A DNA stretch of 64,000 nucleotides from Chitinophaga pollutisoli (GTDB lineage Bacteria > Bacteroidota > Bacteroidia > Chitinophagales > Chitinophagaceae). Below are positions 1 through 64,000 of the stretch, piece after piece (within the stretch, counting starts at the first letter, position 1; every line of letters begins with the position of its first letter). Where the stretch lies: assembly GCF_038396755.1 (NCBI RefSeq), contig NZ_CP149822.1:3658001-3722000 (forward strand), given 5' to 3'. Below the pieces are notes generated by a model, which worked only from the letters and a program-made list of their open reading frames with translations, was not told the DNA's origin and did not search any database. The translations under genes were made by a program, and so were the position numbers.

Positions 1-1
1 G

Positions 2-346
2 AACATCTGCAAAACCAGGATACTGGCGATCAAGGATTCGATGGAGATTTTATCGGGGAAATGGAAATTTCATATTCTGGGTACCCTCATGCAAGGCGGC
101 AAGCTGCGGTTTATGGACCTCCTCCGGGAGGTCGATGGCATCGCACCCAAGATGTTGTCGAAGGAGCTGCAGGACCTGGAAGTGAACCAGCTCGTGATAC
201 GCACCGTCTGCAACACCAAACCGTTAACGGTGGAATATGAAATCACGGAATTCGGGAGGACGTTGTCTCCCATCATCGATGAAATCGCCAAATGGGGGAT
301 TTCTTACCGCAGCGCCCTTCTGCGAAAAAGTACACCCGCAGAATAG
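2..346 (+). CDS. HxlR-family transcriptional regulator (5' end outside window)
   Basis: Winged-helix DNA-binding regulator of the HxlR family. The frame is open from base 2 and reads NICKTRILAIKDSMEILSGK before the first internal ATG at 41. This matches the family's N-terminal Cys followed by the GKWKF motif, so the true start lies upstream of the window. The wing region (LKELEVNQLVIR-like, here LQDLEVNQLVIRTV) and the C-terminal YEITEFGRTLSPII segment are typical. The usual family length of 105-130 residues is reached. HxlR proteins often respond to electrophiles or redox stress and sit beside the gene they control; here the convergent neighbour is a remnant of a DsbA-family gene. The effector cannot be told from sequence. 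Confidence 0.88.
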   Translation, partial: NICKTRILAIKDSMEILSGKWKFHILGTLMQGGKLRFMDLLREVDGIAPKMLSKELQDLEVNQLVIRTVCNTKPLTVEYEITEFGRTLSPIIDEIAKWGISYRSALLRKSTPAE

Positions 347-366
347 GTGTTCCGCGGGTGTGGTGG

Positions 367-714
367 TTACTTACGGGTCCAGATGGCACCGTTTTTCGTT
401 GGGGTGACCGTTACCAGTCCTTCTTTCACAAGCATTCCCAATACTTCTTCCGCAGCGTCGAAGCTGAGCCCGCCCAGCTCAGCGAACTCGCGTAAAGTAA
501 GGGAGGCATATATCGCGAAAAGGCTTTTGCCGTCTTGCGCATAATTTGATTTCTCCACGCCTGCAAATACTTTCCGGATGCCGGCCTCGAAGCTTTCATA
601 CGGTTTGAAACCGTAGATCAGTTCCGTTTCCCCCGCGGCATTACTGACGAAGAACGTAGGGAAACCCCGCACGCCCAGCTTCCGCGCCAGCAGCAGGTCT
701 TCATCGAACAGGGC
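367..714 (-). pseudogene. 3' remnant of a DsbA-family (FrnE-like) oxidoreductase gene
   Basis: The open frame reads ALFDEDLLLARKLGVRGFPT and continues to the stop at 367, about 115 residues. This resembles the C-terminal half of Bacteroidota DsbA-family thioredoxin-fold proteins: the cis-Pro loop (GVRGFPTFF), a YGFKPYE motif, then a C-terminal helical extension with LTLREFAELGG. An in-frame stop sits at 715-717, and none of the three frames upstream of it encodes the missing N-terminal half with the CxxC active site. No start codon precedes the homologous region except the GTG at 672. The N-terminal part therefore looks deleted or replaced, not merely frameshifted. A functional short protein started at the GTG is possible but would lack the redox cysteines. 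Confidence 0.72.
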
Positions 715-872
715 TTACGGCCGGGGCGCCGTTTCTTTACCATGGCTTTCCCATGGGTAAGTAGTTACCTGGAGGGAAGTGGGGAGGTGTTATGGCGTGA
801 ATAACAGCGATTTGTGAAGTCCTGCGGAGCGAATGCCCTGCCGGCCTATCTTTACCGAAACAAGCCGACGTT

Positions 873-1457
873 ATGGAGCACTACTATACTGCGCTTTTCC
901 GGTATATTCAGCAGATGATTGCGCTGCCGGAGGCGGATAAAGAAAGTTGCCGCAACACATTCAAGGCTGTGCAGGTGAAGAAGGACACGATGCTGGAAAC
1001 GGCGGGGAAGGTGCCGGTGTATCACAATTTTATCGTTTCCGGGTACATGCGTAAGTTTTATGTCAATGATAAGGGCGAAGAGGTGACGGTGGATCTGAAC
1101 AACGGGCCGCGTTTCTTTACTTCCTACCTGCATTTTGCGAATCAGACCGTGTCCGGTGAGTACCTTCATTGTATCACCGATTGCGCGTTGCTGCGGATCA
1201 CGAAGACGGACGCCGACCGGACGGTGCAGACCAGTGCAACGCAAAAGGATTATACCATCCGGTTGTTCCAGCAGGTGATGGAGGAGGATAAGCAGCGGAT
1301 GAACGACCTGGCTACGCTTACGGCGGAACAGCGGTACCGCAAGTTTATCAGGGATTGTCCTGACATCATGAAGAATGTTCCGTTGAAGTATATCGCCTCT
1401 TACCTCGGGATCAAGCCGGAGAGCCTGAGCCGCATCCGGCGGGAGATTATTTCCTAA
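873..1457 (+). CDS. Crp/Fnr-family transcriptional regulator
   Basis: 194 residues with an N-terminal cyclic-nucleotide-binding-like jelly roll (about 15-120; FIVSGYMRKFYVNDKGEEV is the usual strand pair) and a C-terminal winged helix ending KYIASYLGIKPESLSRIRRE, the recognition helix typical of Bacteroidota Crp/Fnr paralogues. There are no Fnr-type iron-sulfur cysteines, so this is the effector-uncertain Crp-like group. The next gene starts 24 bases downstream on the same strand and may be co-transcribed. In related genomes such regulators often sit beside the membrane or efflux gene they govern, which is an inference here. Start at 873 is the first ATG that gives the complete fold. Confidence 0.87.
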   Translation: MEHYYTALFRYIQQMIALPEADKESCRNTFKAVQVKKDTMLETAGKVPVYHNFIVSGYMRKFYVNDKGEEVTVDLNNGPRFFTSYLHFANQTVSGEYLHCITDCALLRITKTDADRTVQTSATQKDYTIRLFQQVMEEDKQRMNDLATLTAEQRYRKFIRDCPDIMKNVPLKYIASYLGIKPESLSRIRREIIS

Positions 1458-1481
1458 CAAATGTTAAGCTGAAATCATCGT

Positions 1482-2306
1482 ATGGTGGGTATTTTCGGGG
1501 AATACTTCCATATGATGAACAATGTATCCCTCCGGCTGCTACGAATAGCGGCCCGGCTATGGTTTGCCGTTACCTGCCTGGGGCAGGCGGTTTTCGCATA
1601 TTATATTTTGATGCATTACGGGCGGTCGGCGGCGCTGGGGCAGCTGGAGACGTGGAATGCCGTCAACCCGCACTTTTATGTGCACGGCGACGTGAGGGGC
1701 AATATCATTTTCGGTTTGCATGTAGCTTTTGCGGCCATCATCACAATATTGGGACCTTTGCAGCTGGTGGATGCGCTCCGTGCCAGGGCGCCACGCTTCC
1801 ACCGGGTGAGCGGGAGAATATATATTGTTTCGGCTATCCTGATAAGCGCAGCGGGGTTGTATCTGACCTGGGTGCGCGGGGCGGTGGGAGGGCCGGTGAT
1901 GGCGGTGGCGATCACGATGAATGGCCTGATCATCCTCGGCTGTGCGATCCTTACGATCAGGAATGCCATGCAGCGAAAGTTTGCGGCGCATCAGCAATGG
2001 GCGGTGCATCTTTTCCTGGCGATGAGCGGCGTATGGTTTTTCCGGGTATTCTTTATGCTGTGGATGTTTATTTTCCGGGCGCCGGTGGGATTTGATCCGG
2101 GTACGTTTACCGGTCCGTTTTTAACGGGTTTGTCGGTATTCGTGTACATCTTGCCCCAGGGTATTGCCGCGGTATATTTTCATATCAGGCGCAACGGTTC
2201 TTCCCTGCAAAGGGCATTGTTCTCGGGATTCCTGGTGCTGATGGCATTGGGTATGGGGCTGGGTTCTGTGGCGGCTACGCTGGGGATGTGGCTGCCGCGT
2301 TTATAG
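1482..2306 (+). CDS. DUF2306 integral membrane protein
   Basis: 274 residues with about seven hydrophobic segments and the DUF2306 hallmarks: a histidine-bearing segment (GLHVAFAAIITILGPLQL), RFHRVSGRIY in the middle, and HQQWAVHLFLAMSGVWFFR later on. The conserved histidines and arginines near membrane faces suggest a cytochrome-b561-like arrangement, but the biochemical role of the family is not established. Internal ATGs at 1512 and 1515 would give a tighter N-terminus directly before the first membrane helix and are plausible alternative starts. It lies 24 bases after the Crp/Fnr gene. Probable inner-membrane protein. Confidence 0.8.
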   Translation: MVGIFGEYFHMMNNVSLRLLRIAARLWFAVTCLGQAVFAYYILMHYGRSAALGQLETWNAVNPHFYVHGDVRGNIIFGLHVAFAAIITILGPLQLVDALRARAPRFHRVSGRIYIVSAILISAAGLYLTWVRGAVGGPVMAVAITMNGLIILGCAILTIRNAMQRKFAAHQQWAVHLFLAMSGVWFFRVFFMLWMFIFRAPVGFDPGTFTGPFLTGLSVFVYILPQGIAAVYFHIRRNGSSLQRALFSGFLVLMALGMGLGSVAATLGMWLPRL

Positions 2307-2344
2307 GCTATTTTCCTGCGGCTTCCATTACGTATGTACAATTA

Positions 2345-3097
2345 CTATTTACCACCTGAATAAACCGGGTCTTCCCCGGAATCCACCGGTTTTTCGGCTT
2401 TCGTTTCATTGAACTCCATCGCTCCTGTATAGTCATCCATGATGTCAAAAACCGGTCGCCCTACGAGCGCGCCCACGCCAACAGCGCAGCGTAAGAAATA
2501 AACTTTACCCGGCTGGAAATCCACCGTTACTTCTGTCCTTTTTTCCGTGCGCGCCCATAGCAGGGCTTGACTGGCAGGATCGATTTTTACCTGGTAGCTG
2601 CCCCCGTTCTTCACCCGGCATACCATGGAATCATTGACGTGCAGGTTGTATTGCACCAACGTGCCCAGCCCTGATCTGGGGCGGTACACACACAGCAAGG
2701 CGTAGGAGGCCGTATCGGGCACCAGAGCGCGCATTGCGGAGTCTGCAGCTGCCTTTTGTACGGCGATCATGGGTGAGAGGTCTTCGAGATAATATAATTC
2801 GGCGTTCATGCGGTAGCAGGTACTCCAGGCGTCGGGTGCTTTGATCTGGGTAAATCTGATGATATTGGCGCCGGAAAGGCGGGCTTTTGTCCGGGCTTCG
2901 TTGATGGATTGAGTGTAACCGCATTTAGTCTTAAAGCCGCCGTCCTTTATTCTGAGAGTGCCCTTGGAAGTTGCGTTGGCGGGGACATGGCCACCAGGCG
3001 AGACAATCAAAACCGGACTTTGGGCGGGCAAATGCTGGGCGGAAGTCAATGTGGGCAGAAAGAAGCAAAATATCAATAGCGTATAGGAACATTTCAT
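2345..3097 (-). CDS. Secreted protein with DUF2846-like C-terminal domain
   Basis: The start is placed at the ATG at 3097 because it begins a clean signal peptide (MKCSYTLLIFCFFLPTLTSA, cleavage near AQH). An ATG at 3133 would add 12 residues in front of it. After the signal there is a region with paired cysteines (KTKCGYTQ, WSTCYRMN). The C-terminal half runs YALLCVYRPRSGLGTLVQYN, then VNDSMVCRVKNGGSYQVKI and GKVYFLRCAV; this order (VYRP, small ligand-like strand, KNG-Y, PG/GK-YY) resembles DUF2846 domains. Periplasmic or envelope location inferred; function unknown. It is a single gene, convergent with the DUF2306 gene. Confidence 0.62.
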   Translation of the reverse strand: MKCSYTLLIFCFFLPTLTSAQHLPAQSPVLIVSPGGHVPANATSKGTLRIKDGGFKTKCGYTQSINEARTKARLSGANIIRFTQIKAPDAWSTCYRMNAELYYLEDLSPMIAVQKAAADSAMRALVPDTASYALLCVYRPRSGLGTLVQYNLHVNDSMVCRVKNGGSYQVKIDPASQALLWARTEKRTEVTVDFQPGKVYFLRCAVGVGALVGRPVFDIMDDYTGAMEFNETKAEKPVDSGEDPVYSGGK

Positions 3098-3200
3098 GCA
3101 GATAAAATTAATGAAATGGGGGAGATGTAACACAACAAATAAAGAAAAGCCGGCTTGGGCAAGGCTTTCTGAAATAATAAAGTCGTAAAGTTATGGGATT

Positions 3201-3659
3201 TTAACTTTCTGCGGGGTTACGCCGGGCCCAGTCGGAGTACGTGAGTTCGAACTTCCTTTCCCCGTTGGCGTAGCTGCCGGCGGGCGACCAGCCCTGGAGG
3301 GTGTAGAACCGTTCGGCCCGGGTATTGGGAGCGGTTCCCAGTACCAGCGTGCTTTGCGTTTGCCGGAAATACCATTCCAGCATCAACCGGTGCAGCTCTT
3401 TTCCTATTCCCTGTTCAGCATAAGCCGGGTCCACGAATAAGGCCCATACGCTATTCTCCTGCAGGTCTACAATGGAGAAGCCTATAACCTGTCCATCAGC
3501 CTCACAAACCCAGCCCTTCCCCTTTTCGGTGATATAATACGCCACATCTTTATCCGGAACAAGATCGGGGTTGCTGAGGGTGTTTTCTTTCACCAGGTGC
3601 CTCACTACCTGCATTTGTTTAATATCCCTGAGTTCCGCGGTTCTGAAAAAGGTATGCAT
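3201..3659 (-). CDS. GNAT-family N-acetyltransferase
   Basis: 152 residues with the GNAT fold: an N-terminal helix pair, a strand VIGFSIVDLQENSVWALFVD, and the acetyl-CoA pyrophosphate loop AEQGIGKELHRLMLEW (Q/RxxGxG/A form, about residues 80-95). The late TAPNTRAERFYTLQGWSPAG motif is the usual one. The substrate cannot be inferred. The cytochrome c gene upstream on the same strand ends 72 bases away, with a strong inverted repeat (3722-3747) between them, so the two are probably separate transcripts. Confidence 0.85.
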   Translation of the reverse strand: MHTFFRTAELRDIKQMQVVRHLVKENTLSNPDLVPDKDVAYYITEKGKGWVCEADGQVIGFSIVDLQENSVWALFVDPAYAEQGIGKELHRLMLEWYFRQTQSTLVLGTAPNTRAERFYTLQGWSPAGSYANGERKFELTYSDWARRNPAES

Positions 3660-3721
3660 TGTTGTTTGATTGGGGCTGCCCTAAGATACATGGTTTCATG
3701 GGAAGCGGCAAAATCCGGGTT

Positions 3722-3747
3722 GAAAGGCCTTCATACGAAGGCCTTTC
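3722..3747 (-). terminator. Hairpin after the cytochrome c gene
   Basis: Eleven-base perfect arms (GAAAGGCCTTC and its complement) with a four-base ATAC loop. It lies at the 3' end of the cytochrome c gene and overlaps the out-of-frame stop at 3731. The T-run is weak on either strand, so it may act more as an mRNA-end hairpin. Confidence 0.55.
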
Positions 3748-4324
3748 TGCTAAAAATACTGCGGTACCGGGGGAAGTTCTTAACGGGTTTTGTTTGTTTC
3801 AGATAACTGAATATGGCATTGAGATCTTCATCGGTCATTTGCGTATAGTTTGTCCAGGGCATTGGGGGAAGCAGTGTGCGGCCTTTTTCAGCTCCTTTCA
3901 GTTTACCATGCCGCATGGCGGTTTTAAAATTCTCAGGAGTCCAGTTGCCGATGCCGCTTACATCGCTGGTGATATTTAAAGCGAAACTAATACCCCATGG
4001 CCCTGCGGCGGCCGTCATATCTTCATTGAACTGCGCGATACCTTTTTTAGCCAGCGCTGTGTCAAAGGCCGCAAGGGGGCGGCTGGAAGGGTAGCCGGAA
4101 AGTTGTGTCTCCGGAATCACTTCAGGCCCCATTTTACCCATCCGCTTGGGAGAATGGCAATCATTACATCCCCCGATGGTGACCAGGTATGCTCCCCGAT
4201 TTACCAGGGCGGCGGAATCTGAAGCCACTCCGCCGGGGGGGTCATTATTAACTGAATTGCAGGAAAAAAGCAACGCTATTAAAGAGCACGCTGCAAATGC
4301 TGAAGCCGGGATTAATCTGTTCAT
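3731..4324 (-). CDS. Cytochrome c lipoprotein (3' end probably frameshifted)
   Basis: Monohaem c-type cytochrome, probably periplasmic and lipid-anchored: lipobox LIALLFSC followed by a linker, then GAYLVTIGGCNDCHSPK with the CxxCH haem site, and a downstream LLPPMPWTNYTQMTDEDLNA segment supplying a likely axial Met. It resembles the small electron-transfer cytochromes of Bacteroidota. The start at 4324 is preferred; ATG 4336 would add four residues. The last codons as written read KNFPRYRSIFSRKAFV and run into the hairpin. Adding one base to the G5 run at 3769-3773 (+ strand) gives KNFPPVPQYF and a stop at 3750, just before the hairpin, which fits the family's Pro-rich ending better. Confidence 0.8.
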   Translation of the reverse strand: MNRLIPASAFAACSLIALLFSCNSVNNDPPGGVASDSAALVNRGAYLVTIGGCNDCHSPKRMGKMGPEVIPETQLSGYPSSRPLAAFDTALAKKGIAQFNEDMTAAAGPWGISFALNITSDVSGIGNWTPENFKTAMRHGKLKGAEKGRTLLPPMPWTNYTQMTDEDLNAIFSYLKQTKPVKNFPRYRSIFSRKAFV

Positions 4325-4449
4325 ATTTGTTTCCACGTTATTTGATGCGCAAAATTATTTCATTACAAACTTAGCCGCAGGAGGAGGATGACGGAGTCGT
4401 AAGTTGTGGCGCGCCAACCGTGGAAATCTGTGCTTAAATGGGAACGGTG

Positions 4450-5229
4450 CTATTTGCCAATCCAGTCTTTGAAAGCTGATACCTTTTCCCTGCTTACAAT
4501 GGAATCTTTGTCAAAAGCGGGGACAAGATCCAGGTGCAGCCTGTTTCCCGGGAAGTTCTCTATTGTTTTGACGGATTTTATGGATACTAACGTTGAGCGG
4601 TTGATCCTGTAGAAATCAGCCGGATCCAGCATTTCTTCCTGCAGTTCTTCCAGCGTATAATCAGTTATATACTTACTGTTGGTGAAAGTTTTGAAAAATG
4701 TGATCCTGCCTTCCCGGAAGAAATAAGCGATGTCTTCCGTTTGTATGCTTACCAGCTTATTCCCGGATTTTACGAGGAACCGTTTGCGATATTGATGTTT
4801 GTCAAGGTTCTCCCGAAGGTCATTCAGCAACCGGGCAACGTTCACATTGGGCGAGGTTCGACTGGCATAATGTGCCTGAAGGGTTTTGTGCTTGTTTAAT
4901 GCCTGTGCCAGTCTTTCGGGTTCTACAGGCTTCAGGAGGTAGTCCAGACTGTTCACTTCAAACGCCCGCAGCATGTACTGGTCGTATGAAGTAGTGAAGA
5001 TAACCGGACTGTTCACTGTAACCTGGTTGAAGATCTCGAAGCACTGCCCGTCTGCCAGCTCAATATCCATAAATATCAATTCCGGCGCGGGATGTGCTTT
5101 CAGCCAGTCTACGCTTTCTGATATGCTCCGGAGCGTGGCAATAATTTCAATGTTATTGTCTGTCCCGGCAATCATTTTTATCAGTCTTTTAATTGCGAGA
5201 TTTTCATCTTCAATGATTATCACTTTCAT
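4450..5229 (-). CDS. LytTR-family response regulator
   Basis: 259 residues. Receiver domain (1-120): acidic pair EDEN at the N-terminus, phospho-acceptor Asp in FMDIELADG, conserved Thr/Ser region VIFTTSYDQYMLRAF, and Lys in YLLKPVEPERL. Then a LytTR DNA-binding domain from about 155 to the end (KSGNKLVSIQTEDIAYFFRE, DFYRINRSTLVSIKSVK). Such proteins bind direct repeats upstream of target genes. It overlaps the sensor kinase gene by 20 bases, so the two are translationally coupled. Targets are not evident; the surface lipoprotein gene at 6508 is divergent to the kinase and is a reasonable guess only. Confidence 0.93.
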   Translation of the reverse strand: MKVIIIEDENLAIKRLIKMIAGTDNNIEIIATLRSISESVDWLKAHPAPELIFMDIELADGQCFEIFNQVTVNSPVIFTTSYDQYMLRAFEVNSLDYLLKPVEPERLAQALNKHKTLQAHYASRTSPNVNVARLLNDLRENLDKHQYRKRFLVKSGNKLVSIQTEDIAYFFREGRITFFKTFTNSKYITDYTLEELQEEMLDPADFYRINRSTLVSIKSVKTIENFPGNRLHLDLVPAFDKDSIVSREKVSAFKDWIGK

Positions 5230-6295
5230 AAGTAGCGGGATTAATCAGGGGAAGCGTTACGGTAAAGTATTGGTCGCCCGGCGCTATGGCAACACTGCGT
5301 TGAGACAGTAGCTGGTATTTGCGTTGAATGTTCTTTAGCCCTATTTTGTTAGACTGTACGGAAACTGATTTCGCCTGCTGGTTATTACGGACAACCAACT
5401 CTTCGTTATCGTTGGTATATACCTGGATAATAAGGGGATTGGATTCCATAATTACGTTATGCTTCACCGCATTTTCGACCAGCATCTGCAGCGTGAAAGG
5501 CGGGATCTGGTAGTTCCTGTATTGATCAGGAATGTCAATATCCAGTTGGATGGCGGATTCATACCTTGTTTTAAGCAAATAATAGTAAGACTTCAGAAAC
5601 GCGGCTTCCACATGTATGGCGGTAAGCTCATGTTCGTTGTTCTGTAGCAGGTAGCGGTATACCTTGCACATTTCATATAAAAATTCTTCTGCTTTCTGCT
5701 GGTCTTCGGAAATGAGGGCGGATAATGAATTCAGGGAGTTGAACAGGAAATGAGGATTCACCTGTGATTTCAGATTGTCCAGCTCACTTTGCAGGGAGGC
5801 CTTCTTTGACTTCTCGGCTTCAATGAGCGATGCTTTCCATTTCTTTAACAGGTAAGTGCCTTCGAATACAGCGGTGGCAATAATATTCAATACTATACCA
5901 GCTAAAGATATGCTACCGAATTTTTCAGGCATATACGGCCGCCCTGCCGCACTGCAACACATCACCAGAATAAGATAGTTTATGAAAATGGTAATGGGTA
6001 TAAAGATGGCCAGGGTTACCAATACACGCGGGCTTGTCTGGTTTACTTCAGGGAAAAAGCTCCGGATAATGTACCCTGCTTTTGAATGTATAAACCAGGA
6101 TGCGGGCCAAACGCCCAATAGGATGGCTGTGGTTGTAAGGAAAACGCCCGGATCGGTCACATACTCCTTCCCCCAGATGAGCATTGCAATGATAAAGTAA
6201 TAAGGCAACACGATAAATAGTACGCTTACGTCATAACGGGTAAGCCTGTTGCCACGCAGTGCATTGGTCAGACTGAAAACGGTTTGTTTTGCCAT
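5210..6295 (-). CDS. LytS/YehU-type membrane sensor histidine kinase
   Basis: 361 residues: an N-terminal membrane block of about four helices (roughly 25-160), a short coiled linker (EAEKSKKASLQSELDNLKSQ), then the His_kinase domain with phospho-accepting His in NPHFLFNSLNSLSALI and the N-box LVENAVKHN. The G-box is short (GLKNIQRKYQLL), as usual for this kinase class. It forms a two-component system with the overlapping LytTR regulator at 4450-5229. The membrane domain is not a named sensor, so the signal is unknown. Codon use is AT-richer than in the genes beyond 8.7 kb. Confidence 0.92.
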   Translation of the reverse strand: MAKQTVFSLTNALRGNRLTRYDVSVLFIVLPYYFIIAMLIWGKEYVTDPGVFLTTTAILLGVWPASWFIHSKAGYIIRSFFPEVNQTSPRVLVTLAIFIPITIFINYLILVMCCSAAGRPYMPEKFGSISLAGIVLNIIATAVFEGTYLLKKWKASLIEAEKSKKASLQSELDNLKSQVNPHFLFNSLNSLSALISEDQQKAEEFLYEMCKVYRYLLQNNEHELTAIHVEAAFLKSYYYLLKTRYESAIQLDIDIPDQYRNYQIPPFTLQMLVENAVKHNVIMESNPLIIQVYTNDNEELVVRNNQQAKSVSVQSNKIGLKNIQRKYQLLSQRSVAIAPGDQYFTVTLPLINPATYESDNH

Positions 6296-6507
6296 GTCAC
6301 GGCAAAAATAGGGAAAAGAAGATAGTTTGTAACCTCTTCCTCTTGTAAGGCTGGCACTGCGCCGATGGTAAATACAATGCCGGCAGTGTTTTTTACAATT
6401 CAGGCATCGGGAGTTACGATTCGCGCATCAACCAAATTTCACCTGTCCGCCTTTTATTTTCCTTTGCATCCAGTATTTACCCCGAAACAAACACAAGCAC
6501 GCATTTT

Positions 6508-7778
6508 ATGAAGCTAATTCATTCATTCCTTTTATTGACATTCATCTCATTGTTCATGGCCTGTAAAAAGTCGCCGGCTGAAATTGAGGACCAGGTTATC
6601 AAACCGGTTAGAAGAAACGCCGGCGGCATAGTGGGACCGGCCGTAACCAAAACCATTGGCACCGGTGGCGGTACATTGCAGGCAAACGGTGTGCAACTGG
6701 TCATCCCGGCGGGAGCTGTCAGCACACCCGTCAATTTCAGCATTCAACCCATTGAAAACACATTAACCGGATCATCCCGTAACGCATTCAGACTACTGCC
6801 GGAGCATATTCAATTCAAAAAGCCGGTAATAGTAGTATTCAGGTACGAGGCATCGGAAACCGCCGGCACCGCTCCTGACCTGCTGCACCTGGCATACCAG
6901 GATTCGACCGGCTTCTTCCGGATGGTCATGGATACGGAAAGGGATGAGGCTGCACGTACGCTTACGGCACATACCACCCATTTTAGTGACTGGACTTATG
7001 TTGAATCCCTAAAAGTAGAAACGGATCGCAGTGAGTTAATAGTTGGTGAGCAGGCGCATTTAAAGCTGATGTATCATGAAATATTGCTTAACTCGCTGGA
7101 AAAAGATCCGCCGATTGGAGCGTATGTAGCATACAATATCCGGTCGCAGATACCGCGCATACAATGGAAAATGGGCGCGGGCGCAGGGAAACTGAAGCCG
7201 GATGGTATCAATTGCTTGTATACCGCTCCCACCGCACTGACTGCCGTAAACCCGGAGCTGGTGAGTGTTTACGTTCCCGTCTGGAATACGGCGAAGAAAG
7301 ATTACAGCAGGCAGGCCATCCTGACCGTTCCCCTGACTATTATGGAAGACGAATTCCTGGTCTATACAATGGATGGCATCGTCTACAAAAACAAATCAGC
7401 TGATTGCACTACTGATGAATGTCTCAAAATGGAAGCGGATAACTTTTACATCAATGCGGAAATGAGCGGAGGTCAGTTTATCCTGATCCGGTTGTTGGGA
7501 GTTTCTTTCGGGCAACGCTCCTACCCTTACGGACTGGATGACGATCAAAGCTATATGCACATTGGAGGAACGGAGGAATGGGACTGGGTTACCAGCAAAA
7601 CGCCCTGTCCAACCTGCGAATTACAACATTCTTCCGGGGGGTAACCATTACGCGGTACGATGCAGTTGGAGGTTATGTGGAGGGTAAATTTACCGCTGAG
7701 GTATGGTACCAGGATGGTAGTTACAACCCTCCAAAGAAAGAAATATCCGGCCAGTTCAGGATAAAAAGGAAATTATAA
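6508..7778 (+). CDS. Surface lipoprotein with ZU5-like region (frameshifted)
   Basis: Lipobox LISLFMACKK at the N-terminus, then GGTLQANGVQLVIPAGAVS, the opening strand pair of ZU5-like modules found in Bacteroidota outer-surface proteins, followed by beta-rich sequence. As written, translation stops at 7644 after CELQHSSGG. A second frame immediately continues with VTITRYDAVGGYVEGKFTAE and ISGQFRIKRKL, a common C-terminal strand pattern in these lipoproteins. Adding one G to the G6 run at 7636-7641 joins both parts into a 423-residue protein. No enzyme motif; role unknown. It is divergent from the sensor kinase gene. Confidence 0.7.
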
Positions 7779-7807
7779 GCTGTCTGTTTCTACACCGGAT
7801 GGGAATG

Positions 7808-7835
7808 AGGAAGGTACGGTCAACCGTACCTTCCT
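7808..7835 (+). terminator. Hairpin after the surface lipoprotein gene
   Basis: Thirteen-base arms (AGGAAGGTACGGT and complement) with a two-base loop, 30 bases after the restored stop at 7778. No clear T-run follows, so it is a terminator-like hairpin between convergent genes. Confidence 0.5.
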
Positions 7836-7880
7836 GCATTAAAGCTTGATAATTAACGCCGTTAGCGCACTGTCGTGCAA

Positions 7881-8336
7881 TTATTTCTTTTTCGGCGGCG
7901 GCATTTTGGGAGGCTGCTGCTCGTATTGGTACATCAGGTTGATCTTGACATCTTTATCCAACCTCCATATTTCATGCAGTTCTTTAGTTGATTTCCGTCC
8001 TTTGGCATCTGTTGAAATCTCACGGGTCCATATTAATACCCATTCCTCATTATGATTCCTGCTCCTGAGCGGTACCCAGGCCTGCACAGAATCAACCACC
8101 GTGCCCATTTGCCGCCTCACCTTGGTAGCCATCAGGATTAGACTGTCCCGGTTCCCGGTAAACATAGAACCATCGGAAAAGATCATGGTGTCTGTTTCTG
8201 CGAAATAGTCCTTTGAATTGTTCATGGTGTTGTTATCCCAGTTCTTGTACATGTTGAGGAGCGTCATTGCGTTCTTGGGATCGCCGATTTCAAAATTGGA
8301 AGAGTAATCCGGGGTGAAGGGATAATTAACGACCTC
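7881..8336 (-). pseudogene. NTF2-like (SnoaL-type) protein gene with in-frame stop near its 5' end
   Basis: The frame from 8336 to 7881 encodes EVVNYPFTPDYSSNFEIGDP, then a nuclear-transport-factor-2-like fold (ADNN-type helix NMYKNWDNN, strands DTMIFSDGSMFTG, SVQAWVPLRS, EWVLIWTREI, LHEIWRLDKD) and a Lys/Pro-rich tail. The homologous region begins before the first internal ATG at 8267. Upstream in the same frame there is a hydrophobic, signal-like leader (ATG at 8390 or 8393; CKAVFFIITFFVYFLK), but a TAG at 8337-8339 separates it from the domain. No single-base addition in the nearby short runs repairs this. It is either a nonsense mutant or a gene started internally at 8267 with a clipped fold. 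Confidence 0.5.
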
Positions 8337-8565
8337 CTATTTTAGGAAATAAACAAAGAATGTTATGATGAAGAAGACAGCTTTGCACATCATTTCCAGC
8401 GCCGATGAGGAAGAACAGCGGTATTGCAGTATTGCAGAACCTTTGCTTTTTGAAATGCTAAAGCAGGTATTTAAAAAGCAAGTTTGTAAATGTTGTTCAT
8501 TTCAGATGAATTGTTAACCTCCGTAAAGATCATTGAAAATTAAAGGGAACTCGACTAAAAACAGA

Positions 8566-8588
8566 AAACCCGCGCAATGCGCGGGTTT
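8566..8588 (-). terminator. Rho-independent terminator of tRNA-Asp
   Basis: Ten-base arms AAACCCGCGC/GCGCGGGTTT with a three-base loop, 13 bases downstream of the tRNA 3' end on the minus strand, followed there by a T-rich stretch (TTCTGTTTTT). Confidence 0.8.
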
Positions 8589-8601
8589 CTGAGATGATTT
8601 G

Positions 8602-8675
8602 CGGACCGGACGGGACTCGAACCCGCGACCTCCGCCGTGACAGGGCGGCATTCTAACCGACTGAACTACCGATCC
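8602..8675 (-). tRNA. tRNA-Asp (anticodon GTC)
   Basis: 74-nt cloverleaf on the minus strand: acceptor arms GGATCGG/CCGGTCC, D-arm GTTCAGTCGGTTAGAAT, anticodon loop CTGTCAC with GTC, T-arm GCGGGTTCGAGTCCCGT and discriminator G. The 3' CCA is not encoded. GUC is a queuosine-type anticodon, and the gene for the synthetase that glutamylates queuosine in this tRNA starts 65 bases away on the opposite strand. Confidence 0.96.
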
Positions 8676-8740
8676 ATTTCCGTTAACCGGGTTGCAAATA
8701 TAGCGACAAGTCTTGTAAATTTACAAATCAAATTTATTTC

Positions 8741-9652
8741 ATGCCGGAAATCGACCATTCCCCCGCTGCCCAGGTCCCCCGCCTGACCCGCCTGGCCCCC
8801 ACACCCAGCGGATTCCTGCACGCCGGGAACCTCCTGTCGTTCGCCGCCACTTACGCACTCAGCCTCCACCTCAACCTGGAAATACTGCTCCGGATCGATG
8901 ATCTCGACCGCGACCGCCTCCGCCCGGAATACCTCGCCGATATCTTCGCCACCCTCGAATACATGGATATCCCCTGGCACCATGGCCCCCGAAACCCGGA
9001 TGAGTTCTCCACACAGTGGTCCCAGACCCTCCGCATCGAACACTACAACTCCCTTCTTAACGCCCTCCGCGACGGCGGCCACCTCTTCGCCTGCGATTGT
9101 TCCAGGACCCAACTGCTGAATGGCGCCTATCCCGGCACCTGCCGCCACAAAAACATCCCGCTTAGCCAGCCGGGCGTTGCCTGGCGCCTCAAAACAGATC
9201 CCGGCTCCCGCATCGGCATACGCTCTCCCGGTCCCGCAACCCCGCCCATGCCACTGCCGCCCTCGATGTACGACTTCGTGGTACGCAAGAAAAACGGCGA
9301 TCCCGCGTATCAACTGGCCTCCGTGGCCGATGATCTCCACTTCGGTGTCACCCACGTGGTGCGCGGGGAAGACCTGCTGCCATCCACGCTCGGACAACTG
9401 TACCTGGCATCACTGCTGCCGTTCAACACTTTTCCGGAAACCGTTTTCTGGCACCATCCGCTGCTGGAAGGCCCCTCGGGCCATAAACTCTCCAAATCCG
9501 CCGGCGACACCTCCATTCGCCACATGCGCGCGCAAGGCCTCTCGCCCGCCGATATCTGCACCGCCACCGCCCGCATGGCCGATCCCCTTGCCGCACCCCA
9601 AAATGCCCGGGAACTGGGCGATTGGTTGCTGCAACGCCAGGGCATCATATAG
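8741..9652 (+). CDS. gluQ: Glutamyl-Q tRNA(Asp) synthetase
   Basis: 303 residues, the usual length for GluQ-RS: a catalytic class Ic domain like glutamyl-tRNA synthetase without the anticodon-binding domain. Motifs: APTPSGFLHAGNLLSF (HIGH-type signature as HAGN), RIDDLDRDR, the zinc site CDC...YPGTC (residues about 120-135), and HKLSKSAG near 250 (KMSKS-type). The enzyme transfers glutamate to the queuosine base at the wobble position of tRNA-Asp(GUC), not to the 3' end. The gene lies divergently next to the tRNA-Asp gene. Strong GC-rich codon bias begins here compared with the preceding 5 kb. Confidence 0.93.
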   Translation: MPEIDHSPAAQVPRLTRLAPTPSGFLHAGNLLSFAATYALSLHLNLEILLRIDDLDRDRLRPEYLADIFATLEYMDIPWHHGPRNPDEFSTQWSQTLRIEHYNSLLNALRDGGHLFACDCSRTQLLNGAYPGTCRHKNIPLSQPGVAWRLKTDPGSRIGIRSPGPATPPMPLPPSMYDFVVRKKNGDPAYQLASVADDLHFGVTHVVRGEDLLPSTLGQLYLASLLPFNTFPETVFWHHPLLEGPSGHKLSKSAGDTSIRHMRAQGLSPADICTATARMADPLAAPQNARELGDWLLQRQGII

Positions 9653-10271
9653 TTATTTCACGGGCTCCCGGAGAATCGTTTTCAGCTTTTCCTGCGGCGT
9701 CTTCCGGAAATCGGAAAGGTAGATTTCATGGTGTAACCCGTTATGGGATAGCTTTTGCTCCACCATAAATTCATGCATGACCTCCAGCGTTTCCCCCTCA
9801 CGGCTGAACGGCCCCTTATGCAGCATCTGCACGGATTTGCCTTCGTGCATGTCGAACACCACTACTTGATCCGCATGCGGAACCCCTTTTTACCGCCGCT
9901 GCCACGCCTGCAGAGATATCTTCATCCGTCACGAAATCAGGAAGGCGGATGAGCAGCCGGTACGACCATTCACTGCGGGGTACTTTCGCCGGTGCGTCTG
10001 CCATACTGAGCCCCGGAAACGCCTGCATGTCGAACCACCACTGACCCTCCAGTTTGGCCACGGTGAAGTCGTTGCCGCGCTCCTTGCACCGGAACTTGAT
10101 CGCATAGGCCACTGGATATAAAGCCGCTACATGGGCGGCAAATGCCTCGGCCGAAGGGTCGCCGGTGCCCGTAACCGACAGGTATCTTGCCGGTCCGATA
10201 TCCACAATTTCCGGTCGGGTGGAGGCATGGTAATAGGTTTTGTACTTTTTAGTGAGGTCCAGTTTTTCCAT
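9653..10271 (-). CDS. GyrI-like small-molecule-binding protein (frameshifted)
   Basis: The start at 10271 gives MEKLDLTKKYKTYYHASTRP, the normal opening of Bacteroidota GyrI-like (effector-binding-fold) proteins, then VDIGPARYLSVTGTGDPSAE, KFRCKERGNDFTVAKLEGQW and YRLLIRLPDFV. The frame then degrades after GVAAAVKRG. Another frame continues HADQVVVFDMHEGKSVQMLH and KGPFSREGETLEVMHEFM, the canonical second half (HxGPF followed by a Glu-rich helix). The break is at CCCCTTTTT (+ strand 9883-9891) and needs two added bases or one removed base. Restored length is about 205 residues. The family binds diverse small ligands; none is known here. Confidence 0.78.
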
Positions 10272-10377
10272 CAGGTTGAATTTTTGCTGCAAGTAAATTT
10301 CCCGGACTGACAACATTATGTCAGTAGCATCCATTATTTATTTTTATTAACTTTCAACATCACTAAAATAGCATCCT

Positions 10378-10713
10378 ATGAGCAAATTCGTCATCACCAA
10401 AAGATCTGACGGTGAATTTCAGTTTAACCTGAAAGCCGGAAACGGGGAAAACATCCTCAGCAGCGAAGGATATTCCTCCAAAGCCGCCTGCCAGAACGGG
10501 ATCGACTCCGTTCGGAACAACGCCCGGCAGGATGAGCGCTTCGATCGCAAAACGAACGCCGGCGGAAAATTCTATTTCAACCTGAAAGCCGCCAACGGAC
10601 AGATCATCGGCACCAGCCAGCAATACACCACAGAGGCGAGCCGCGACGGCGGGATCGAATCTGTGAAGAAAAATGCACCCGACGCGGAGGTGGACGATCA
10701 GTCGGCCGCCTAA
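10378..10713 (+). CDS. YegP-like protein with two DUF1508 repeats
   Basis: 111 residues made of two tandem DUF1508 modules: FVITKRSDGEFQFNLKAGNG...SSEGYSSKAACQNGIDSV and DRKTNAGGKFYFNLKAANGQ...TSQQYTTEASRDGGIESV. Each forms a short beta-sheet plus helix. The family is widespread and often stress-induced; the molecular function is unknown. The acidic tail DAEVDDQSAA is solvent-exposed. It is a single gene with its own terminator and is divergent from the GyrI-like gene. Confidence 0.92.
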   Translation: MSKFVITKRSDGEFQFNLKAGNGENILSSEGYSSKAACQNGIDSVRNNARQDERFDRKTNAGGKFYFNLKAANGQIIGTSQQYTTEASRDGGIESVKKNAPDAEVDDQSAA

Positions 10714-10732
10714 CGCATCGCTTGCATACAGG

Positions 10733-10759
10733 AAAGGTCTGCTCCGGCAGGCCTTTTTT
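10733..10759 (+). terminator. Rho-independent terminator of the DUF1508 gene
   Basis: Arms AAAGGTCTGC/GCAGGCCTTT (one G-U pair), loop TCCG, followed by TTT. It begins 20 bases after the stop codon. Confidence 0.85.
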
Positions 10760-10872
10760 ATTATCACCCCACCATTTTCTCGCCGGGAAAAGTTATATTT
10801 ATTTACGTTTTAATACCCCCGGCCTGCCGCCAGGCCATTATCCCTGACATCTTTAACCTCAAACTTTTCCTC

Positions 10873-11262
10873 ATGGAAAAAGATATTACTATCGAACTCG
10901 TGCGCCGTATCACAGGCGAAGAATTTCCGGCTGAGCTGGAGGCATTCGAATCCAACGCGGAAGATTGTTATGATAGGATTTCAAATGGAGAACAGCCGGA
11001 AGACTTGTTTGCCGACAATGGCGCCATGAATGAATTCTCCTGGGAAGGCGTGGAGCAGGGTGTGCAATCGATCAGCGTGCTCGCCGGAACTGTGCTCACT
11101 TTCCTCAGCGTCCGGAAGGAATGGAAGTCGTCCCGATCTCAAAAGTATGCATCCCTCAAAGATACCTGGCAGCTCGATCTCATCAAGAGCGGCGTGGCGC
11201 CTGAAGTGGCGGCCATAATTGTAGAGAAATACCAGGAAGACCTTAAAAACCTGTTGAAGTGA
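10873..11262 (+). CDS. Hypothetical protein, first gene of an unassigned operon
   Basis: 129 residues, not recognised as a named family. The N-terminal half is acidic and predicted helical (ITGEEFPAELEAFESNAEDC). A hydrophobic segment SISVLAGTVLTFLSVRK at about 70-86 could be a single membrane helix or a buried amphipathic helix. The C-terminal half is a charged helical region (LIKSGVAPEVAAIIVEKYQE). Its stop codon overlaps the GTG start of the next gene (GTGA), so the two are translationally coupled. The third gene follows with an ATGA overlap, giving a tight three-gene unit at 10873-12822. Function unknown. Confidence 0.6.
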   Translation: MEKDITIELVRRITGEEFPAELEAFESNAEDCYDRISNGEQPEDLFADNGAMNEFSWEGVEQGVQSISVLAGTVLTFLSVRKEWKSSRSQKYASLKDTWQLDLIKSGVAPEVAAIIVEKYQEDLKNLLK

Positions 11263-12274
11263 ACGCGGCTTTGCTGCCGGAGTACTCAATCCGGTCGGCG
11301 GAAAGCGCTGTCAACGCGGAAAAGATCCGGCGATCGGTGTTCCGGCTGACGCGCGTCTATCTCTGGCTTTTCATTATCGCCGTGGTGGTCATCAACCTGC
11401 AGTACTTTTTCATGGGTCCGGAGTCAGCAGAATATGACGATTTTCTGTACCCGGGATACAGCCTTGGGAGATCTTTCCAGGCGGAAGTAATGCACCTCAT
11501 GTACATCAACAGCATTTTGGGGATGGCGGGATCCATCGGTACGGCGATGTTACTGTTCGCTTCCATCAAAGAAGGGATGGGGAAGTTTGAATCGGATGTG
11601 AATGCGGGCCGTGTCACGGAGATGCAGCCGGAGCAGGGCGTTTCCATTAGGGAGATGACGGAGGCGCTGGCTACAGACATGGGCATCCTTCCCGAAAACC
11701 GCATACGTTTCTGGAAAACCCTCAGCAAAGCGCGCTATCCGTCTGTCCAGCAGCTGGGCGGGGGAGATGTGAACATCGTTGTCCCTGTGAATTATTTCCT
11801 GTTCCACCAAAAACATCCCGAGCGTTCAAAGGCAATCCTGGCGCATGAGCTGGGACATGTGCTGCAGGGTGATACGGACCTGTACCTGCTTTCGGAGAAA
11901 TTTTACACGGTAGTGCGTCTGGTGGTTGTGCCGATGCTGCTGTTGACGCTGATATCTGTTTTAGTGATGCTGGCGATGAGCGGCGGGCCGCAGGGGGGAT
12001 TGTCCCGGTGATCACAAGCGCCTTGTCGGTCATCGTACCGGTGTTCTTCATTATTTTTTACCTGGGTCAATATGGCCGCATCAGAACGCTGCGCAGCGAA
12101 TCGGAGCACCTCGCAGACATGTGTGCCTTCATCTATGCGGAAGGGGATGCTTTGCGGCAGGTGTTGGAGGGATTGGAGGCGCCCGCCCGGAGAAGCAACA
12201 TCGTACATCCGCCTCGCCAGGAGCGGATCGATTACATTCAACAATTGGAGAAATCCCAAATACCTTCTTCATGA
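11259..12274 (+). CDS. Membrane M48-type (HtpX/Ste24-like) metallopeptidase, frameshifted
   Basis: The start is the GTG overlapping the upstream stop. Two N-terminal membrane helices (LWLFIIAVVVINLQYFFMG; ILGMAGSIGTAMLLFASI) and a cytosolic region precede AILAHELGHVLQGD, the HExxH zinc site. Two more helices follow, then ESEHLADMCAF, which supplies the third zinc ligand (ExxxAD type). Helices between HExxH and the Glu ligand are the HtpX/Ste24 topology. As written the frame stops at 12011 (GGPQGGLSR). Adding one G to the G6 run at 11993-11998 yields PQGGIVPVITSALSVIVPVF and a 338-residue enzyme. The substrate is unknown; partnership with the flanking small proteins is inferred from the overlaps. 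Confidence 0.75.
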
Positions 12275-12822
12275 GCCAGCAAAAAATCTTCACAAAAGCC
12301 GCACTGATTACGGCCGTCACGATTTTCGTAACTGCGTTTTTCCACATGGTGATCCGGGAAAGGGATAGCAGGGGAGTTGAAGGTATTATGTGGATGATGA
12401 AAATAGAAACGCTGGTCTCTTTTTCATTGGTGATATCCATTGTTCTGGTGATTGGAAAAGACAGGATGACGGACGGTGATCGCGGATGGGTATTGGGCGC
12501 CGTCGGTGGCCTGGCTGCGATGTTCACGCTCTGGCAGGCGCATTCCATTACGTATGCGGTGTTGACGCTGATGAAATTCAGCCGCAGCGTTGAGGAGGGA
12601 ACGGCGAATTCCTACCCGGATCTGTCGTTGCGTGGCGCGCTGGATTATATCCTGGAGCCGGCCATGATCGTACTCGCCGCAACGGTCTGCCTGCTATTCA
12701 AGAAATACGCCCCGGTGAAATATCTCGTTTTCGTGCTCCTCGCCATCGTGCTGACTTATTCGGTTATGTTCCTGTATGGGAACATTTTCCCGGGGTATTT
12801 TCCGGTGTATGGGGATGGTTAA
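12271..12822 (+). CDS. Hypothetical polytopic membrane protein, third gene of the operon
   Basis: 183 residues with about five membrane segments (ALITAVTIFVTAFFHMVI; LVSFSLVISIVLVIG; WVLGAVGGLAAMFTLW; AMIVLAATVCLLF; YLVFVLLAIVLTYSVMFLYG). No family recognised. ATG overlaps the stop of the peptidase gene (ATGA), so it is coupled to it. A polytopic partner next to an HtpX-like peptidase could be its substrate, adaptor or immunity-like regulator; nothing in the sequence decides between these. No terminator is obvious directly downstream. Confidence 0.6.
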   Translation: MSQQKIFTKAALITAVTIFVTAFFHMVIRERDSRGVEGIMWMMKIETLVSFSLVISIVLVIGKDRMTDGDRGWVLGAVGGLAAMFTLWQAHSITYAVLTLMKFSRSVEEGTANSYPDLSLRGALDYILEPAMIVLAATVCLLFKKYAPVKYLVFVLLAIVLTYSVMFLYGNIFPGYFPVYGDG

Positions 12823-13073
12823 TGTCTGTCCGGTAGAAGGGGAAAGCAGCAAGTGATTTTTACCTGTTGCGTGTACTGTTGCAAAACGAATAAAACGGTT
12901 GATGTAATAGTTTTTACATTATCATACATATAAAGCGGCGTCTTTGGAGAAGTAGTGCCGATACCGGTGTCGCCGGTGGATGTTGGGGAGAACATTTTGC
13001 CCATACAGAGGATCAGGTTTAAAAGTTGGGCATTCAAATAATAAGTGACAACCAGTCTGACGACCCCCAAAAC
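12823..13073. other. Gap with no supported gene
   Basis: About 250 bases between the membrane protein gene and the tRNA-Ser terminator. A 95-codon minus-strand frame (12819-13106) spans it, but it begins inside the tRNA terminator hairpin and resembles no family I know. AT-rich stretches occur around 12890-12950. I see no convincing gene. Confidence 0.4.
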
Positions 13074-13108
13074 AAAAAATGCCCAAAGACCGAAGTCAAT
13101 GAGCATTT
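13074..13108 (-). terminator. Terminator of tRNA-Ser
   Basis: On the minus strand AAATGCTCA pairs with TGGGCATTT (one G-U), followed by TTTGTTTTG. It begins 9 bases after the tRNA 3' end. The one mismatch on the plus strand shows it is built for minus-strand RNA. Confidence 0.7.
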
Positions 13109-13116
13109 AAAGCTTG

Positions 13117-13203
13117 CGGAGGAGAAGGGATTCGAACCCTTGATAGGCTTTCACCTATACACACTTTCCAGGCGTGCCAGTTCAACCACTCCTGCACTCC
13201 TCC
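13117..13203 (-). tRNA. tRNA-Ser (anticodon GGA)
   Basis: 87-nt class II tRNA on the minus strand: acceptor arms GGAGGAG/CTCCTCC, D-arm GCAGGAGTGGTTGAACTGGC, anticodon loop CTGGAAA with GGA, a long variable arm (GTATAGGTGAAAGCCTAT-like) and T-arm AAGGGTTCGAATCCCTT. Discriminator G is as expected for Ser; CCA is not encoded. Confidence 0.96.
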
Positions 13204-13276
13204 GGCGGTTGAATTATTCAATTCAGGGTTGCAAAGATAGACTTTTGTTGAAACTTTCCAATTTATTTTTTGGGAA

Positions 13277-13522
13277 TTATTGACCGTTGTAGGCCATCCG
13301 CATGTAAACCCCGCCTTTCTTCAGCTCGTCGAGCATTTGTCTGAGCCGCTTGTCGCGGGTTTCCTCGCGCACGGCGCGTGTGATCCAGGACAGGTAATCG
13401 TTTTGCTGATAAGCCGGCCGGGCTTCGTATTTTTTCATCAGCCCCTCGCGCTGTAAAGCCTCCGCAATATAATCGGGCATCGGCTGGAGGGGTCTTTTCA
13501 AATGACTGAAATCGCGTTGCAT
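13277..13522 (-). CDS. YdeI/OmpD-associated-family small protein
   Basis: 81 residues from the ATG at 13522 (MQRDFSHLKRPLQPMPDYIA). The sequence corresponds to the C-terminal domain of YdeI/OmpD-associated proteins: PDYIAEALQREGLMKKYEAR, PAYQQNDYLSWITRA, then RLRQMLDELKKGG. Free-standing short versions of this domain are common in Bacteroidota. Function is poorly defined; in some bacteria relatives are linked to envelope stress or peptide resistance. It lies 65 bases after the asparaginase gene on the same strand and may be the end of a tatD-ansA-ydeI transcript. Confidence 0.75.
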   Translation of the reverse strand: MQRDFSHLKRPLQPMPDYIAEALQREGLMKKYEARPAYQQNDYLSWITRAVREETRDKRLRQMLDELKKGGVYMRMAYNGQ

Positions 13523-13587
13523 GGTTAAATGGATTGAAGGTTCAACTGTATGAAGATACTGCGTTCCCGCCAAAACCGTGCCCCGCC

Positions 13588-14625
13588 TTATTCGATTACC
13601 GGCTCAGAAGGCGTCAGCTCGCCGCGAAGCGGTACCTCCAGCAATCGCTTCACCTCCTCCGGCGGAAGGTTCTGGCCGAGGAGGAACATGAGCTTCGTTG
13701 TCGCCGCCTCAAAAGTCATATCATGCCCGCTCACGACACCGATCTTCTGCAGATGCGTGGATGTTTCGTACTTGCCCAGTTCCACGGAACCACCGTCGCA
13801 TTGCGTGATGTCGACCATGATAATCCCTTTGTCCGCCGCCTTCTGCAGGCACTCGGTGAACCAGGATTGCGTAGTGGCGTTGCCACTGCCGAAAGTTTCC
13901 AGCAATAGCCCGCGCATGCCGGGCGTGTTCACGATCGCTTCCACCGCGCGCCGTGTGATGCCAGGGAAAATTTTCAGCACGCCGATATTGGGATCCATGC
14001 TCTTGTGCACTTTCAGCTCTTTGGCAGGCGCCGGCAGCATGAAGTCGCGCTTGTACTTAATATCGATCCCGGCTTCCGCCAGGGCAGGGTAGTTCATGGA
14101 ATAAAACGCTTCGAATTTCTCCGCGTTGTACTTCTTCGCACGGTTGCCGCGGAACAGCATGAAGTCGAAATAAATGCAGACTTCGGGCACCATACAATGA
14201 CCGTTCGCTTTGGTGCTGGCGATTTCCATGGCGGTGATGATGTTCTCTTTCGCATCCGTACGGATCTTGCCGATCGGCAACTGGCTGCCTGTGAGGATCA
14301 CGGGTTTGGACAAATTCTCCAGCATGTAACTCAACGCGGAAGCGGTAAAAGCCATAGTATCGGAACCATGCAGGATCACGAATCCGTCGTAGCGGTCGTA
14401 CCGGTCTTCAATAATACCGGCCAGCTCCGACCATACTTCCGGGCTCATGTCGGACGAATCCATCGGGGGATTGAACGCATACACGTAAAAATCAATTCCC
14501 ATCCGGTAGAGCTCGGGAAGATTATTCCTGATCTCGTTAAAACCGATGGGCCGCAACGCGGTTGTCTTTTCGTCGTAAATCATCCCCACGGTGCCCCCGG
14601 TATAGATGATGAGAATCTTCGTCAT
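13588..14625 (-). CDS. ansA: Type I (cytoplasmic) L-asparaginase
   Basis: 345 residues without a signal peptide, the normal size of type I asparaginases, which hydrolyse L-asparagine to aspartate and ammonia. The first catalytic Thr is in IIYTGGTVGMIYD (about residues 7-19). The second triad Thr and Asp are in FVILHGSDTMAFTASAL, and the conserved Lys region is GSQLPIGKIRTDAKENI. The C-terminal allosteric-type domain carries GNATTQSWFTECL and ITQCDGGSVELGKYETS. It lies 41 bases downstream of tatD, both on the minus strand. Confidence 0.94.
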   Translation of the reverse strand: MTKILIIYTGGTVGMIYDEKTTALRPIGFNEIRNNLPELYRMGIDFYVYAFNPPMDSSDMSPEVWSELAGIIEDRYDRYDGFVILHGSDTMAFTASALSYMLENLSKPVILTGSQLPIGKIRTDAKENIITAMEIASTKANGHCMVPEVCIYFDFMLFRGNRAKKYNAEKFEAFYSMNYPALAEAGIDIKYKRDFMLPAPAKELKVHKSMDPNIGVLKIFPGITRRAVEAIVNTPGMRGLLLETFGSGNATTQSWFTECLQKAADKGIIMVDITQCDGGSVELGKYETSTHLQKIGVVSGHDMTFEAATTKLMFLLGQNLPPEEVKRLLEVPLRGELTPSEPVIE

Positions 14626-14666
14626 GTAACGCTATAGAATTGCATGCAAATGTACCGCGTTATCAG

Positions 14667-15437
14667 TTAGAGCATTTTGAATAATTGTTGTGCATTGGTA
14701 GTGGTAACTGCCGCGACTTCCTCAATTTTTAGATTTTTTACATCTGCGATCCGTTGCGCGATCAGCGGGAGGTAGCTGCTTTCGTTGCGCTTGCCGCGAT
14801 AGGGGACCGGCGCCAGGTAGGGCGCGTCCGTTTCCAGCACGAGGCTTTCCAGTGGGAGATCGGCCACGATCACGTCGAGCCCGGCCTTCTTGAACGTTAC
14901 TACGCCGCCGATGCCCAGGTAGAACCCCATGCCGATGATCTCTTCCGCTTCGTCGCGCGTACCCGAGAAACAATGAAACACCCCGGTCAGGCGCCCGTCG
15001 TGCAGCTCCTTCACCACATCAATGCAGGCGCGGGTGGCCTCCCGGCTATGGATGGCAATGGGCAGGCCAAATTCGAGGGCCATCGCAATCTGGCTGCGGA
15101 ATGCCCTGAACTGCTGCTCCCTGAACGTCTGGTCCCAATAAAAATCCAGCCCGATCTCGCCCACACCCCAGAATTTCCGGGCCTCCAGCCACTTGCGCAC
15201 AATAGCCAGCTGCTCTTCTACGTTTTTTTTCACGTAAACGGGATGAATCCCCATCATGGGCAGGCAATGTTCCGGGAAAGCCGCTTCCAGCGCCAGCATC
15301 GCCCCAATGGAATCCTCATCTATATTCGGCAATAACATCGTCCCAACCCCCTGGCGGATCGCACGATCCACCATCGCCGGCCGGTCGGAATCGAAATTAT
15401 CAGAGTATAAATGGGCGTGGGTGTCAATCCAATTCAT
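14667..15437 (-). CDS. tatD: TatD-family metal-dependent hydrolase (3'-5' DNase type)
   Basis: 256 residues with all TatD landmarks: metal ligands in WIDTHAHLYSDNF, WGVGEIGLDFYWD (Glu ligand), LPIAIHSREATRACID (His), VFHCFSGTRDEAEEI (His) and LVLETDAPYLAPVPYRGKRN (Asp). Family members act as 3'-5' exonucleases or endonucleases on DNA and as quality-control deacylases. The start at 15437 gives the family's MNWIDTHAHLY opening. It is first in the minus-strand set with ansA and the YdeI-like gene. Confidence 0.93.
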   Translation of the reverse strand: MNWIDTHAHLYSDNFDSDRPAMVDRAIRQGVGTMLLPNIDEDSIGAMLALEAAFPEHCLPMMGIHPVYVKKNVEEQLAIVRKWLEARKFWGVGEIGLDFYWDQTFREQQFRAFRSQIAMALEFGLPIAIHSREATRACIDVVKELHDGRLTGVFHCFSGTRDEAEEIIGMGFYLGIGGVVTFKKAGLDVIVADLPLESLVLETDAPYLAPVPYRGKRNESSYLPLIAQRIADVKNLKIEEVAAVTTTNAQQLFKML

Positions 15438-15559
15438 TATATATTGTTTTTTTCAATTAATTGTTTATCTTTATTTTTGAGAAATCTTTAATGTATGAGG
15501 CGTAAGCCTCCCGTCAAAGTTACAGTCTCGAAAAGCCAATACCTATTAAAACCTCCCAA

Positions 15560-16429
15560 ATGAAACACTATTTTAACACGAACAAGGTGCTGTCCGTAAC
15601 CGCGCTAGCCATCGGAGCCATCACCATTTTCTTCGCCTGCAAGAAAGACGACACCAATCCCGCCAACAACGATCAGAAGGATAACAACACCATCGCCGTA
15701 GCCACTTCCGAAGCTACCGTGACCGCCATATACGAAGATGTTTTCACCACCACGCTGGAATATAATAACACCGAACTGCCGCCTTCGGGCCGCCAAGCGC
15801 CCGAGCAGGCCGATAACCAACCCTGCTTCCCCGGTGTTGAACTGGTTCCCGCAGACCTGAGCGTCTATCCCAAAATTCTGACCCTCGACTTCGGCACCGG
15901 CTGTACCGACGGTAACGGCATCACCCGCAAGGGGAAAATTAAGATCAGCCTGGCAAAACTGTTCTGGCTGGCCGATTCCAAAGCCAACATCACCTTCGAA
16001 AACTACTCCGTAAACGGGATCAAAGTCGAAGGCTCCGTTGTAGTAACTACCTCCGCCTGGGGCGACGCCAAGAAAACCTACAGCTATACCGTAACCAACG
16101 GTAAAGTGACGCACCCCAACGGATATACCGCCACCTACAACGGCACCCGTACCGTTACGCAAACCGAAGGCGCCGCAACCCTCAGCCTGCGCGACGATCT
16201 GTATGCCATCACCGGCAACGCCACGCTGGTTGATAATCTCGGCACCGCCACCGTTGCCATCACCAAACCGCTCCAACGCAGAATCACCTGCGCATGGATC
16301 GCAGCCGGTGAAGTAAGCGTTTCCCTCAACGGGCACGCCGGCACCATCAACTACGGCTCCGATGCGGATGACTGCGACAACAAAGCCACCCTCACCATCG
16401 GCGACAAAACCAAAGAAATCACTTTCTAA
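15560..16429 (+). CDS. Hypothetical lipoprotein
   Basis: 289 residues. Signal with lipobox GAITIFFACKKDD and a polar Asn/Asp linker typical of surface-exported Bacteroidota lipoproteins. The body is beta-rich: YPKILTLDFGTGCTDGNGIT, RKGKIKISLAKLF, NYSVNGIKVEGSVVVTT, KVTHPNGYTATYNGTRTVTQ. This GTGCxDxNGxxRKGKI pattern recurs in uncharacterised Bacteroidota lipoproteins. No enzymatic residues recognised. It is monocistronic and ends at a strong hairpin shared with the convergent deacetylase gene. Confidence 0.75.
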   Translation: MKHYFNTNKVLSVTALAIGAITIFFACKKDDTNPANNDQKDNNTIAVATSEATVTAIYEDVFTTTLEYNNTELPPSGRQAPEQADNQPCFPGVELVPADLSVYPKILTLDFGTGCTDGNGITRKGKIKISLAKLFWLADSKANITFENYSVNGIKVEGSVVVTTSAWGDAKKTYSYTVTNGKVTHPNGYTATYNGTRTVTQTEGAATLSLRDDLYAITGNATLVDNLGTATVAITKPLQRRITCAWIAAGEVSVSLNGHAGTINYGSDADDCDNKATLTIGDKTKEITF

Positions 16430-16457
16430 TCCAACCGGTTAGAAGACCAGAAAATAA

Positions 16458-16490
16458 CAACGCCGCATGTCCTCAGGACATGCGGCGTTG
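16458..16490. terminator. Bidirectional hairpin between convergent genes
   Basis: Fifteen-base perfect arms CAACGCCGCATGTCC/GGACATGCGGCGTTG with a three-base loop, between the lipoprotein stop (16429) and the deacetylase stop (16506). T-runs are short (TTTC on the plus strand, TTATTTTC on the minus strand). Confidence 0.7.
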
Positions 16491-16505
16491 GCGTTTCAAC
16501 TATTA

Positions 16506-17119
16506 TTACACGATCGCCCGAACTTCCCAGCCCTGGCGCTTGCAGTGCTCCAGGATGCGCGGCAAGGCGTAGCTCATCCGGTCCCAGGCTTTCTCACTGT
16601 CATGGAAAACCACGATGGATCCGGGTTGCAGCTTGAAAACCACGTTCTGCACACAGGCCTCGCCCGTGATCTCCGTGTCGAAATCCCCGCTCAATACGTC
16701 CCACATGATAATCCGGTAATCCTTCTTCAATTCGCGGATCTGGAACGGCGAAATTCGACCGTACGGCGGCCGGAATAAATTGGAACGGATGTACTGCGCC
16801 GCTTCGCGGATATTGCTGATATACTTGTCCGTAGCCGTTTTCCAGCCGTTGAGATGGTTGTGGGTATGATTACCCACCGCATGCCCGTCGCGCAATATCT
16901 GCTGATAGATGTCCGGATGCGCCACCACGTTTTTGCCAATACAAAAAAAGTCGCCTTCGCGTCATATTTCTTGAGCGTTTCCAGCACGAAAGTCGTGGCT
17001 TTGGGATGTGGCCCGTCGTCGAACGTGAGGTAAACAGCCGGTACGGCGGGCGTGAAATTCCAGGTGCAGCTTTTGTAGAGCGACTTCAGAAAGCCGGGTG
17101 TTTTCGTAAAATAGAACAT
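16506..17119 (-). CDS. Polysaccharide deacetylase (NodB-type), frameshifted
   Basis: Carbohydrate esterase family 4 enzyme, removing N-acetyl groups from peptidoglycan or polysaccharide. The 5' part reads [20 protein letters not shown] (catalytic Asp pair) up to KYDAKATFF. The 3' part, in another frame, reads [20 protein letters not shown] with the HTHNH metal site, [17 protein letters not shown] and [11 protein letters not shown]. Adding one base to the A7 run at 16943-16949 (T7 in the coding sense) gives [15 protein letters not shown], the expected motif 1-2 junction, and a 204-residue protein. There is no clear signal peptide. It is divergent from gltX with 55 bases between the starts. Confidence 0.85.
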
Positions 17120-17160
17120 GTTAAGCGGATTAGCGTGATCGTTCCCTGCCCCGAAATTAT

Positions 17161-17168
17161 TATTTTTG
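17161..17168 (+). promoter_or_regulatory. -7 promoter element very close to gltX
   Basis: TATTTTTG matches the Bacteroidota TAnnTTTG -7 element. It ends only 6 bases before the gltX ATG, which would place transcription start at or next to the start codon. No good TTTG -33 box is seen at the usual distance, so this is tentative. Confidence 0.35.
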
Positions 17169-17174
17169 CGCCGT

Positions 17175-18704
17175 ATGAGTCACAATAAAGTAAGGGTGCG
17201 CTTTGCGCCGAGCCCTACGGGCGGGCTTCACCTCGGCGGCGTACGCACGGTGTTGTTCAATTTCCTCTTTGCCCGTCAGCATAACGGTGAGTTTATCCTC
17301 CGCATCGAAGACACGGACCAGACACGCTTTGTGCCGGGCGCCGAGGAGTATATCGTGGAATGCCTCCGCTGGTGCGGGCTGGAACCCGACGAAAGCCCCC
17401 TGAAAGGCGGCCCCTACGGCCCCTACCGCCAATCCGAGCGCAAACCGCTGTACCGCCAGTACGCGGAACAACTGGTCGCATCCGGCAACGCCTATTACGC
17501 CTTCGACACCCCCGAAGAACTGGAAGCCATGCGCGAAGTGGAACGCGCCCGCGGCAACCATTCCCCACAATACAACCATGCTGTTCGCGGCCATATGCGC
17601 AATTCGCTCAACATGGACGCGGCCGAAGTAAGGGAGCTCCTCGACAAAGAAACCCCGCACGTCATCCGCATCAAAATGCCGACCAACGAAGAATTGACCT
17701 TCACCGATATGATCCGCGGCGACGTTACCTTCCAGACCAATATCGTGGACGATAAAGTACTGCTAAAGGCCGACGGCATGCCCACCTACCACCTGGCCGT
17801 GGTAGTCGACGATTACCTCATGAAGATCACCCACGCCTTCCGCGGCGAGGAATGGCTCCCCTCCGCGCCGGTGCACATCCTGCTATGGAAGTACCTGGGC
17901 TGGGCGAACAAAATGCCCCAATGGGCGCACCTCCCGCTCATCCTCAAGCCCGACGGAAACGGCAAACTCTCCAAACGCGACGGCGACCGCCTCGGTTTCC
18001 CCGTATACGCCATGAATTGGCAGGACCCCGCCTCCGGCGATCTCACCAAAGGTTTCCGCGAAAACGGTTTCCTCCCCGAAGCATTCATCAATATGCTGGC
18101 TATGCTCGGCTGGAACGACGGCTCCGGACAGGAGATCTTCACCATGGAAGAGCTGATCGCCAAATTCTCTATCTCCCGCGTCCATAAGGGCGGGGCCAAG
18201 TTCGATTACGACAAGGCCAAATGGTTCAACCACCAATGGATCCAGCGCACCGGCAACGAGCGCCTCGCGCATCTCTTTCTACCCGTCCTCGAAGCCAAAG
18301 GCGTGATCGCCGAGCCCGCTTACGTGGAAAAAATCGCCGGCCTGGTGAAAGAGCGCTGCCAGTTCGTGAATGAAATCTGGGACCACGGCTTTTTCTTCTT
18401 CGTACGCCCGGATAAATACGATCTCGACGCCGTGAAACCCAAATGGAATGCCGACAAACAGGCGTTCTTCGGTGAATGGCTGTCCGTGTTGCTCAACCAG
18501 GAAGACTTCTCCGCCGCCGCGCTGGAAGAAGGCTTCAAGGGGCTGGCCGCCGCCAAAGGCATCAAGCCCGGCGAACTGCAACTGCCTTTCCGCATTATGC
18601 TTTGCGGTGGGAAATTTGGTCCCCCGGTATTCGATATCGCCGCTACCATCGGCAAGAACGAAACCATCGACCGCATCGCACTGGCGCTCGATCTGCTGAA
18701 GTAA
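17175..18704 (+). CDS. gltX: Glutamyl-tRNA synthetase
   Basis: 509 residues, full length. Charges tRNA-Glu with glutamate. HIGH motif as [20 protein letters not shown], zinc-less middle domain, KLSKRDGDR as the KMSKS motif (about 260), and the C-terminal anticodon-binding domain through [16 protein letters not shown]. The ATG at 17175 gives [16 protein letters not shown]; a TTG at 17166 is less likely. It is convergent with glnS and separated from it by its own terminator. Together with gluQ at 8741 and glnS, three related class Ic enzymes lie within 12 kb. Confidence 0.96.
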
Positions 18705-18724
18705 TGTACGATCCCGTATAAACG

Positions 18725-18763
18725 AAGGGGGCTGACCAAAGAGTAATGGTCAGCCCCCTTTTT
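18725..18763 (+). terminator. Terminator of gltX
   Basis: Fourteen-base arms AAGGGGGCTGACCA/TGGTCAGCCCCCTT, eight-base loop, then TTT and an AT stretch, 20 bases after the gltX stop. Confidence 0.9.
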
Positions 18764-18828
18764 ATTCGGGTGCCTGATGGAGGCCCAATATCGTTTGCGC
18801 GATACGCAGCCCCTTCCGGAAAGTACGG

Positions 18829-20496
18829 TTACGCTTTCTTGGCTTCCTTAGCCCAGGTGTCTTTCAGGGTAACGGTCCTGTTGAACACGGGGCGATCCGG
18901 CTTGGAGTCGTAATCCACTACGAAATACCCTTTGCGGAGGAACTGGAAGCGGTCGCCGGGCTTTGCTGCCGCGAGGACCGGTTCGATATATGCTTTCTGA
19001 ATGATTTCCAGCGAATTTGGGTTGATGAGATCCTTGAATTCGGCTTCTTCCGCCGCGGGGTTTTCCACGGTAAAGAGGCGGTCGTACAGGCGCACTTCGG
19101 CTTCTTTCGCATGTGCGGCGCTCAACCAGTGGATGGTGCCTTTTACGCTCATGGCGCTGCCTTCCGCGCCCGATTTGCTTTCGGGGATGTGGGTGGCGTA
19201 TACAGTGGTGATGTTGCCGTCGGCGTCTTTGTCGAAGCCGGTGCACTCTACGATGTAAGCGTATTTCAGGCGCACTTTCAGGCCTACGCCCAGGCGGAAG
19301 AACTTCTTGGGAGGGTTCTCCATGAAATCTTCCCGCTCGATCCAGAGGGTGTTGCTGAAGGAAACGGTGCGATGACCGGCGGAAGCGTCTTCCGGGTTGT
19401 TCTCTGCTTCCAGTTCTTCGGTTTGCCCTTCGGGATAGCTCGTGATCACCAGCTTAACGGGGTCGAGTACGGCCATTACGCGGTTGGCGGTTTTATTCAG
19501 TTCTTCCCTTATGCAGAACTCCAGCAGCCCGATCTCGATCATGTTATCGCGCTTCTGGATACCCACTCTTTCCGCGAAAGTGCGGATGCTGGAAGGCGTG
19601 AAGCCGCGGCGGCGGAATGCGGCGATCGTAGGCATGCGGGGATCGTCCCAGCCGGCCACGATGCCGTCGTTCACCAGCTGCAGCAGCTTGCGCTTGCTCA
19701 TCACGGTATAGCTGAGGTTCAGCCGCGCGAACTCGTACTGGTGCGAAGGGAAAATATCCAGCTGCTGGATGAACCAGTCGTACAGCGGCCGGTGGGGGAT
19801 GAATTCCAGCGTACAGATGGAATGGGTGATCTGCTCAATGCTGTCGCTCTGCCCGTGCGCGAAGTCGTACATGGGATAGATGCTCCAGGCGTCGCCGGTG
19901 CGGTGGTGATGCGCATGCTTGATGCGGTACATGATAGGGTCGCGCATGTGCATGTTGGGCGAAGCCATGTCTACCTTCGCGCGGAGTACTTTGGCGCCGT
20001 CGGGGTATTTGCCTTCCCGCATTTCGGCGAACAGGCGGAGGTTTTCCTCCACGTTGCGGCTGCGGTAGGGGCTGTCCTTACCCGGTTCGGTAGGCGTGCC
20101 CTTCAGCGCGGCGATCTCGGCGGCGGAGGAATCGTCTACATACGCGAGGCCTTTTTCGATCAGTTGCACGGCGAACGCATACAGCTGCTCGAAGTAATCG
20201 GAGGCATATAATTCTTTGGCCCATTCGAAGCCGAGCCATTGGATGTCTTCTTTAATGGAATCCACGTACTCGGTGTCTTCGGTAACGGGGTTGGTATCGT
20301 CGAACCGGAGGTTGGTTTGCCCTCCGTATTTTTTGGCCAGGCCGAAATTGAGGCAGATGCTTTTGGCATGCCCGATATGGAGGTAGCCGTTCGGCTCGGG
20401 AGGGAAACGCGTGAGTACCCGCCCGCCGTTAACGCCGTTGGAAATATCTTCTTCTACGATCTGTTCCAGGAAATTCAGTGATCTTTCTTCGCTCAT
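18829..20496 (-). CDS. glnS: Glutaminyl-tRNA synthetase
   Basis: 555 residues. Start at 20496 (MSEERSLNFLEQIVEEDISN), the usual bacterial GlnRS beginning; the frame is open for another 36 codons upstream. Signature RFPPEPNGYLHIGHAKS (HIGH), RFDDTNPVTED, the acceptor-end-binding region, YTVMSKRKLLQLV (KMSKS as MSKRK), and the two-barrel anticodon domain ending FNRTVTLKDTW. It charges tRNA-Gln directly, so the organism need not amidate Glu-tRNA-Gln. A TACCTTTG -7-like element lies on the minus strand at 20519-20526, divergent to the B12-binding gene. Confidence 0.96.
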   Translation of the reverse strand: MSEERSLNFLEQIVEEDISNGVNGGRVLTRFPPEPNGYLHIGHAKSICLNFGLAKKYGGQTNLRFDDTNPVTEDTEYVDSIKEDIQWLGFEWAKELYASDYFEQLYAFAVQLIEKGLAYVDDSSAAEIAALKGTPTEPGKDSPYRSRNVEENLRLFAEMREGKYPDGAKVLRAKVDMASPNMHMRDPIMYRIKHAHHHRTGDAWSIYPMYDFAHGQSDSIEQITHSICTLEFIPHRPLYDWFIQQLDIFPSHQYEFARLNLSYTVMSKRKLLQLVNDGIVAGWDDPRMPTIAAFRRRGFTPSSIRTFAERVGIQKRDNMIEIGLLEFCIREELNKTANRVMAVLDPVKLVITSYPEGQTEELEAENNPEDASAGHRTVSFSNTLWIEREDFMENPPKKFFRLGVGLKVRLKYAYIVECTGFDKDADGNITTVYATHIPESKSGAEGSAMSVKGTIHWLSAAHAKEAEVRLYDRLFTVENPAAEEAEFKDLINPNSLEIIQKAYIEPVLAAAKPGDRFQFLRKGYFVVDYDSKPDRPVFNRTVTLKDTWAKEAKKA

Positions 20497-20518
20497 AATT
20501 GGCTTTTTATCCGAAATG

Positions 20519-20526
20519 CAAAGGTA
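20519..20526 (-). promoter_or_regulatory. -7 element upstream of glnS
   Basis: Minus strand TACCTTTG, an exact TAnnTTTG match, 22 bases before the glnS start codon. The -33 box is not convincing. Confidence 0.45.
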
Positions 20527-20596
20527 ATATAATTGAAAACACGCTTTTGCCGCACTTTCGGGGAAAATACTACATTTACAATCCAATATTCGAATT

Positions 20597-21016
20597 ATGG
20601 TCAACCCGAATCAACGTCCCATCCGTGTACTGGTAGCCAAAGTAGGCCTCGACGGCCACGACCGCGGCGCCAAGGTGATCGCCTCCGCCCTGCGCGACGC
20701 GGGCATGGAAGTCATCTATACCGGTCTGCGGCAGACGCCGGAAATGGTGGTAAATGCGGCTTTGCAGGAAGATGTGGACGCCATTGGCGTGAGCATCCTC
20801 TCCGGGGCGCATATGACCGTATTCCCGAAAATCATCGCCCTGATGAAGGAAAAAGGGATGGACGACGTGCTCCTGACCGGCGGCGGCATCATACCCGACA
20901 CCGATATGCAGGAACTGTACGCCCTCGGGGTGGGAAAACTGTTCCCGCCAGGCACCCATACCCGTGAGATTGCCGACTATATCGCAGCGTGGACCGGCGA
21001 GCACAGAGAATTTTAG
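20597..21016 (+). CDS. Cobalamin-binding domain protein (methylmalonyl-CoA mutase C-terminal type)
   Basis: 139 residues consisting only of the B12-binding Rossmann domain: [20 protein letters not shown] (DxHxxG, His is the lower axial cobalt ligand), the serine turn in [10 protein letters not shown], and [13 protein letters not shown] (GGG loop). This is the size and form of the small subunits that pair with a separate catalytic mutase chain (methylmalonyl-, isobutyryl- or ethylmalonyl-CoA mutase type). No catalytic subunit lies in this window. A methylmalonyl-CoA epimerase gene is 16 kb away, consistent with a propionate pathway. Alternatively it may regulate B12-dependent enzymes. Confidence 0.88.
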
Positions 21017-21164
21017 TATTTTTTGAAACTTTTCACAAACACGTTCGTCTTCTTTACGGACGGCAGCATAACGAACGCTTTCCGGAGCAACCAAAACGGA
21101 AAGCCCGGCCGTGTGATGCACCGCCGCTGTCCCCATCCTTAACCACTGTAAAGTTGAAACCATC

Positions 21165-21998
21165 ATGAAACTCGTCCGCTACACAATGCTATGCCTGGCC
21201 CTTACCGCCGCCGCATCCACCGTCCGCGCCCAGGAAGAAAAGAAGGAAGATACCACTGTCGTATCTACCGAAACCAAAAAGAAAGTGAGCTATCATTTCC
21301 ACATTTACGCACCGCCCAAACCCGGTAAAGGCTATGTGACCGCCGGCGGCAACGGCCCCTTGCTCTCTTTCGCCAACGTGAAGAATAACGACGAACGTGT
21401 ACGGAATATCCCCCGTTTCACCATTTTCTTCAATGTCGGAACCAACTACAACTACGATTTCAATAACAACATCGGCATATTTAGTGGTTTGAATATCAAG
21501 AATATAGGTTTGATCACCAAGCCTACCGACAACGTAAAGCTGAAACAGCGCGTGTACACCCTGGGCGTGCCCGTGGGCTTCAAGATCGGCGACCTCCGCA
21601 GTGGCACTTTCCTGTTCTTTGGCGGGGAATACGACATGGCTTTCAATTATAAAGAGAAATATTTCCTCGACGGCGATAAGAAATCCAAGTTCAACGAGTG
21701 GTTCAGCGACCGGACGGACCTGTTCATGCCTTCCCTGTTCGCGGGTTTCCGTTTTGGTCCTGCTTTCGGGATCAAGGGGCAGTATTACCTGAACAACTTC
21801 TTCAACCAGGATTACACAGAAACGGTGGGAGGTGTAAAAACACAGCCGTATAAAGACCTGAAAGCCAATCTGATGTTCGTGACGCTGAGCTATAATTTCG
21901 GTATCCGCAAACATGAAAAAACAAAGACCACCACTACCACCGAGTACCGCAAAGGCACGAAGGTGATCATCGAGAAAAGAACGGAAATAACTGATTAA
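21165..21998 (+). CDS. Outer-membrane beta-barrel protein (PorT-like), hypothetical
   Basis: 277 residues. Signal peptide MKLVRYTMLCLALTAAASTV, cleavage near RAQ. After a charged linker the sequence alternates amphipathic strands (FTIFFNVGTNYNYDFNNNIG, IFSGLNIKNIGLIT, RVYTLGVPVGFKIGD, FLFFGGEYDMAFNYKEKYF) ending LMFVTLSYNFGIRK, an eight-stranded-barrel pattern. The C-terminal tail is Thr/Lys-rich (KTKTTTTTEYRKGTKVIIEK). No ligand is suggested. It is monocistronic, followed by a large GC-rich hairpin. Confidence 0.72.
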   Translation: MKLVRYTMLCLALTAAASTVRAQEEKKEDTTVVSTETKKKVSYHFHIYAPPKPGKGYVTAGGNGPLLSFANVKNNDERVRNIPRFTIFFNVGTNYNYDFNNNIGIFSGLNIKNIGLITKPTDNVKLKQRVYTLGVPVGFKIGDLRSGTFLFFGGEYDMAFNYKEKYFLDGDKKSKFNEWFSDRTDLFMPSLFAGFRFGPAFGIKGQYYLNNFFNQDYTETVGGVKTQPYKDLKANLMFVTLSYNFGIRKHEKTKTTTTTEYRKGTKVIIEKRTEITD

Positions 21999-22019
21999 CA
22001 GATAATTAGCCAATTATGA

Positions 22020-22055
22020 CCGCAAAGCGCCGCCTGCAAGGGCGGCGCTTTGCGG
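22020..22055 (+). terminator. GC-rich hairpin after the barrel gene
   Basis: Fifteen-base perfect arms CCGCAAAGCGCCGCC/GGCGGCGCTTTGCGG with a six-base loop, 22 bases after the stop; followed only by TTG, so the T-run is poor. Confidence 0.55.
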
Positions 22056-22219
22056 TTGTATGAGTTATCGGGTAAGGTCTTAGTACGGTTACAGTACGGT
22101 ATCGCTACTGTATCTGTACTGAGCCTGTGCTGAGCGGGAGGAGGGGAATTTTCCGGCGGGCCTGCAAGTTGAAAACACTTAAATTAGCCGGATCATACCA
22201 AAACAAAACATCTTTCCAT

Positions 22220-22996
22220 ATGTACAACACCATCAGCACCCAGGTGAACGACGGCATCCTGGAAATTACGATCAACCGGCCGGACAAGCTCAATGCCCTC
22301 AACCGGGAAGTGATGAAAGAACTGGCTTTGGCCGTGGACGAAGTTTACAAGAACAAGGAAGTGTACGCGGCCATCATCACAGGCAGCGGGCCGAAGGCGT
22401 TTATCGCCGGGGCGGATATTTCCGAGTTCCTGGAGCTGACGCCTGAGCAAGGGATGGACCTGGCCAAGAAAGGGCATACCATTTTCCAGCGGATCGAGGA
22501 TTGCCATAAGCCCATCGTGGCGGCGGTGAACGGGTTTGCACTGGGCGGCGGTTGCGAACTGGCCATGGCCTGCCATTTCAGGCTGGCGAGCAACAACGCG
22601 CGGTTCGGGCAACCGGAAGTGAATCTGGGGATCATTCCCGGGTATGGCGGCACCCAGCGGCTGACGCGCCTCATCGGCAAAGGCAAAGCCCTCGAGCTCA
22701 TGCTCACCGGGGATATGATCTCGGCCGAAGAAGCGCTGAAATGGGGGCTCGTCAACCATGTGACCACCCCGGAAGAACTGCTGGCCAAAACCCGCGAACA
22801 GCTGGCCAAAATCCGGGAAAAGGCGCCCCTGGCCGTTTCGCGCGTCATCAAATGCGTTAATTCCTATTTCAAATACGACGAAAACGGCTTCGAAACGGAG
22901 ATCAAAGAGTTTGCCGATAGCTTCGGCACCAAAGACCTCACCGAAGGCGCAAAAGCATTCATCGAAAAACGTAAACCCAATTTCAAAGGAGAATAA
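22220..22996 (+). CDS. Enoyl-CoA hydratase/isomerase (crotonase family)
   Basis: 258 residues from the ATG at 22220 ([20 protein letters not shown]); the frame is open upstream but without homology. Crotonase landmarks: oxyanion loop [27 protein letters not shown] with the first catalytic Glu, and [20 protein letters not shown] with the second Glu. Both catalytic glutamates present means hydratase activity (trans-2-enoyl-CoA to 3-hydroxyacyl-CoA) is likely, in short-chain fatty-acid or amino-acid breakdown. It precedes fumC by 41 bases on the same strand, though a -7-like TACCTTTA lies between them. Confidence 0.93.
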
Positions 22997-23037
22997 ACCG
23001 CAGGTTCTGTACCTTTACGGACCAAAATTTACAGATT

Positions 23038-24438
23038 ATGGATTTCAGGATAGAGAAAGACACGATGGGCGAGGTGAAAGTGCCTGCCAATGCTTATTTC
23101 GGCGCACAAACCCAACGTTCCATCGACAACTTCAGGATCGCGCAGGACATTAACAAAATGCCGAAGGAAATCATCAAAGCCTTCGCTTACCTGAAGAAAG
23201 CCGCGGCCCTCACTAACCAGGAAGCCGGCGCGCTGCCCGCGGAAAAAGCCGCCCTCATCGGTAAAGTGTGCGACGAAATCCTCGAAGGCAAGCTCGACAA
23301 CGAATTCCCCCTCGTGGTTTGGCAGACCGGTTCGGGCACCCAATCCAACATGAACGTGAACGAAGTGGTAGCCTACCGCGCCCATGTGATCAACGGCGGC
23401 CAGCTCACCGATAAAGACAAGGTGCTGCACCCGAACGACGATGTAAACAAATCTCAATCTTCCAACGATACCTTCCCCACCGCCATGCACATCGCGGCGT
23501 ACAAAATGCTGGTGGAAGTAACGATCCCCGGCATCACGAAGCTTCGCAACACCCTCGCCGCCAAAGCGAAGGAATACATGCACATCGTGAAGATCGGCCG
23601 CACCCACTTTATGGATGCCACGCCGCTCACGCTGGGCCAGGAGATCAGCGGGTATGTTTCCCAGCTCGACCACGGCCTGCGCGCCATCAACAACACCCTG
23701 GCGCACCTGTCGGAACTGGCGCTGGGAGGCACAGCAGTAGGTACCGGGATCAACACTCCCGAAGGCTACGCAGTGAATGTTGCGAAACACATCGCCAACC
23801 TGACCGGCCTTCCCTTCGTGACCGCAGAAAATAAATTCGAATCTCTCGCGGCACACGACGCCATCGTGGAAGCACACGGCGCATTGAAAACGGTGGCCGT
23901 TAGCCTGATGAAAATCGCCAACGACATCCGCATGCTCAGCTCCGGCCCCCGCTCCGGCATCGGCGAGCTTTTCATACCCGACAACGAGCCCGGTTCTTCC
24001 ATCATGCCCGGCAAAGTAAACCCCACCCAGTGCGAGGCCCTCACCATGATCGCCGCACAGGTGCTCGGGAACGACGTAGCCATCAACATCGGCGGCGCCA
24101 CCGGCCACTTCGAACTGAACGTTTTCAAACCCATGATGATCTATAATTTCCTCCACTCCGCCCGCCTGCTCGGCGACGGCTGCGTAAGCTTCAACGACAA
24201 GTGCGCGGAAGGCCTGGCGCCCATCGAGGAGAACATCAAAAAACACGTAGACAATTCCCTCATGCTCGTAACCGCCCTCAATACGAAGATCGGTTACTAC
24301 AAAGCCGCCGAAATCGCACAGAAAGCGCACAAGGAAGGCACCACGCTGAAGGAAATGGCCGTGAAACTGGGTTACGTAACCCCCGAAGAATTCGATGCCT
24401 GGGTAATCCCCGGTAACATGGTCGGCAAACTCGGTTAA
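23038..24438 (+). CDS. fumC: Fumarate hydratase, class II
   Basis: 466 residues. TCA-cycle enzyme interconverting fumarate and malate, oxygen-stable, no iron-sulfur cluster. Seen: [40 protein letters not shown], the [20 protein letters not shown] signature, [18 protein letters not shown], and the superfamily signature [15 protein letters not shown] with the mobile-loop serine. It is full length and undisturbed. It lies between the crotonase gene and a strong bidirectional terminator. Confidence 0.97.
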
Positions 24439-24459
24439 TCTGATAAGTACGATAAAAGC

Positions 24460-24497
24460 AAAAAAGGTTGTCTGCCGAAGCGGACAACCTTTTTTTA
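24460..24497. terminator. Bidirectional terminator, fumC / TauE-SafE gene
   Basis: Arms AAAAAAGGTTGTCTGC/GCGGACAACCTTTTTT (one G-U), loop CGAA. T-runs occur on both strands, serving the convergent fumC and exporter genes. Confidence 0.92.
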
Positions 24498-24516
24498 TGT
24501 TCTGCCCGGAACCGGG

Positions 24517-25488
24517 TTATTTCATGATCGTAAGAATGATGGTGCGGAGACTCATCGCGATGACGAGTACGGCTACCAGTATCATGAGCGGCTTGCGTTT
24601 CATCTTCTTCACAAGGATGGCCGCAAAGGGAGACGCAATTACCCCGCCGAGTACAAGGCCGATGATTACCTGCCAGCTGTCCACGCCGTTGAAGAACAGC
24701 AATGTGCCCGCGCTGGATGCGGCGATGAAGAATTCGGCTGCATTCACGGAGCCGATAGTGTAATTCACGGTGCGGCCTTTGGCCAGAAGGGTAGAGGTCA
24801 CGATAGGGCCCCAGCCCCCTCCGCCGATGGAGTCCATGAAACCGCCGAAAAACGCCAGCGGACCGAGGCGCCGCGTTTTGCTCTTGGGCTTGCGTTTCTG
24901 CAGGGCTTTACGGAGGATCAATATGCCTAGGATCATGAGATACGCACTCATGAAAGGTTTTATAACGTCGCCGTCGATCACGTCCGATAAAATCCAGGCC
25001 CCCGCCACCGCACCGATCATGCCGGGAATGAGAAGGTGGAGGAATAGCTTCTTGTTAACATTGCCCAGCTTGAAGTGCGCGATACCGCTGGCGCCCGTGG
25101 TAAACACTTCGGCCACGTGTACACTGGTGCTGGTCATGGCCGGCGAAACGCCCAGGCCCAGCAGCAGCGACGACGAAGTAGCGCCATACGCCATGCCCAA
25201 AGCGCCGTCGATCATCTGCGCGGTAAGCCCCACGCCCATGAAGAACAGCAGCTTGCTGGTGAACACATCCTGCGCCATCTGCGCGATCCGCGTTTGCGCA
25301 TCGTGCGATATGCCGTAATGATACGTGAACCACAATCCGGCCGCCACCACCAAAATGGAAACGCCGATCAGCACCCAGATCCAGTAACTCTTTTTATTAT
25401 CCTCGTTCACGAGGTCTATGAGCACCTTCTGGGTGGCATCGGTAGCTACACGCTGTTCCGCCTTGTCGATCACCTCATTATGGGACAT
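24517..25488 (-). CDS. TauE/SafE-family sulfite/organosulfonate exporter
   Basis: 323 residues. An N-terminal extension of about 50 residues with one membrane helix (WIWVLIGVSILVVAAGLWFTY) precedes the eight-helix TauE/SafE domain in two halves, each with the motif seen here as GVGLTAQMIDGALGMAYG and GFMDSIGGGGWGPIVTSTLL. The Gly-rich half-repeats line the transport path. Family members export sulfite, sulfoacetate or related anions. The promoter region carries an inverted-repeat operator (25504-25524) that also occurs before the TonB receptor gene downstream, suggesting common sulfur-linked control. Confidence 0.88.
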   Translation of the reverse strand: MSHNEVIDKAEQRVATDATQKVLIDLVNEDNKKSYWIWVLIGVSILVVAAGLWFTYHYGISHDAQTRIAQMAQDVFTSKLLFFMGVGLTAQMIDGALGMAYGATSSSLLLGLGVSPAMTSTSVHVAEVFTTGASGIAHFKLGNVNKKLFLHLLIPGMIGAVAGAWILSDVIDGDVIKPFMSAYLMILGILILRKALQKRKPKSKTRRLGPLAFFGGFMDSIGGGGWGPIVTSTLLAKGRTVNYTIGSVNAAEFFIAASSAGTLLFFNGVDSWQVIIGLVLGGVIASPFAAILVKKMKRKPLMILVAVLVIAMSLRTIILTIMK

Positions 25489-25503
25489 ACTAATTATTAA
25501 TAA

Positions 25504-25524
25504 AGTCTACAGGAATTGTGGACT
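25504..25524. promoter_or_regulatory. Inverted-repeat operator upstream of the TauE/SafE gene
   Basis: AGTCTAC-N7-GTGGACT, near-perfect dyad, 15 bases from the start codon. The spacer AGGAATT and arms closely match the element at 28576-28596 before the TonB-dependent receptor gene. Likely binding site of a dimeric regulator; identity unknown. Confidence 0.55.
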
Positions 25525-25580
25525 AAAAATAGATGTAATCCACGGTTTATCCAAATATTTCTGTCGCAATTTAAAAAATT

Positions 25581-25606
25581 GGCGGAGGTCGCATCGCGCC
25601 TCCGCC
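25581..25606 (-). terminator. Terminator of the TonB receptor gene
   Basis: Arms GGCGGAGG/CCTCCGCC with a ten-base loop; on the minus strand followed by AATTTTTTAAATT. It lies 78 bases after the receptor stop codon. Confidence 0.75.
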
Positions 25607-25683
25607 GGGCAGGTTGGTTTTTGTGTAACAGGGTTTCCAATAGTAAGGTAAAGCGGCCGCAGCAGCCTGCGGCGCGCCGTCAG

Positions 25684-28548
25684 TTATTTGGTCAGCAGCC
25701 CTTCGACGGTGATGGCCGCATAGTATAATCCGCCGATGGTAGGGCCTGCCGCGTACTGGATGTAGCGGTGGTTGAACAGGTTTGCTCCGCCGGCCTTGAT
25801 AGTGGTTTTATACTTCGGGATGCGGTAGTTCACTTGTGCGTCTACGGTGCTGAATGCCGGTACATCGCCGTTGGCCAGGGGGCTTTCCCAATAAAAGGTG
25901 TTCTGCCAGCGCCAAACCACGTTGAAACCGAAGTTTTTGAACAGTTCGCGGTTCCCGAAGCTCAGGTTGGTGACCCAGTCGGGTGTGTTGAAGCCGGTGG
26001 CGAATACGTCTTTCTCCTTGTTATCCACAATGTCGTTGTAGTTCAGGTTGCCGGCTACTGTCCATTTTTTGTAGAAGTTGTAGGTCAGCCCGAGGGATGC
26101 ACCGTAGTTGTCGTAGGTATTTTTGGCGTTGGTGTATACCCGGTAGCGCGTTTGCTTGCTGCGGTTGGCGGCCAGCATGTCCAGCACCGAAGCGTCCGTC
26201 CCGACTTTATCCGTAGCCGGCACGGATACCTCAACCTGGCCGAGGAAGCCGTCGTACCGGTTGTAATAGGCATCCGCATCGATCACGAATTTGTTGCCGA
26301 GCAAAACGCTGCGGTACCCCACTTCAAAGGAGTTGATGCGCTCGGGACGGGTAGGACTGAGGGCAGTCACATCCAGCAACGCCCTGTTTTTCAGGGCGGC
26401 GTCGTTGGCGGTGAGCCCGTCGGCCACGTCTTTGTTCACGGCGTTGTTGAAGGCGTTGACAGAGGCAATGGTATATGAATTTTCCAGGTAACCCAGCCCG
26501 TCGTTGATGTAGGAGAGGCCCCCGACGCGGCGAACGTTGCCGTTGTTCACAAACGAAAGGGCCTCAAAAAGCGCGGGGAAGCGGAAGCCGTTCTGCCAGC
26601 TCGCGCGGAAGTTATGTTTCTGCGCGAGGGTATACACTGCCGCCAGGCGGGGATTCACTTTGGGGTCGAACTCGGGGTTGTAGTCCACACGGAGCGAGCC
26701 CACCAGCTTCAGTTTGTCTTCGAAGAAGGTTTTGCTCACCTGCGCGAAGCCGCCGAACTTCTTGTAATAGACGTTTTTGCCGCCGGGCGTGGTCCTGTCT
26801 TTCAGGGGTTTGGTGAAATCCACGAAATTGTTGCCGTCAGGGATCACTTCATAAATACGGCCGTCGCCGCCTACCAGGAGGTTAAGGAATTTAACATGGC
26901 GGCTGAGGTCCCACTGTGCATCGAGGTGATACACGCGGCTATGCTGGTCGAGCCAGGCGCCGCCGGTGGCGGGTGCGCCGGAAACGGAAGCGGCATGGTC
27001 CCAGTTGTTGATGCCGATGATGGTATTTTTCAGCGCTTCGAACTGCGGCGTACCGGGTTGAACACGCCCTTCATCGGCTGTTACCCTTGCGCGGCGCATG
27101 GCTTCGGCGAGCCCGGTACCGGCGTTGATCTCGGATTGGAGTTTCGTCTTGAAGGCGTCGCGCCAGGCGTTATTGCTTTTATTGGTAAGATCGAGGTTGT
27201 CGGTGAGAGGTTTGAGATTGTAGGAGTCGCCGGTATTTTCGAGCATCACGTAACTGCGTACAAAATAATCCGCGCCACGCAGCTCCAGTTTGTGGTTTTG
27301 AACGACGACGCCGTCGAGCTGGATTTTGTTGCCGCGCTGAAAAAGGCCATCCATCTGACCGCGGCGATAGGTGTAGCTCAGTTCCGCCTTCGGTGTGATG
27401 CGCCAGTAAAGGCCCAGGTCCGCCTTGATATTTTCGACCACCGGGTTCACGAGGTCTTTTTCCCAATAACCGGTGCGGCGGACATTGAAGGTTTCGTTTT
27501 TCCCGTTGAGGGTTACGCCGACAGACACATTGTTATTATTCTCATCGCCATATTTGTTCCAGGCATCGTAGGCGGGATTGTTGCCCGCGCCGCTGAGAGC
27601 CGGGAAGCGGCTGTTGGCGGCGCTGTTCTGGTCGGTGGCGGCGCTGGCGCGCCAGTCGGTGCCGCGGAGGTAGCTGGCGTTGATTTTAAAGGCGAATTTG
27701 TCTTTCCAGGAATGGGCGTATCGGATGGCGGTTTCGGTGAGCACGCTGGGGTCGTAGTCGATACCGTCTACATGGTTGACGCCGATTTTCTGGTAGATGC
27801 TGAGGCCATTATAAAGGAAAGGACTTTTGGTCTGGAGATTGGCCATGCCGTTGATGGCGTTCATGCCGTAAAGGGCGGAAGCCGCGCCGGGCGTGATTTC
27901 CACGCTTTGGATATCGAGCTCGGTGGGGCCGATGGCGTTGCCGAGTGGTACACCGAGGGTGGCCGCCTGCATATCCACGCCGTCTACCAGTTGCATGAAC
28001 CGGAAGTTGTTGGGGATATTGAAGCCCCGGGTGTTGGGGACTTTAAAAGTCAGGCTGGATGTAGTCATCTGCACACCTTTCACGTTTTCGAGGGCATCGT
28101 AGAAGCTGGGGGCCGGCGACTCCTTGATGGCGCGGATATCCAGTTTTTCAATGGCCACCGGCGATTTGAGGGCTTCCTCTTCCACGCGGGAGGCGGTTAC
28201 CACTACTTCCTTGCCGAGGAGCGTTTGGGTGGCGAGGGCAATGTCGAGCCGGGAGCCGGTGCCTGTAACTTCAAACTCCTGCGACTGGAAGCCCAGGCTG
28301 GAGAACACGAGGATAAAAGGAAACTTCAGCCGGGTTTTGAGGATGAACGCGCCGGTATTGTCGGTAGTTGTGCCGGCGATCGTGCCTTTCACCTGTATAC
28401 TGACACCGGGGATCGGTTCCCCGGTGCCCTGGTCCTTCACTTTCCCCGATATCTGAACGATGCTGTTTTCCTGGCCGTTGGCGGTAACCGCCGCCAGCAG
28501 CAGGGGCAAGGTGAGGAGGAGCCAGAAGTGTTGCAATACTGTTTTCAT
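25684..28548 (-). CDS. TonB-dependent receptor with carboxypeptidase-regulatory-like N-domain
   Basis: 954 residues. Signal peptide (LLLTLPLLLAAVTANGQ), then a CarboxypepD_reg-like domain (VQISGKVKDQGTGEPIPGVS to about 110), plug domain (KSPVAIEKLDIRAIKE, PSFYDALENVKGVQM, SVEITPGAASALYGMNAING) and a 22-strand barrel ending in an aromatic-poor terminus (YYAAITVEGLLTK). It imports a ligand across the outer membrane using TonB energy. It is not of the SusC length or motif set and no SusD follows. The operator shared with the TauE/SafE gene suggests a sulfur-containing ligand, an inference from regulation only. Confidence 0.93.
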   Translation of the reverse strand: MKTVLQHFWLLLTLPLLLAAVTANGQENSIVQISGKVKDQGTGEPIPGVSIQVKGTIAGTTTDNTGAFILKTRLKFPFILVFSSLGFQSQEFEVTGTGSRLDIALATQTLLGKEVVVTASRVEEEALKSPVAIEKLDIRAIKESPAPSFYDALENVKGVQMTTSSLTFKVPNTRGFNIPNNFRFMQLVDGVDMQAATLGVPLGNAIGPTELDIQSVEITPGAASALYGMNAINGMANLQTKSPFLYNGLSIYQKIGVNHVDGIDYDPSVLTETAIRYAHSWKDKFAFKINASYLRGTDWRASAATDQNSAANSRFPALSGAGNNPAYDAWNKYGDENNNNVSVGVTLNGKNETFNVRRTGYWEKDLVNPVVENIKADLGLYWRITPKAELSYTYRRGQMDGLFQRGNKIQLDGVVVQNHKLELRGADYFVRSYVMLENTGDSYNLKPLTDNLDLTNKSNNAWRDAFKTKLQSEINAGTGLAEAMRRARVTADEGRVQPGTPQFEALKNTIIGINNWDHAASVSGAPATGGAWLDQHSRVYHLDAQWDLSRHVKFLNLLVGGDGRIYEVIPDGNNFVDFTKPLKDRTTPGGKNVYYKKFGGFAQVSKTFFEDKLKLVGSLRVDYNPEFDPKVNPRLAAVYTLAQKHNFRASWQNGFRFPALFEALSFVNNGNVRRVGGLSYINDGLGYLENSYTIASVNAFNNAVNKDVADGLTANDAALKNRALLDVTALSPTRPERINSFEVGYRSVLLGNKFVIDADAYYNRYDGFLGQVEVSVPATDKVGTDASVLDMLAANRSKQTRYRVYTNAKNTYDNYGASLGLTYNFYKKWTVAGNLNYNDIVDNKEKDVFATGFNTPDWVTNLSFGNRELFKNFGFNVVWRWQNTFYWESPLANGDVPAFSTVDAQVNYRIPKYKTTIKAGGANLFNHRYIQYAAGPTIGGLYYAAITVEGLLTK

Positions 28549-28575
28549 ATAGTTCCTTGGTTGATTAATACTATT

Positions 28576-28596
28576 AGTCTATAGGATTAGTAGACA
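28576..28596. promoter_or_regulatory. Inverted-repeat operator upstream of the TonB receptor gene
   Basis: AGTCTAT-N7-GTAGACA; the arms and the AGGATTA spacer align with the element before the TauE/SafE gene. On the minus strand it begins TTTGTCTAC, so a -33-like TTTG overlaps the operator. It is 27 bases from the start codon. Confidence 0.55.
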
Positions 28597-28797
28597 AATG
28601 TAGGTGGGAAATGGGAAATTTGCAAGAAAGGGGAGTAAGAATTTTTGAAAGAAGCCACAGCGGCGGTTTTGGGTATTTGTTTGCTGCCGTCTTCCCGCAG
28701 CGGTGTGCTACGCATGGCGGGTGGCGATACCCCAAGGAAGAAAACCGCTTCTTGATGGAGCGGCGTCCGCCATCAGCGCAAGGCGCACATCTTCGAA
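28597..28797. other. Gap upstream of the TonB receptor gene, no supported gene
   Basis: About 200 bases without a recognisable gene between the receptor operator and the lspA terminator. I looked for a cobalamin or TPP riboswitch on the receptor's (minus) strand and saw none of their conserved boxes. Confidence 0.4.
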
Positions 28798-28830
28798 AAG
28801 AAAAAAGCCGCTTCCCGGGGGAGCGGCTTT
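28798..28830 (-). terminator. Terminator of lspA
   Basis: Minus strand AAAGCCGCTCC pairs with GGAAGCGGCTTT (one bulged base), followed by TTTCTTTT, 20 bases after the lspA stop. Confidence 0.8.
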
Positions 28831-28850
28831 CTATCCGAATATTTTATCAA

Positions 28851-29531
28851 CTAAGCGATTTTATCATCCAGCGCCGGCTGCGTGCCCACCGGTTTCTCCT
28901 TTTCCTCGCCGGGCTTGTGCAAAAAGCGCTTCTGGAAAATCAGGATCGCGATCACGCCCACCGAGATAGCCGCATCCGCAATATTGAAAATCGGGCGGAA
29001 GAAGATGAAATGCTCGCCGCCCCAGAAAGGCACCCATTTCGGGAAAAAGCCCTCGATCAGGGGGAAATACAGCATATCCACCACATTGCCATGCAGGAAA
29101 GTGCCATATCCGCCGGCGGCAGGCAGGAATTGCGCTACCGTGCTGTTCGTGCTTTCCGAGAAGATCATCCCGTAGAACATACTGTCTATCAGGTTGCCCG
29201 CCGCGCCCGCCAAAATCTGCGCGCCGCAGATCAGCAATCCGGTGTGGTATTTCTCGCGTACCAGCTTCTTCATGTAAAAGAACCCGACTATAACGGCCAC
29301 CAGGCGGAATAGCGTCAGCGCGATCTTGCCGAACTCACCGCCGAACTTCAAACCGTAGGCCATCCCTTCATTCTCGATAAAATGAATTTGGAACCAACTG
29401 CCGAACACGGGAAAACTTTCGTTCAACGCCATGTTCGTCTTGATCCAATATTTCACGATCTGATCGATAAGCAGGATACCAATCACGATCCATACAATGT
29501 GACGATACTTCAAAATTTCAAATTTTTCCAA
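28851..29531 (-). CDS. lspA: Lipoprotein signal peptidase (signal peptidase II)
   Basis: 226 residues, long because of Bacteroidota insertions. Inner-membrane aspartyl protease that cleaves prolipoproteins before the lipidated Cys. Four membrane helices; DQIVKYWIKTNM near the N-terminus, catalytic Asp motifs AGNLIDSMFYG and FNIADAAISVGV, and the periplasmic GNVVDMLYFP strand. A charged cytosolic tail (KPGEEKEKPVGTQ) follows. The many lipoprotein genes in this window would be substrates. It is 36 bases downstream of murF-alr on the same strand. Confidence 0.95.
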   Translation of the reverse strand: MEKFEILKYRHIVWIVIGILLIDQIVKYWIKTNMALNESFPVFGSWFQIHFIENEGMAYGLKFGGEFGKIALTLFRLVAVIVGFFYMKKLVREKYHTGLLICGAQILAGAAGNLIDSMFYGMIFSESTNSTVAQFLPAAGGYGTFLHGNVVDMLYFPLIEGFFPKWVPFWGGEHFIFFRPIFNIADAAISVGVIAILIFQKRFLHKPGEEKEKPVGTQPALDDKIA

Positions 29532-29567
29532 AAATAGTGTATTATTTCAATTTGTTTCCCTCCACTG

Positions 29568-32060
29568 CTATTCCTGGAAATAAACACGCTTCACCCGCTG
29601 GGAAATACCGGTCAGGATTTCGTAAGGTATGGTGCCGGCCCATTTCGCCAGGTCTTCCACCGGCAGGCCTTCCCCGAATACGATCACCTCATCGCCCTCC
29701 GCAACATCGGGGATATGCGTCACGTCGAGCATGAGCATGTCCATCGCAATCACGCCGGCTACGGGTGCCAGCTTGCCGCGGATGAGCATTTTGCCGTTCC
29801 CGTTGCCGAGCGAGCGCATATAGCCGTCGGCGTAACCGATGCGGACCGTCGCGATCAGCGAGGGCACTTTGGCGGTCCATGTAGCGCCGTAACCCACGGT
29901 GTCGCCTTTGGGAATGCGTTTAACCTGGGCCACCGTCGTTTTCAGGGTGCTGACGTGCCGCAGTTTATCCTGGAACCCATGCGCGCTATCCACCCCGTAC
30001 ATCCCGATCCCCAGGCGGACCATGTCCAGCTGCATTTGCGGCAGGCGGTGGATAGCGGCGCTGTTGGCGATGTGTTTGATGACGGGATATCCCAGCTGCT
30101 GCTGCAAGGCCGCGCTCATTTTCTGGAAACGGTCGAACTGCATTTGGGTGAAATCATCCTTCGCGGGGTCTTCACTGGCGGCCAGGTGGCTGAAAATAGA
30201 CTGTACTTTAAAGAGCCCTTCGGCATTGAGCCGCAGCGCAAGGGCGGGGAGGTCCTGCTGCTCGAAGCCCAGCCGGTGCATGCCCGTGTCGAGCTTGATG
30301 TGCACCGGGTAATTCGCCTTGTTCGCATACCGCACTGATTCTTCGAACAATTCCAGCAAATGCATGGAATATAACTCCGGCTCCAGGTTCCATTGCAGGA
30401 TCGCGTCGAAGCTGCTGGGCTCGGGGTTCATCACCATTATTGGCAACGTAATGCCGGCGCGACGGAGATCCACCCCTTCGTCGGCATATGCCACCGCCAG
30501 GTAATCAATCCCATGAAACTGCAACAGGTTCGCGATCTCGAAACTTCCGCTGCCGTAAGCGAACGCTTTCACCATGGCCATCACTTTGGTGCTTGGCTTC
30601 AGCAGCGACTGGTATGCCTTCACATTCTGCGCCAGGGCCGTCAGGTTGATTTCGAGGATCGTTTGATGGGCTTTCTTTTCCAAAAGTTTACCGATTCGCT
30701 CGAACTGGAATACCCGCGCGCCTTTCACGAGGATAGACTCGTTCTGGAAGTCCGCCGGGTTCACCTGTTGGAGAAATTCTTCGGTACTGGTGTAGAACTC
30801 GCTCTTCACCGCGCCGAAGCTTTTCCGCTCCCTGGAAATATTTTTACCGATACCGATCAGCTTGTGGATGCCTTTGCTTTCCAGCATGCCCGCTACTTCT
30901 TCATACAGCGATCCCTCGCTTTTCCCCGATTGGAGAATATCGCTGAGGATGACCGTTTTGGTAGGATGCTGGCGTTGCTGCTGGAGAAATTCCAGTGCGA
31001 TGGCGAGCGAGCCGAGGTCGGAATTGTAGCTGTCGTTGATGATGCTGCAATTGTTGATGCCCTGTTTCATCTCCAGCCGCATGGCGATGTTGCCGAGATG
31101 GTCCATCCGTTCCTGGATGGTTTCCGCGGGCTTGCCGAGGTAGAGCATGAGCGCCCAGCAATGGATAGCGTTTTCGATGGAGCCTTCATCCACAAAAGGG
31201 ATGCGGATGAAAACGGGCTCCTGTTTGTACAGCGCGTCGATGCGGGTGTGGTTATCGTTCTTGTCGACGGAAATAATGCGGAGATCGGCGTCTGTTTTGC
31301 GGCTCCAGGTGAGGAGCTGCAGGGCGTTGTCGATCTCGCGCTTGCCCACCAGGTTGTGGAAATGATTGACGCACTCGTTGAGCGCGAGGTAGTCTTTGCA
31401 ATAAATAAGCACGTCGCTGCGGGTGAACAAAACAAGTTTTTCATTCACTTTCTGCCGGATATTGAGGAAGCCTTCGTTATGGGCTTCGCCGATATTGGTG
31501 AAGATGCCGATGGTGGGGCGGATGATCTTTTCCAGGTTCACCATTTCGCCGGGCTGGGAAATGCCGGCTTCGAAAATGGCGAGCTCGTTTTCGGGTTTCA
31601 TCTGCCAGACGGATAGCGGCACGCCGATCTGCGAGTTGTAGCTTTTCGGGCTGCGGACGATGTTGTAGTCTTCATCCAGCAGCTGGTAGAGCCATTCTTT
31701 CACGATGGTTTTGCCGTTGCTGCCGGTGATCCCGATCACGGGGATGTTGTACTGCTGGCGGTGCCAGGCCACGAGGGCGTGGAGGGCTTGCAGGGTGTTT
31801 TTGACTAAAATGATGTTGGCATTCGGGTAGAGGCCTGCAGCGATGGGCTCGCTGACCACAAAGTTGCTGACGCCTTTTTTGTACAGATCGTCGATGTACT
31901 GATGCGCATTGCGGCGCTCACTCACGAGGGGAATGAACAAGGATGTTTCGGCAACAAGCAATTTCCGGCTGTCCAGCAAAATATGTTCGATCTCCGGATG
32001 CCCGGTCTGTTGCAACAATTCTCCCTTCAGGATCTTACTGATACTCTCTGCTGTATACAA
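29568..32060 (-). CDS. Fused MurF ligase-like / alanine racemase
   Basis: 830 residues. Residues 1-450: Mur ligase with GITGSNGKTIVKEWLYQLL (ATP loop), FTNIGEAHNEGF and NDSYNSDLGSLAIALE, as in UDP-MurNAc-tripeptide:D-Ala-D-Ala ligase. Residues about 460-830: alanine racemase with PLP lysine in VMAMVKAFAYGSG, LDTGMHRLGFE, and the second catalytic Tyr in GDTVGYGATWTAK. The fusion supplies D-Ala and the D-Ala-D-Ala adding step in peptidoglycan precursor synthesis; this architecture is characteristic of Bacteroidota. A separate complete MurF is at 38585, so the ligase half here may be redundant or specialised. Confidence 0.94.
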   Translation of the reverse strand: MYTAESISKILKGELLQQTGHPEIEHILLDSRKLLVAETSLFIPLVSERRNAHQYIDDLYKKGVSNFVVSEPIAAGLYPNANIILVKNTLQALHALVAWHRQQYNIPVIGITGSNGKTIVKEWLYQLLDEDYNIVRSPKSYNSQIGVPLSVWQMKPENELAIFEAGISQPGEMVNLEKIIRPTIGIFTNIGEAHNEGFLNIRQKVNEKLVLFTRSDVLIYCKDYLALNECVNHFHNLVGKREIDNALQLLTWSRKTDADLRIISVDKNDNHTRIDALYKQEPVFIRIPFVDEGSIENAIHCWALMLYLGKPAETIQERMDHLGNIAMRLEMKQGINNCSIINDSYNSDLGSLAIALEFLQQQRQHPTKTVILSDILQSGKSEGSLYEEVAGMLESKGIHKLIGIGKNISRERKSFGAVKSEFYTSTEEFLQQVNPADFQNESILVKGARVFQFERIGKLLEKKAHQTILEINLTALAQNVKAYQSLLKPSTKVMAMVKAFAYGSGSFEIANLLQFHGIDYLAVAYADEGVDLRRAGITLPIMVMNPEPSSFDAILQWNLEPELYSMHLLELFEESVRYANKANYPVHIKLDTGMHRLGFEQQDLPALALRLNAEGLFKVQSIFSHLAASEDPAKDDFTQMQFDRFQKMSAALQQQLGYPVIKHIANSAAIHRLPQMQLDMVRLGIGMYGVDSAHGFQDKLRHVSTLKTTVAQVKRIPKGDTVGYGATWTAKVPSLIATVRIGYADGYMRSLGNGNGKMLIRGKLAPVAGVIAMDMLMLDVTHIPDVAEGDEVIVFGEGLPVEDLAKWAGTIPYEILTGISQRVKRVYFQE

Positions 32061-32079
32061 TGTTATATGGTTTTAATCA

Positions 32080-32115
32080 AAAAGCGCCCGCAGACTCTCA
32101 TGTACGGGCGCTTTT
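32080..32115 (-). terminator. Terminator of the TerC-family gene
   Basis: Arms AAAAGCGCCCG/CGGGCGCTTTT, 14-base loop, T-run on the minus strand, 12 bases after the TerC stop and before the murF-alr start. Confidence 0.85.
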
Positions 32116-32127
32116 GGTTCGGATCAA

Positions 32128-33078
32128 CTAACTCTCTGTCGTCTCGGTCGGTTTAACCGGTAATTTCTTGTCGAAAAGGATGGAATACACAATGGATCCC
32201 GCCAGGCAGGTAACGATCACTACGAGCGAAACCCATACAGGCAGTTTGAAGTGCCAGATCTCGGCGAGCATTTTCAGACCGATGAATACCAGCACGATGG
32301 CGATGCCCTGCTGCAGGTAATCGAACTTGTCTACCGCACCTCTCAATAAAAAGAAGAGAGAACGCAGACCCAGTACGGCGAAAATATTGGATGTATATAC
32401 CACGAGCGGTTCTTTCGAAATAGCAAATACGGCGGGGATGGAATCCAGCGCAAACACGATGTCTGTCACGGCGAGCATCACTACTACCACCGATAACGTC
32501 GTCAGATACACCTTGCCGTTCTGGTGGACGGTGAATTTATCCACATTCGGCTGGTTGGAAATCCGCAGGTACTTCTGCATGAAGCGATAGGCGAAATTTT
32601 CTTCCGGTTTGAATTCCTCATGCTGATCTACCATGAACATCTTTACACCCGTGTACACCAGGAAGGCGCCGAAAATGTAGAGGATCCATCCGAATTGCTG
32701 AATGAGGGCCACGCCCACGGTAATGAAGATCGCGCGGAACACGATCGCCATCAGAATACCAATCAGCAGCACACGCGCATAATTCGTTTCCTTGATCTTG
32801 AAAAAACCGAAAATGAGAATGAATACGAAGATATTATCGATGGACAGCGACCATTCCATCAGGTAGGCGCTGAGGTACTCGACGGCCATCTTGGAGCCGG
32901 CTTCGTACCATACGAATGCACAAAAACCCATAGACAGCACTACCCAGAAACAAGTCTGGATGAGCGCCTTCTTTATGGACATTACCTCACCTTTTTTACT
33001 TAATAATCCCAGGTCGAAGATCAGGGCCAGAACGATGACAATTCCAAAAACTGTATACGTCCATAGTTGCGGTGTCAT
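32128..33078 (-). CDS. TerC-family integral membrane protein
   Basis: 316 residues from the ATG at 33078 (MTPQLWTYTVFGIVIVLALI); the longer upstream frame has no homology. About eight membrane helices. TerC hallmarks: acidic membrane motif SLSIDNIFVFILIFGFF and its pseudo-repeat DIVFALDSIPAVFAIS, both metal-liganding Asp in this family. TerC relatives export Mn or support metal loading of secreted enzymes; tellurite resistance is the historical name. It is 49 bases after gldG on the same strand, so possibly co-transcribed. Confidence 0.93.
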   Translation of the reverse strand: MTPQLWTYTVFGIVIVLALIFDLGLLSKKGEVMSIKKALIQTCFWVVLSMGFCAFVWYEAGSKMAVEYLSAYLMEWSLSIDNIFVFILIFGFFKIKETNYARVLLIGILMAIVFRAIFITVGVALIQQFGWILYIFGAFLVYTGVKMFMVDQHEEFKPEENFAYRFMQKYLRISNQPNVDKFTVHQNGKVYLTTLSVVVVMLAVTDIVFALDSIPAVFAISKEPLVVYTSNIFAVLGLRSLFFLLRGAVDKFDYLQQGIAIVLVFIGLKMLAEIWHFKLPVWVSLVVIVTCLAGSIVYSILFDKKLPVKPTETTES

Positions 33079-33127
33079 GTAGATCGGAAAATTTAATGAA
33101 TGGCAAAGATAATGGATTCCGGGAGCT

Positions 33128-34843
33128 TTATTTAGCATACTTGCGCTGCCGGAAATACTGGAACGCCATGGCAAACAGCAATACAGCCCCCACGGGAAGG
33201 GCAAAAGCGAGGATCTGCCATTTGGTTTTTTCCGCACGGACTTTTTCCGTATCCAGCAGCCTGAGTGTCAGTTCTTTGTTGCGCGTTTCCATCACCGGCG
33301 ACTTGCTGGCGAGGTAATCCATACCGTTCAGGAAGAAGTCGCGGTTGGCGAACTGGTAATCGGGGTTGAACTCGTTGACGCCCATTTGCAAAGGACCGCT
33401 TTTCCTTGTCACGGCATTCAAAACCAGGTCGGCGTCTCCTGAAACGATCATTTTCCCGGCTGTATCGGCTTGCGCCCGGTAGGGCTGCCCGCTGGCGTTC
33501 TGCCACTGCGTCTGCGCTTCCGCGCCGATCCGGTGGCGGAACAGGGACGGGAAACGTCCTTCCAGCAATACGGCCACCGGTAAATTCCGCTGCCGGAACT
33601 CCCTGGGGTTGGGTTGCTGCTGTACGCTTTCCAGTGTAATCCGCGCCGGGCTCCGTACGGTGCGGCTGTGGTCCGATGATGTGAGCAAAATGGCTTTATG
33701 CACGTCGCCGCCGGCCACCGTGTCTACCGACCCGGCGAAACGGCTCATCACCAGGTCCAGGTTTTTGACGATAGGATGGGCGTTGGTGGAGGATAGCAAC
33801 GGAAAATAAGGGAACGGCACCGGCTGGATCTGCGGCTTGTCGCCCATATTGCCTACCACGAGCGGGATAATGTCGGACCGGAGATCCTGGATCAAGTCGG
33901 GATTGACGCGGGCGCCGTATTTGAACAGCAGGTCTTCCAGCTGCAGGTTGCGGTCGAATGCCACGAAGTCGCGCCCGCGGAGGCTATCGGCAGAAGCGGT
34001 CAGGTTGTCGATGAACCAGGCGATGTTGCCGCCCTGCATCACGTACTGGTCGATCTTCAGCTTGTCGGCGTCGCTGAAGGTTTGCGTGGGCCTCACGAAC
34101 AGCAGCGCGTCGAATTCCCCGGAGATGACGGGTGTGGTGGCGAGGTTGACGGTATCCACCTGGTAGAGCTCGTGGAGCGTTTTAAGGGCGTCGTAGACTT
34201 CGGGACCTTCCGGCTCGCCGTGCCCCAGCATGTAGCCGATGAGCGGCCGGTGCGGTTGCTGCAGCTGGTATATGGCGTTGGCGAATTTATATTCCAGGAG
34301 GGCTTCGGAGCTGTTGAGCGCCTGCATGGGATCCATGCCGCCCTGGCTTTTCAGGAGGTTGATGGCGGTTTCGCGGTCTTTGTATTGAATGATCGCCCCG
34401 GGGAAGATGAGCTTTTCGGCGTAGGAATCCTTGCCGTCGTCCTGCACCTGCAGGTTAAACGGCAGGATGCCCCGGGCCATGAGCGTATCCTGGAAAGCGG
34501 CGCGCATGGAGTCGGGGAGGTCGGAGCCGGGGTTGAGGAATGTAAAGCGGATGTTGGTGCCGCCGTATTGCTGGAACTCTTCCAGCAGCTCGCGTGTGGC
34601 GTTGGACAGCTGACGGAACCCCGCGGGATACTTGCCTTTAAGATAAACTTCGATCTCAACGGGTGCGTCCAGCTTGCGGAGGAGCTCGCGGGTGGAGGGG
34701 GCCAGGGTGTAACGCTGTTCGGCAGTAAGATCCAGCCGGGCATGGAAGTACCCCGCCGCCACGTTGATGGCCACGATCACAGCCACAAGGCCCAGCGTGC
34801 GTTTCAGGTATTGTTTGCGTTTGTCCTTTCTCGTTGGTTCCAT
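33128..34843 (-). CDS. gldG: Gliding-motility ABC transporter component GldG
   Basis: 571 residues from the ATG at 34843 (MEPTRKDKRKQYLKRTLGLV). One N-terminal membrane helix (LGLVAVIVAINVAAGYF), a large periplasmic region of the ABC_transp_aux type (TLAPSTRELLRKLDAPVEIE, VYLKGKYPAGFRQLSN, NIRFTFLNPGSDLPDS, RPLIGYMLGHGEPEG), and a C-terminal membrane helix (FALPVGAVLLFAMAFQYF). It forms the GldFG membrane part of an ABC transporter needed for Bacteroidota gliding in some species; the ATPase GldA is encoded elsewhere. It is 4 bases downstream of gldF. Confidence 0.93.
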   Translation of the reverse strand: MEPTRKDKRKQYLKRTLGLVAVIVAINVAAGYFHARLDLTAEQRYTLAPSTRELLRKLDAPVEIEVYLKGKYPAGFRQLSNATRELLEEFQQYGGTNIRFTFLNPGSDLPDSMRAAFQDTLMARGILPFNLQVQDDGKDSYAEKLIFPGAIIQYKDRETAINLLKSQGGMDPMQALNSSEALLEYKFANAIYQLQQPHRPLIGYMLGHGEPEGPEVYDALKTLHELYQVDTVNLATTPVISGEFDALLFVRPTQTFSDADKLKIDQYVMQGGNIAWFIDNLTASADSLRGRDFVAFDRNLQLEDLLFKYGARVNPDLIQDLRSDIIPLVVGNMGDKPQIQPVPFPYFPLLSSTNAHPIVKNLDLVMSRFAGSVDTVAGGDVHKAILLTSSDHSRTVRSPARITLESVQQQPNPREFRQRNLPVAVLLEGRFPSLFRHRIGAEAQTQWQNASGQPYRAQADTAGKMIVSGDADLVLNAVTRKSGPLQMGVNEFNPDYQFANRDFFLNGMDYLASKSPVMETRNKELTLRLLDTEKVRAEKTKWQILAFALPVGAVLLFAMAFQYFRQRKYAK

Positions 34844-34847
34844 AAAA

Positions 34848-35585
34848 TCAACCCTGCCAGATTTTCCTTTCCAGCGATATTTTGGTAAGATATAACATGA
34901 GTCCGGCCACGCTGGCGAAATACACGATATCCCTCGTGTCTGCCACCCCGCGGCTGATGGAAGTATAATGATAACGGATGCCGGCCATGGCGAGGTAGTA
35001 ATCCGCTCCTCCTTCAAACACCGGCAATTTGCTCAGCGCATCGAACCCGTTGTATAAAATGAAACAGGTGAAGATCGCCACCAGGAAGGCTACCACCGCA
35101 TTCCCCGTGAGCGACGAAGCCCACAGCCCGATCGCCGTAAACACGCCCCCCAGCAAAAACAACCCCAGGTACGAACCCAGGATGCTCCCCGTATCCGGAC
35201 CGTTCCCCGCCGCCGCAAGCTGCGAAATGGCGAGATAGTACACGGTCGTAGGGATGAGCGCAATGGCCACGATCAGCAGGCAGGCCCAGTATTTCCCCCA
35301 TACGATCTGCCACGGCGTCACCGGCTTGGTGCTCAGCAGCTCCATGGTGCCGCTGCGGTATTCGTCCGACAGGCTGCGCATGGTGATGGCGGGTATCAGC
35401 AAAAGGAAAATCATGGGCGCCAGCTCGAAAAGCCCGTCCAGGTCCGCGTACCCCGCCTCCAGGAGGCTTGTGTCGCGGAAGATGAACAGGAACAACCCGT
35501 TGGCGAGCAGGAACCCGATAATGGCTACATAGCCCGTAATACTGCTGAAAAATTGGTGGATGTCTTTCTTGAAAATGGCATACAT
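34848..35585 (-). CDS. gldF: Gliding-motility ABC transporter permease GldF
   Basis: 245 residues, six membrane helices of the ABC-2 permease type: ITGYVAIIGFLLANGLFLFI, LAPMIFLLLIPAITMRSLSD, then the conserved EYRSGTMELLSTKPVTPWQI coupling segment, followed by four more helices. Pairs with GldG. A good Bacteroidota promoter lies just upstream (35594-35622), so gldFG probably starts its own transcript. The iscS-iscA genes upstream end at a strong terminator. Confidence 0.94.
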   Translation of the reverse strand: MYAIFKKDIHQFFSSITGYVAIIGFLLANGLFLFIFRDTSLLEAGYADLDGLFELAPMIFLLLIPAITMRSLSDEYRSGTMELLSTKPVTPWQIVWGKYWACLLIVAIALIPTTVYYLAISQLAAAGNGPDTGSILGSYLGLFLLGGVFTAIGLWASSLTGNAVVAFLVAIFTCFILYNGFDALSKLPVFEGGADYYLAMAGIRYHYTSISRGVADTRDIVYFASVAGLMLYLTKISLERKIWQG

Positions 35586-35593
35586 GACGGAAG

Positions 35594-35622
35594 CAAATAT
35601 AATTCAATTACGTTTCCACAAT
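35594..35622 (-). promoter_or_regulatory. Promoter of gldFG
   Basis: Minus strand ATTG, 17 bases, TATATTTG (exact TAnnTTTG -7 element), 8 bases before the gldF start codon. The spacing is close to the Bacteroidota norm. Confidence 0.55.
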
Positions 35623-35659
35623 ATTTGAATTTTTAATCATCCGTAAACGATTCAAAAAA

Positions 35660-35689
35660 AGCCGCCCGGTTATGGTGGACCGGGCGGCT
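35660..35689 (-). terminator. Terminator of the iscS-iscA transcript
   Basis: Arms AGCCGCCCGGT/ACCGGGCGGCT, loop of eight, followed on the minus strand by TTTTTTT; 29 bases after the iscA stop. Confidence 0.92.
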
Positions 35690-35718
35690 ATTATCGTTTG
35701 AAGAAGGTGTTTTCAGGC

Positions 35719-36045
35719 TTACACGGCGAAACTGTCGCCGCAGGCGCAGGTGCGGGCGGCGTTGGGGTTGTTGAAGTAGAACCCTTTGCCGTTGAGCCCT
35801 TCGGAGAATTCGAGGGTGGTATTGCAGAGGTAAAGGAAGCTTTTCAGGTCCGTCACCACTTTAATGCCTTTGTCTTCGAACACCTGGTCCTTGGGTTTGG
35901 TTTCATTGTCGAAATCCAGTTTATAGCTAAGGCCGGAGCATCCTCCGCCCACTACGGACACGCGCAGGAAGTAGTCCTGCCCCAGGGTCCCTTCGGCCCG
36001 GAGCGCATCTACTTTTTGCTTGGCTTTATCACTTATATAGATCAT
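35719..36045 (-). CDS. Iron-sulfur cluster assembly protein (IscA/HesB family)
   Basis: 108 residues, A-type carrier. The three cluster-binding cysteines are visible: VVGGGCSGLSYKLDF (about residue 36) and the C-terminal NAARTCACGDSF pair. It carries Fe-S clusters from the scaffold to apoproteins. It lies 11 bases after the cysteine desulfurase gene on the same strand, a normal isc-type pairing; no scaffold IscU is present in the window. Confidence 0.94.
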   Translation of the reverse strand: MIYISDKAKQKVDALRAEGTLGQDYFLRVSVVGGGCSGLSYKLDFDNETKPKDQVFEDKGIKVVTDLKSFLYLCNTTLEFSEGLNGKGFYFNNPNAARTCACGDSFAV

Positions 36046-36056
36046 TTTATCCGTTT

Positions 36057-37219
36057 TTACAGGTTATATATTGCGTGCAATTCGCGCACGGTTTGATTGA
36101 CTGTCTCAATGGCACGGTCCACTTCCGCTTCGGTGGTAAACCGTCCCAATCCGAATCTGAGCGAAGAATGTGCCAGATCTTCGGGGACGCCCATGGCCAG
36201 GAGCACATGGCTCGGTTCGGGATTGGCGGAAGTGCATGCCGAACCCGAAGATACGGCTATTTCCCGGGTTACCCCGCGCAGGAGGTCCGCCCCCTTGACA
36301 TCCCGGAACCGCAGGTTGCTGACGTGTGGCAGCCTGGGAGCGCCCCCGCCGTTGACGATGGCGCCCGTTTGGGCGATAATGCCGATTTCCAGCCGGTCAC
36401 GGAGGCTCGCCAGCCGGGAAGCTTCGCCTGCCATTTCGGCGGACGCGATGGCGCAGGCCTTGCCAAGGCCTACGATACCCGGCACATTCAGGGTGCCGGA
36501 GCGCATCCCGCGCTCATGGCCGCCGCCGTCCAGCTGGGCTGCCAGCCTTACCCGGGGGATCTGCGGCGCACGAACAGCGCGCCTGCGCCTTTAGGGCCAT
36601 ACAGTTTGTGGGCCGAAAGCGCCAGCATCCCGATGGCTTCCTTTCCCGCATCCAGCGGAATTTTTCCCGCGGCCTGCGTGGCGTCGGTGAGCAGGAGAAT
36701 GTCATGGTCCGCCGCTACTTTGGCAATCTCCGCTATCGGCTGAATCACGCCCGTTTCATTGTTGGCGTACATCACCGCCGTTAGTATGGTATCCGGACGG
36801 ATGGCGGCCTGCAGATCATCCGGGCTCACGAGTCCGCGGCCGTCCACCGGCAGATAGGTAACGCTGGCCCCCATTTTCTCCAGGTGAAGGCAGGTATCGA
36901 GCACGGCTTTATGCTCCGTTTGCACGGTGATGAGGTGTTTCCCTTTTACAGCGTAGGCCTCGAAAGCTCCTTTCAGCGCGAGGTTGAGGGATTCGGTGGC
37001 GCCGGAGGTGAACACGATCTCCTGGGGTTCCGCGCCGATCATCGCCGCTACTTCTTCCCGCGCCTGCTGCACCGCTTCTTCGGCCGCCCAGCCCCAGGCA
37101 TGCGCGCGCGAAGCGGCATTGCCGAACTGGTGGGTGAAGTAAGGCATCATGGCTTCCAGCACCCGCGGATCGCAGGGCGTGGTGGCGTTGTTGTCAAGGT
37201 AAACGGGCAGTGTCTGCAT
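36057..37219 (-). CDS. iscS: Cysteine desulfurase (IscS/NifS family), frameshifted
   Basis: PLP enzyme delivering sulfur from cysteine for Fe-S clusters and thiolated tRNAs. N-terminal part: VYLDNNATTPCDPRVLEAMM, FTSGATESLNLALKG, QTEHKAVLDTC, and the PLP lysine region LSAHKLYGPKGAGALFVRR. The frame then stops (RSPG). Another frame continues RSGTLNVPGIVGLGKACAIA and the catalytic Cys loop VSSGSACTSANPEPSHVLLA. Adding one base to the G5 run at 36554-36558 gives RRRSPRVRLAAQLDGGGHER and joins both into 387 residues, exactly the family form. Both catalytic parts are intact, so an assembly error is far likelier than real loss. Confidence 0.9.
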
Positions 37220-37318
37220 CCACGCAAAATTACGATATAAGTTCTACTTTTACCCGGAAGGGCCCTTACGTGCGGGTAACCGCAGGGTCATCTTTCGGGC
37301 ATTAAATCATACACCTAT

Positions 37319-37720
37319 ATGTTAAAAGTTGAGCACATCGGCATCGCCGTGAAGTCGCTGGCCGTTTCCGTTCCCCTGTTCGAAAAACTGCTGGACGCGG
37401 AATGCTACAAAACCGAGGAAGTAGCCACCGAAGGCGTGGCCACCGCATTTTTCCGCCAGGGCGAAACAAAAATCGAACTGCTGGAAGCCTTGTCGCCCGC
37501 CAGCCCGGTTGCCAGATTCCTGGAAAAGAAAGGTGAAGGCGTGCATCATCTCGCATTTGAAGTCAAAGACATCCGCGCCGAAATGGCCCGCCTGCAAAAA
37601 GAAGGCTTCGAACTCCTTTCTCCCGAGCCCAAGCCCGGCGCCGATAACAAACTGGTTTGCTTCCTCCATCCCAAAAGCACCAACAGCGTACTCATTGAGC
37701 TGACGCAGGAACGCAGCTGA
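37319..37720 (+). CDS. mce: Methylmalonyl-CoA epimerase
   Basis: 133 residues of the glyoxalase/VOC fold in two beta-alpha-beta-beta-beta modules: LKVEHIGIAVKSLAVSVPLF (metal His), FFRQGETKIELLEAL (Glu), GEGVHHLAFEVKDI (His) and NSVLIELTQ (Glu). It converts (S)- to (R)-methylmalonyl-CoA in the propionate-succinate route. Works with methylmalonyl-CoA mutase; a lone B12 domain protein is at 20597 but the mutase catalytic chain is not in the window. Divergent from iscS with 99 bases between. Confidence 0.94.
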   Translation: MLKVEHIGIAVKSLAVSVPLFEKLLDAECYKTEEVATEGVATAFFRQGETKIELLEALSPASPVARFLEKKGEGVHHLAFEVKDIRAEMARLQKEGFELLSPEPKPGADNKLVCFLHPKSTNSVLIELTQERS

Positions 37721-37796
37721 TAGAACGAAATCAGCCTGTTATGAAAAAAGCCAGAAAATAATTGGCGGTATTTAAACCTTTTATTTAATCCCGCGT

Positions 37797-37870
37797 TGAT
37801 ATTGGTATAGGTTAGAGCGAATGCAGCCGCAAGGCTTCAAACAATACTCTAAAGTTGGCATAGGTTATGA
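37797..37870 (+). ncRNA. Candidate structured small RNA (unidentified)
   Basis: A gene-free stretch that folds on itself: TTAGAG at 37812-37817 pairs with CTCTAA at 37847-37852, enclosing AGCC-GCAA-GGCT (37825-37836), a hairpin with a GNRA tetraloop. It is flanked by near-identical TTGGTATAGGTT (37802-37813) and TTGGCATAGGTT (37855-37866), and a strong terminator follows directly. It belongs to no RNA family I recognise. It could also be the 3' untranslated end of mce. Strand is set by the terminator. Confidence 0.3.
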
Positions 37871-37908
37871 AAACCTGTGAGTTTTTTAACTCGCAGGTTT
37901 CTTTTTTT
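37871..37908 (+). terminator. Strong terminator 150 bases after mce
   Basis: Arms AAACCTGTGAGTT/AACTCGCAGGTTT (one G-U pair) and T7. It ends either the mce transcript or a separate small RNA. Confidence 0.85.
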
Positions 37909-38107
37909 GCGCCATCGTCCTGCATTTCGGGGTATAATAGCATGGAAACCGGCGGATTTTCAACTTTCCACCGCCGTTGCGTCGCACACTTCAACTTTTG
38001 CTTTGTTATCTACATCGCTTCCGTCCTGACATTCGATACGTTCAACATGCATTATCTTCACTGTGAACCCGGCGTTTGATACTTGTCAAAACCACAAACT
38101 CGTCTGT

Positions 38108-38536
38108 ATGAATGCACGCAAATCACTTTCTCTGCCGGTTTTTACCGCGTTGCTGGCGCTCCTGTTGCTGGTGGGTAACGATGCATTGGCGCAACAGGGC
38201 ATGATGGTCCGCATCGCGGAAATTGAAATCGACACCGTTCACCTGGAAAAATACAAGGAAATCCTACGCGAGGAAGCCGCCGCTTCCGTGCAACTGGAGC
38301 CCGGCGTGATCGCTATATTCCCCATGTTCGAAAAGTCGGATCCCGCGCGGATAAAAATCCTGGAAATATACGCCGGCAAAGAGGCCTACGACTATCACCT
38401 GAAAACGCCCCATTTCCTGAAGTACAAAACTGCCACGATGCACATGGTCAAATCCCCGCGCCTGCTGGATATGGGCACTATCGACCCAGCATCCAAGCCC
38501 GCGATTTTTTTAAAACTAAGGGGGAACGTCCAATAA
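38108..38536 (+). CDS. Secreted antibiotic-biosynthesis-monooxygenase (ABM) domain protein
   Basis: 142 residues from the ATG at 38108. Signal peptide FTALLALLLLVGNDALAQ, then one ABM ferredoxin-like domain: MVRIAEIEIDTVHLEKYKEI, EEAAASVQLEPGVIAIFPMF, RIKILEIYAGKEAYDYHLKT and PHFLKYKTATMHMVK. Despite the family name, members include quinol oxygenases and haem-degrading or unknown enzymes. A secreted form is common in Bacteroidota. The intergenic stretch of about 200 bases in front of it shows no other gene. Confidence 0.84.
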   Translation: MNARKSLSLPVFTALLALLLLVGNDALAQQGMMVRIAEIEIDTVHLEKYKEILREEAAASVQLEPGVIAIFPMFEKSDPARIKILEIYAGKEAYDYHLKTPHFLKYKTATMHMVKSPRLLDMGTIDPASKPAIFLKLRGNVQ

Positions 38537-38540
38537 AAAA

Positions 38541-38563
38541 GCCCCTCCTTATCCGGCGAGGGC
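38541..38563 (-). terminator. Terminator of murF
   Basis: On the minus strand GCCCTC and GAGGGGC form a stem with a ten-base loop, followed by TTTTTT. It overlaps the end of the convergent ABM gene region. Confidence 0.7.
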
Positions 38564-38584
38564 GTATTGGATTTAGTATTCACT

Positions 38585-39856
38585 TCAATTCACGACTTTT
38601 TCCATTCCCACGCTGCGCGAACCTTTTACGAGAAAATGGGTGTCCTCGTACCGTTGCTGCGCCAGCCATTCCTTCGCTTCGTCCGCGGTTTCGAACGAGA
38701 TATAGGGGTGCTGGGTTTTGGAGAATTCCTTGCCCACCAGTACCACGGCTTTCCAATGGTGCAGCTGGAGCAGATCTGCGAGTGCCTGGTGTTCCTTCTC
38801 GCTGTCGGGCCCCATTTCTTTCATGGCGCCGAGCAACAGCACTTTCTGCTTCGCGTCGAGCGTGGCGAAGTTTTCCACGGCGGCTTTCATGCTGGACGGG
38901 TTGGCGTTGTAAGCGTCCATCACGAAGGTATTGGTGCCCTTGCGCATTACCTGCGATCGGTTGTTGGAGGGCACATATGCTTCCAGCGCGGCGCGCAGCT
39001 TATCGGCCGGCACTTTGAAATGCAGCCCCGCGGCAATCGCCGCCATCACATTCGGGAAATTGTAGGCGCCCACGAGATGGGTGCGTACATGTCCCGCTTC
39101 CACGGCTTCCAGCTCCAGGAGGGCGGTCCCGGGGAAGGGAGCGCCGGCGTAATCGGCCGGTTCGTGCCCGTAAGTGATCACGGTGCCGATGCCTTTACTC
39201 ATTTCCACGAGGTAATCATAATCCTTGCAAACGAACACCGTGCCGCCATTTTCGCGAAGGTAATCGTACAGCTCGCCCTTGGCCAGGCGCACCCCTTCTT
39301 CGCTGCCGAACCCTTCCAGGTGGGCCTTTCCGATGTTGGTGATGAGCCCGTGCGTGGGCAACGCCACGGTACAGTATCCCGCGATCTCATGGCGGTGGTT
39401 GGCGCCCATTTCGATCACGGCCATTTCCGCGTCCAAAGGAATCCGGAGGATGGTCAGCGGCACGCCGATATGGTTGTTCAGGTTGCCTTCGGTGGCGTAT
39501 GTACGAAAAGCCGCTCCCAGCGCGGCGCGGAGCATTTCTTTCGTGGTGGTCTTCCCGTTAGTGCCGGTAATGGCAATGAACGGAATGTTGAACTGCCGGC
39601 GGTGATGGCGCGCCAGGTCCTGCAGGGCCGCCAATGCATCTTCGACCAGCATCATTTTTTCCGGCTGCGTATGAAACGCCGGATCGTCGACCACTGCGAA
39701 GCTGGCCCCGGCTTCCAGGGCCGCGGCGGCGTATTGGTTGCCGTTGAAGTTGGGCCCGCGCAGGGCGAAGAAGATATCGCCCGGCCGGAGCTGGCGGGTG
39801 TCCGTTTGTACGGAGGGGTGTAGGCGGTAGATGCTGTATAGTTGTTCGATGTTCAC
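38585..39856 (-). CDS. murF: UDP-MurNAc-tripeptide--D-alanyl-D-alanine ligase
   Basis: 423 residues. Adds D-Ala-D-Ala to the UDP-MurNAc-tripeptide in the cytoplasm. N-terminal UDP-binding domain (SVQTDTRQLRPGDIFFALRG), central ATPase (IPFIAITGTNGKTTTKEML, AVIEMGANHRHEIAGYC, TNIGKAHLEGFGSEEGV) and C-terminal domain (MDAYNANPSSMKAAVENFA, KVLLLGAMKEMGPDSEKEH). All ligase motifs are intact, so this is the likely main MurF; the fused MurF-Alr at 29568 is a second copy of the ligase domain. Monocistronic on the minus strand. Confidence 0.94.
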   Translation of the reverse strand: MNIEQLYSIYRLHPSVQTDTRQLRPGDIFFALRGPNFNGNQYAAAALEAGASFAVVDDPAFHTQPEKMMLVEDALAALQDLARHHRRQFNIPFIAITGTNGKTTTKEMLRAALGAAFRTYATEGNLNNHIGVPLTILRIPLDAEMAVIEMGANHRHEIAGYCTVALPTHGLITNIGKAHLEGFGSEEGVRLAKGELYDYLRENGGTVFVCKDYDYLVEMSKGIGTVITYGHEPADYAGAPFPGTALLELEAVEAGHVRTHLVGAYNFPNVMAAIAAGLHFKVPADKLRAALEAYVPSNNRSQVMRKGTNTFVMDAYNANPSSMKAAVENFATLDAKQKVLLLGAMKEMGPDSEKEHQALADLLQLHHWKAVVLVGKEFSKTQHPYISFETADEAKEWLAQQRYEDTHFLVKGSRSVGMEKVVN

Positions 39857-39974
39857 GTCTTCGGTATTTGCTCACAAAAATAAGGAATGAAGGCCCTCAT
39901 TTTCTTTATTATCTTTCGCAGGCAACCTATCCCGACCTTATATCGTACAGAAAACTATGCAAACCCATATCACC

Positions 39975-40358
39975 ATGCCCAGGCGCAAAACACTTTTCCG
40001 GATCTGGCCGGTTTTACTGGCCGGCTGCTTCCTATCCGCCTGTACCTCCGAACAGGCCCCGGAGCCTTCCGCCAGTGCGGATTGTGCTTCCGTTAACGTA
40101 ACAACCACCCGGATCTACGAGATCGTGCAGCAAAACTGCACCAACCGCAACTGCCATCCCGGCGGCAGCTCGCCCTTGATTTCCGATTTCTCCACGCCGG
40201 CGAAGCTGAAGAACTACATTTCAGCCAACGGCGAAAACTGGATGTTCAGGGTTACGCACAGCAATGCCGACATGCCCCAGAGCCAGGGCTACCCCGCGCT
40301 CTCCAGGGCCGTCCGCGATTCGATCGCCTGCTGGGTTAACAAGGGAATGCCGGATTGA
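39975..40358 (+). CDS. Lipoprotein with cytochrome-c-like CX4CH motif
   Basis: About 127 residues; ATG 39975 gives MPRRKTLFRIWPVLLAGCFL with lipobox LSAC (ATG 39957 adds six residues). The body reads IYEIVQQNCTNRNCHPGG: Cys, four residues, then CysHis, which is a rare CX4CH haem-attachment spacing in place of CxxCH. It is followed by SNADMPQSQGYPALSRAVRD, where Met and the proline loop resemble the axial-Met region of small cytochromes. A structural role without haem is also possible. It begins a cluster with YceI and DUF5777 genes. Confidence 0.6.
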   Translation: MPRRKTLFRIWPVLLAGCFLSACTSEQAPEPSASADCASVNVTTTRIYEIVQQNCTNRNCHPGGSSPLISDFSTPAKLKNYISANGENWMFRVTHSNADMPQSQGYPALSRAVRDSIACWVNKGMPD

Positions 40359-40377
40359 TTCATCAAACACCCGCCAC

Positions 40378-40929
40378 ATGCAACGTATCTTCATCATCAC
40401 CGTTTTTCTCGCCTGCGCCGCAACTGCCCTGGGGCAAGACGTGCGATCGTGCCGCAACGTACGCCTGCGCTTCTTTTCCAGCGCCCCGCTGGAAGATATC
40501 GAGGCCACCACCAACAAAGGCGTCTCCGCCATCAATCCCGCCTCCCGCGCCATTTACTTCAAAGTGCCGGTAAACACTTTCCAGTTCAAAAAGAAGCTGA
40601 TGCAGGAACACTTCAACGAAAATTACCTGGAAAGCGATAAATACCCGTACGCCGAGTTTAAAGGCAAAATCCTCGGCGACGCCGACCTCACCAAAGATGG
40701 CAGCTACCCCGTGGAAACGGAAGGCGACCTGCTCATCCACGGCGTATCCAAAAACTACCGCGTAGCCGGGACTATCACCGTTTCCGGCGGCAAAATGTCC
40801 GCCGAAGCGAAGTTCAATGTGCGCGTAGCTGATCATCACATCAAAATACCCAGCCTGGTGGTAAAAAATATCGCGGAAGTAGTGGAAGTGACCATGACCG
40901 CCGAATACCAGGCCGCAACCCAACCTTGA
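40378..40929 (+). CDS. YceI-family periplasmic protein
   Basis: 183 residues from the ATG at 40378. Signal peptide IFIITVFLACAATALG, then the YceI lipocalin-like barrel: LRFFSSAPLEDIEATTNKGV, YFKVPVNTFQFKKKLMQEHF, NENYLESDKYPYAEFKGKI and GDLLIHGVSKNYRVAGTITV. The family binds polyisoprenoid or amide lipids. It is 19 bases after the cytochrome-like lipoprotein gene and 1 base before the DUF5777 gene, so these form an operon. Confidence 0.92.
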   Translation: MQRIFIITVFLACAATALGQDVRSCRNVRLRFFSSAPLEDIEATTNKGVSAINPASRAIYFKVPVNTFQFKKKLMQEHFNENYLESDKYPYAEFKGKILGDADLTKDGSYPVETEGDLLIHGVSKNYRVAGTITVSGGKMSAEAKFNVRVADHHIKIPSLVVKNIAEVVEVTMTAEYQAATQP

Positions 40930-40930
40930 C

Positions 40931-41886
40931 ATGAAAAAGACCATCAAACCAGCGCATATGTTGCATCTCCGCCTGCTCACCGCCTTGCTGCTCACGGCCC
41001 CCGCGGCCATGGCGCAGGAAGACCTGGGGGCTATTTTCGGGAAGGACTCCGTCCGCCGCGACCCTGTGACTTCCACCTTCAAAAGCACCCGCATTATCAA
41101 CGGCCAGTCTAACGAAACCCTGGCCAAACGCGACCTCGACTTCCGCGTAGCGCACCGATTCGGGGATATGGGCGGCTCCGGAGGCGGATCGTCGACTTTT
41201 TCGGGCTCGACAACTCCACCGACATCCGCATCGCCTTTGAATACGGCATTACCAACCGGCTGACGGCCGGGGTGAGCCGGGCCAAAGGCAGCGGCAATTT
41301 CTCCCAGATGTGGGAAGTGCTGGGCAAATACCGGCTGCTGCAACAAACGCACGACAACCGGTCGCCCGTGGCGGTGACGCTGTTTGCCAATGCGGTGGCT
41401 TCGTCCATGAAAAGTAGTCCGGATAAGGCGGACCCCAATTATTTCGATCAATTCTCCGACCGGGTGAGCTACGTGGCCCAGGCGGTGATTGCGCGGAAGT
41501 TCGGCAATGCTTTCAGCCTGGCGCTGACGCCTTCGTTCGTACATCGCAACCGGGTGGGCTTCAAGGATATGAACAATATGTTTGCCATGGGCGTGGGCGG
41601 CAGGCTGCGTTTCAGCAACCGCGTGGCTTTTGTGGCGGATTATTTCTATTCGTTCCGGGATAGCGAAAGCAAGGATTATTACGCATCGCGCGGTACGAAG
41701 TTTTACAATTCCCTGGGCGTGGGGGTGGAGATTGAGACGGGCGGGCACGTGTTCCACCTGAATTTCACGAATGCCACGGCCATCCTGGAGAACCAGTTCA
41801 TCCCGGAAACCGTCAGCACCTGGACGCACGGGCAGTTCCGGTGGGGTTTCAACATCTCCCGGAGGTTCGCGCTGGGCGGCCGTTAA
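40931..41886 (+). CDS. DUF5777 outer-membrane beta-barrel protein, frameshifted
   Basis: Signal peptide region LLTALLLTAPAAMAQ, then TFKSTRIINGQSNETLAKRD and DFRVAHRFGDMGG, the DUF5777 opening. The frame stops at 41263. Adding one base to the T5 run at 41197-41201 gives STFFGLDNSTDIRIAFEYGI and continues through AGVSRAKGSGNFSQMWEVLG, VAVTLFANAVASSMKSSPDK to FRWGFNISRRFALGG, a 318-residue barrel. Such proteins are regularly found with YceI and cytochrome-like genes in Bacteroidota, as here. The transported or bound molecule is unknown. Confidence 0.82.
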
Positions 41887-41953
41887 TCGGTTAATGGGAA
41901 GTGAATAGGTACGATTGTGCTGTTTTTGGCATGAAAGCGGTTAAATTGCATGC

Positions 41954-42280
41954 ATGGCAACACTGAAATGCAGTATCCGTGAGTGTTCTATGGTAGCACG
42001 ATTGGCCGCCTGGAAGATGGGAAGTAACAACATCGCGATCGTTTTCGGGAGTGTGATCCACCTGCACGGGGTGTCGCGGGAGCAATTTTTGGGTAATACG
42101 GCCTGGGTGCGGCATGAGGTGCGGCACGTGAGGCAGTACCGGGAAGCGGGCTACTGGCGGTTCCTGTGGCGCTATGTGCGGGACTGGGCCCGCTATGGCT
42201 ATTATAACATTCCGTATGAGCAGGATGCCCGGCGGGCCGAGGGGAACGCCGGGGAGCTGGAAGGGGTCGAAATACGATAA
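41954..42280 (+). CDS. DUF4157-like protein with HExxH
   Basis: 108 residues. Contains AWVRHEVRHVRQYREAGYWR: the HEVRH zinc-peptidase-type motif followed by the RQYxxxG pattern of DUF4157-like domains, and then FLWRYVRDWARYGYYNIPYE-QDA, the conserved segment whose Glu/Asp would be the third ligand. Short free-standing versions are common in Chitinophaga-type genomes, and whether they are active proteases is not known. The first 20 residues are poorly supported; ATGs at 41990 or 42018 are alternatives. Confidence 0.65.
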   Translation: MATLKCSIRECSMVARLAAWKMGSNNIAIVFGSVIHLHGVSREQFLGNTAWVRHEVRHVRQYREAGYWRFLWRYVRDWARYGYYNIPYEQDARRAEGNAGELEGVEIR

Positions 42281-42363
42281 AGATTCGTTAAAACGCCAGG
42301 CCCCGGAGACAAAAATGTTACAACGCGGTTTTTTTCCTTATTTTTACGGTAAAGGCTGATTCT

Positions 42364-42750
42364 ATGGTTAAGAAGGTCACAGAGGGAATCACGATAAGCG
42401 TGGAGACGTTTTACCAGCCGGATTACTCCAATCCGATCGGCAGTGAGTTCATGTTCGCTTACCGTATCACTATCGAGAACAATAATACTTTCCCGATAAA
42501 ACTGTTGCGCCGCCATTGGTATATCATCGATTCCAACGGCTCGCACCGTGAGGTGGAAGGAGAGGGTGTAGTAGGTGTTCAACCGCTGCTGGCGCCGGGC
42601 GAAAGCTATCAGTATGTTTCCGGATCCAACCTCCGTACCGAAATCGGTAAGATGTACGGTACTTACCAGATGGAAAACCAACTGAACAAGAAACTCTTCG
42701 ATGTGAAGATTCCTGAGTTCCAGATGGTGGTTCCCTTTAAAATGAACTAA
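42364..42750 (+). CDS. apaG: ApaG family protein (Co2+/Mg2+ efflux-associated)
   Basis: 128 residues of the ApaG immunoglobulin-like fold: ITISVETFYQPDYSNPIGSE, FAYRITIENNNTFPIKLLRR, HWYIIDSNGSHREVEGEGVV and GVQPLLAPGESYQYVSGSNL are all signature. Role in bacteria is uncertain (cation efflux, pyrophosphate binding). Its last four bases overlap the end of the convergent gldB gene. Confidence 0.94.
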   Translation: MVKKVTEGITISVETFYQPDYSNPIGSEFMFAYRITIENNNTFPIKLLRRHWYIIDSNGSHREVEGEGVVGVQPLLAPGESYQYVSGSNLRTEIGKMYGTYQMENQLNKKLFDVKIPEFQMVVPFKMN

Positions 42751-43772
42751 GGCCTGTACCTGGCTCCGTTGAAGATGAGCATCGCGTCCTGCGTGTTCAT
42801 GAGTTTTTCCAATGTATAATCTTTGTGGCGCTCCATAAATGCCTGTACGATGTTGTACCCGGTATACGCGCCGATTTTCCCGGGTGCTTCTGCGGGCATC
42901 CCTTGCGTGGAGGGGCCTTCTCCGATATAACGCGCGATCGTTTGTCCTTCCCGGTTATACAGCAATTTATTCTCCACGAAATACTGCCAGATCATTTCCT
43001 CGTTTTCCTTACAGAATTTCAGTTGTGCCGGTGTGTAGCCGAGGCGAAGGTGTTCGTCCGTTTCGGGCAATACATGTTCCAGCCAGTATTGTTGCTTGCC
43101 GAGGTACACCATCTGTTCGGCCAGGGTGGCTTCTTCGCGGGGAGCGTCGAGTTGCTGGTAGAGGACGGTCATGGCGTTCACGGGGATGTTCTCCGGCGTG
43201 AAGCGCCGCACCATGTATTCCGGCAAATCGGGGATGAGCTTGTATACCGGGAAATCCGCACCCATGTACATATCCAGCCCGATTCCCAGGATGGTATCCA
43301 TGGTAATGGCGCCGTAGTTGTTGATGGCGGAAATGAACGTGAGCACCTGGGGAGCGTGGAATTTGGGCTGGTAATGCTTCGCGAGGCGGAAGGCCTGCTG
43401 CAGCTCCTTTTCGAGCGGGCTTTGGTCGGCGAAATGCTTTCCTACCGAATCGTTCAGGGAACGGATGTCCGGATTCGTGAGGAAGCTGCGCACCGCTGCG
43501 GTGAGGCCGGCGCTGTCTCCCGTATTGGGCAGGAAAAGAATATGCGAGAAATAATCGTTGGTGAATCCGGGGTACAATTCCTGCAACAATTTTACACCGC
43601 CGGCAACGTTAGTGGTATCGATACCGGCAAATGCCCTGTCGAACCGCTCGATTTTGACCGTGATGGGAATGTGACTGACGTCGGGGACGGGTTTTTTACG
43701 GCTACAACCCGCCATGGTGGCGGAAATGAAGATCAGGGTATACAGGATATATATTTTACGGTACTTTTGCAT
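42747..43772 (-). CDS. gldB: Gliding-motility lipoprotein GldB
   Basis: 341 residues. Lipobox FISATMAGCSRKK, then the GldB domain: VKIERFDRAFAGIDTTNVAG, LQELYPGFTNDYFSHILFLP, APQVLTFISAINNYGAITMD and LGIGLDMYMGADFPVYKLIP. GldB is needed for gliding and for the stability of the GldJ/GldK apparatus in Flavobacterium. Its neighbourhood (PorT-like barrel gene, then nadE, divergent) is the conserved Bacteroidota gldB context. The start at 43772 is 20 bases from the divergent barrel gene. Confidence 0.93.
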   Translation of the reverse strand: MQKYRKIYILYTLIFISATMAGCSRKKPVPDVSHIPITVKIERFDRAFAGIDTTNVAGGVKLLQELYPGFTNDYFSHILFLPNTGDSAGLTAAVRSFLTNPDIRSLNDSVGKHFADQSPLEKELQQAFRLAKHYQPKFHAPQVLTFISAINNYGAITMDTILGIGLDMYMGADFPVYKLIPDLPEYMVRRFTPENIPVNAMTVLYQQLDAPREEATLAEQMVYLGKQQYWLEHVLPETDEHLRLGYTPAQLKFCKENEEMIWQYFVENKLLYNREGQTIARYIGEGPSTQGMPAEAPGKIGAYTGYNIVQAFMERHKDYTLEKLMNTQDAMLIFNGARYRP

Positions 43773-43792
43773 CGCCTATAATAACTTTAGAA

Positions 43793-44518
43793 ATGGTAAA
43801 AATATTGCATCGGAGCGTATTCCGGAAATCCTTTATGATGGCCGCCATCTTGCTGGCGTCGGCCGCTTCCCTCTCCGCACAGTCTTTTAGCGAGCGTATG
43901 TCAGAAAAATCGGGCCGGAAGGTGCGTTTTGGTTTTAAGATCGATCCCGGGGCTTCGTTCCTCAATCCCCAGGAATCCGGCGTAACCCGCAACAGCGGCC
44001 GTTTTTATTTCAGCTACGGCGTGCTGGCGGATTGGTTTATCGATAATGAAGAGCGATATGCCGTGGCGTCTGGTGTCCAGGTTACCCATCTTGGCAGCGT
44101 GATGCAATACGAAGCCGGCAAAGGTCTCAACGGTTTTGCGACCACTTCCGCGGAATACGATCTGCGGCTGCAATATATCGAAGTGCCGGTGATGCTGAAG
44201 CTGCGGACCACCGCGGAGAAAGGTTTCGACTTTTACGGGCAGTTCGGCGGAATCGTGGGCATGCCCATCCGCGCACGCGCCAATGTAATCAGCAACATGC
44301 AGCGGTTCGAGAAACAAGGCGTGCTCCGGCAGATACAGCCGCTGACCGCCGGGATGCTCCTGGGCGCGGGGATCGAATATCCCCTCAGCGAAACCCTCAC
44401 CGGCGTGGTGGGCATCAATTACCAGAATAATTTCGTGGATATCACCCGCAACGGCAAATGGAACGATGGCCGGGTGACCGCCAACAGCTTCATTTTACGG
44501 CTCGGGATATATTTTTAA
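43793..44518 (+). CDS. PorT-like outer-membrane beta-barrel protein
   Basis: 241 residues. Signal peptide MMAAILLASAASLSAQ, then an eight-stranded barrel pattern: RFGFKIDPGASFLNPQESGV, FYFSYGVLADWFIDNEERYA, VASGVQVTHLGSVMQ, LQYIEVPVMLKLRTTA, FYGQFGGIVGMPIRA, and the ending NSFILRLGIYF. PorT/SprT is required for the type IX secretion system in relatives. This paralogue lies between gldB and nadE, where such barrels usually sit. Its direct role in secretion is inferred from context only. Confidence 0.8.
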   Translation: MVKILHRSVFRKSFMMAAILLASAASLSAQSFSERMSEKSGRKVRFGFKIDPGASFLNPQESGVTRNSGRFYFSYGVLADWFIDNEERYAVASGVQVTHLGSVMQYEAGKGLNGFATTSAEYDLRLQYIEVPVMLKLRTTAEKGFDFYGQFGGIVGMPIRARANVISNMQRFEKQGVLRQIQPLTAGMLLGAGIEYPLSETLTGVVGINYQNNFVDITRNGKWNDGRVTANSFILRLGIYF

Positions 44519-44532
44519 CCCTCTTTAGTCCG

Positions 44533-44540
44533 TACCTTTG
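44533..44540 (+). promoter_or_regulatory. -7 element upstream of nadE
   Basis: TACCTTTG, an exact TAnnTTTG match, 19 bases before the nadE start. No clear TTTG box at the expected distance. Confidence 0.45.
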
Positions 44541-44559
44541 CCAGACAAAAAAAGTACGG

Positions 44560-46229
44560 ATGAACATATTTCTCGCCCAGCAGAATTATCATATCGGCAA
44601 CTTCGAAGCCAATACGGCCCGGATCATCGAAGCGATCCACGCCGCAGAGGCCCGTGGGGCCGACCTGGTCGTGTTTTCCGAACTATGCGTGTGCGGTTAC
44701 CCGCCCCGGGATTTCCTGGAGTTTGAAGACTTCATCGCCCGGAGTTACGCCGCCATCGACGAAATCCGGAAGCATACGCAGAAAACCGCCGTACTGGTGG
44801 GAGGGCCGCAGCGCAATCCCCACCGCGAAGGGAAAGATCTCTTCAACGCCGCATTCTTCCTCTACGAAGGCGAAATCAAACAGGTGGTGCAGAAAACCCT
44901 GCTCCCCACCTACGATGTATTCGACGAATACCGGTATTTCGAACCGGCGTTCGAATGGAACGTCATCCCTTTTAAAGGAAAAAAGCTGGCAGTTACCATT
45001 TGTGAAGACATCTGGAACCTGGGCGACAACCCGCTGTACCGGATCTGTCCCATGGACCGCCTCATCCTCCAGGACCCGGATGTGATGATCAACCTGTCGG
45101 CCTCACCCTTCGATTACGACCACGACGAGAGCCGCCGCGAGATCATCCGGGAGAATGTGAAGAAGTACGGCCTGCCCATGTATTATTGCAATACCGTAGG
45201 CTCGCAAACGGAGATTGTGTTCGACGGAGGATCGATGGTCTTTGACGCGGAAGGGCAGATCGTGAAGCAATTATCGTTTTTCGAAGAAGATATGGCGGGC
45301 GTGGAGCTGGAAGCCCTCGGGAAGAAGAAACCCAATCCCAATGCGGTGATCGTCCCGAATTCGGTGATGGAGGAGCTGGTGTTCGACCATAACATTGAAC
45401 GCATCCGGCAGGCCATCGTGCTCAGCATCCGCGACTATTTCCATAAAATGGGTTTCAAGCAGGCTATCCTGGGTTCTTCCGGCGGGATCGACAGCGCTGT
45501 GACGCTGGCGCTGGCCGTGGAGGCCCTGGGCAAGGAGAACGTCCGCGCCATCCTCATGCCTTCGCCTTACAGCACGGAGCATTCGGTAGACGATGCCGTG
45601 GCCCTGTCGAAAAACCTGGAGAATCCTTACGACATCATCCGCATCAACGATATTTACGAAAGCTTTTTGCAGACGCTGGAGCCCCATTTCAAGGGGCTGC
45701 CTTTCAACGTGGCGGAGGAAAACACACAAAGCCGCATCCGGGGCAACCTGCTGATGGGGCTGTCGAACAAATTCGGGTACATATTGCTCAATACGAGCAA
45801 TAAAAGCGAGTTGTCGACCGGCTACGGTACGTTGTACGGCGATATGGCGGGGGGCTTTCAGTGCTGGGGGACCTCTACAAGATGCAGGTTTACGCCCTGG
45901 CGCGGCACATTAACCGCGAGCGGGAGATCATCCCGGTGAATATCATCGACAAAGCGCCTTCGGCGGAGTTGCGGCCCAACCAGAAAGATTCCGACAGTTT
46001 GCCGGAATATGCGATACTGGACCGCATCCTGTATCAGTATATTGAGCGGCGGCAAGGGCCGAAGGAGATTATCGCCCAGGGGTTCGACGCCGCGCTGGTA
46101 GCGCGCACGCTGAAGCTGGTGAATACCAACGAATACAAGCGGAACCAGTTTTGCCCGATCATCCGGGTGTCGTCCAAGGCCTTCGGGATTGGCAGGCGGG
46201 TGCCCATTGTAGGGAAATATTTGAGTTAA
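44560..46229 (+). CDS. nadE: Glutamine-dependent NAD+ synthetase, frameshifted
   Basis: Start at 44560 ([20 protein letters not shown]). N-terminal nitrilase-type glutaminase (Glu in [15 protein letters not shown], Lys, Cys in [13 protein letters not shown]) feeds ammonia to the C-terminal synthetase ([34 protein letters not shown]), which amidates nicotinate adenine dinucleotide. The frame breaks after [12 protein letters not shown]. Adding one G to the G6 run at 45849-45854 gives [20 protein letters not shown], then [20 protein letters not shown] to the stop at 46229, a 556-residue enzyme. This gene is normally essential, so a base-calling error is probable. Confidence 0.9.
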
Positions 46230-46250
46230 GGGAGAACCCCGTTATCTTTG
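46220..46250 (+). promoter_or_regulatory. Consensus Bacteroidota promoter of serS
   Basis: TTTG (46220-46223), 19 bases, TATCTTTG (46243-46250), then 24 bases to the serS ATG. This is the best promoter in the window and partly overlaps the end of nadE. Confidence 0.75.
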
Positions 46251-46274
46251 TCCAAATTCAATATTCATTATAAA

Positions 46275-47549
46275 ATGTTACAGGTACAATTTATCCGTCA
46301 AAACAAGGAGCTGGTACTCGAACGGCTGGCCGTGAAGCATTTCGCGGACGCGGTTGCGGTAGTAGACGAAGTGCTGGCCCTCGACGATCAGCGCAAGAAA
46401 CTGACGCTCGAATACGATGAAACGCAAGCCAAGGTGAATTCCGCATCAAAAGAGATCGGAAAACTCATGGCATCAGGCGATAAGTCGGGCGCGGAATCCC
46501 GCAAGCAGGAGGTGGCTGCCTTCAAGCAGGCGCTGGGCCCGATCGACGAGCAACTGCGTTCGACGGAAAAATTGCTGCACGATACCCTAGTGAAGCTCCC
46601 CAACCTGCCCGGCGCCGACGTGCCCAATGGCAGAACGCCGGAAGATAACCTGGAAATCCGCCGTGGTGGCGATATCCCCACCCTGGCGGAGGGCGCCGTT
46701 CCGCATTGGGACCTCGCAAAAAAGTACGATCTCATCGATTTCGAGCTGGGCAATAAAGTGACCGGCAGCGGATTTCCTTTCTATAAAAACAAAGGCGCCC
46801 GCCTGCAGCGCGCCCTCATCAGCTATTTCCTCGATTTCAACACAGGTAACGGTTACACGGAATTCCTGCCGCCGTTTATGGTGAACGAGGCTTCGGCATA
46901 CGGCACCGGCCAGCTACCCGATAAGGAAGGCCAGATGTACCACATGCAGGAAGATAACTTCTACCTGATCCCCACTTCCGAAGTGCCGCTGACCAACGTT
47001 TTCCGGGACGAGATCCTCAAAGAAAGCGAGCTGCCGGTGAAGATCACGGCTTACAGCCCCTGTTTCCGCCGGGAGGCTGGTTCTTACGGCAAAGACGTGC
47101 GCGGCCTCAACCGCCTCCATCAGTTCGAAAAAGTAGAGCTCGTGCAGATCGTACATCCCGACAAATCGTACCAGGCCCTGCAGGAAATGGTATCGCATGT
47201 GGAAAAACTGTTGCAGAGCCTCAACCTGCCTTACCGCATCCTGAATCTTTGTGGCGGCGATATGAGCTTCGCTTCTGCGCAGACTTTCGATTTCGAGGTA
47301 TGGTCCGCCGCGCAGGAGAAGTGGCTGGAAGTATCTTCCGTTTCCAATTTCGAAACGTTCCAGACGAACCGGATGAAGGTGCGCTTCAAGGACGAAAACG
47401 GCAAGAACCAGCTGGTGCACTCGCTGAACGGCAGTTCGCTCGCTTGCCCCCGCATCATGGCCACATTGCTGGAAAACAACCAGACGCCCGACGGCATCCT
47501 GCTGCCGGAAGCACTGCACAAATATTTCGGGGCCGACAGGATCGCGTAA
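46275..47549 (+). CDS. serS: Seryl-tRNA synthetase
   Basis: 424 residues from the ATG at 46275 (MLQVQFIRQNKELVLERLAV). N-terminal long coiled-coil arm (about 1-110; VDEVLALDDQRKKLTLEYDE) that binds the tRNA-Ser variable arm. Class II catalytic domain with TSEVPLTNVFRDEIL, SPCFRREAGSYGKDVRGLNR (motif 2), HQFEKVELVQIV and the C-terminal LNGSSLACPRIMATLLENNQ (motif 3). It is intact. The downstream terminator closes a single-gene unit with its own consensus promoter. Confidence 0.97.
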   Translation: MLQVQFIRQNKELVLERLAVKHFADAVAVVDEVLALDDQRKKLTLEYDETQAKVNSASKEIGKLMASGDKSGAESRKQEVAAFKQALGPIDEQLRSTEKLLHDTLVKLPNLPGADVPNGRTPEDNLEIRRGGDIPTLAEGAVPHWDLAKKYDLIDFELGNKVTGSGFPFYKNKGARLQRALISYFLDFNTGNGYTEFLPPFMVNEASAYGTGQLPDKEGQMYHMQEDNFYLIPTSEVPLTNVFRDEILKESELPVKITAYSPCFRREAGSYGKDVRGLNRLHQFEKVELVQIVHPDKSYQALQEMVSHVEKLLQSLNLPYRILNLCGGDMSFASAQTFDFEVWSAAQEKWLEVSSVSNFETFQTNRMKVRFKDENGKNQLVHSLNGSSLACPRIMATLLENNQTPDGILLPEALHKYFGADRIA

Positions 47550-47574
47550 TCCGCCCTTCGGCAGTCCTCAATTA

Positions 47575-47607
47575 AAACGCCCGGTCAGGCAACCGGGCGT
47601 TTTTTTT
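47575..47607 (+). terminator. Terminator of serS
   Basis: Arms AAACGCCCGGT/ACCGGGCGTTT, loop of six, followed by a run of T; 25 bases after the stop. Confidence 0.92.
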
Positions 47608-47694
47608 ATGCGTATAGCCATGCGTTACAACAGGATTTAATGGACCGGCTTTGAAAATTTTCCTTTAATTTGTTGCAGGTCAAAAATGCAAATT

Positions 47695-47991
47695 ATGAAA
47701 AAACTCATCCAGTTATCGTTCCTCGCCGTAGTGCTGTGGGGATGTGCCGGTGGCATCAACCCCAAGAACACGGCCAAGGTGGAAGCAGCTTTCGCGAAGT
47801 ATGAAGATTCGGACGGCAAGGCCATTTTCCGTGAGAAATGCGCCAAATGCCACCACTACAAACTCCCCGAAACCAAAACCGCGGAGAAATGGCCAGGTAT
47901 CATGGACAGGATGGCCCGCAAAGCCAAGCTGAACGACGACCAGAAAGCGGCTGTAGTGGCGTTTGTGACCAAACACGCCAAGGCATCCTGA
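47695..47991 (+). CDS. Small monohaem cytochrome c lipoprotein
   Basis: 98 residues; ATG 47695 gives MKKLIQLSFLAVVLWGCAGG (47686 adds three residues). Lipobox VVLWGC, then KAIFREKCAKCHHYKLPETK with the CxxCH haem site (about residue 53), and KWPGIMDRMARKAKLNDDQK where MDRM provides the likely axial Met. Periplasmic electron carrier, probably lipid-anchored. No oxidase or reductase gene adjoins, so the partner is unknown. Confidence 0.88.
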   Translation: MKKLIQLSFLAVVLWGCAGGINPKNTAKVEAAFAKYEDSDGKAIFREKCAKCHHYKLPETKTAEKWPGIMDRMARKAKLNDDQKAAVVAFVTKHAKAS

Positions 47992-48015
47992 TAACCAGCG
48001 CAAATGCAATGAACC

Positions 48016-48039
48016 GGCGGCCGAAAAGCCGCCTTTTTT
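48016..48039 (+). terminator. Terminator of the small cytochrome gene
   Basis: Stem GGCGGC/GCCGCC with a six-base loop and T6, 24 bases after the stop. Confidence 0.85.
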
Positions 48040-48076
48040 ATGCCCGTAAGCCAGACGGGTGCAGTATATTTGTCGC

Positions 48077-48622
48077 ATGCGCCACTTCCTTCCCAATGGT
48101 AAACAACTGGTCATCCGTCCTCCCCAGGTTACGGATGCGCAAGCATGTTTACACACTTTCCAGGCGGTAACGGGGGAAACGGATTTCCTGTTGTTTACGC
48201 ATGAGGAATCGTTGCAGTACGACCTGGCGAAGGAAGAAGCGTTTATCCGTGCTTACATGGATAACCCGAACAACATGTTTCTGGTGGCGGATGTGGAAGG
48301 GGATATCGCCGGGATGGTGAGCCTCAACCAGGGGCGTACGCGCAAGCAGCACCACATGGCGCTGCTGGGCATCGCGGTACTGCATAGGTATTGGAACATG
48401 GGCATCGGGCGGCGTTTGCTGACGTCGGCCATCCGCTGGGCGGAAGCACATCCCCGCATCGCCATCATTCATTTTGAAGTGCTGGCCAACAACGAAAGGG
48501 CGATCCAGCTGTACAGGAATTTCAATTTTACCGAACATGGCCGCATTCCCCAGGGTATCATCCAGCCGGATGGTTCCACGGTGGACCTCGTGGTGATGAG
48601 CAAAAGAATCAAACCCATATAA
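48077..48622 (+). CDS. GNAT-family N-acetyltransferase
   Basis: 181 residues from the ATG at 48077 (MRHFLPNGKQLVIRPPQVTD). GNAT core: strand pair FLVADVEGDIAGMVSLNQGR, IAVLHRYWNMGIGRRLLTSA with the acetyl-CoA loop WNMGIG, VLANNERAIQLYRNFNFTEH, then the RimI/RimL-like ending GSTVDLVVMSKRI. Substrate unknown; its shape suggests a protein or small-amine acetyltransferase. It is 6 bases before the M48 peptidase gene, so the two are co-transcribed. Confidence 0.88.
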   Translation: MRHFLPNGKQLVIRPPQVTDAQACLHTFQAVTGETDFLLFTHEESLQYDLAKEEAFIRAYMDNPNNMFLVADVEGDIAGMVSLNQGRTRKQHHMALLGIAVLHRYWNMGIGRRLLTSAIRWAEAHPRIAIIHFEVLANNERAIQLYRNFNFTEHGRIPQGIIQPDGSTVDLVVMSKRIKPI

Positions 48623-48628
48623 CGACCG

Positions 48629-49687
48629 ATGAAAGCTTTTCAGGGTTATTACTCCTATGAAACGCCCGACCATATCCAGGGCGCCGATGTAACCGTTACG
48701 AACAAACGCATAGAAATCCATCTGAAGGATGCGCATGGCAATCCCCGCACCGTGTTTTGGTATTGGGAAAATGTGGTGAAGGGAGAGGAGCGCCCGGGCG
48801 GGTGCGTCCTCCATCACACCGGCCGGCCCTTGCAAACGCTGATCGTTCCCAACGGCGATTTCGCGCCGCTCGCAGCCATGCAAATGGCGAAGAAACGCAG
48901 GGTGTTCCCCGTGGCGTATGTGACTTTCTTCGCCACGGCGCTCATCGTAGTGGGGCTCGTGGTGGCCGCTTTTGTCTGGATCGTACCCTGGCTGGCCGGC
49001 AAAGCGGCCAACGCGCTGCCGGTGGAATACGAAGTTTCCATAGGCGAGGAGGCGTATCAATCCCTCATCAAAGCATATAAAATCCTGCCAAAGGAGACGG
49101 AACAGGTTAATACTTTTTACAAACAGATGGGCGTTTCGTCGCCGTACCCCATCAAAATTACCGTGGTGGATCTCGACCAGTCGAATGCGTTCGCTGTTCC
49201 CGGCGGGCATATCGTCGTATACAGCGGCCTGCTCAAACGCATGCGGCATCCCGAAGAACTGGCGGCGCTGCTGGCGCATGAAAGCTCGCACATCAACCTG
49301 CGCCACACCACCCGCTCCCTGATGCAGAGCCTCGGCACTTTTACCGCGGTAAGCCTGATTTTCGGGGATGTAACGGGGATGGGAGCCGTGCTGGTGGAGA
49401 ACGCCAGCCAGCTCAAAAGCCTCGAATACTCCCGGAGTCTCGAAAAGGAAGCGGACCTCAACGGCCTCATCATGCTGAAAAACCAGCGGATACCAGGCAA
49501 TGGGTTCGGACTGTTGTTTAAAACCCTCGGCGAATCCGGCGGCAGCGCGCCTTCGGAATGGCTTAGCTCGCATCCCGACCTCGACCGGCGCGCGAAATAT
49601 GTGGAAGAGAAGATCATACAACCCGAACCGACCATGCCGGCAGTGCTTACAGCAACCTGGGAACAGATCAGGTCTGGTTTGAAATAA
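48629..49687 (+). CDS. M48-family metallopeptidase, membrane-anchored
   Basis: 352 residues. An N-terminal beta domain of about 90 residues (GAYxxx-like, here GYYSYETPDHIQGADVTVTN) and one membrane helix (VAYVTFFATALIVVGLVVAA) precede the M48 domain: SNAFAVPGGHIVVYSGLLKR, ALLAHESSHINLRHTTRSLM (HESSH zinc site, His about 217) and EYSRSLEKEADLNGL (third ligand). BepA/YcaL-like periplasmic quality control is the nearest known role; the substrate is not evident. Confidence 0.88.
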   Translation: MKAFQGYYSYETPDHIQGADVTVTNKRIEIHLKDAHGNPRTVFWYWENVVKGEERPGGCVLHHTGRPLQTLIVPNGDFAPLAAMQMAKKRRVFPVAYVTFFATALIVVGLVVAAFVWIVPWLAGKAANALPVEYEVSIGEEAYQSLIKAYKILPKETEQVNTFYKQMGVSSPYPIKITVVDLDQSNAFAVPGGHIVVYSGLLKRMRHPEELAALLAHESSHINLRHTTRSLMQSLGTFTAVSLIFGDVTGMGAVLVENASQLKSLEYSRSLEKEADLNGLIMLKNQRIPGNGFGLLFKTLGESGGSAPSEWLSSHPDLDRRAKYVEEKIIQPEPTMPAVLTATWEQIRSGLK

Positions 49688-49728
49688 AAATATTCACGAA
49701 ATTTAAGTAGCAAAAAAGCAGGGGAAAA

Positions 49729-50805
49729 ATGAACCGTTACGACAGACAAATCAGGCTGGACGGCTTCGGCATCGAAAAGCAGGAAATACTGCGTGCCGCT
49801 TCCGTGCTGGTGGTAGGCGCCGGCGGGCTCGGCGTGCCGGTGCTCCAATACCTTACCGCCATGGGTGTAGGGCGGATCGGGATCGCGGAAGAAGATACCG
49901 TTGCCGTCACCAACCTGCAACGGCAGGTGATCTATACCGTCGCCGACGAAGGAAAGCCCAAGATCGCCGCGGCCATCGCGCGGCTGGAGCAGCTCAATCC
50001 CGAAACCGTTTTTGTTCCGCACCCCCAATATCTCAGCACGGCAAACGCTCTCGATATCATCGCGCAATACGACCTCGTAGTGGATTGCTCCGACAACTTC
50101 GGCACCCGCTATCTCATCAACGACGCCTGCGTTTTGCTCGGAAAGCCTTTCGTGTACGGTTCCATTTTCCGGTACGAAGGCCAGGTCAGCGTACTGAACT
50201 ACAACGGCAGCGGTACTTACCGTTGCCTGTTCCCCGAACCGGGCGACGCGCCGGATTGCAACGACGTGGGTGTGCTTGGGGTGCTCCCCGGCATTGTCGG
50301 CTGTTACCAGGCTTCCGAAGCGGTGAAAGTACTCACCGGCATCGGGGAGCCGCTGGCGAACCAGTTGCTGACGATCCAGTTGCTAGACAATTCCCACCAG
50401 GTGTTCACCTTCCAGCCGCAACCCGGCAACCACGATATTACCGCATTGCAGGACAGTTACGGCAACTTTGTCTGCGACGCGCGCACCCTGCAGCTGCTCA
50501 CCGTCCAGGAGCTGAAAAGCTGGCTCGATGAAGGGCGCGACTTTCAGCTGGTGGACGTCCGGGAGAAAGACGAATGGGATTATTGCCATATCGATGGGGC
50601 GGTCCATATTCCCATGCGGCGGGTGGCGGCTTCATTGTCCACCCTTTCGCGCGATACGCCGGTAGCCATGATCTGCCACCACGGGATGCGCAGCCGGGCA
50701 ACGGCCGAATTGCTGTTGCAGGCCGGGTTCCCGGACGTATATAATGTTACGGGCGGGATACATGCCTGGGCGAGCGAAATCGACCTTTCCATGGTGCGAT
50801 ATTGA
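49729..50805 (+). CDS. ThiF/MoeB-family adenylyltransferase fused to rhodanese
   Basis: 358 residues. E1-like domain (1-240): RQIRLDGFGIEKQEILRAAS, VLVVGAGGLGVPVLQYLTAM (nucleotide loop), NLQRQVIYTVADEGKPK and DNFGTRYLINDACV. Rhodanese domain (about 255-358): FQLVDVREKDEWDYCHIDGA and catalytic Cys in ICHHGMRSRATAEL. Such fusions adenylate and thiolate the C-terminus of small sulfur carriers for molybdopterin or thiamine. The four zinc cysteines of E. coli MoeB are not evident, as only single Cys remain at RCLFPEP and PDCNDVG. No carrier gene is nearby. Confidence 0.9.
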   Translation: MNRYDRQIRLDGFGIEKQEILRAASVLVVGAGGLGVPVLQYLTAMGVGRIGIAEEDTVAVTNLQRQVIYTVADEGKPKIAAAIARLEQLNPETVFVPHPQYLSTANALDIIAQYDLVVDCSDNFGTRYLINDACVLLGKPFVYGSIFRYEGQVSVLNYNGSGTYRCLFPEPGDAPDCNDVGVLGVLPGIVGCYQASEAVKVLTGIGEPLANQLLTIQLLDNSHQVFTFQPQPGNHDITALQDSYGNFVCDARTLQLLTVQELKSWLDEGRDFQLVDVREKDEWDYCHIDGAVHIPMRRVAASLSTLSRDTPVAMICHHGMRSRATAELLLQAGFPDVYNVTGGIHAWASEIDLSMVRY

Positions 50806-50902
50806 ACGGTGGAACGGTATTTGCGTTTTTTTCAGCTTTCGGAGGATGGCCGGTTAAACTTTGGTCATTGTTGATCCGTCTTACCTGAAAATATTTCCGC
50901 AT

Positions 50903-52348
50903 ATGCCAGTTGTTCCCTTGCAGACACAAATGCAGCATCTGGGCTGGAGGGCCGGTTTCGGCGAAGGCCTTCCCGAGATACGGTCCTGGATGAAGAAGAA
51001 GCGTAAGGAAGTGGTGAAGAAAGTGATCCTCGGCCCGCAGTCTGCCCCGTCGCCCATCCGCGTGATGGACGAAACCGATCTCCCCGATTACCAGCGTCAG
51101 CGCAACATGGGTGCGGAAGAGCGCAAAATGGTGCAAAAGCTCAATACCGACGGTATTAAGGATCTCAATGTTTTATGGACGCACGCCATGATCACCAGCG
51201 ATCATCCGCTACAGGAAAAGATGGCGTTGTTCTGGCACGGGCATTTCGCCTGCCGCACGCAAAATGTGCTCTTTAATCAGCAGTTGCTCGATACCCTGCG
51301 CCGCCATGGCCTGGGTAACTTCGGGATGTTGCTTAGCGAAGTGTCCAAATCCCCCGCGATGCTGGGCTTCCTCAATAACCAGCAAAACCGCAAGCAAAGG
51401 CCGAATGAAAACTTCGCGCGGGAAGTGATGGAGCTTTTCACTTTAGGGCGCGGGCATTACACGGAAAAAGACGTGAAGGAAGCCGCCAGGGCTTTCACAG
51501 GATGGGGATACGACGAAATGGGACAATTCCGGTTCCGGAAGAACGTCCACGACGAAGGCGCCAAAACCATCCTCGGCAAAACCGGGAATTATAATGGCGA
51601 CGACGTCATCAACATCCTCCTCGAACAAAAACAAACCGCCCGGTTCATCACTGGAAAAATATACCGCTACTTCGTACACGAAAACGGCAACGAAGCACGC
51701 GAACAGGAGCTCGCCGAAAAGTTCTACCGCAGCGGCTACGACCTCCGCGCGCTCATGGAGAACATCTTCATTTCCGATTGGTTTTATGACGATAAAATCG
51801 TGGGCACCCGCATCAAATCGCCGGTGGAACTGATCGTGGGCCTGCGCCGGGCCGTGCCCATGCAATTCGAACAGGAAGAGGCCATGCTGGTGTTCCAGCG
51901 CGTACTCGGGCAAACACTCTTCTATCCTCCCAACGTGGCCGGATGGCCCGGCGGCAGAAACTGGATCGACAGCTCCAGCCTCATGTTCCGCCTGCGCGTT
52001 CCGCAAATCATCCTCTATTCCCAGGAACTGAACGTCAAACCGAAAGAAATCACACCTGAAATGGGTGAGGGGCAAAATTATAAAATGACGATGCAGGTGA
52101 ACGAATTGCTCAAACGGCAATATGCCCGTCGCGTAAACGCACAGGTCGACTGGCAGCCGTATGTGGACGGATATAAAGACGTGAAGCGGGAAGAACTGGC
52201 GGATGCCATCGCGCAGTCGCTGCTAGTGCGCAGCAAAGGTATCGACCGGCAGCTGCTGGAAAAATATTCCGATGCTTCCACGCGCGAGAACTATATTAAA
52301 ACGGTAACGATCGACGTGATGAGCACGCCGGAGTACCAAATGTGCTAA
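50903..52348 (+). CDS. DUF1800 domain protein
   Basis: 481 residues from the ATG at 50903. DUF1800 pattern: QHLGWRAGFGEGLPEIRSWM, HAMITSDHPLQEKMALFWHG, KQRPNENFAREVMELFTLGR, HYTEKDVKEAARAFTGWGYD, and the late GQTLFYPPNVAGWPGGRNWI. The domain is helical and of unknown function. It almost always precedes a DUF1501 gene, as here (ATG of the next gene is 17 bases after this stop). No signal peptide is apparent in the chosen start; the protein may reach the periplasm with its partner. Confidence 0.93.
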   Translation: MPVVPLQTQMQHLGWRAGFGEGLPEIRSWMKKKRKEVVKKVILGPQSAPSPIRVMDETDLPDYQRQRNMGAEERKMVQKLNTDGIKDLNVLWTHAMITSDHPLQEKMALFWHGHFACRTQNVLFNQQLLDTLRRHGLGNFGMLLSEVSKSPAMLGFLNNQQNRKQRPNENFAREVMELFTLGRGHYTEKDVKEAARAFTGWGYDEMGQFRFRKNVHDEGAKTILGKTGNYNGDDVINILLEQKQTARFITGKIYRYFVHENGNEAREQELAEKFYRSGYDLRALMENIFISDWFYDDKIVGTRIKSPVELIVGLRRAVPMQFEQEEAMLVFQRVLGQTLFYPPNVAGWPGGRNWIDSSSLMFRLRVPQIILYSQELNVKPKEITPEMGEGQNYKMTMQVNELLKRQYARRVNAQVDWQPYVDGYKDVKREELADAIAQSLLVRSKGIDRQLLEKYSDASTRENYIKTVTIDVMSTPEYQMC

Positions 52349-52365
52349 CACTGAAACTATCGAAC

Positions 52366-53565
52366 ATGCTCATTCACAGACGGCGATTTTTACAGGTAGG
52401 TTCCCTGGCTTCGGCCAGCCTCATGCTCCCCAAATTCCTCAAAGCGATGGAACAGGGGCAATTCGTGCCCCCGGGCAATAAAGTACTGGTGGTTATCCAG
52501 CTCTCCGGCGGCAACGACGGCCTCAATACCATCATCCCCTACCGGAACGATATTTACTACAAACTCCGCCCGCAACTGGGCATCAAGCGCAACGATGCCC
52601 TCGCCCTCAACGACGAGCTGGGTATCCATCCCGCCCTGAAATCTTTCAAAAACCTGTACGACGACGGCGCCCTGGGCGTCCTCAACAACGTGGGTTATCC
52701 CAACCCCGACCGCTCGCATTTCCGCAGCATGGATATCTGGCAAAGCGCCAGCGATTCCAAAGACTACTGGGGAACCGGATGGCTGGGCCGTTACCTCGAC
52801 GCGCAATGCCAAGGGTGCGACAAACCCACGCAGGCCCTTGAGATCGACGATACCCTCAGCCTCGCCATGAAAGGCAACGAAGTGAAAGGGCTCGCGCTCA
52901 CCGATCCGCAACGGCTGTACGGCGCCAGCAATGATAAGTATTTCCGGGAGCTGCTCGCTAAGCAACGGCACGACGACGAGCACCACAACGTGGATTACCT
53001 CTACAAAACCATGGCGGAGACGATCTCTTCGGCGGGCTATATCCAGCAGCAATTCAAAACGTACAAAAGCAAGGAAAACTATCCCAACAGCGAACTGGGA
53101 AAGAATATGAAAACGATAGCCGAGCTGATCATGACCGATATCAATACCAGCGTGTATTACGTTTCCCATGGCAGCTTTGATACGCATGTGGGCCAGCAAA
53201 ACCAGCAGCAGCGGCTATTCTCGCAACTCAGCGATGCACTGGAGCCCTTTGTGGCGGATCTGAAAAAGAACCACCGGTTCGACGATGTACTGGTGATGAC
53301 TTTCAGCGAATTCGGACGGCGGGTGGCGCAAAACGCCAGCGGCGGCACCGATCATGGAACGGCGAATAATATGTTCCTTATCGGCGGCGGGCTCAAAGAA
53401 AAAGGCGTCCTCAACGCCGGGCCGGACCTTACGCAGCTGAAAGACGGCGACCTCCAGTACAAGGTGGATTTCAAATCAGTGTACGCCACGCTGCTGAAAA
53501 AGTGGCTGGGAGCCGACGACAAGGCCATCCTGCAGCAATCCTACGAACATTTGTCATTTATCTGA
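52366..53565 (+). CDS. DUF1501 (sulfatase-like fold) protein with Tat-type signal
   Basis: 399 residues from the ATG at 52366 (MLIHRRRFLQVGSLASASLM): twin-Arg RRRFLQ with a hydrophobic stretch indicates Tat export. DUF1501 features: VLVVIQLSGGNDGLNTIIPY, HPALKSFKNLYDDGALGVLN, NPDRSHFRSMDIWQSASDSK, YYVSHGSFDTHVGQQNQQQR and VMTFSEFGRRVAQNASGGTD-HG. The fold is alkaline-phosphatase/sulfatase-like with conserved metal-ligand Asp and His, but no substrate is known. It is coupled with the DUF1800 gene in a probable operon closed by a terminator. Confidence 0.93.
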   Translation: MLIHRRRFLQVGSLASASLMLPKFLKAMEQGQFVPPGNKVLVVIQLSGGNDGLNTIIPYRNDIYYKLRPQLGIKRNDALALNDELGIHPALKSFKNLYDDGALGVLNNVGYPNPDRSHFRSMDIWQSASDSKDYWGTGWLGRYLDAQCQGCDKPTQALEIDDTLSLAMKGNEVKGLALTDPQRLYGASNDKYFRELLAKQRHDDEHHNVDYLYKTMAETISSAGYIQQQFKTYKSKENYPNSELGKNMKTIAELIMTDINTSVYYVSHGSFDTHVGQQNQQQRLFSQLSDALEPFVADLKKNHRFDDVLVMTFSEFGRRVAQNASGGTDHGTANNMFLIGGGLKEKGVLNAGPDLTQLKDGDLQYKVDFKSVYATLLKKWLGADDKAILQQSYEHLSFI

Positions 53566-53589
53566 CCGCGTATACAAACCAAAAAATGA

Positions 53590-53620
53590 AGGCCTCCTGC
53601 TTTTGCGGGAGGCCTGTTTT
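53590..53620 (+). terminator. Terminator of the DUF1800-DUF1501 operon
   Basis: Arms AGGCCTCCTGC/GCGGGAGGCCT, four-base loop, then TGTTTT; 24 bases after the stop. Confidence 0.85.
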
Positions 53621-53638
53621 ATTGCGGGAAACGTCATG

Positions 53639-54568
53639 TTATTTTGAATAGTGATCGTATACGGCTTTTGCGATCTTAGCGATCACGGATTCGCGGACGC
53701 TTTCTTCCGCCGGGCTCATGCCAACGAATACGACCACGGCTACCTGTTCGTTGTTGGGCAGGGTGATGATGCCAGCGTCGTTGGTGGCGGAACAGATACC
53801 ATCTTTGGTGGGACCGCTACCGGTCTTATGGGCAACGGGAGTGCCGGCAGGCAAAAGTCCGGGCAGGCGTTTGGCGCCTGTGGTGGTGGCGAGCATGGTA
53901 TTCATCATGAAATCGTTGCTGGCTTTGGAAAGCGCGGTGCCTTTATGCAGGATATCGAGCAGGTGGGTGTAGGCGGATGCATTGCCCCAGTTCAGGAACT
54001 GGTTCTCCCAGTTGCGTTGCATATCCTGTTCGGAAAAAGCGATTCCCATATTGCTGACGCCGAGCCCATGGACGAAATCGTTGGTGAACCTGGGCCCGCC
54101 GGTTAGTGCCAGCAGCACATCGCAGGCCACGTTATCGCTTTTGCAAACCATCAGGTAGATGAGATTGGCGATGGTTTTCTCTTTCGTGCCTTTCGGAAAG
54201 CTGTCTTTCAGCGGGCTGTAGGTGTCCCAATAATCTTTGGTGGAGACGGGAACGGTTTGTTCGAGTTTCAGTTTGCCTTCGTCGACCTGTTTGAGGACAG
54301 CCATGGCGATGGGGAATTTGAAAGCGCTTTGCATGGGGAGGCGCGCGGTATCGTTAAGGGTGAGGGTATCGCCGGTGCCGAGGTGCCGGATGGATACGCC
54401 CACGGTGCCGCCGGCTTCGGCAGCGATCGTGGCGATCTGCTGGCGGAGGGAATCGGTGGATGCGGGAACGGAAGAAACGGTCAGGCTGTCGGACGCAGGC
54501 TGTTTGCCGCTATTGGCGCAGGCAGACAGGAGGAAGAGGGCGGCGGCGGAAATGATGACGGGTCGCAT
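53639..54568 (-). CDS. Class A beta-lactamase, subclass A2 type, lipoprotein
   Basis: 309 residues from the ATG at 54568 (frame open upstream but without homology). Lipobox LFLLSACANS, then the serine beta-lactamase: QSAFKFPIAM (Ser81-x-x-Lys84), KSDNVACD (SDN, 144-146), an omega loop ending ENQFLNWGNAS with candidate general-base Glu at 180 or 188, AHKTGSG (KTG, 248-250) and SATNDAGIITLP. The NW-type omega loop and the GLLPAGTPVAHKTG / ATNDAGII pattern place it with the Bacteroidota subclass A2 enzymes (PER, CepA, CfxA relatives). Substrate range cannot be read from sequence. Convergent with the DUF1501 gene. Confidence 0.92.
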   Translation of the reverse strand: MRPVIISAAALFLLSACANSGKQPASDSLTVSSVPASTDSLRQQIATIAAEAGGTVGVSIRHLGTGDTLTLNDTARLPMQSAFKFPIAMAVLKQVDEGKLKLEQTVPVSTKDYWDTYSPLKDSFPKGTKEKTIANLIYLMVCKSDNVACDVLLALTGGPRFTNDFVHGLGVSNMGIAFSEQDMQRNWENQFLNWGNASAYTHLLDILHKGTALSKASNDFMMNTMLATTTGAKRLPGLLPAGTPVAHKTGSGPTKDGICSATNDAGIITLPNNEQVAVVVFVGMSPAEESVRESVIAKIAKAVYDHYSK

Positions 54569-54623
54569 ATTGAGTGTGGGTTTAGGCCGGCAAATTAAGC
54601 CAAATGATTTTTGGACCGCACCG

Positions 54624-55532
54624 TTATCCCTGATTTTTTTTCGGGTGATGATGGAAGCCGACGAGGTACATCTGTTTCCGGTAATCCCTGGGCGCCATGC
54701 CGGTCGATTTCCTGAAAGCTTTGGAGAAGTGGGAAAGATCACTGAATCCAAGCTTGGCGGCGATTTCCGCGTAGTTCATCCGCGTGGTGGCCATGAGGTA
54801 TTGCGCGCGTTCGATCCTTTTTTCATGGATATGGTTCAGCGGCCGGGTGCCCGTGTAGGCTTTGAATTGCCGGGAAAAATAATCCGGGTGCAGGTTGATG
54901 CGGGAAGCGAGGAAATTGACCGTTAGCTCCGCATGCATGTTCAGCTCGATGTAATCCAGCGTTTCCGCCAGTTTAAGCGGGATCATCTTCGCGGGCTGAC
55001 TATCGGGGATGTTCGGGTTGAGAAATTTGGCGGTCAGCTGCCAGAGGATGCCTTGCGTTTCCATGGACACGGAAATGTTCTGGAGGTTGTTCAACTCCTG
55101 GTATTCTTTGTAGTACACGTCTTTTTCGTACACCTTCGGATTGTCGGACCGGTTGATGCCCCGGCCAGGATTGATTTCCAGGAGGCGGTTGAACAGGAGC
55201 CGGTCGGTTTCCGTGGCCGTTAACTTCCCGATGCTGCGATGTTGCGCAAACAGGGAAATGCCGTCGGTGGAATCTTCGAAGAACTGCACGAAATACTGGT
55301 CCAGATAATTCTCGCAACGCATGTTGCAGAGCGTGAAGCTGGGGATGATGTAAAGAAAACCCGGCTCCAGTTTTACCGTTTCTCCCGCACCGGAAAGGAT
55401 GCCTTCGCCCTCGTGGATATAGTAAATGCGGTAGTACGGGCTGATAACGTGCTGGTAGTTCCACCGGGTGTCGAGCATCACGCGGTCTACATTCAACAAG
55501 GTGAAAGTATGCTGGAATTTTCTTTTGATCAT
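54624..55532 (-). CDS. AraC-family transcriptional regulator of the fucose locus
   Basis: 302 residues. N-terminal AraC-binding cupin (YYRIYYIHEGEGILSGAGET, LEPGFLYIIPSFTLCNMRCE) for the sugar effector, then two helix-turn-helix motifs: VNFLASRINLHPDYFSRQFK and MNYAEIAAKLGFSDLSHFSK, ending AFRKSTGMAPRDYRKQ. It is divergent from the GH29 gene and is the obvious candidate activator of the fucose operon (55741-63486). The effector is probably fucose or a fucosylated fragment, inferred from position only. Confidence 0.92.
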   Translation of the reverse strand: MIKRKFQHTFTLLNVDRVMLDTRWNYQHVISPYYRIYYIHEGEGILSGAGETVKLEPGFLYIIPSFTLCNMRCENYLDQYFVQFFEDSTDGISLFAQHRSIGKLTATETDRLLFNRLLEINPGRGINRSDNPKVYEKDVYYKEYQELNNLQNISVSMETQGILWQLTAKFLNPNIPDSQPAKMIPLKLAETLDYIELNMHAELTVNFLASRINLHPDYFSRQFKAYTGTRPLNHIHEKRIERAQYLMATTRMNYAEIAAKLGFSDLSHFSKAFRKSTGMAPRDYRKQMYLVGFHHHPKKNQG

Positions 55533-55646
55533 GTCGTGGAGAATGTAAGGTCAAATTAAGGATAAACATGTGATTAATGTAAACAGCAGGTCGGATTTGT
55601 ACAAAAAAAGTCCATTTGAGGCAAGTTATTGGCCGGCGATTCGTAG

Positions 55647-55654
55647 TAAGTTTG
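55647..55654 (+). promoter_or_regulatory. -7 element upstream of the fucosidase gene
   Basis: TAAGTTTG, an exact TAnnTTTG match, 86 bases before the GH29 start in the divergent region shared with the AraC gene. No good TTTG box at the usual distance, as expected for an activator-dependent promoter. Confidence 0.4.
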
Positions 55655-55740
55655 AATTCACGTTAAGAAATACTAAACGGCAGGCCGGCCACGCGGCTGC
55701 ATCGGCATCATTGATTTACGGCTAAAAGTTTTGCATTGAT

Positions 55741-57375
55741 ATGAAAAGAAGAACCTTGGTAAAGGGCGTACTTACCGGCATTCCATCGTTATTGATTACC
55801 GGCGCTTTCGGTCGTTCGTTTTCGCTGACCGATACGCTGATGGCGGAAATGGCGGGTCCGTTCCGGGCCAACTGGCAATCCCTTTCAAATTATGTTGTTC
55901 CCGAATGGTACCGCGACGCCAAGTTTGGCTTGTGGGCGCACTGGGGGCCGCAGTGCCAGCCGGAATTCGGGGATTGGTACGGTCAGCAGATGTACCACGA
56001 AGGTGGTGCGGTGTACAAGTATCATTGCGAAAAATACGGGCATCCTTCCAAATTCGGGTTCAAGGATGTGATCAACGAATGGAAAGCGGAGGACTGGAAC
56101 CCGGAAGAACTGCTGTCTTTATACAAAAGCGCCGGCGCGAAATTCTTCGTGGCCATGGCCAATCACCACGACAACCTGGACCTCTATCCGAACAAATATC
56201 AGCAATGGAATTCCACCCGCGTTGGCCCCCGCAAAGATATCATCGGCGGCTGGGCGGCCGCGGCACGAAAAGCAGGGCTTCCTTTCGGCGTGAGTGTACA
56301 TGCCTCCCACGCCTGGACATGGTTCGAAGCTGCGCAGAAGGCGGATAAGAACGGTCCGCTCGCCGGCGTCCCTTACGATGGAAAACTAACCGCTGCAGAC
56401 GGGAAAGGGACCTGGTGGGAGGGATTGGATCCCCAGGAGCTTTACGCCCAGGATCATCCGCTGAGCGAGCCGGGAGGCGACCATCTGAAGAAATGGGACT
56501 GGGCCGACGGCGCTTCCGTTCCTTCGAAAGCTTACGCCGATAAATTCTACAAACGCACCCTTGCGCTCATCGATAATTATGATCCGGATCTCGTGTATTT
56601 CGATGATTCCGTATTGCCGTTGTGGCCTGTCAGCGATGTGGGGTTGCGCATCGCCGCGCATCTCTACAACCGCAGCATCCAAATGAAAGGCAAGCTGGAA
56701 GCGGTGCTCACCGGAAAAGGGCTTGATCCGCAGCAACGCCGATGCCTCGTCTGGGATATCGAGCGGGGGCAAAGTCACGCCATCGAACCGCTGCCCTGGC
56801 AAACAGACACCTGCATCGGCGGCTGGCATTACGACCGGCGGATTTACGAAAACGACCGCTATAAATCGGCTAAAACCGTCATCCATACGTTGTGTGATGT
56901 GGTGAGCAAAAACGGCAACCTCATGCTCAGCGTTCCCGTGCGCGGCAACGGCACCATCGACGAGAAGGAACGCGCCATCGTGGAAAACATCGGTGCCTGG
57001 CTGAAAGTCAACGGCGAGGCGATCTACGGCACCCGGCCCTGGGACGTGTTCGGTGAAGGGCCCGCCATAGCCGCGGCTACGGCGCTCGGCGCGCAGAACT
57101 TCAACGAAGGAAAAGGTAAAGCTTTCACAGCCGAAGACATCCGCTTCACCAAAAAACAAGGTACGCTTTACGCCATCCTGCTGGGCTGGCCAGCGGACAA
57201 CAAAACCCTCATCAGCAGCCTCGCCGGTAAAGGAAAAGTAACGGCAGTGCGGTTATTGGGGCATGATGCAATGCTTACTTTCCATCAAAACGATAACGGC
57301 CTGGAAGTGCGGCTGCCCGGTAGCGCCCCGGGCAAAGAAGCCTTCGTGCTGAAAATAGAAGGCGCCATCGCCTGA
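55741..57375 (+). CDS. Alpha-L-fucosidase, GH29
   Basis: 544 residues. Tat-like signal MKRRTLVKGVLTGIPSLLIT. GH29 barrel: PEWYRDAKFGLWAHWGPQCQ, YKSAGAKFFVAMANHHDNLD (HHD), GLPFGVSVHASHAWTWFEAA, and the catalytic nucleophile Asp288 in DLVYFDDSVLPLW, then KNGNLMLSVPVRGNGTIDEK. A C-terminal beta domain ends SAPGKEAFVLKIEG. It releases L-fucose from fucosylated glycans in the periplasm or at the surface. First gene of the locus; the SusC gene follows after 144 bases. Confidence 0.93.
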   Translation: MKRRTLVKGVLTGIPSLLITGAFGRSFSLTDTLMAEMAGPFRANWQSLSNYVVPEWYRDAKFGLWAHWGPQCQPEFGDWYGQQMYHEGGAVYKYHCEKYGHPSKFGFKDVINEWKAEDWNPEELLSLYKSAGAKFFVAMANHHDNLDLYPNKYQQWNSTRVGPRKDIIGGWAAAARKAGLPFGVSVHASHAWTWFEAAQKADKNGPLAGVPYDGKLTAADGKGTWWEGLDPQELYAQDHPLSEPGGDHLKKWDWADGASVPSKAYADKFYKRTLALIDNYDPDLVYFDDSVLPLWPVSDVGLRIAAHLYNRSIQMKGKLEAVLTGKGLDPQQRRCLVWDIERGQSHAIEPLPWQTDTCIGGWHYDRRIYENDRYKSAKTVIHTLCDVVSKNGNLMLSVPVRGNGTIDEKERAIVENIGAWLKVNGEAIYGTRPWDVFGEGPAIAAATALGAQNFNEGKGKAFTAEDIRFTKKQGTLYAILLGWPADNKTLISSLAGKGKVTAVRLLGHDAMLTFHQNDNGLEVRLPGSAPGKEAFVLKIEGAIA

Positions 57376-57519
57376 CGAAAAGCCAAAGTCGGAAATTTAC
57401 AACACCACCTTGCCAAACCGGTTCCCGTGGACCGGAAGGGAATGCCATTGCCATCTGCCAGGAATATCAATCAAAATCAATACATACTCCAATTCCACAA
57501 ATCATCTAAAACAGACGTT

Positions 57520-60500
57520 ATGAAAAATTGCTTGCAGAGGGTGATCCCTCCCGGCATATCATGGAATGTTCCAGGCGTGCGTAGTGGCATCGCCTTACTT
57601 ACTTTATTGTTATTACATTTTTCTCACGCTTCGGCGCAGCAAACGGTCAGGGGCCGCGTAACCTCCGCGGACACCGTGGTGAGTGGCGTGACCATCCAGC
57701 TGAAGGGCACTGCCGTGGGCACACAAACCAACGCCCGCGGGGAATTTAGCATCAACGCACCGGGCAATGGCATACTGCTCGTGAGCGCCATCGGGTTCGC
57801 AGGGATGGAAGTGCCCGTGGGCGGGCAGTCCAATCTCAACATCGCATTGCAGTCCGCCGATCAGCAACTGAACCAGGTGGTGGTGGTAGGTTACGGCACG
57901 CAATCACGGCGGAAGCTCACGAGCGCGGTAGTCACCGTGTCGGGCGAAGAACTGAATAAAAGGGTGGCCACCAACCCAACAACCCTGTTGCAAGGGCAAC
58001 TGCCCGGGTTGCAGGTGGTCCAGGGATCGGGAGAACCGGGTGGGGAAAACGTCCGGCTGCGCATCCGCGGTATCAGCACCTTCAGCGGCGCAGGCAACGA
58101 TCCGCTGGTGATCGTGGACGGTTTGCCAGGGAACCTCGCGGCTTTGAACCCTAACGACATAGAATCGGTCAGCCTGTTGAAAGACGCCGCATCGGCCGCT
58201 ATCTACGGGTCGCGCGGCGCCAACGGCGTCATTGTCATCAAAACCAAAAGAGGGCGCGAAGGCGGGTTCACGCTCAGTTACAATTTCAACCTGGGCATTT
58301 CCAACCCCACCAGCATCCCGGACGTGATCACGAACTCCGCGGAATACATGCGCCTCTCCAACGAAGCTTCCGCCAACTCCGGCAAGCAACCCATCTACAC
58401 CCAGGCGCAGATCGATCTGTACGAAAACGCCACCGACCGCGTGAAGTATCCCAACCACAACTGGCTCGACGATCTCTTCGTGACCGCCTATACCAAAAAT
58501 CATTACCTGAATATGTCCGGCGGCAAGGACAATACAACATACAACCTCGGGATCGGGTACACCGACCAGCCTGGCACGATGATCGGGTTCGAATACAAGA
58601 AATATACGATGAACCTGGGGCTGTCGTCTAAAGTAAACAAGCGCGTGACGCTGGGCACCAACATCCAATTGAATTACGGTAACAAAGTGAATCCGCGGCA
58701 GGGGGCCGACGATAGCTTCCTTTCCACGCTGGCGCAGTCGCCTTTATATCCACCCCGCGCGGCAGACGGGCGCTGGATCATGAAAGCGTATCCGGGCGAA
58801 GCGGGTAACAAGAATATCCCGGCAATTGTGGGCGAAAACGTTCGCGCGCGGAGCGAAGATTTTTATATCCAGGGGAATATCTCCCTGGACGTGGAATTAA
58901 TCCGCGGGCTTACCTGGGAGAACAGGGCCGGCGGCAATTTTGATGCTTTCAAGTTCAGCGATTTCCGCCCGGTAGTACCCATCTACTACTACAACGATAT
59001 GTCTTATGCCGGGCCCCTGGATGTAGGGACGCCAGGCTTCAATGTGAAGAGGACGGATAGCGCTTATCTCGTGTATTACAGCCAGCTGAATTTCAGGAGG
59101 ACTTTCGGAGAGCATTCCCTGTCGGCGCTGGCGGGCTACCAGCAGGAGTACAACAAAGGCAGCAACCTTTCGGCGGGAAGATTGCAATACACCACGAATT
59201 TCCTGCATGAGCTGAACGCGGGGCCCAACCCCGGCATGACGAACAGCGGCGCTTCTTCCGAATGGGCCATCCGTTCTTTCTACGGCAACGCCAACTACGA
59301 CTTCCAGGATAAATACCTGTTTGGCACCAGCGTCCGCTACGACGGCACCTCCCGTCTGCCTTCCGATACCCGCTGGGGATTGTTTTATTCCTTTTCCGCG
59401 GGATGGCGCATCTCCAAAGAATCATTCCTTCAAAACGTAAGCTGGATCAACGATCTGAAGCTGCGCGGTTCCTGGGGGAAACTGGGTAACCAGAACATCG
59501 GTACCTACCCGTACCAGGCTGTTCTTGACGACAGGGCTTATGCCTTCGACGGGAAAGTGATTCCCGGATACAGCGCCAGCATGCTCGTGGAGCCCACGCT
59601 CACCTGGGAAACCACGCAGGTGCTCGATATCGGCGCCGATCTTACCGCCTTCAATAATAAACTGAACGTCACTTTCGACTGGTTCAATAAAAACACTTAT
59701 GACATCCTCCGCAAGTCGCAGGTGCCGCTCTGGCTTGGCCTGGATGCGCCTGTTCTCAACAACGGTTCCGTCCGCAATAAGGGCATTGAAGTCGGTGTGA
59801 ATTACAGGGGCAATATCACGCGAGACCTGATGTTTTCCGCCGGCGGCAACGTCCAGATGTACAAAAACACGCTGGAGAAATACGGCAAGCGCGAAATTCT
59901 CGGCAATAATATCCGGGAAGAAGGCAAGCCACTGGACGAATATTACCTCTATATCTGGGACGGCATCTTCCAAAGCGTGGATGAAATCGCCCGTTCTCCC
60001 AAGCAGCCGATCGCGCCCAGCCCGGGCGATCTGAAGATCAAAGACGTCAACGGCGATGGGATCATCAGCGACCTGGACCGCACATACGTCAACGGGAAGT
60101 ATCCTTCCTTCCAGTATACCGCCAACCTCGGCCTCAACTGGAAGCAATTCGATTTCAGCGCAATGCTCTTCGGTTCCGCCGGGCAGAAGATCTATGTGAA
60201 CGGATGGGGTGCGGAGCCTTTCCGCCAGGGATCGATGCCAACAACAGATTGGCGCAACCGCTGGACGCCCACCAACCCCACCAACACGATGCCCAAAATT
60301 TACATCGCGGACAGCTACAACCCAGTACAGGGCTACGCTTCCACCTACTTCCTGAAAGACGCGTCGTTCCTGCGGTTGAAAAACCTGCAGTTGGGATATA
60401 CACTGCCATCCAGCCTCACACGGAAAGCCGCCATGAAATCGCTGCGCGTGTACTTCTCGGCCGACAACGTTTTCACGGTGAGCGATTATCCCGGGCTGGA

Positions 60501-60582
60501 TCCGGAAAGGGCAGGAGATGGTTTGTATGTGACGTATCCGCAGGTCCGCACATTCACTTTCGGAGCGATGGTGCAATTCTGA
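57520..60582 (+). CDS. SusC/RagA-family TonB-linked outer-membrane protein
   Basis: 1020 residues from the ATG at 57520. Signal region GIALLTLLLLHFSHASA, CarboxypepD_reg-like domain (TVRGRVTSADTVVSGVTIQL), then NQVVVVGYGTQSRRKLTSAV, the SusC TonB-box-like region, the plug (LLQGQLPGLQVVQGSGEPGG, DPLVIVDGLPGNL, SVSLLKDAASAAIYGSRGAN-GVI) and a large barrel ending QVRTFTFGAMVQF. It imports oligosaccharides handed over by SusD, here the gene directly after it. With GH29 nearby the cargo is probably a fucosylated glycan. Confidence 0.96.
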   Translation: MKNCLQRVIPPGISWNVPGVRSGIALLTLLLLHFSHASAQQTVRGRVTSADTVVSGVTIQLKGTAVGTQTNARGEFSINAPGNGILLVSAIGFAGMEVPVGGQSNLNIALQSADQQLNQVVVVGYGTQSRRKLTSAVVTVSGEELNKRVATNPTTLLQGQLPGLQVVQGSGEPGGENVRLRIRGISTFSGAGNDPLVIVDGLPGNLAALNPNDIESVSLLKDAASAAIYGSRGANGVIVIKTKRGREGGFTLSYNFNLGISNPTSIPDVITNSAEYMRLSNEASANSGKQPIYTQAQIDLYENATDRVKYPNHNWLDDLFVTAYTKNHYLNMSGGKDNTTYNLGIGYTDQPGTMIGFEYKKYTMNLGLSSKVNKRVTLGTNIQLNYGNKVNPRQGADDSFLSTLAQSPLYPPRAADGRWIMKAYPGEAGNKNIPAIVGENVRARSEDFYIQGNISLDVELIRGLTWENRAGGNFDAFKFSDFRPVVPIYYYNDMSYAGPLDVGTPGFNVKRTDSAYLVYYSQLNFRRTFGEHSLSALAGYQQEYNKGSNLSAGRLQYTTNFLHELNAGPNPGMTNSGASSEWAIRSFYGNANYDFQDKYLFGTSVRYDGTSRLPSDTRWGLFYSFSAGWRISKESFLQNVSWINDLKLRGSWGKLGNQNIGTYPYQAVLDDRAYAFDGKVIPGYSASMLVEPTLTWETTQVLDIGADLTAFNNKLNVTFDWFNKNTYDILRKSQVPLWLGLDAPVLNNGSVRNKGIEVGVNYRGNITRDLMFSAGGNVQMYKNTLEKYGKREILGNNIREEGKPLDEYYLYIWDGIFQSVDEIARSPKQPIAPSPGDLKIKDVNGDGIISDLDRTYVNGKYPSFQYTANLGLNWKQFDFSAMLFGSAGQKIYVNGWGAEPFRQGSMPTTDWRNRWTPTNPTNTMPKIYIADSYNPVQGYASTYFLKDASFLRLKNLQLGYTLPSSLTRKAAMKSLRVYFSADNVFTVSDYPGLDPERAGDGLYVTYPQVRTFTFGAMVQF

Positions 60583-60607
60583 TTACTGGGTTATTAAATT
60601 TTTTATC

Positions 60608-62098
60608 ATGAAGTCAATTATCAAAAATATATACATCGCATTGGGCTGCGTGCTGGTTTTCGGCGCGTGCAAAGACCTGGACGTATCGCCTACAGACAGG
60701 CTGCCCCGGTCCATTTTCTGGAAATCGGAAGCAGATGCGGATTTCGCATTAACGGGGCTTTACAATTTCCTGTATATGCCCGGCGGGAACTGGGCGTGTT
60801 CGCAATACAACATTTACGCGTGGGACACTTATACCGACGACGCCTATGGCCAGCATGATTATGGCGGTGGGAGAAGCGCCGGCAGTTCCGGTCTTACGCC
60901 CAACACGAAGGCGTATGTGGAAAGTTATTACACGAACAACTACAAAGCCATCGCCGCCGCGAACCACTTCCTTGCAAACGTGGAGAAGGTGATCAGCGGC
61001 GACAAACTGAAAATTTATAAAGCGGAAGCGTATTTCCTGCGCGCTTTCAACTACTTCTGGCTGGCACAGCTGTATGGCAATGTGCCCATCGTGAAAGATG
61101 ATCCCTTCACCATCGACTACACCACGGTGTTGGGGAAATCCACGCGCGAACAGGTGCTGGCTTTCGTGAAGGAAGACCTGGATCTCGCTATTGCCGGGCT
61201 GCCGGATGTAGGATATTCGAACGGCCACGCGGTGAAGGGAACGGCGCAGGGGTATAAAGTGCGGGTGTTGCTTTTCGAGAAGAAGTTCGCGGAAGCCGCG
61301 GCGCTGGCGAAGGAGATCATCGACGGGCAAAAGTTTTCGTTGAATGATAATTATGCCGCTAACTTCTACAAGCCCGGGCAGAACAGCAGCAGGGAAATCA
61401 TGTTCTCTGTGAAATACCTCCTGCCCAACGTTCCGCACCAGGATGCGCCGCTGGCCGCTACCACGTTTGCCTGGGGCGGCTACCTCGGCACCCAGGACCT
61501 CCTCAACGAATACGAAGCCAACGATCCCCGCAAAACGATGACCTGGTTTTCGGACGGCGATACCAAGGCGGAAGGTTGGCCCTTTACGGGTGATATGTCC
61601 GTAGCGACGCCCGGCAAAGGCGGATGGCTGCAGGGTTATCACATGCCGAAGAAATGGCTGACGCCGGGGATCGAAAACCCGTCTTCCGGCACGCTGGACG
61701 ACAACGACTTCGTGCTGTTGCGCTTCGCGGACGTGAAGCTGATGTACGCCGAAGCGCAGAACGAAGCGGTAGGTGCCGATGCTTCCGTTTACCAGCAGGT
61801 CGATGAAGTGCGCGACAGGCCGGGCGTGAACATGCCGGGATTGCCGGCAGGGCTGTCGCAGGCGCAGATGCGGGAACGGATCCGCAAGGAGCGGCGGGTG
61901 GAATTTGCGCTGGAAGGATTGCGGTACTTCGATCTCCGCCGCTGGGGCATCGCCACGCAAAAGCTCAATGGTTTCGTGACCAATCCGCTCGCGCCGAACA
62001 TCAAACTGAAATATGAAGACAAATACCAATACTGGCCCATTCCGCAAACAGAAATCGACCGGAATGCGCCTGCATTGAAACAGAACCCGGATTACTGA
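60608..62098 (+). CDS. SusD/RagB-family nutrient-binding lipoprotein
   Basis: 496 residues. Lipobox GCVLVFGACKDL, then the SusD pattern: RSIFWKSEADADFALTGLYN, the TPR-rich middle (AEAYFLRAFNYFWLAQLYGN, VPIVKDDPFT), and the C-terminal VLLRFADVKLMYAEAQNEAV and RIRKERRVEFALEGLRYFDL. It captures glycans at the cell surface as the lid of the SusC channel. 25 bases after susC, same operon. Confidence 0.96.
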   Translation: MKSIIKNIYIALGCVLVFGACKDLDVSPTDRLPRSIFWKSEADADFALTGLYNFLYMPGGNWACSQYNIYAWDTYTDDAYGQHDYGGGRSAGSSGLTPNTKAYVESYYTNNYKAIAAANHFLANVEKVISGDKLKIYKAEAYFLRAFNYFWLAQLYGNVPIVKDDPFTIDYTTVLGKSTREQVLAFVKEDLDLAIAGLPDVGYSNGHAVKGTAQGYKVRVLLFEKKFAEAAALAKEIIDGQKFSLNDNYAANFYKPGQNSSREIMFSVKYLLPNVPHQDAPLAATTFAWGGYLGTQDLLNEYEANDPRKTMTWFSDGDTKAEGWPFTGDMSVATPGKGGWLQGYHMPKKWLTPGIENPSSGTLDDNDFVLLRFADVKLMYAEAQNEAVGADASVYQQVDEVRDRPGVNMPGLPAGLSQAQMRERIRKERRVEFALEGLRYFDLRRWGIATQKLNGFVTNPLAPNIKLKYEDKYQYWPIPQTEIDRNAPALKQNPDY

Positions 62099-62118
62099 TC
62101 CACTCGTGCTACTCCTCT

Positions 62119-63141
62119 ATGTATAAATTGAAATTTCCGGAGATCATCTTCGGAACCAGCGGCCTGGGAAACCTTTACGAAGCATGGCCACAAAGCGTCA
62201 AGATGGAAGTCATCGGCGAATGCGTGCTACATGCGCCGGGGCCGTTGGTTTTTGATTCCGCCGGGAAGTACGGCGCGGGCATGGCGCTTGAAACGCTCGG
62301 GGCCGGACTGAAAGCCGCCGGCGTGGCGCCGCGCGATGTCGTCATCAGCAACAAACTAGGTTGGCTGCGAACACCGCTGCAAACACCGGAACCAACTTTC
62401 GAGCCGGGCGTGTGGAAAAACCTGCAGCACGACGCGGTGCAATCCATCAGCTACGATGGCATCCTGGCCTGCTATGAACAAGGGGACAAGCTGTTGGGGG
62501 ATTACCGGGCCAACTGGGTATCTATTCACGATCCCGATGAATATCTTGCCGCGGCGCCGACGCTCCAGGAAAAGACGGAACGCTTCCGCGACATTTTGGG
62601 CGCCTGCGCTGCGCTGCAGGAATTAAAGCGGGAAGGAAAGGTGACAGCGGTGGGTATCGGCGCCAAAGACTGGACGGTTATCCGGGAAATATGCCGCCAT
62701 ACAACACCCGATTGGGTGATGATTGCAAATAGCATGACGATGCATTCCCATCCCGGAAGCCTCGTGGAATTCTTGCTGCAGCTGCAGGAAATGGGGGTCG
62801 CCATCATCAATGCGGCGGTTTTCAACGGCGGATTCCTTACCGGCCTGGATTATTACAATTATCAACCCGTTGCTGCGATAACCCATCCGCAACTTTTCCG
62901 CTGGCGCAAATGGTTGTACGCGGTCTGCGATAAGTTTGATGTAAGCCCCGCCGCGGCCTGCATCGCTTTTGCGAAAAGGGCGCCAGGCGTTCAGAGCATC
63001 GCGCTGAATATAAGCCGCCGCCATAGCGCGAAGCACCATGCCGCTACAGCCCAAACCCAGATCCCCCTTGCATTCTGGCAACAGCTGGTGGCGCAGGGCT
63101 TGATCGATGCGGGATTCGCGGAAACCTATCTTTACGAATAG
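62119..63141 (+). CDS. Aldo/keto reductase, likely fucose-type 1-dehydrogenase
   Basis: 340 residues, AKR barrel: IIFGTSGLGNLYEAW, FDSAGKYGAGMALETLG (Asp/Tyr of the tetrad), VVISNKLGWLRT (Lys), WVSIHDPDEYLAAA (His), GKVTAVGIGAKDWTVIR. Relatives oxidise D-threo-aldoses or L-fucose at C1 with NAD(P). Position between SusD and a mutarotase gene suggests it converts freed L-fucose to fuconolactone. No fuconolactonase or fuconate dehydratase is in the window, so the pathway is incomplete here. Confidence 0.83.
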   Translation: MYKLKFPEIIFGTSGLGNLYEAWPQSVKMEVIGECVLHAPGPLVFDSAGKYGAGMALETLGAGLKAAGVAPRDVVISNKLGWLRTPLQTPEPTFEPGVWKNLQHDAVQSISYDGILACYEQGDKLLGDYRANWVSIHDPDEYLAAAPTLQEKTERFRDILGACAALQELKREGKVTAVGIGAKDWTVIREICRHTTPDWVMIANSMTMHSHPGSLVEFLLQLQEMGVAIINAAVFNGGFLTGLDYYNYQPVAAITHPQLFRWRKWLYAVCDKFDVSPAAACIAFAKRAPGVQSIALNISRRHSAKHHAATAQTQIPLAFWQQLVAQGLIDAGFAETYLYE

Positions 63142-63150
63142 CTATCGCAT

Positions 63151-63486
63151 ATGAAAAGACACTGTTTTGCCCTCGATCTGAAGAATGATCCGCAATTGAT
63201 CGCCGAATACGAGCACTGGCACAAAAACGAAAACGGTTGGCCGGAGGTCCGCAAAAGCATCCTCGACGCCGGCATTTACGACATGCAAATCTACCGCACC
63301 GGTAACCGCCTGTTCATGATCATGGAAACGGCCGACGATTACCGGAGCGAAGAAAAAGCCGCCCTGGACGCCGCCAATCCGAAAGTCCAGGAATGGGAAA
63401 TGCTGATGTGGAAATACCAGCAACCCCTGCCCTGGGCTACCGGCAACGAGAAATGGGTGGGGATGGAACAGATTTACCAGCTTTAG
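63151..63486 (+). CDS. L-rhamnose mutarotase-family protein (RhaM-like)
   Basis: 111 residues of the ferredoxin-like mutarotase fold: MKRHCFALDLKNDPQLIAEY, HWHKNENGWPEVRKSILDAG, IYDMQIYRTGNRLFMIMETA, and QEWEMLMWKYQQPLPWA. RhaM interconverts alpha and beta L-rhamnose; relatives in fucose loci probably act on L-fucose, supplying the anomer for the dehydrogenase. 9 bases after the reductase gene; last gene of the operon, closed by a terminator. Confidence 0.88.
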   Translation: MKRHCFALDLKNDPQLIAEYEHWHKNENGWPEVRKSILDAGIYDMQIYRTGNRLFMIMETADDYRSEEKAALDAANPKVQEWEMLMWKYQQPLPWATGNEKWVGMEQIYQL

Positions 63487-63514
63487 TAACGTGGATACGA
63501 TAACGTCCGAAAGT

Positions 63515-63552
63515 GAAACCCCCTCACCGATTCCGGCCGGGGGCTTTCTTTT
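63515..63552 (+). terminator. Terminator of the fucose operon
   Basis: GAAACCCCC pairs with GGGGGCTTTC (one bulge), loop of 15, then TTTTG; 29 bases after the mutarotase stop. Confidence 0.65.
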
Positions 63553-63576
63553 GCTCCGTTGTGGAGGCTGAAAAGA

Positions 63577-63606
63577 AAAATCCCCCCGGAATTGCGGGGG
63601 GATTTT
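63577..63606 (-). terminator. Terminator of the 63610 gene
   Basis: AAAATCCCCCC pairs with GGGGGGATTTT; on the minus strand followed by TCTTTTC. It lies 3 bases from the stop codon of the convergent gene. Confidence 0.8.
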
Positions 63607-63609
63607 CTA

Positions 63610-64000
63610 TTATGGTATGGCGGGCGATGTGGCCACCCTGTATTTGACTTTAAAATAACCGTGCGTGATGGTGTGTATGGTTCCCAGATCCATCGACACT
63701 GCCGATCCGAGGAATTCGCCTTCCACGAGGTCGCCTGAAACACGGTGAACGGTGACCGACCATGTGCCGGAAGATTCGTCGGCTTTGAGGAAATCCCTTG
63801 AGGGAAATCTTTCCATGGTGAATGCGTTGCCGGGCTGGGCGTTGGTATAAACGCCGGGCACAAGCTTTTCGTTATGCGCCAGCACGTGGATATAGACAAC
63901 GTCTTTTGTCTTTGTTGCGCCCTGGATGAGCAACTGGGCCTTGTCGTTCGTGGGGTCGGTGTCGGTTATATCCCCGGGTGAGTAATAGGCCAGGTTTGTT
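63610..64000 (-). CDS. Hypothetical protein, C-terminal part (5' end outside window)
   Basis: The frame is open to the window edge (TNLAYYSPGDITDTDPTNDK is read from there), so the first 130 residues are a C-terminal fragment. It is beta-rich: AQLLIQGATKTKDVVYIHVL, LVPGVYTNAQPGNAFTMERF, GTWSVTVHRVSGDLVEGEFL, then GYFKVKYRVAT. Such repeats of short strands with a GEF/GxF ending occur in Bacteroidota surface lipoproteins with a calycin-like domain. No function recognised. It is convergent with the fucose operon. Confidence 0.6.
   Translation of the reverse strand, partial: TNLAYYSPGDITDTDPTNDKAQLLIQGATKTKDVVYIHVLAHNEKLVPGVYTNAQPGNAFTMERFPSRDFLKADESSGTWSVTVHRVSGDLVEGEFLGSAVSMDLGTIHTITHGYFKVKYRVATSPAIP

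Follow-up and report, generated by a model that had tools for sequence, protein, structure and literature searches.

Nanopore insertions and deletions are described in the Homopolish study as falling mainly in homopolymers, surviving standard pipelines, shifting reading frames and inflating pseudogene counts (PMC8011154). That study benchmarked its assemblies against truth genomes, whereas the comparison made here is with relatives. In long-read assemblies, false deletions are reported to predominate and to be most frequent behind runs of four to five bases.

The window analyzed here is a stretch of 64,000 nucleotides, positions 3,658,001–3,722,000 of the single 6,078,843-base contig of Chitinophaga pollutisoli (genome G000, completeness 99.99%), a member of a genus of soil Bacteroidota. 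We take this genome to be that of strain GPA1T (KACC 23415 = JCM 36644), published as one circular chromosome of 6078 kb with a CheckM2 completeness of 99.99%, which was read in-house on a MinION and assembled with Flye 2.9.1 (PMC11316580); the words “Illumina” and “polish” are absent from the main text of that paper. MinION and Flye are also given there for C. caseinilytica KACC 19118T (6517 kb; PMC11316580), which is presumably our relative G044. The other relatives were G041, G042 (C. deserti), G040 (C. rhizosphaerae), G077 (apparently also C. deserti), G074 and the draft genome G006. Among the genome contigs scanned, the nadE gene of the window is nearest to those of Chitinophaga species, and megablast against plasmids gave zero matches.

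Eight homopolymers had been listed in the initial annotation as the places where genes of the window break, and all eight were found in place; each coincides with a frame change relative to homologues that carry the gene in one frame. The full-length state of each gene was judged from intact relatives, with no sequence restored. At five of the runs (9883, 16943, 36554, 41197 and 45849) the frame switch appears against three or four syntenic relatives. These runs lie in a gene for a GyrI-like domain protein (9653..10334, minus strand, C4T5 run at 9883-9891, PF06445 on the intact relative), a polysaccharide deacetylase gene (16509..17119, minus strand, A7 run at 16943-16949, PF01522 on the intact relative), an IscS-type cysteine desulfurase gene (36057..37219, minus strand, G5 run at 36554-36558, PF00266 on both pieces), a gene for a DUF5777 beta-barrel protein (40958..41886, plus strand, T5 run at 41197-41201, PF19089 on the intact relative), which is overlapped by an ORF on the opposite strand, and nadE, encoding glutamine-dependent NAD+ synthase (44560..46229, plus strand, G6 run at 45849-45854). 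The switch at 36554 is supported by four relatives, and the window differs there by one base from G006. The run at 9883 had been singled out as needing either two bases added or one removed; nucleotide alignments place the window two bases short of four out of four relatives, so that the two-base loss stands and the opposite direction falls away.

The remaining three runs differ in what their homologues reveal. The G6 run at 7636-7641 lies in a gene for a ZU5-like protein (6508..7778, plus strand), whose PF00791 match is weak (20.8 bits, where the cut-off is 21) and whose intact homologues of about 423 residues are unbroken in G077, P0004 and P0005; this break is common to the window and the C. 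caseinilytica assembly. The G6 run at 11993-11998 lies in an M48-type peptidase gene (11259..12274, plus strand), and the break is called from two homologues, P0002 (strain E66, 68% identity) and the distant P0003 (34%; PF01435), each of which matches across two frames; among 60 genomes of the genus searched, the gene has a match in the window's own genome alone. The G5 run at 3769-3773 lies in a cytochrome c-like gene (3731..4336, minus strand, PF00034 match) and shows a one-base difference from G044 inside a block of 98% identity. G044 and G074 have a different C-terminal tail here and the protein length is not cut; accordingly, of the statement that eight genes are broken, the frame change at 3769 holds and truncation does not, the C-terminal tail alone being altered. 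A candidate ninth break near 20588 was rejected: the first ATG of its frame follows shortly downstream (20597), and the site was judged non-coding.

To place these breaks in a genome-wide context, 384 kb of G000 from four places was compared with four relatives, one target at a time, G042 lacking coverage of one place and G040 of two. Frame-switch places were located without reference to homopolymers, a break was counted as a frame-switch cluster supported by at least two relatives, and stretch length was taken as the kb covered twice. G000 contained 23 such clusters out of 37 in 294 kb (7.8 per 100 kb), the other 14 being backed by one relative and left unused. The MinION-sequenced sister G044 gave 17 of 48 clusters in 288 kb (5.9 per 100 kb), compared with 5 of 30 in 281 kb for G041 (1.8 per 100 kb), 1 of 13 in 148 kb for C. 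deserti G042 (0.7 per 100 kb) and 2 of 20 in 140 kb for C. rhizosphaerae G040 (1.4 per 100 kb). The breaks of G000, near 0.47-0.48, 3.34-3.39, 3.64-3.70, 4.35-4.40 and 5.29 Mb, are spread over the sampled parts of the genome and affect genes of any function, including those for a response regulator, the type IX secretion component PorV and a SelR-domain protein. At about 5.29 Mb a MutS-family gene (L223:8677-9992), whole in two relatives, is split over two frames. A break in gyrB, suspected from a shorter open frame, was dismissed when the relative's protein aligned in a single frame over all of its 659 residues.

Of the 23 breaks in G000, 13 have a run of at least five identical bases no more than 12 bases away, compared with 8.7% of random positions (binomial 8e-9). 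By the same measure the counts elsewhere were 8 of 17 in G044, 2 of 5 in G041, 0 of 1 in G042 and 0 of 2 in G040. Eight of the 23 clusters were dropped by hand after the run contexts had been seen, a filter that was not applied to the control genomes; since those received no hand filtering, the unfiltered counts are the like-for-like comparison. In the kept set of 15, a run of at least five is present within 12 bases at ten breaks and absent at five. For a G/C run of this length the figure is 5 of 15, which differs from the long-read assembly of Pss508, where A/T runs are reported to dominate. At many sites G000 has an unbroken run, one base short, where the aligned relatives have no single run; this picture would arise if a run that substitution had lengthened were undercalled, but also from real deletion of the interrupting base.

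The unfiltered 23 clusters comprise 17 losses of one base, 2 losses of two bases and 4 gains of one base, and nucleotide alignment assigns the two-base losses to 9883 and to one cluster left of the window. Among the kept breaks, nucleotide alignments give 15 of 15 as net losses, 9883 included, in agreement with the one-directional pattern first noticed from the eight runs. Five of the dropped clusters (22986, 24507, 27083, 33516 and 39824, in the L2 region) were discarded because the relative's ORF has no Pfam domain, and the first four of them lie on the opposite strand of ribosomal protein gene L2. Three others were removed for reasons of their own: 11394, where the alignments reveal no nearby gap; 51868, which is in the same gene as 52211 and has a messy end; and 112562 (window numbering, outside the window), which is near an N-terminus, although a Pfam domain is present in the protein of the relative. 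Four dropped clusters (22986, 24507, 33516 and 39824) carry one extra base in G000, that at 39824 against all four relatives, and the ORFs at these four were judged spurious.

Selection was then compared on the two sides of the breaks. Against G044, pN/pS at 12 of the 15 kept sites was 0.142 before the break and 0.129 after it (a G044 junction is lacking at 52211 and 1758, and 41197 was left out), compared with 0.150 in 182 intact genes. A cruder first count, in which two sites were counted repeatedly, 11394 was included and 41197 was scored on the opposite-strand ORF, gave 0.173 before and 0.162 after. Purifying selection thus acts on the sequence past the breaks as it does on intact genes, and there is no relaxation.

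We put at about 95% the probability that the eight breaks are errors in the consensus of an assembly made from nanopore reads alone. At runs of roughly four to seven identical bases, base-caller and assembler would together write one base too few, and at 9883 two too few; the missing bases would shift the printed reading frame, while in the cell itself the genes are most likely intact. Longer runs would accordingly be expected in accurate reads of the strain. The initial annotation had proposed undercalled homopolymers in a long-read assembly, and this is borne out as the best reading by the use of MinION and Flye, the genome-wide breaks, the net losses, the unchanged selection and the sole nadE copy.

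The alternative that survives best is that the frameshifts are real, as recent pseudogenes from homopolymer slippage in culture, perhaps in a mutator lineage. Slippage too favours homopolymers, but the whole genome contains just one match to nadE, and that copy is broken. NAD+ synthase is normally essential, and so the point that essential genes are hit carries weight for nadE. For iscS, named alongside it, the evidence is weaker because the genome has other cysteine-desulfurase-like genes with open frames. Real mutations are also at odds with the unrelaxed selection past the breaks and with the similar excess of breaks in the other MinION genome, G044. Of the mismatch-repair genes, mutS has a main open frame of 873, the same length as in two relatives.

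The break at 7636 speaks for real mutation, as it occurs in two assemblies and inside a 98% identical block resembling a recent exchange. The corresponding gene is, however, intact in P0004, which lies on a separate contig of 25,698 bases and is identical to both G044 pieces (378 of 378 and 46 of 46 residues). Because this identical protein is intact on another contig, the G044 assembly most likely errs at 7636, and the GPA1T assembly probably errs at this run too, although a strain polymorphism is a possible explanation of the difference between P0004 and G044. Overall, we consider real mutation at the eight sites very unlikely. The block itself (window 3177-8344) shares 98% identity with C. 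caseinilytica G044, compared with 79-84% for the neighbouring aligned stretches, which suggests from alignment a recent exchange between C. pollutisoli and C. caseinilytica; no aligned counterpart was found in the C. rhizosphaerae stretch examined.

In a mixed version of this alternative, some short-run frameshifts, especially that at 7636, would be real, and slippage at short G/C runs would still yield full-length protein and so keep the genes under selection; we regard this as highly improbable. Phase variation, in which genes are switched on and off by differences in run length within the population, would likewise place breaks at homopolymers, and three affected genes of the sample are outer-membrane-related (those for DUF5777, PorV and an OMP_b-brl protein). 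Against it, the runs are short (4 to 7), metabolic genes are hit too (nadE and the IscS-type gene) and at several sites an unbroken run of this kind is missing from the aligned relatives, making contingency loci hardly credible. Programmed frameshifting or transcriptional slippage, by which a full-length protein would be read from two frames, would account for both gene pieces being still under selection but has a negligible chance of being correct, because relatives have these genes in a single frame, so that the shift is not conserved, and, of the eight, 7636 is the one seen shared, with a genome sequenced alike (G044).

Taken as consensus errors, the breaks still do not reflect uniform shortening of every run. 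G/C runs of at least seven number 7 in 384 kb of G000, compared with 0 in 460, 1 in 440, 2 in 180 and 1 in 240 kb of the relatives; as such runs are no rarer in G000, undercalling is partial and long runs are not uniformly lost. A/T runs of at least eight number 12 in 384 kb of G000 and 11 in 460 kb of G044, against 32 in 440, 18 in 180 and 15 in 240 kb in the others, in genomes that differ in base composition. In paired A/T runs of at least six, G000 is the shorter against two relatives (14:1 and 6:1) and not against two others (2:2 and 5:4).

Annotation counts also complicate the simple picture. Table 1 of the GPA1T paper leaves 39 genes of this strain that are neither coding nor RNA (5197-5080-78), and the same remainder is 34 for KACC 19118T, 2 for C. 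rhizosphaerae and 7 for C. deserti (PMC11316580). By extrapolation from the 15 kept breaks in 294 kb, a non-random sample, about 300 genes of the type-strain genome may be printed broken despite its CheckM2 value of 99.99%; the annotated 39 is well below this, while the direction of the difference from the two drafts agrees. Many split genes may have been entered as pairs of separate genes by the annotation pipeline.

The feature is most probably an ordinary artefact that serves as a data-quality warning and says nothing new about biology. Gene losses or pseudogenes called from the GPA1T, KACC 19118T or E66 assemblies are not trustworthy without better reads. In the complete genome of Chitinophaga sp. 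E66 (CP079103), whose gene models look unreliable, an 80 kb stretch contains zero G/C runs of at least six, and 52 of its 70 frame-switch clusters are multi-supported at slightly different thresholds.
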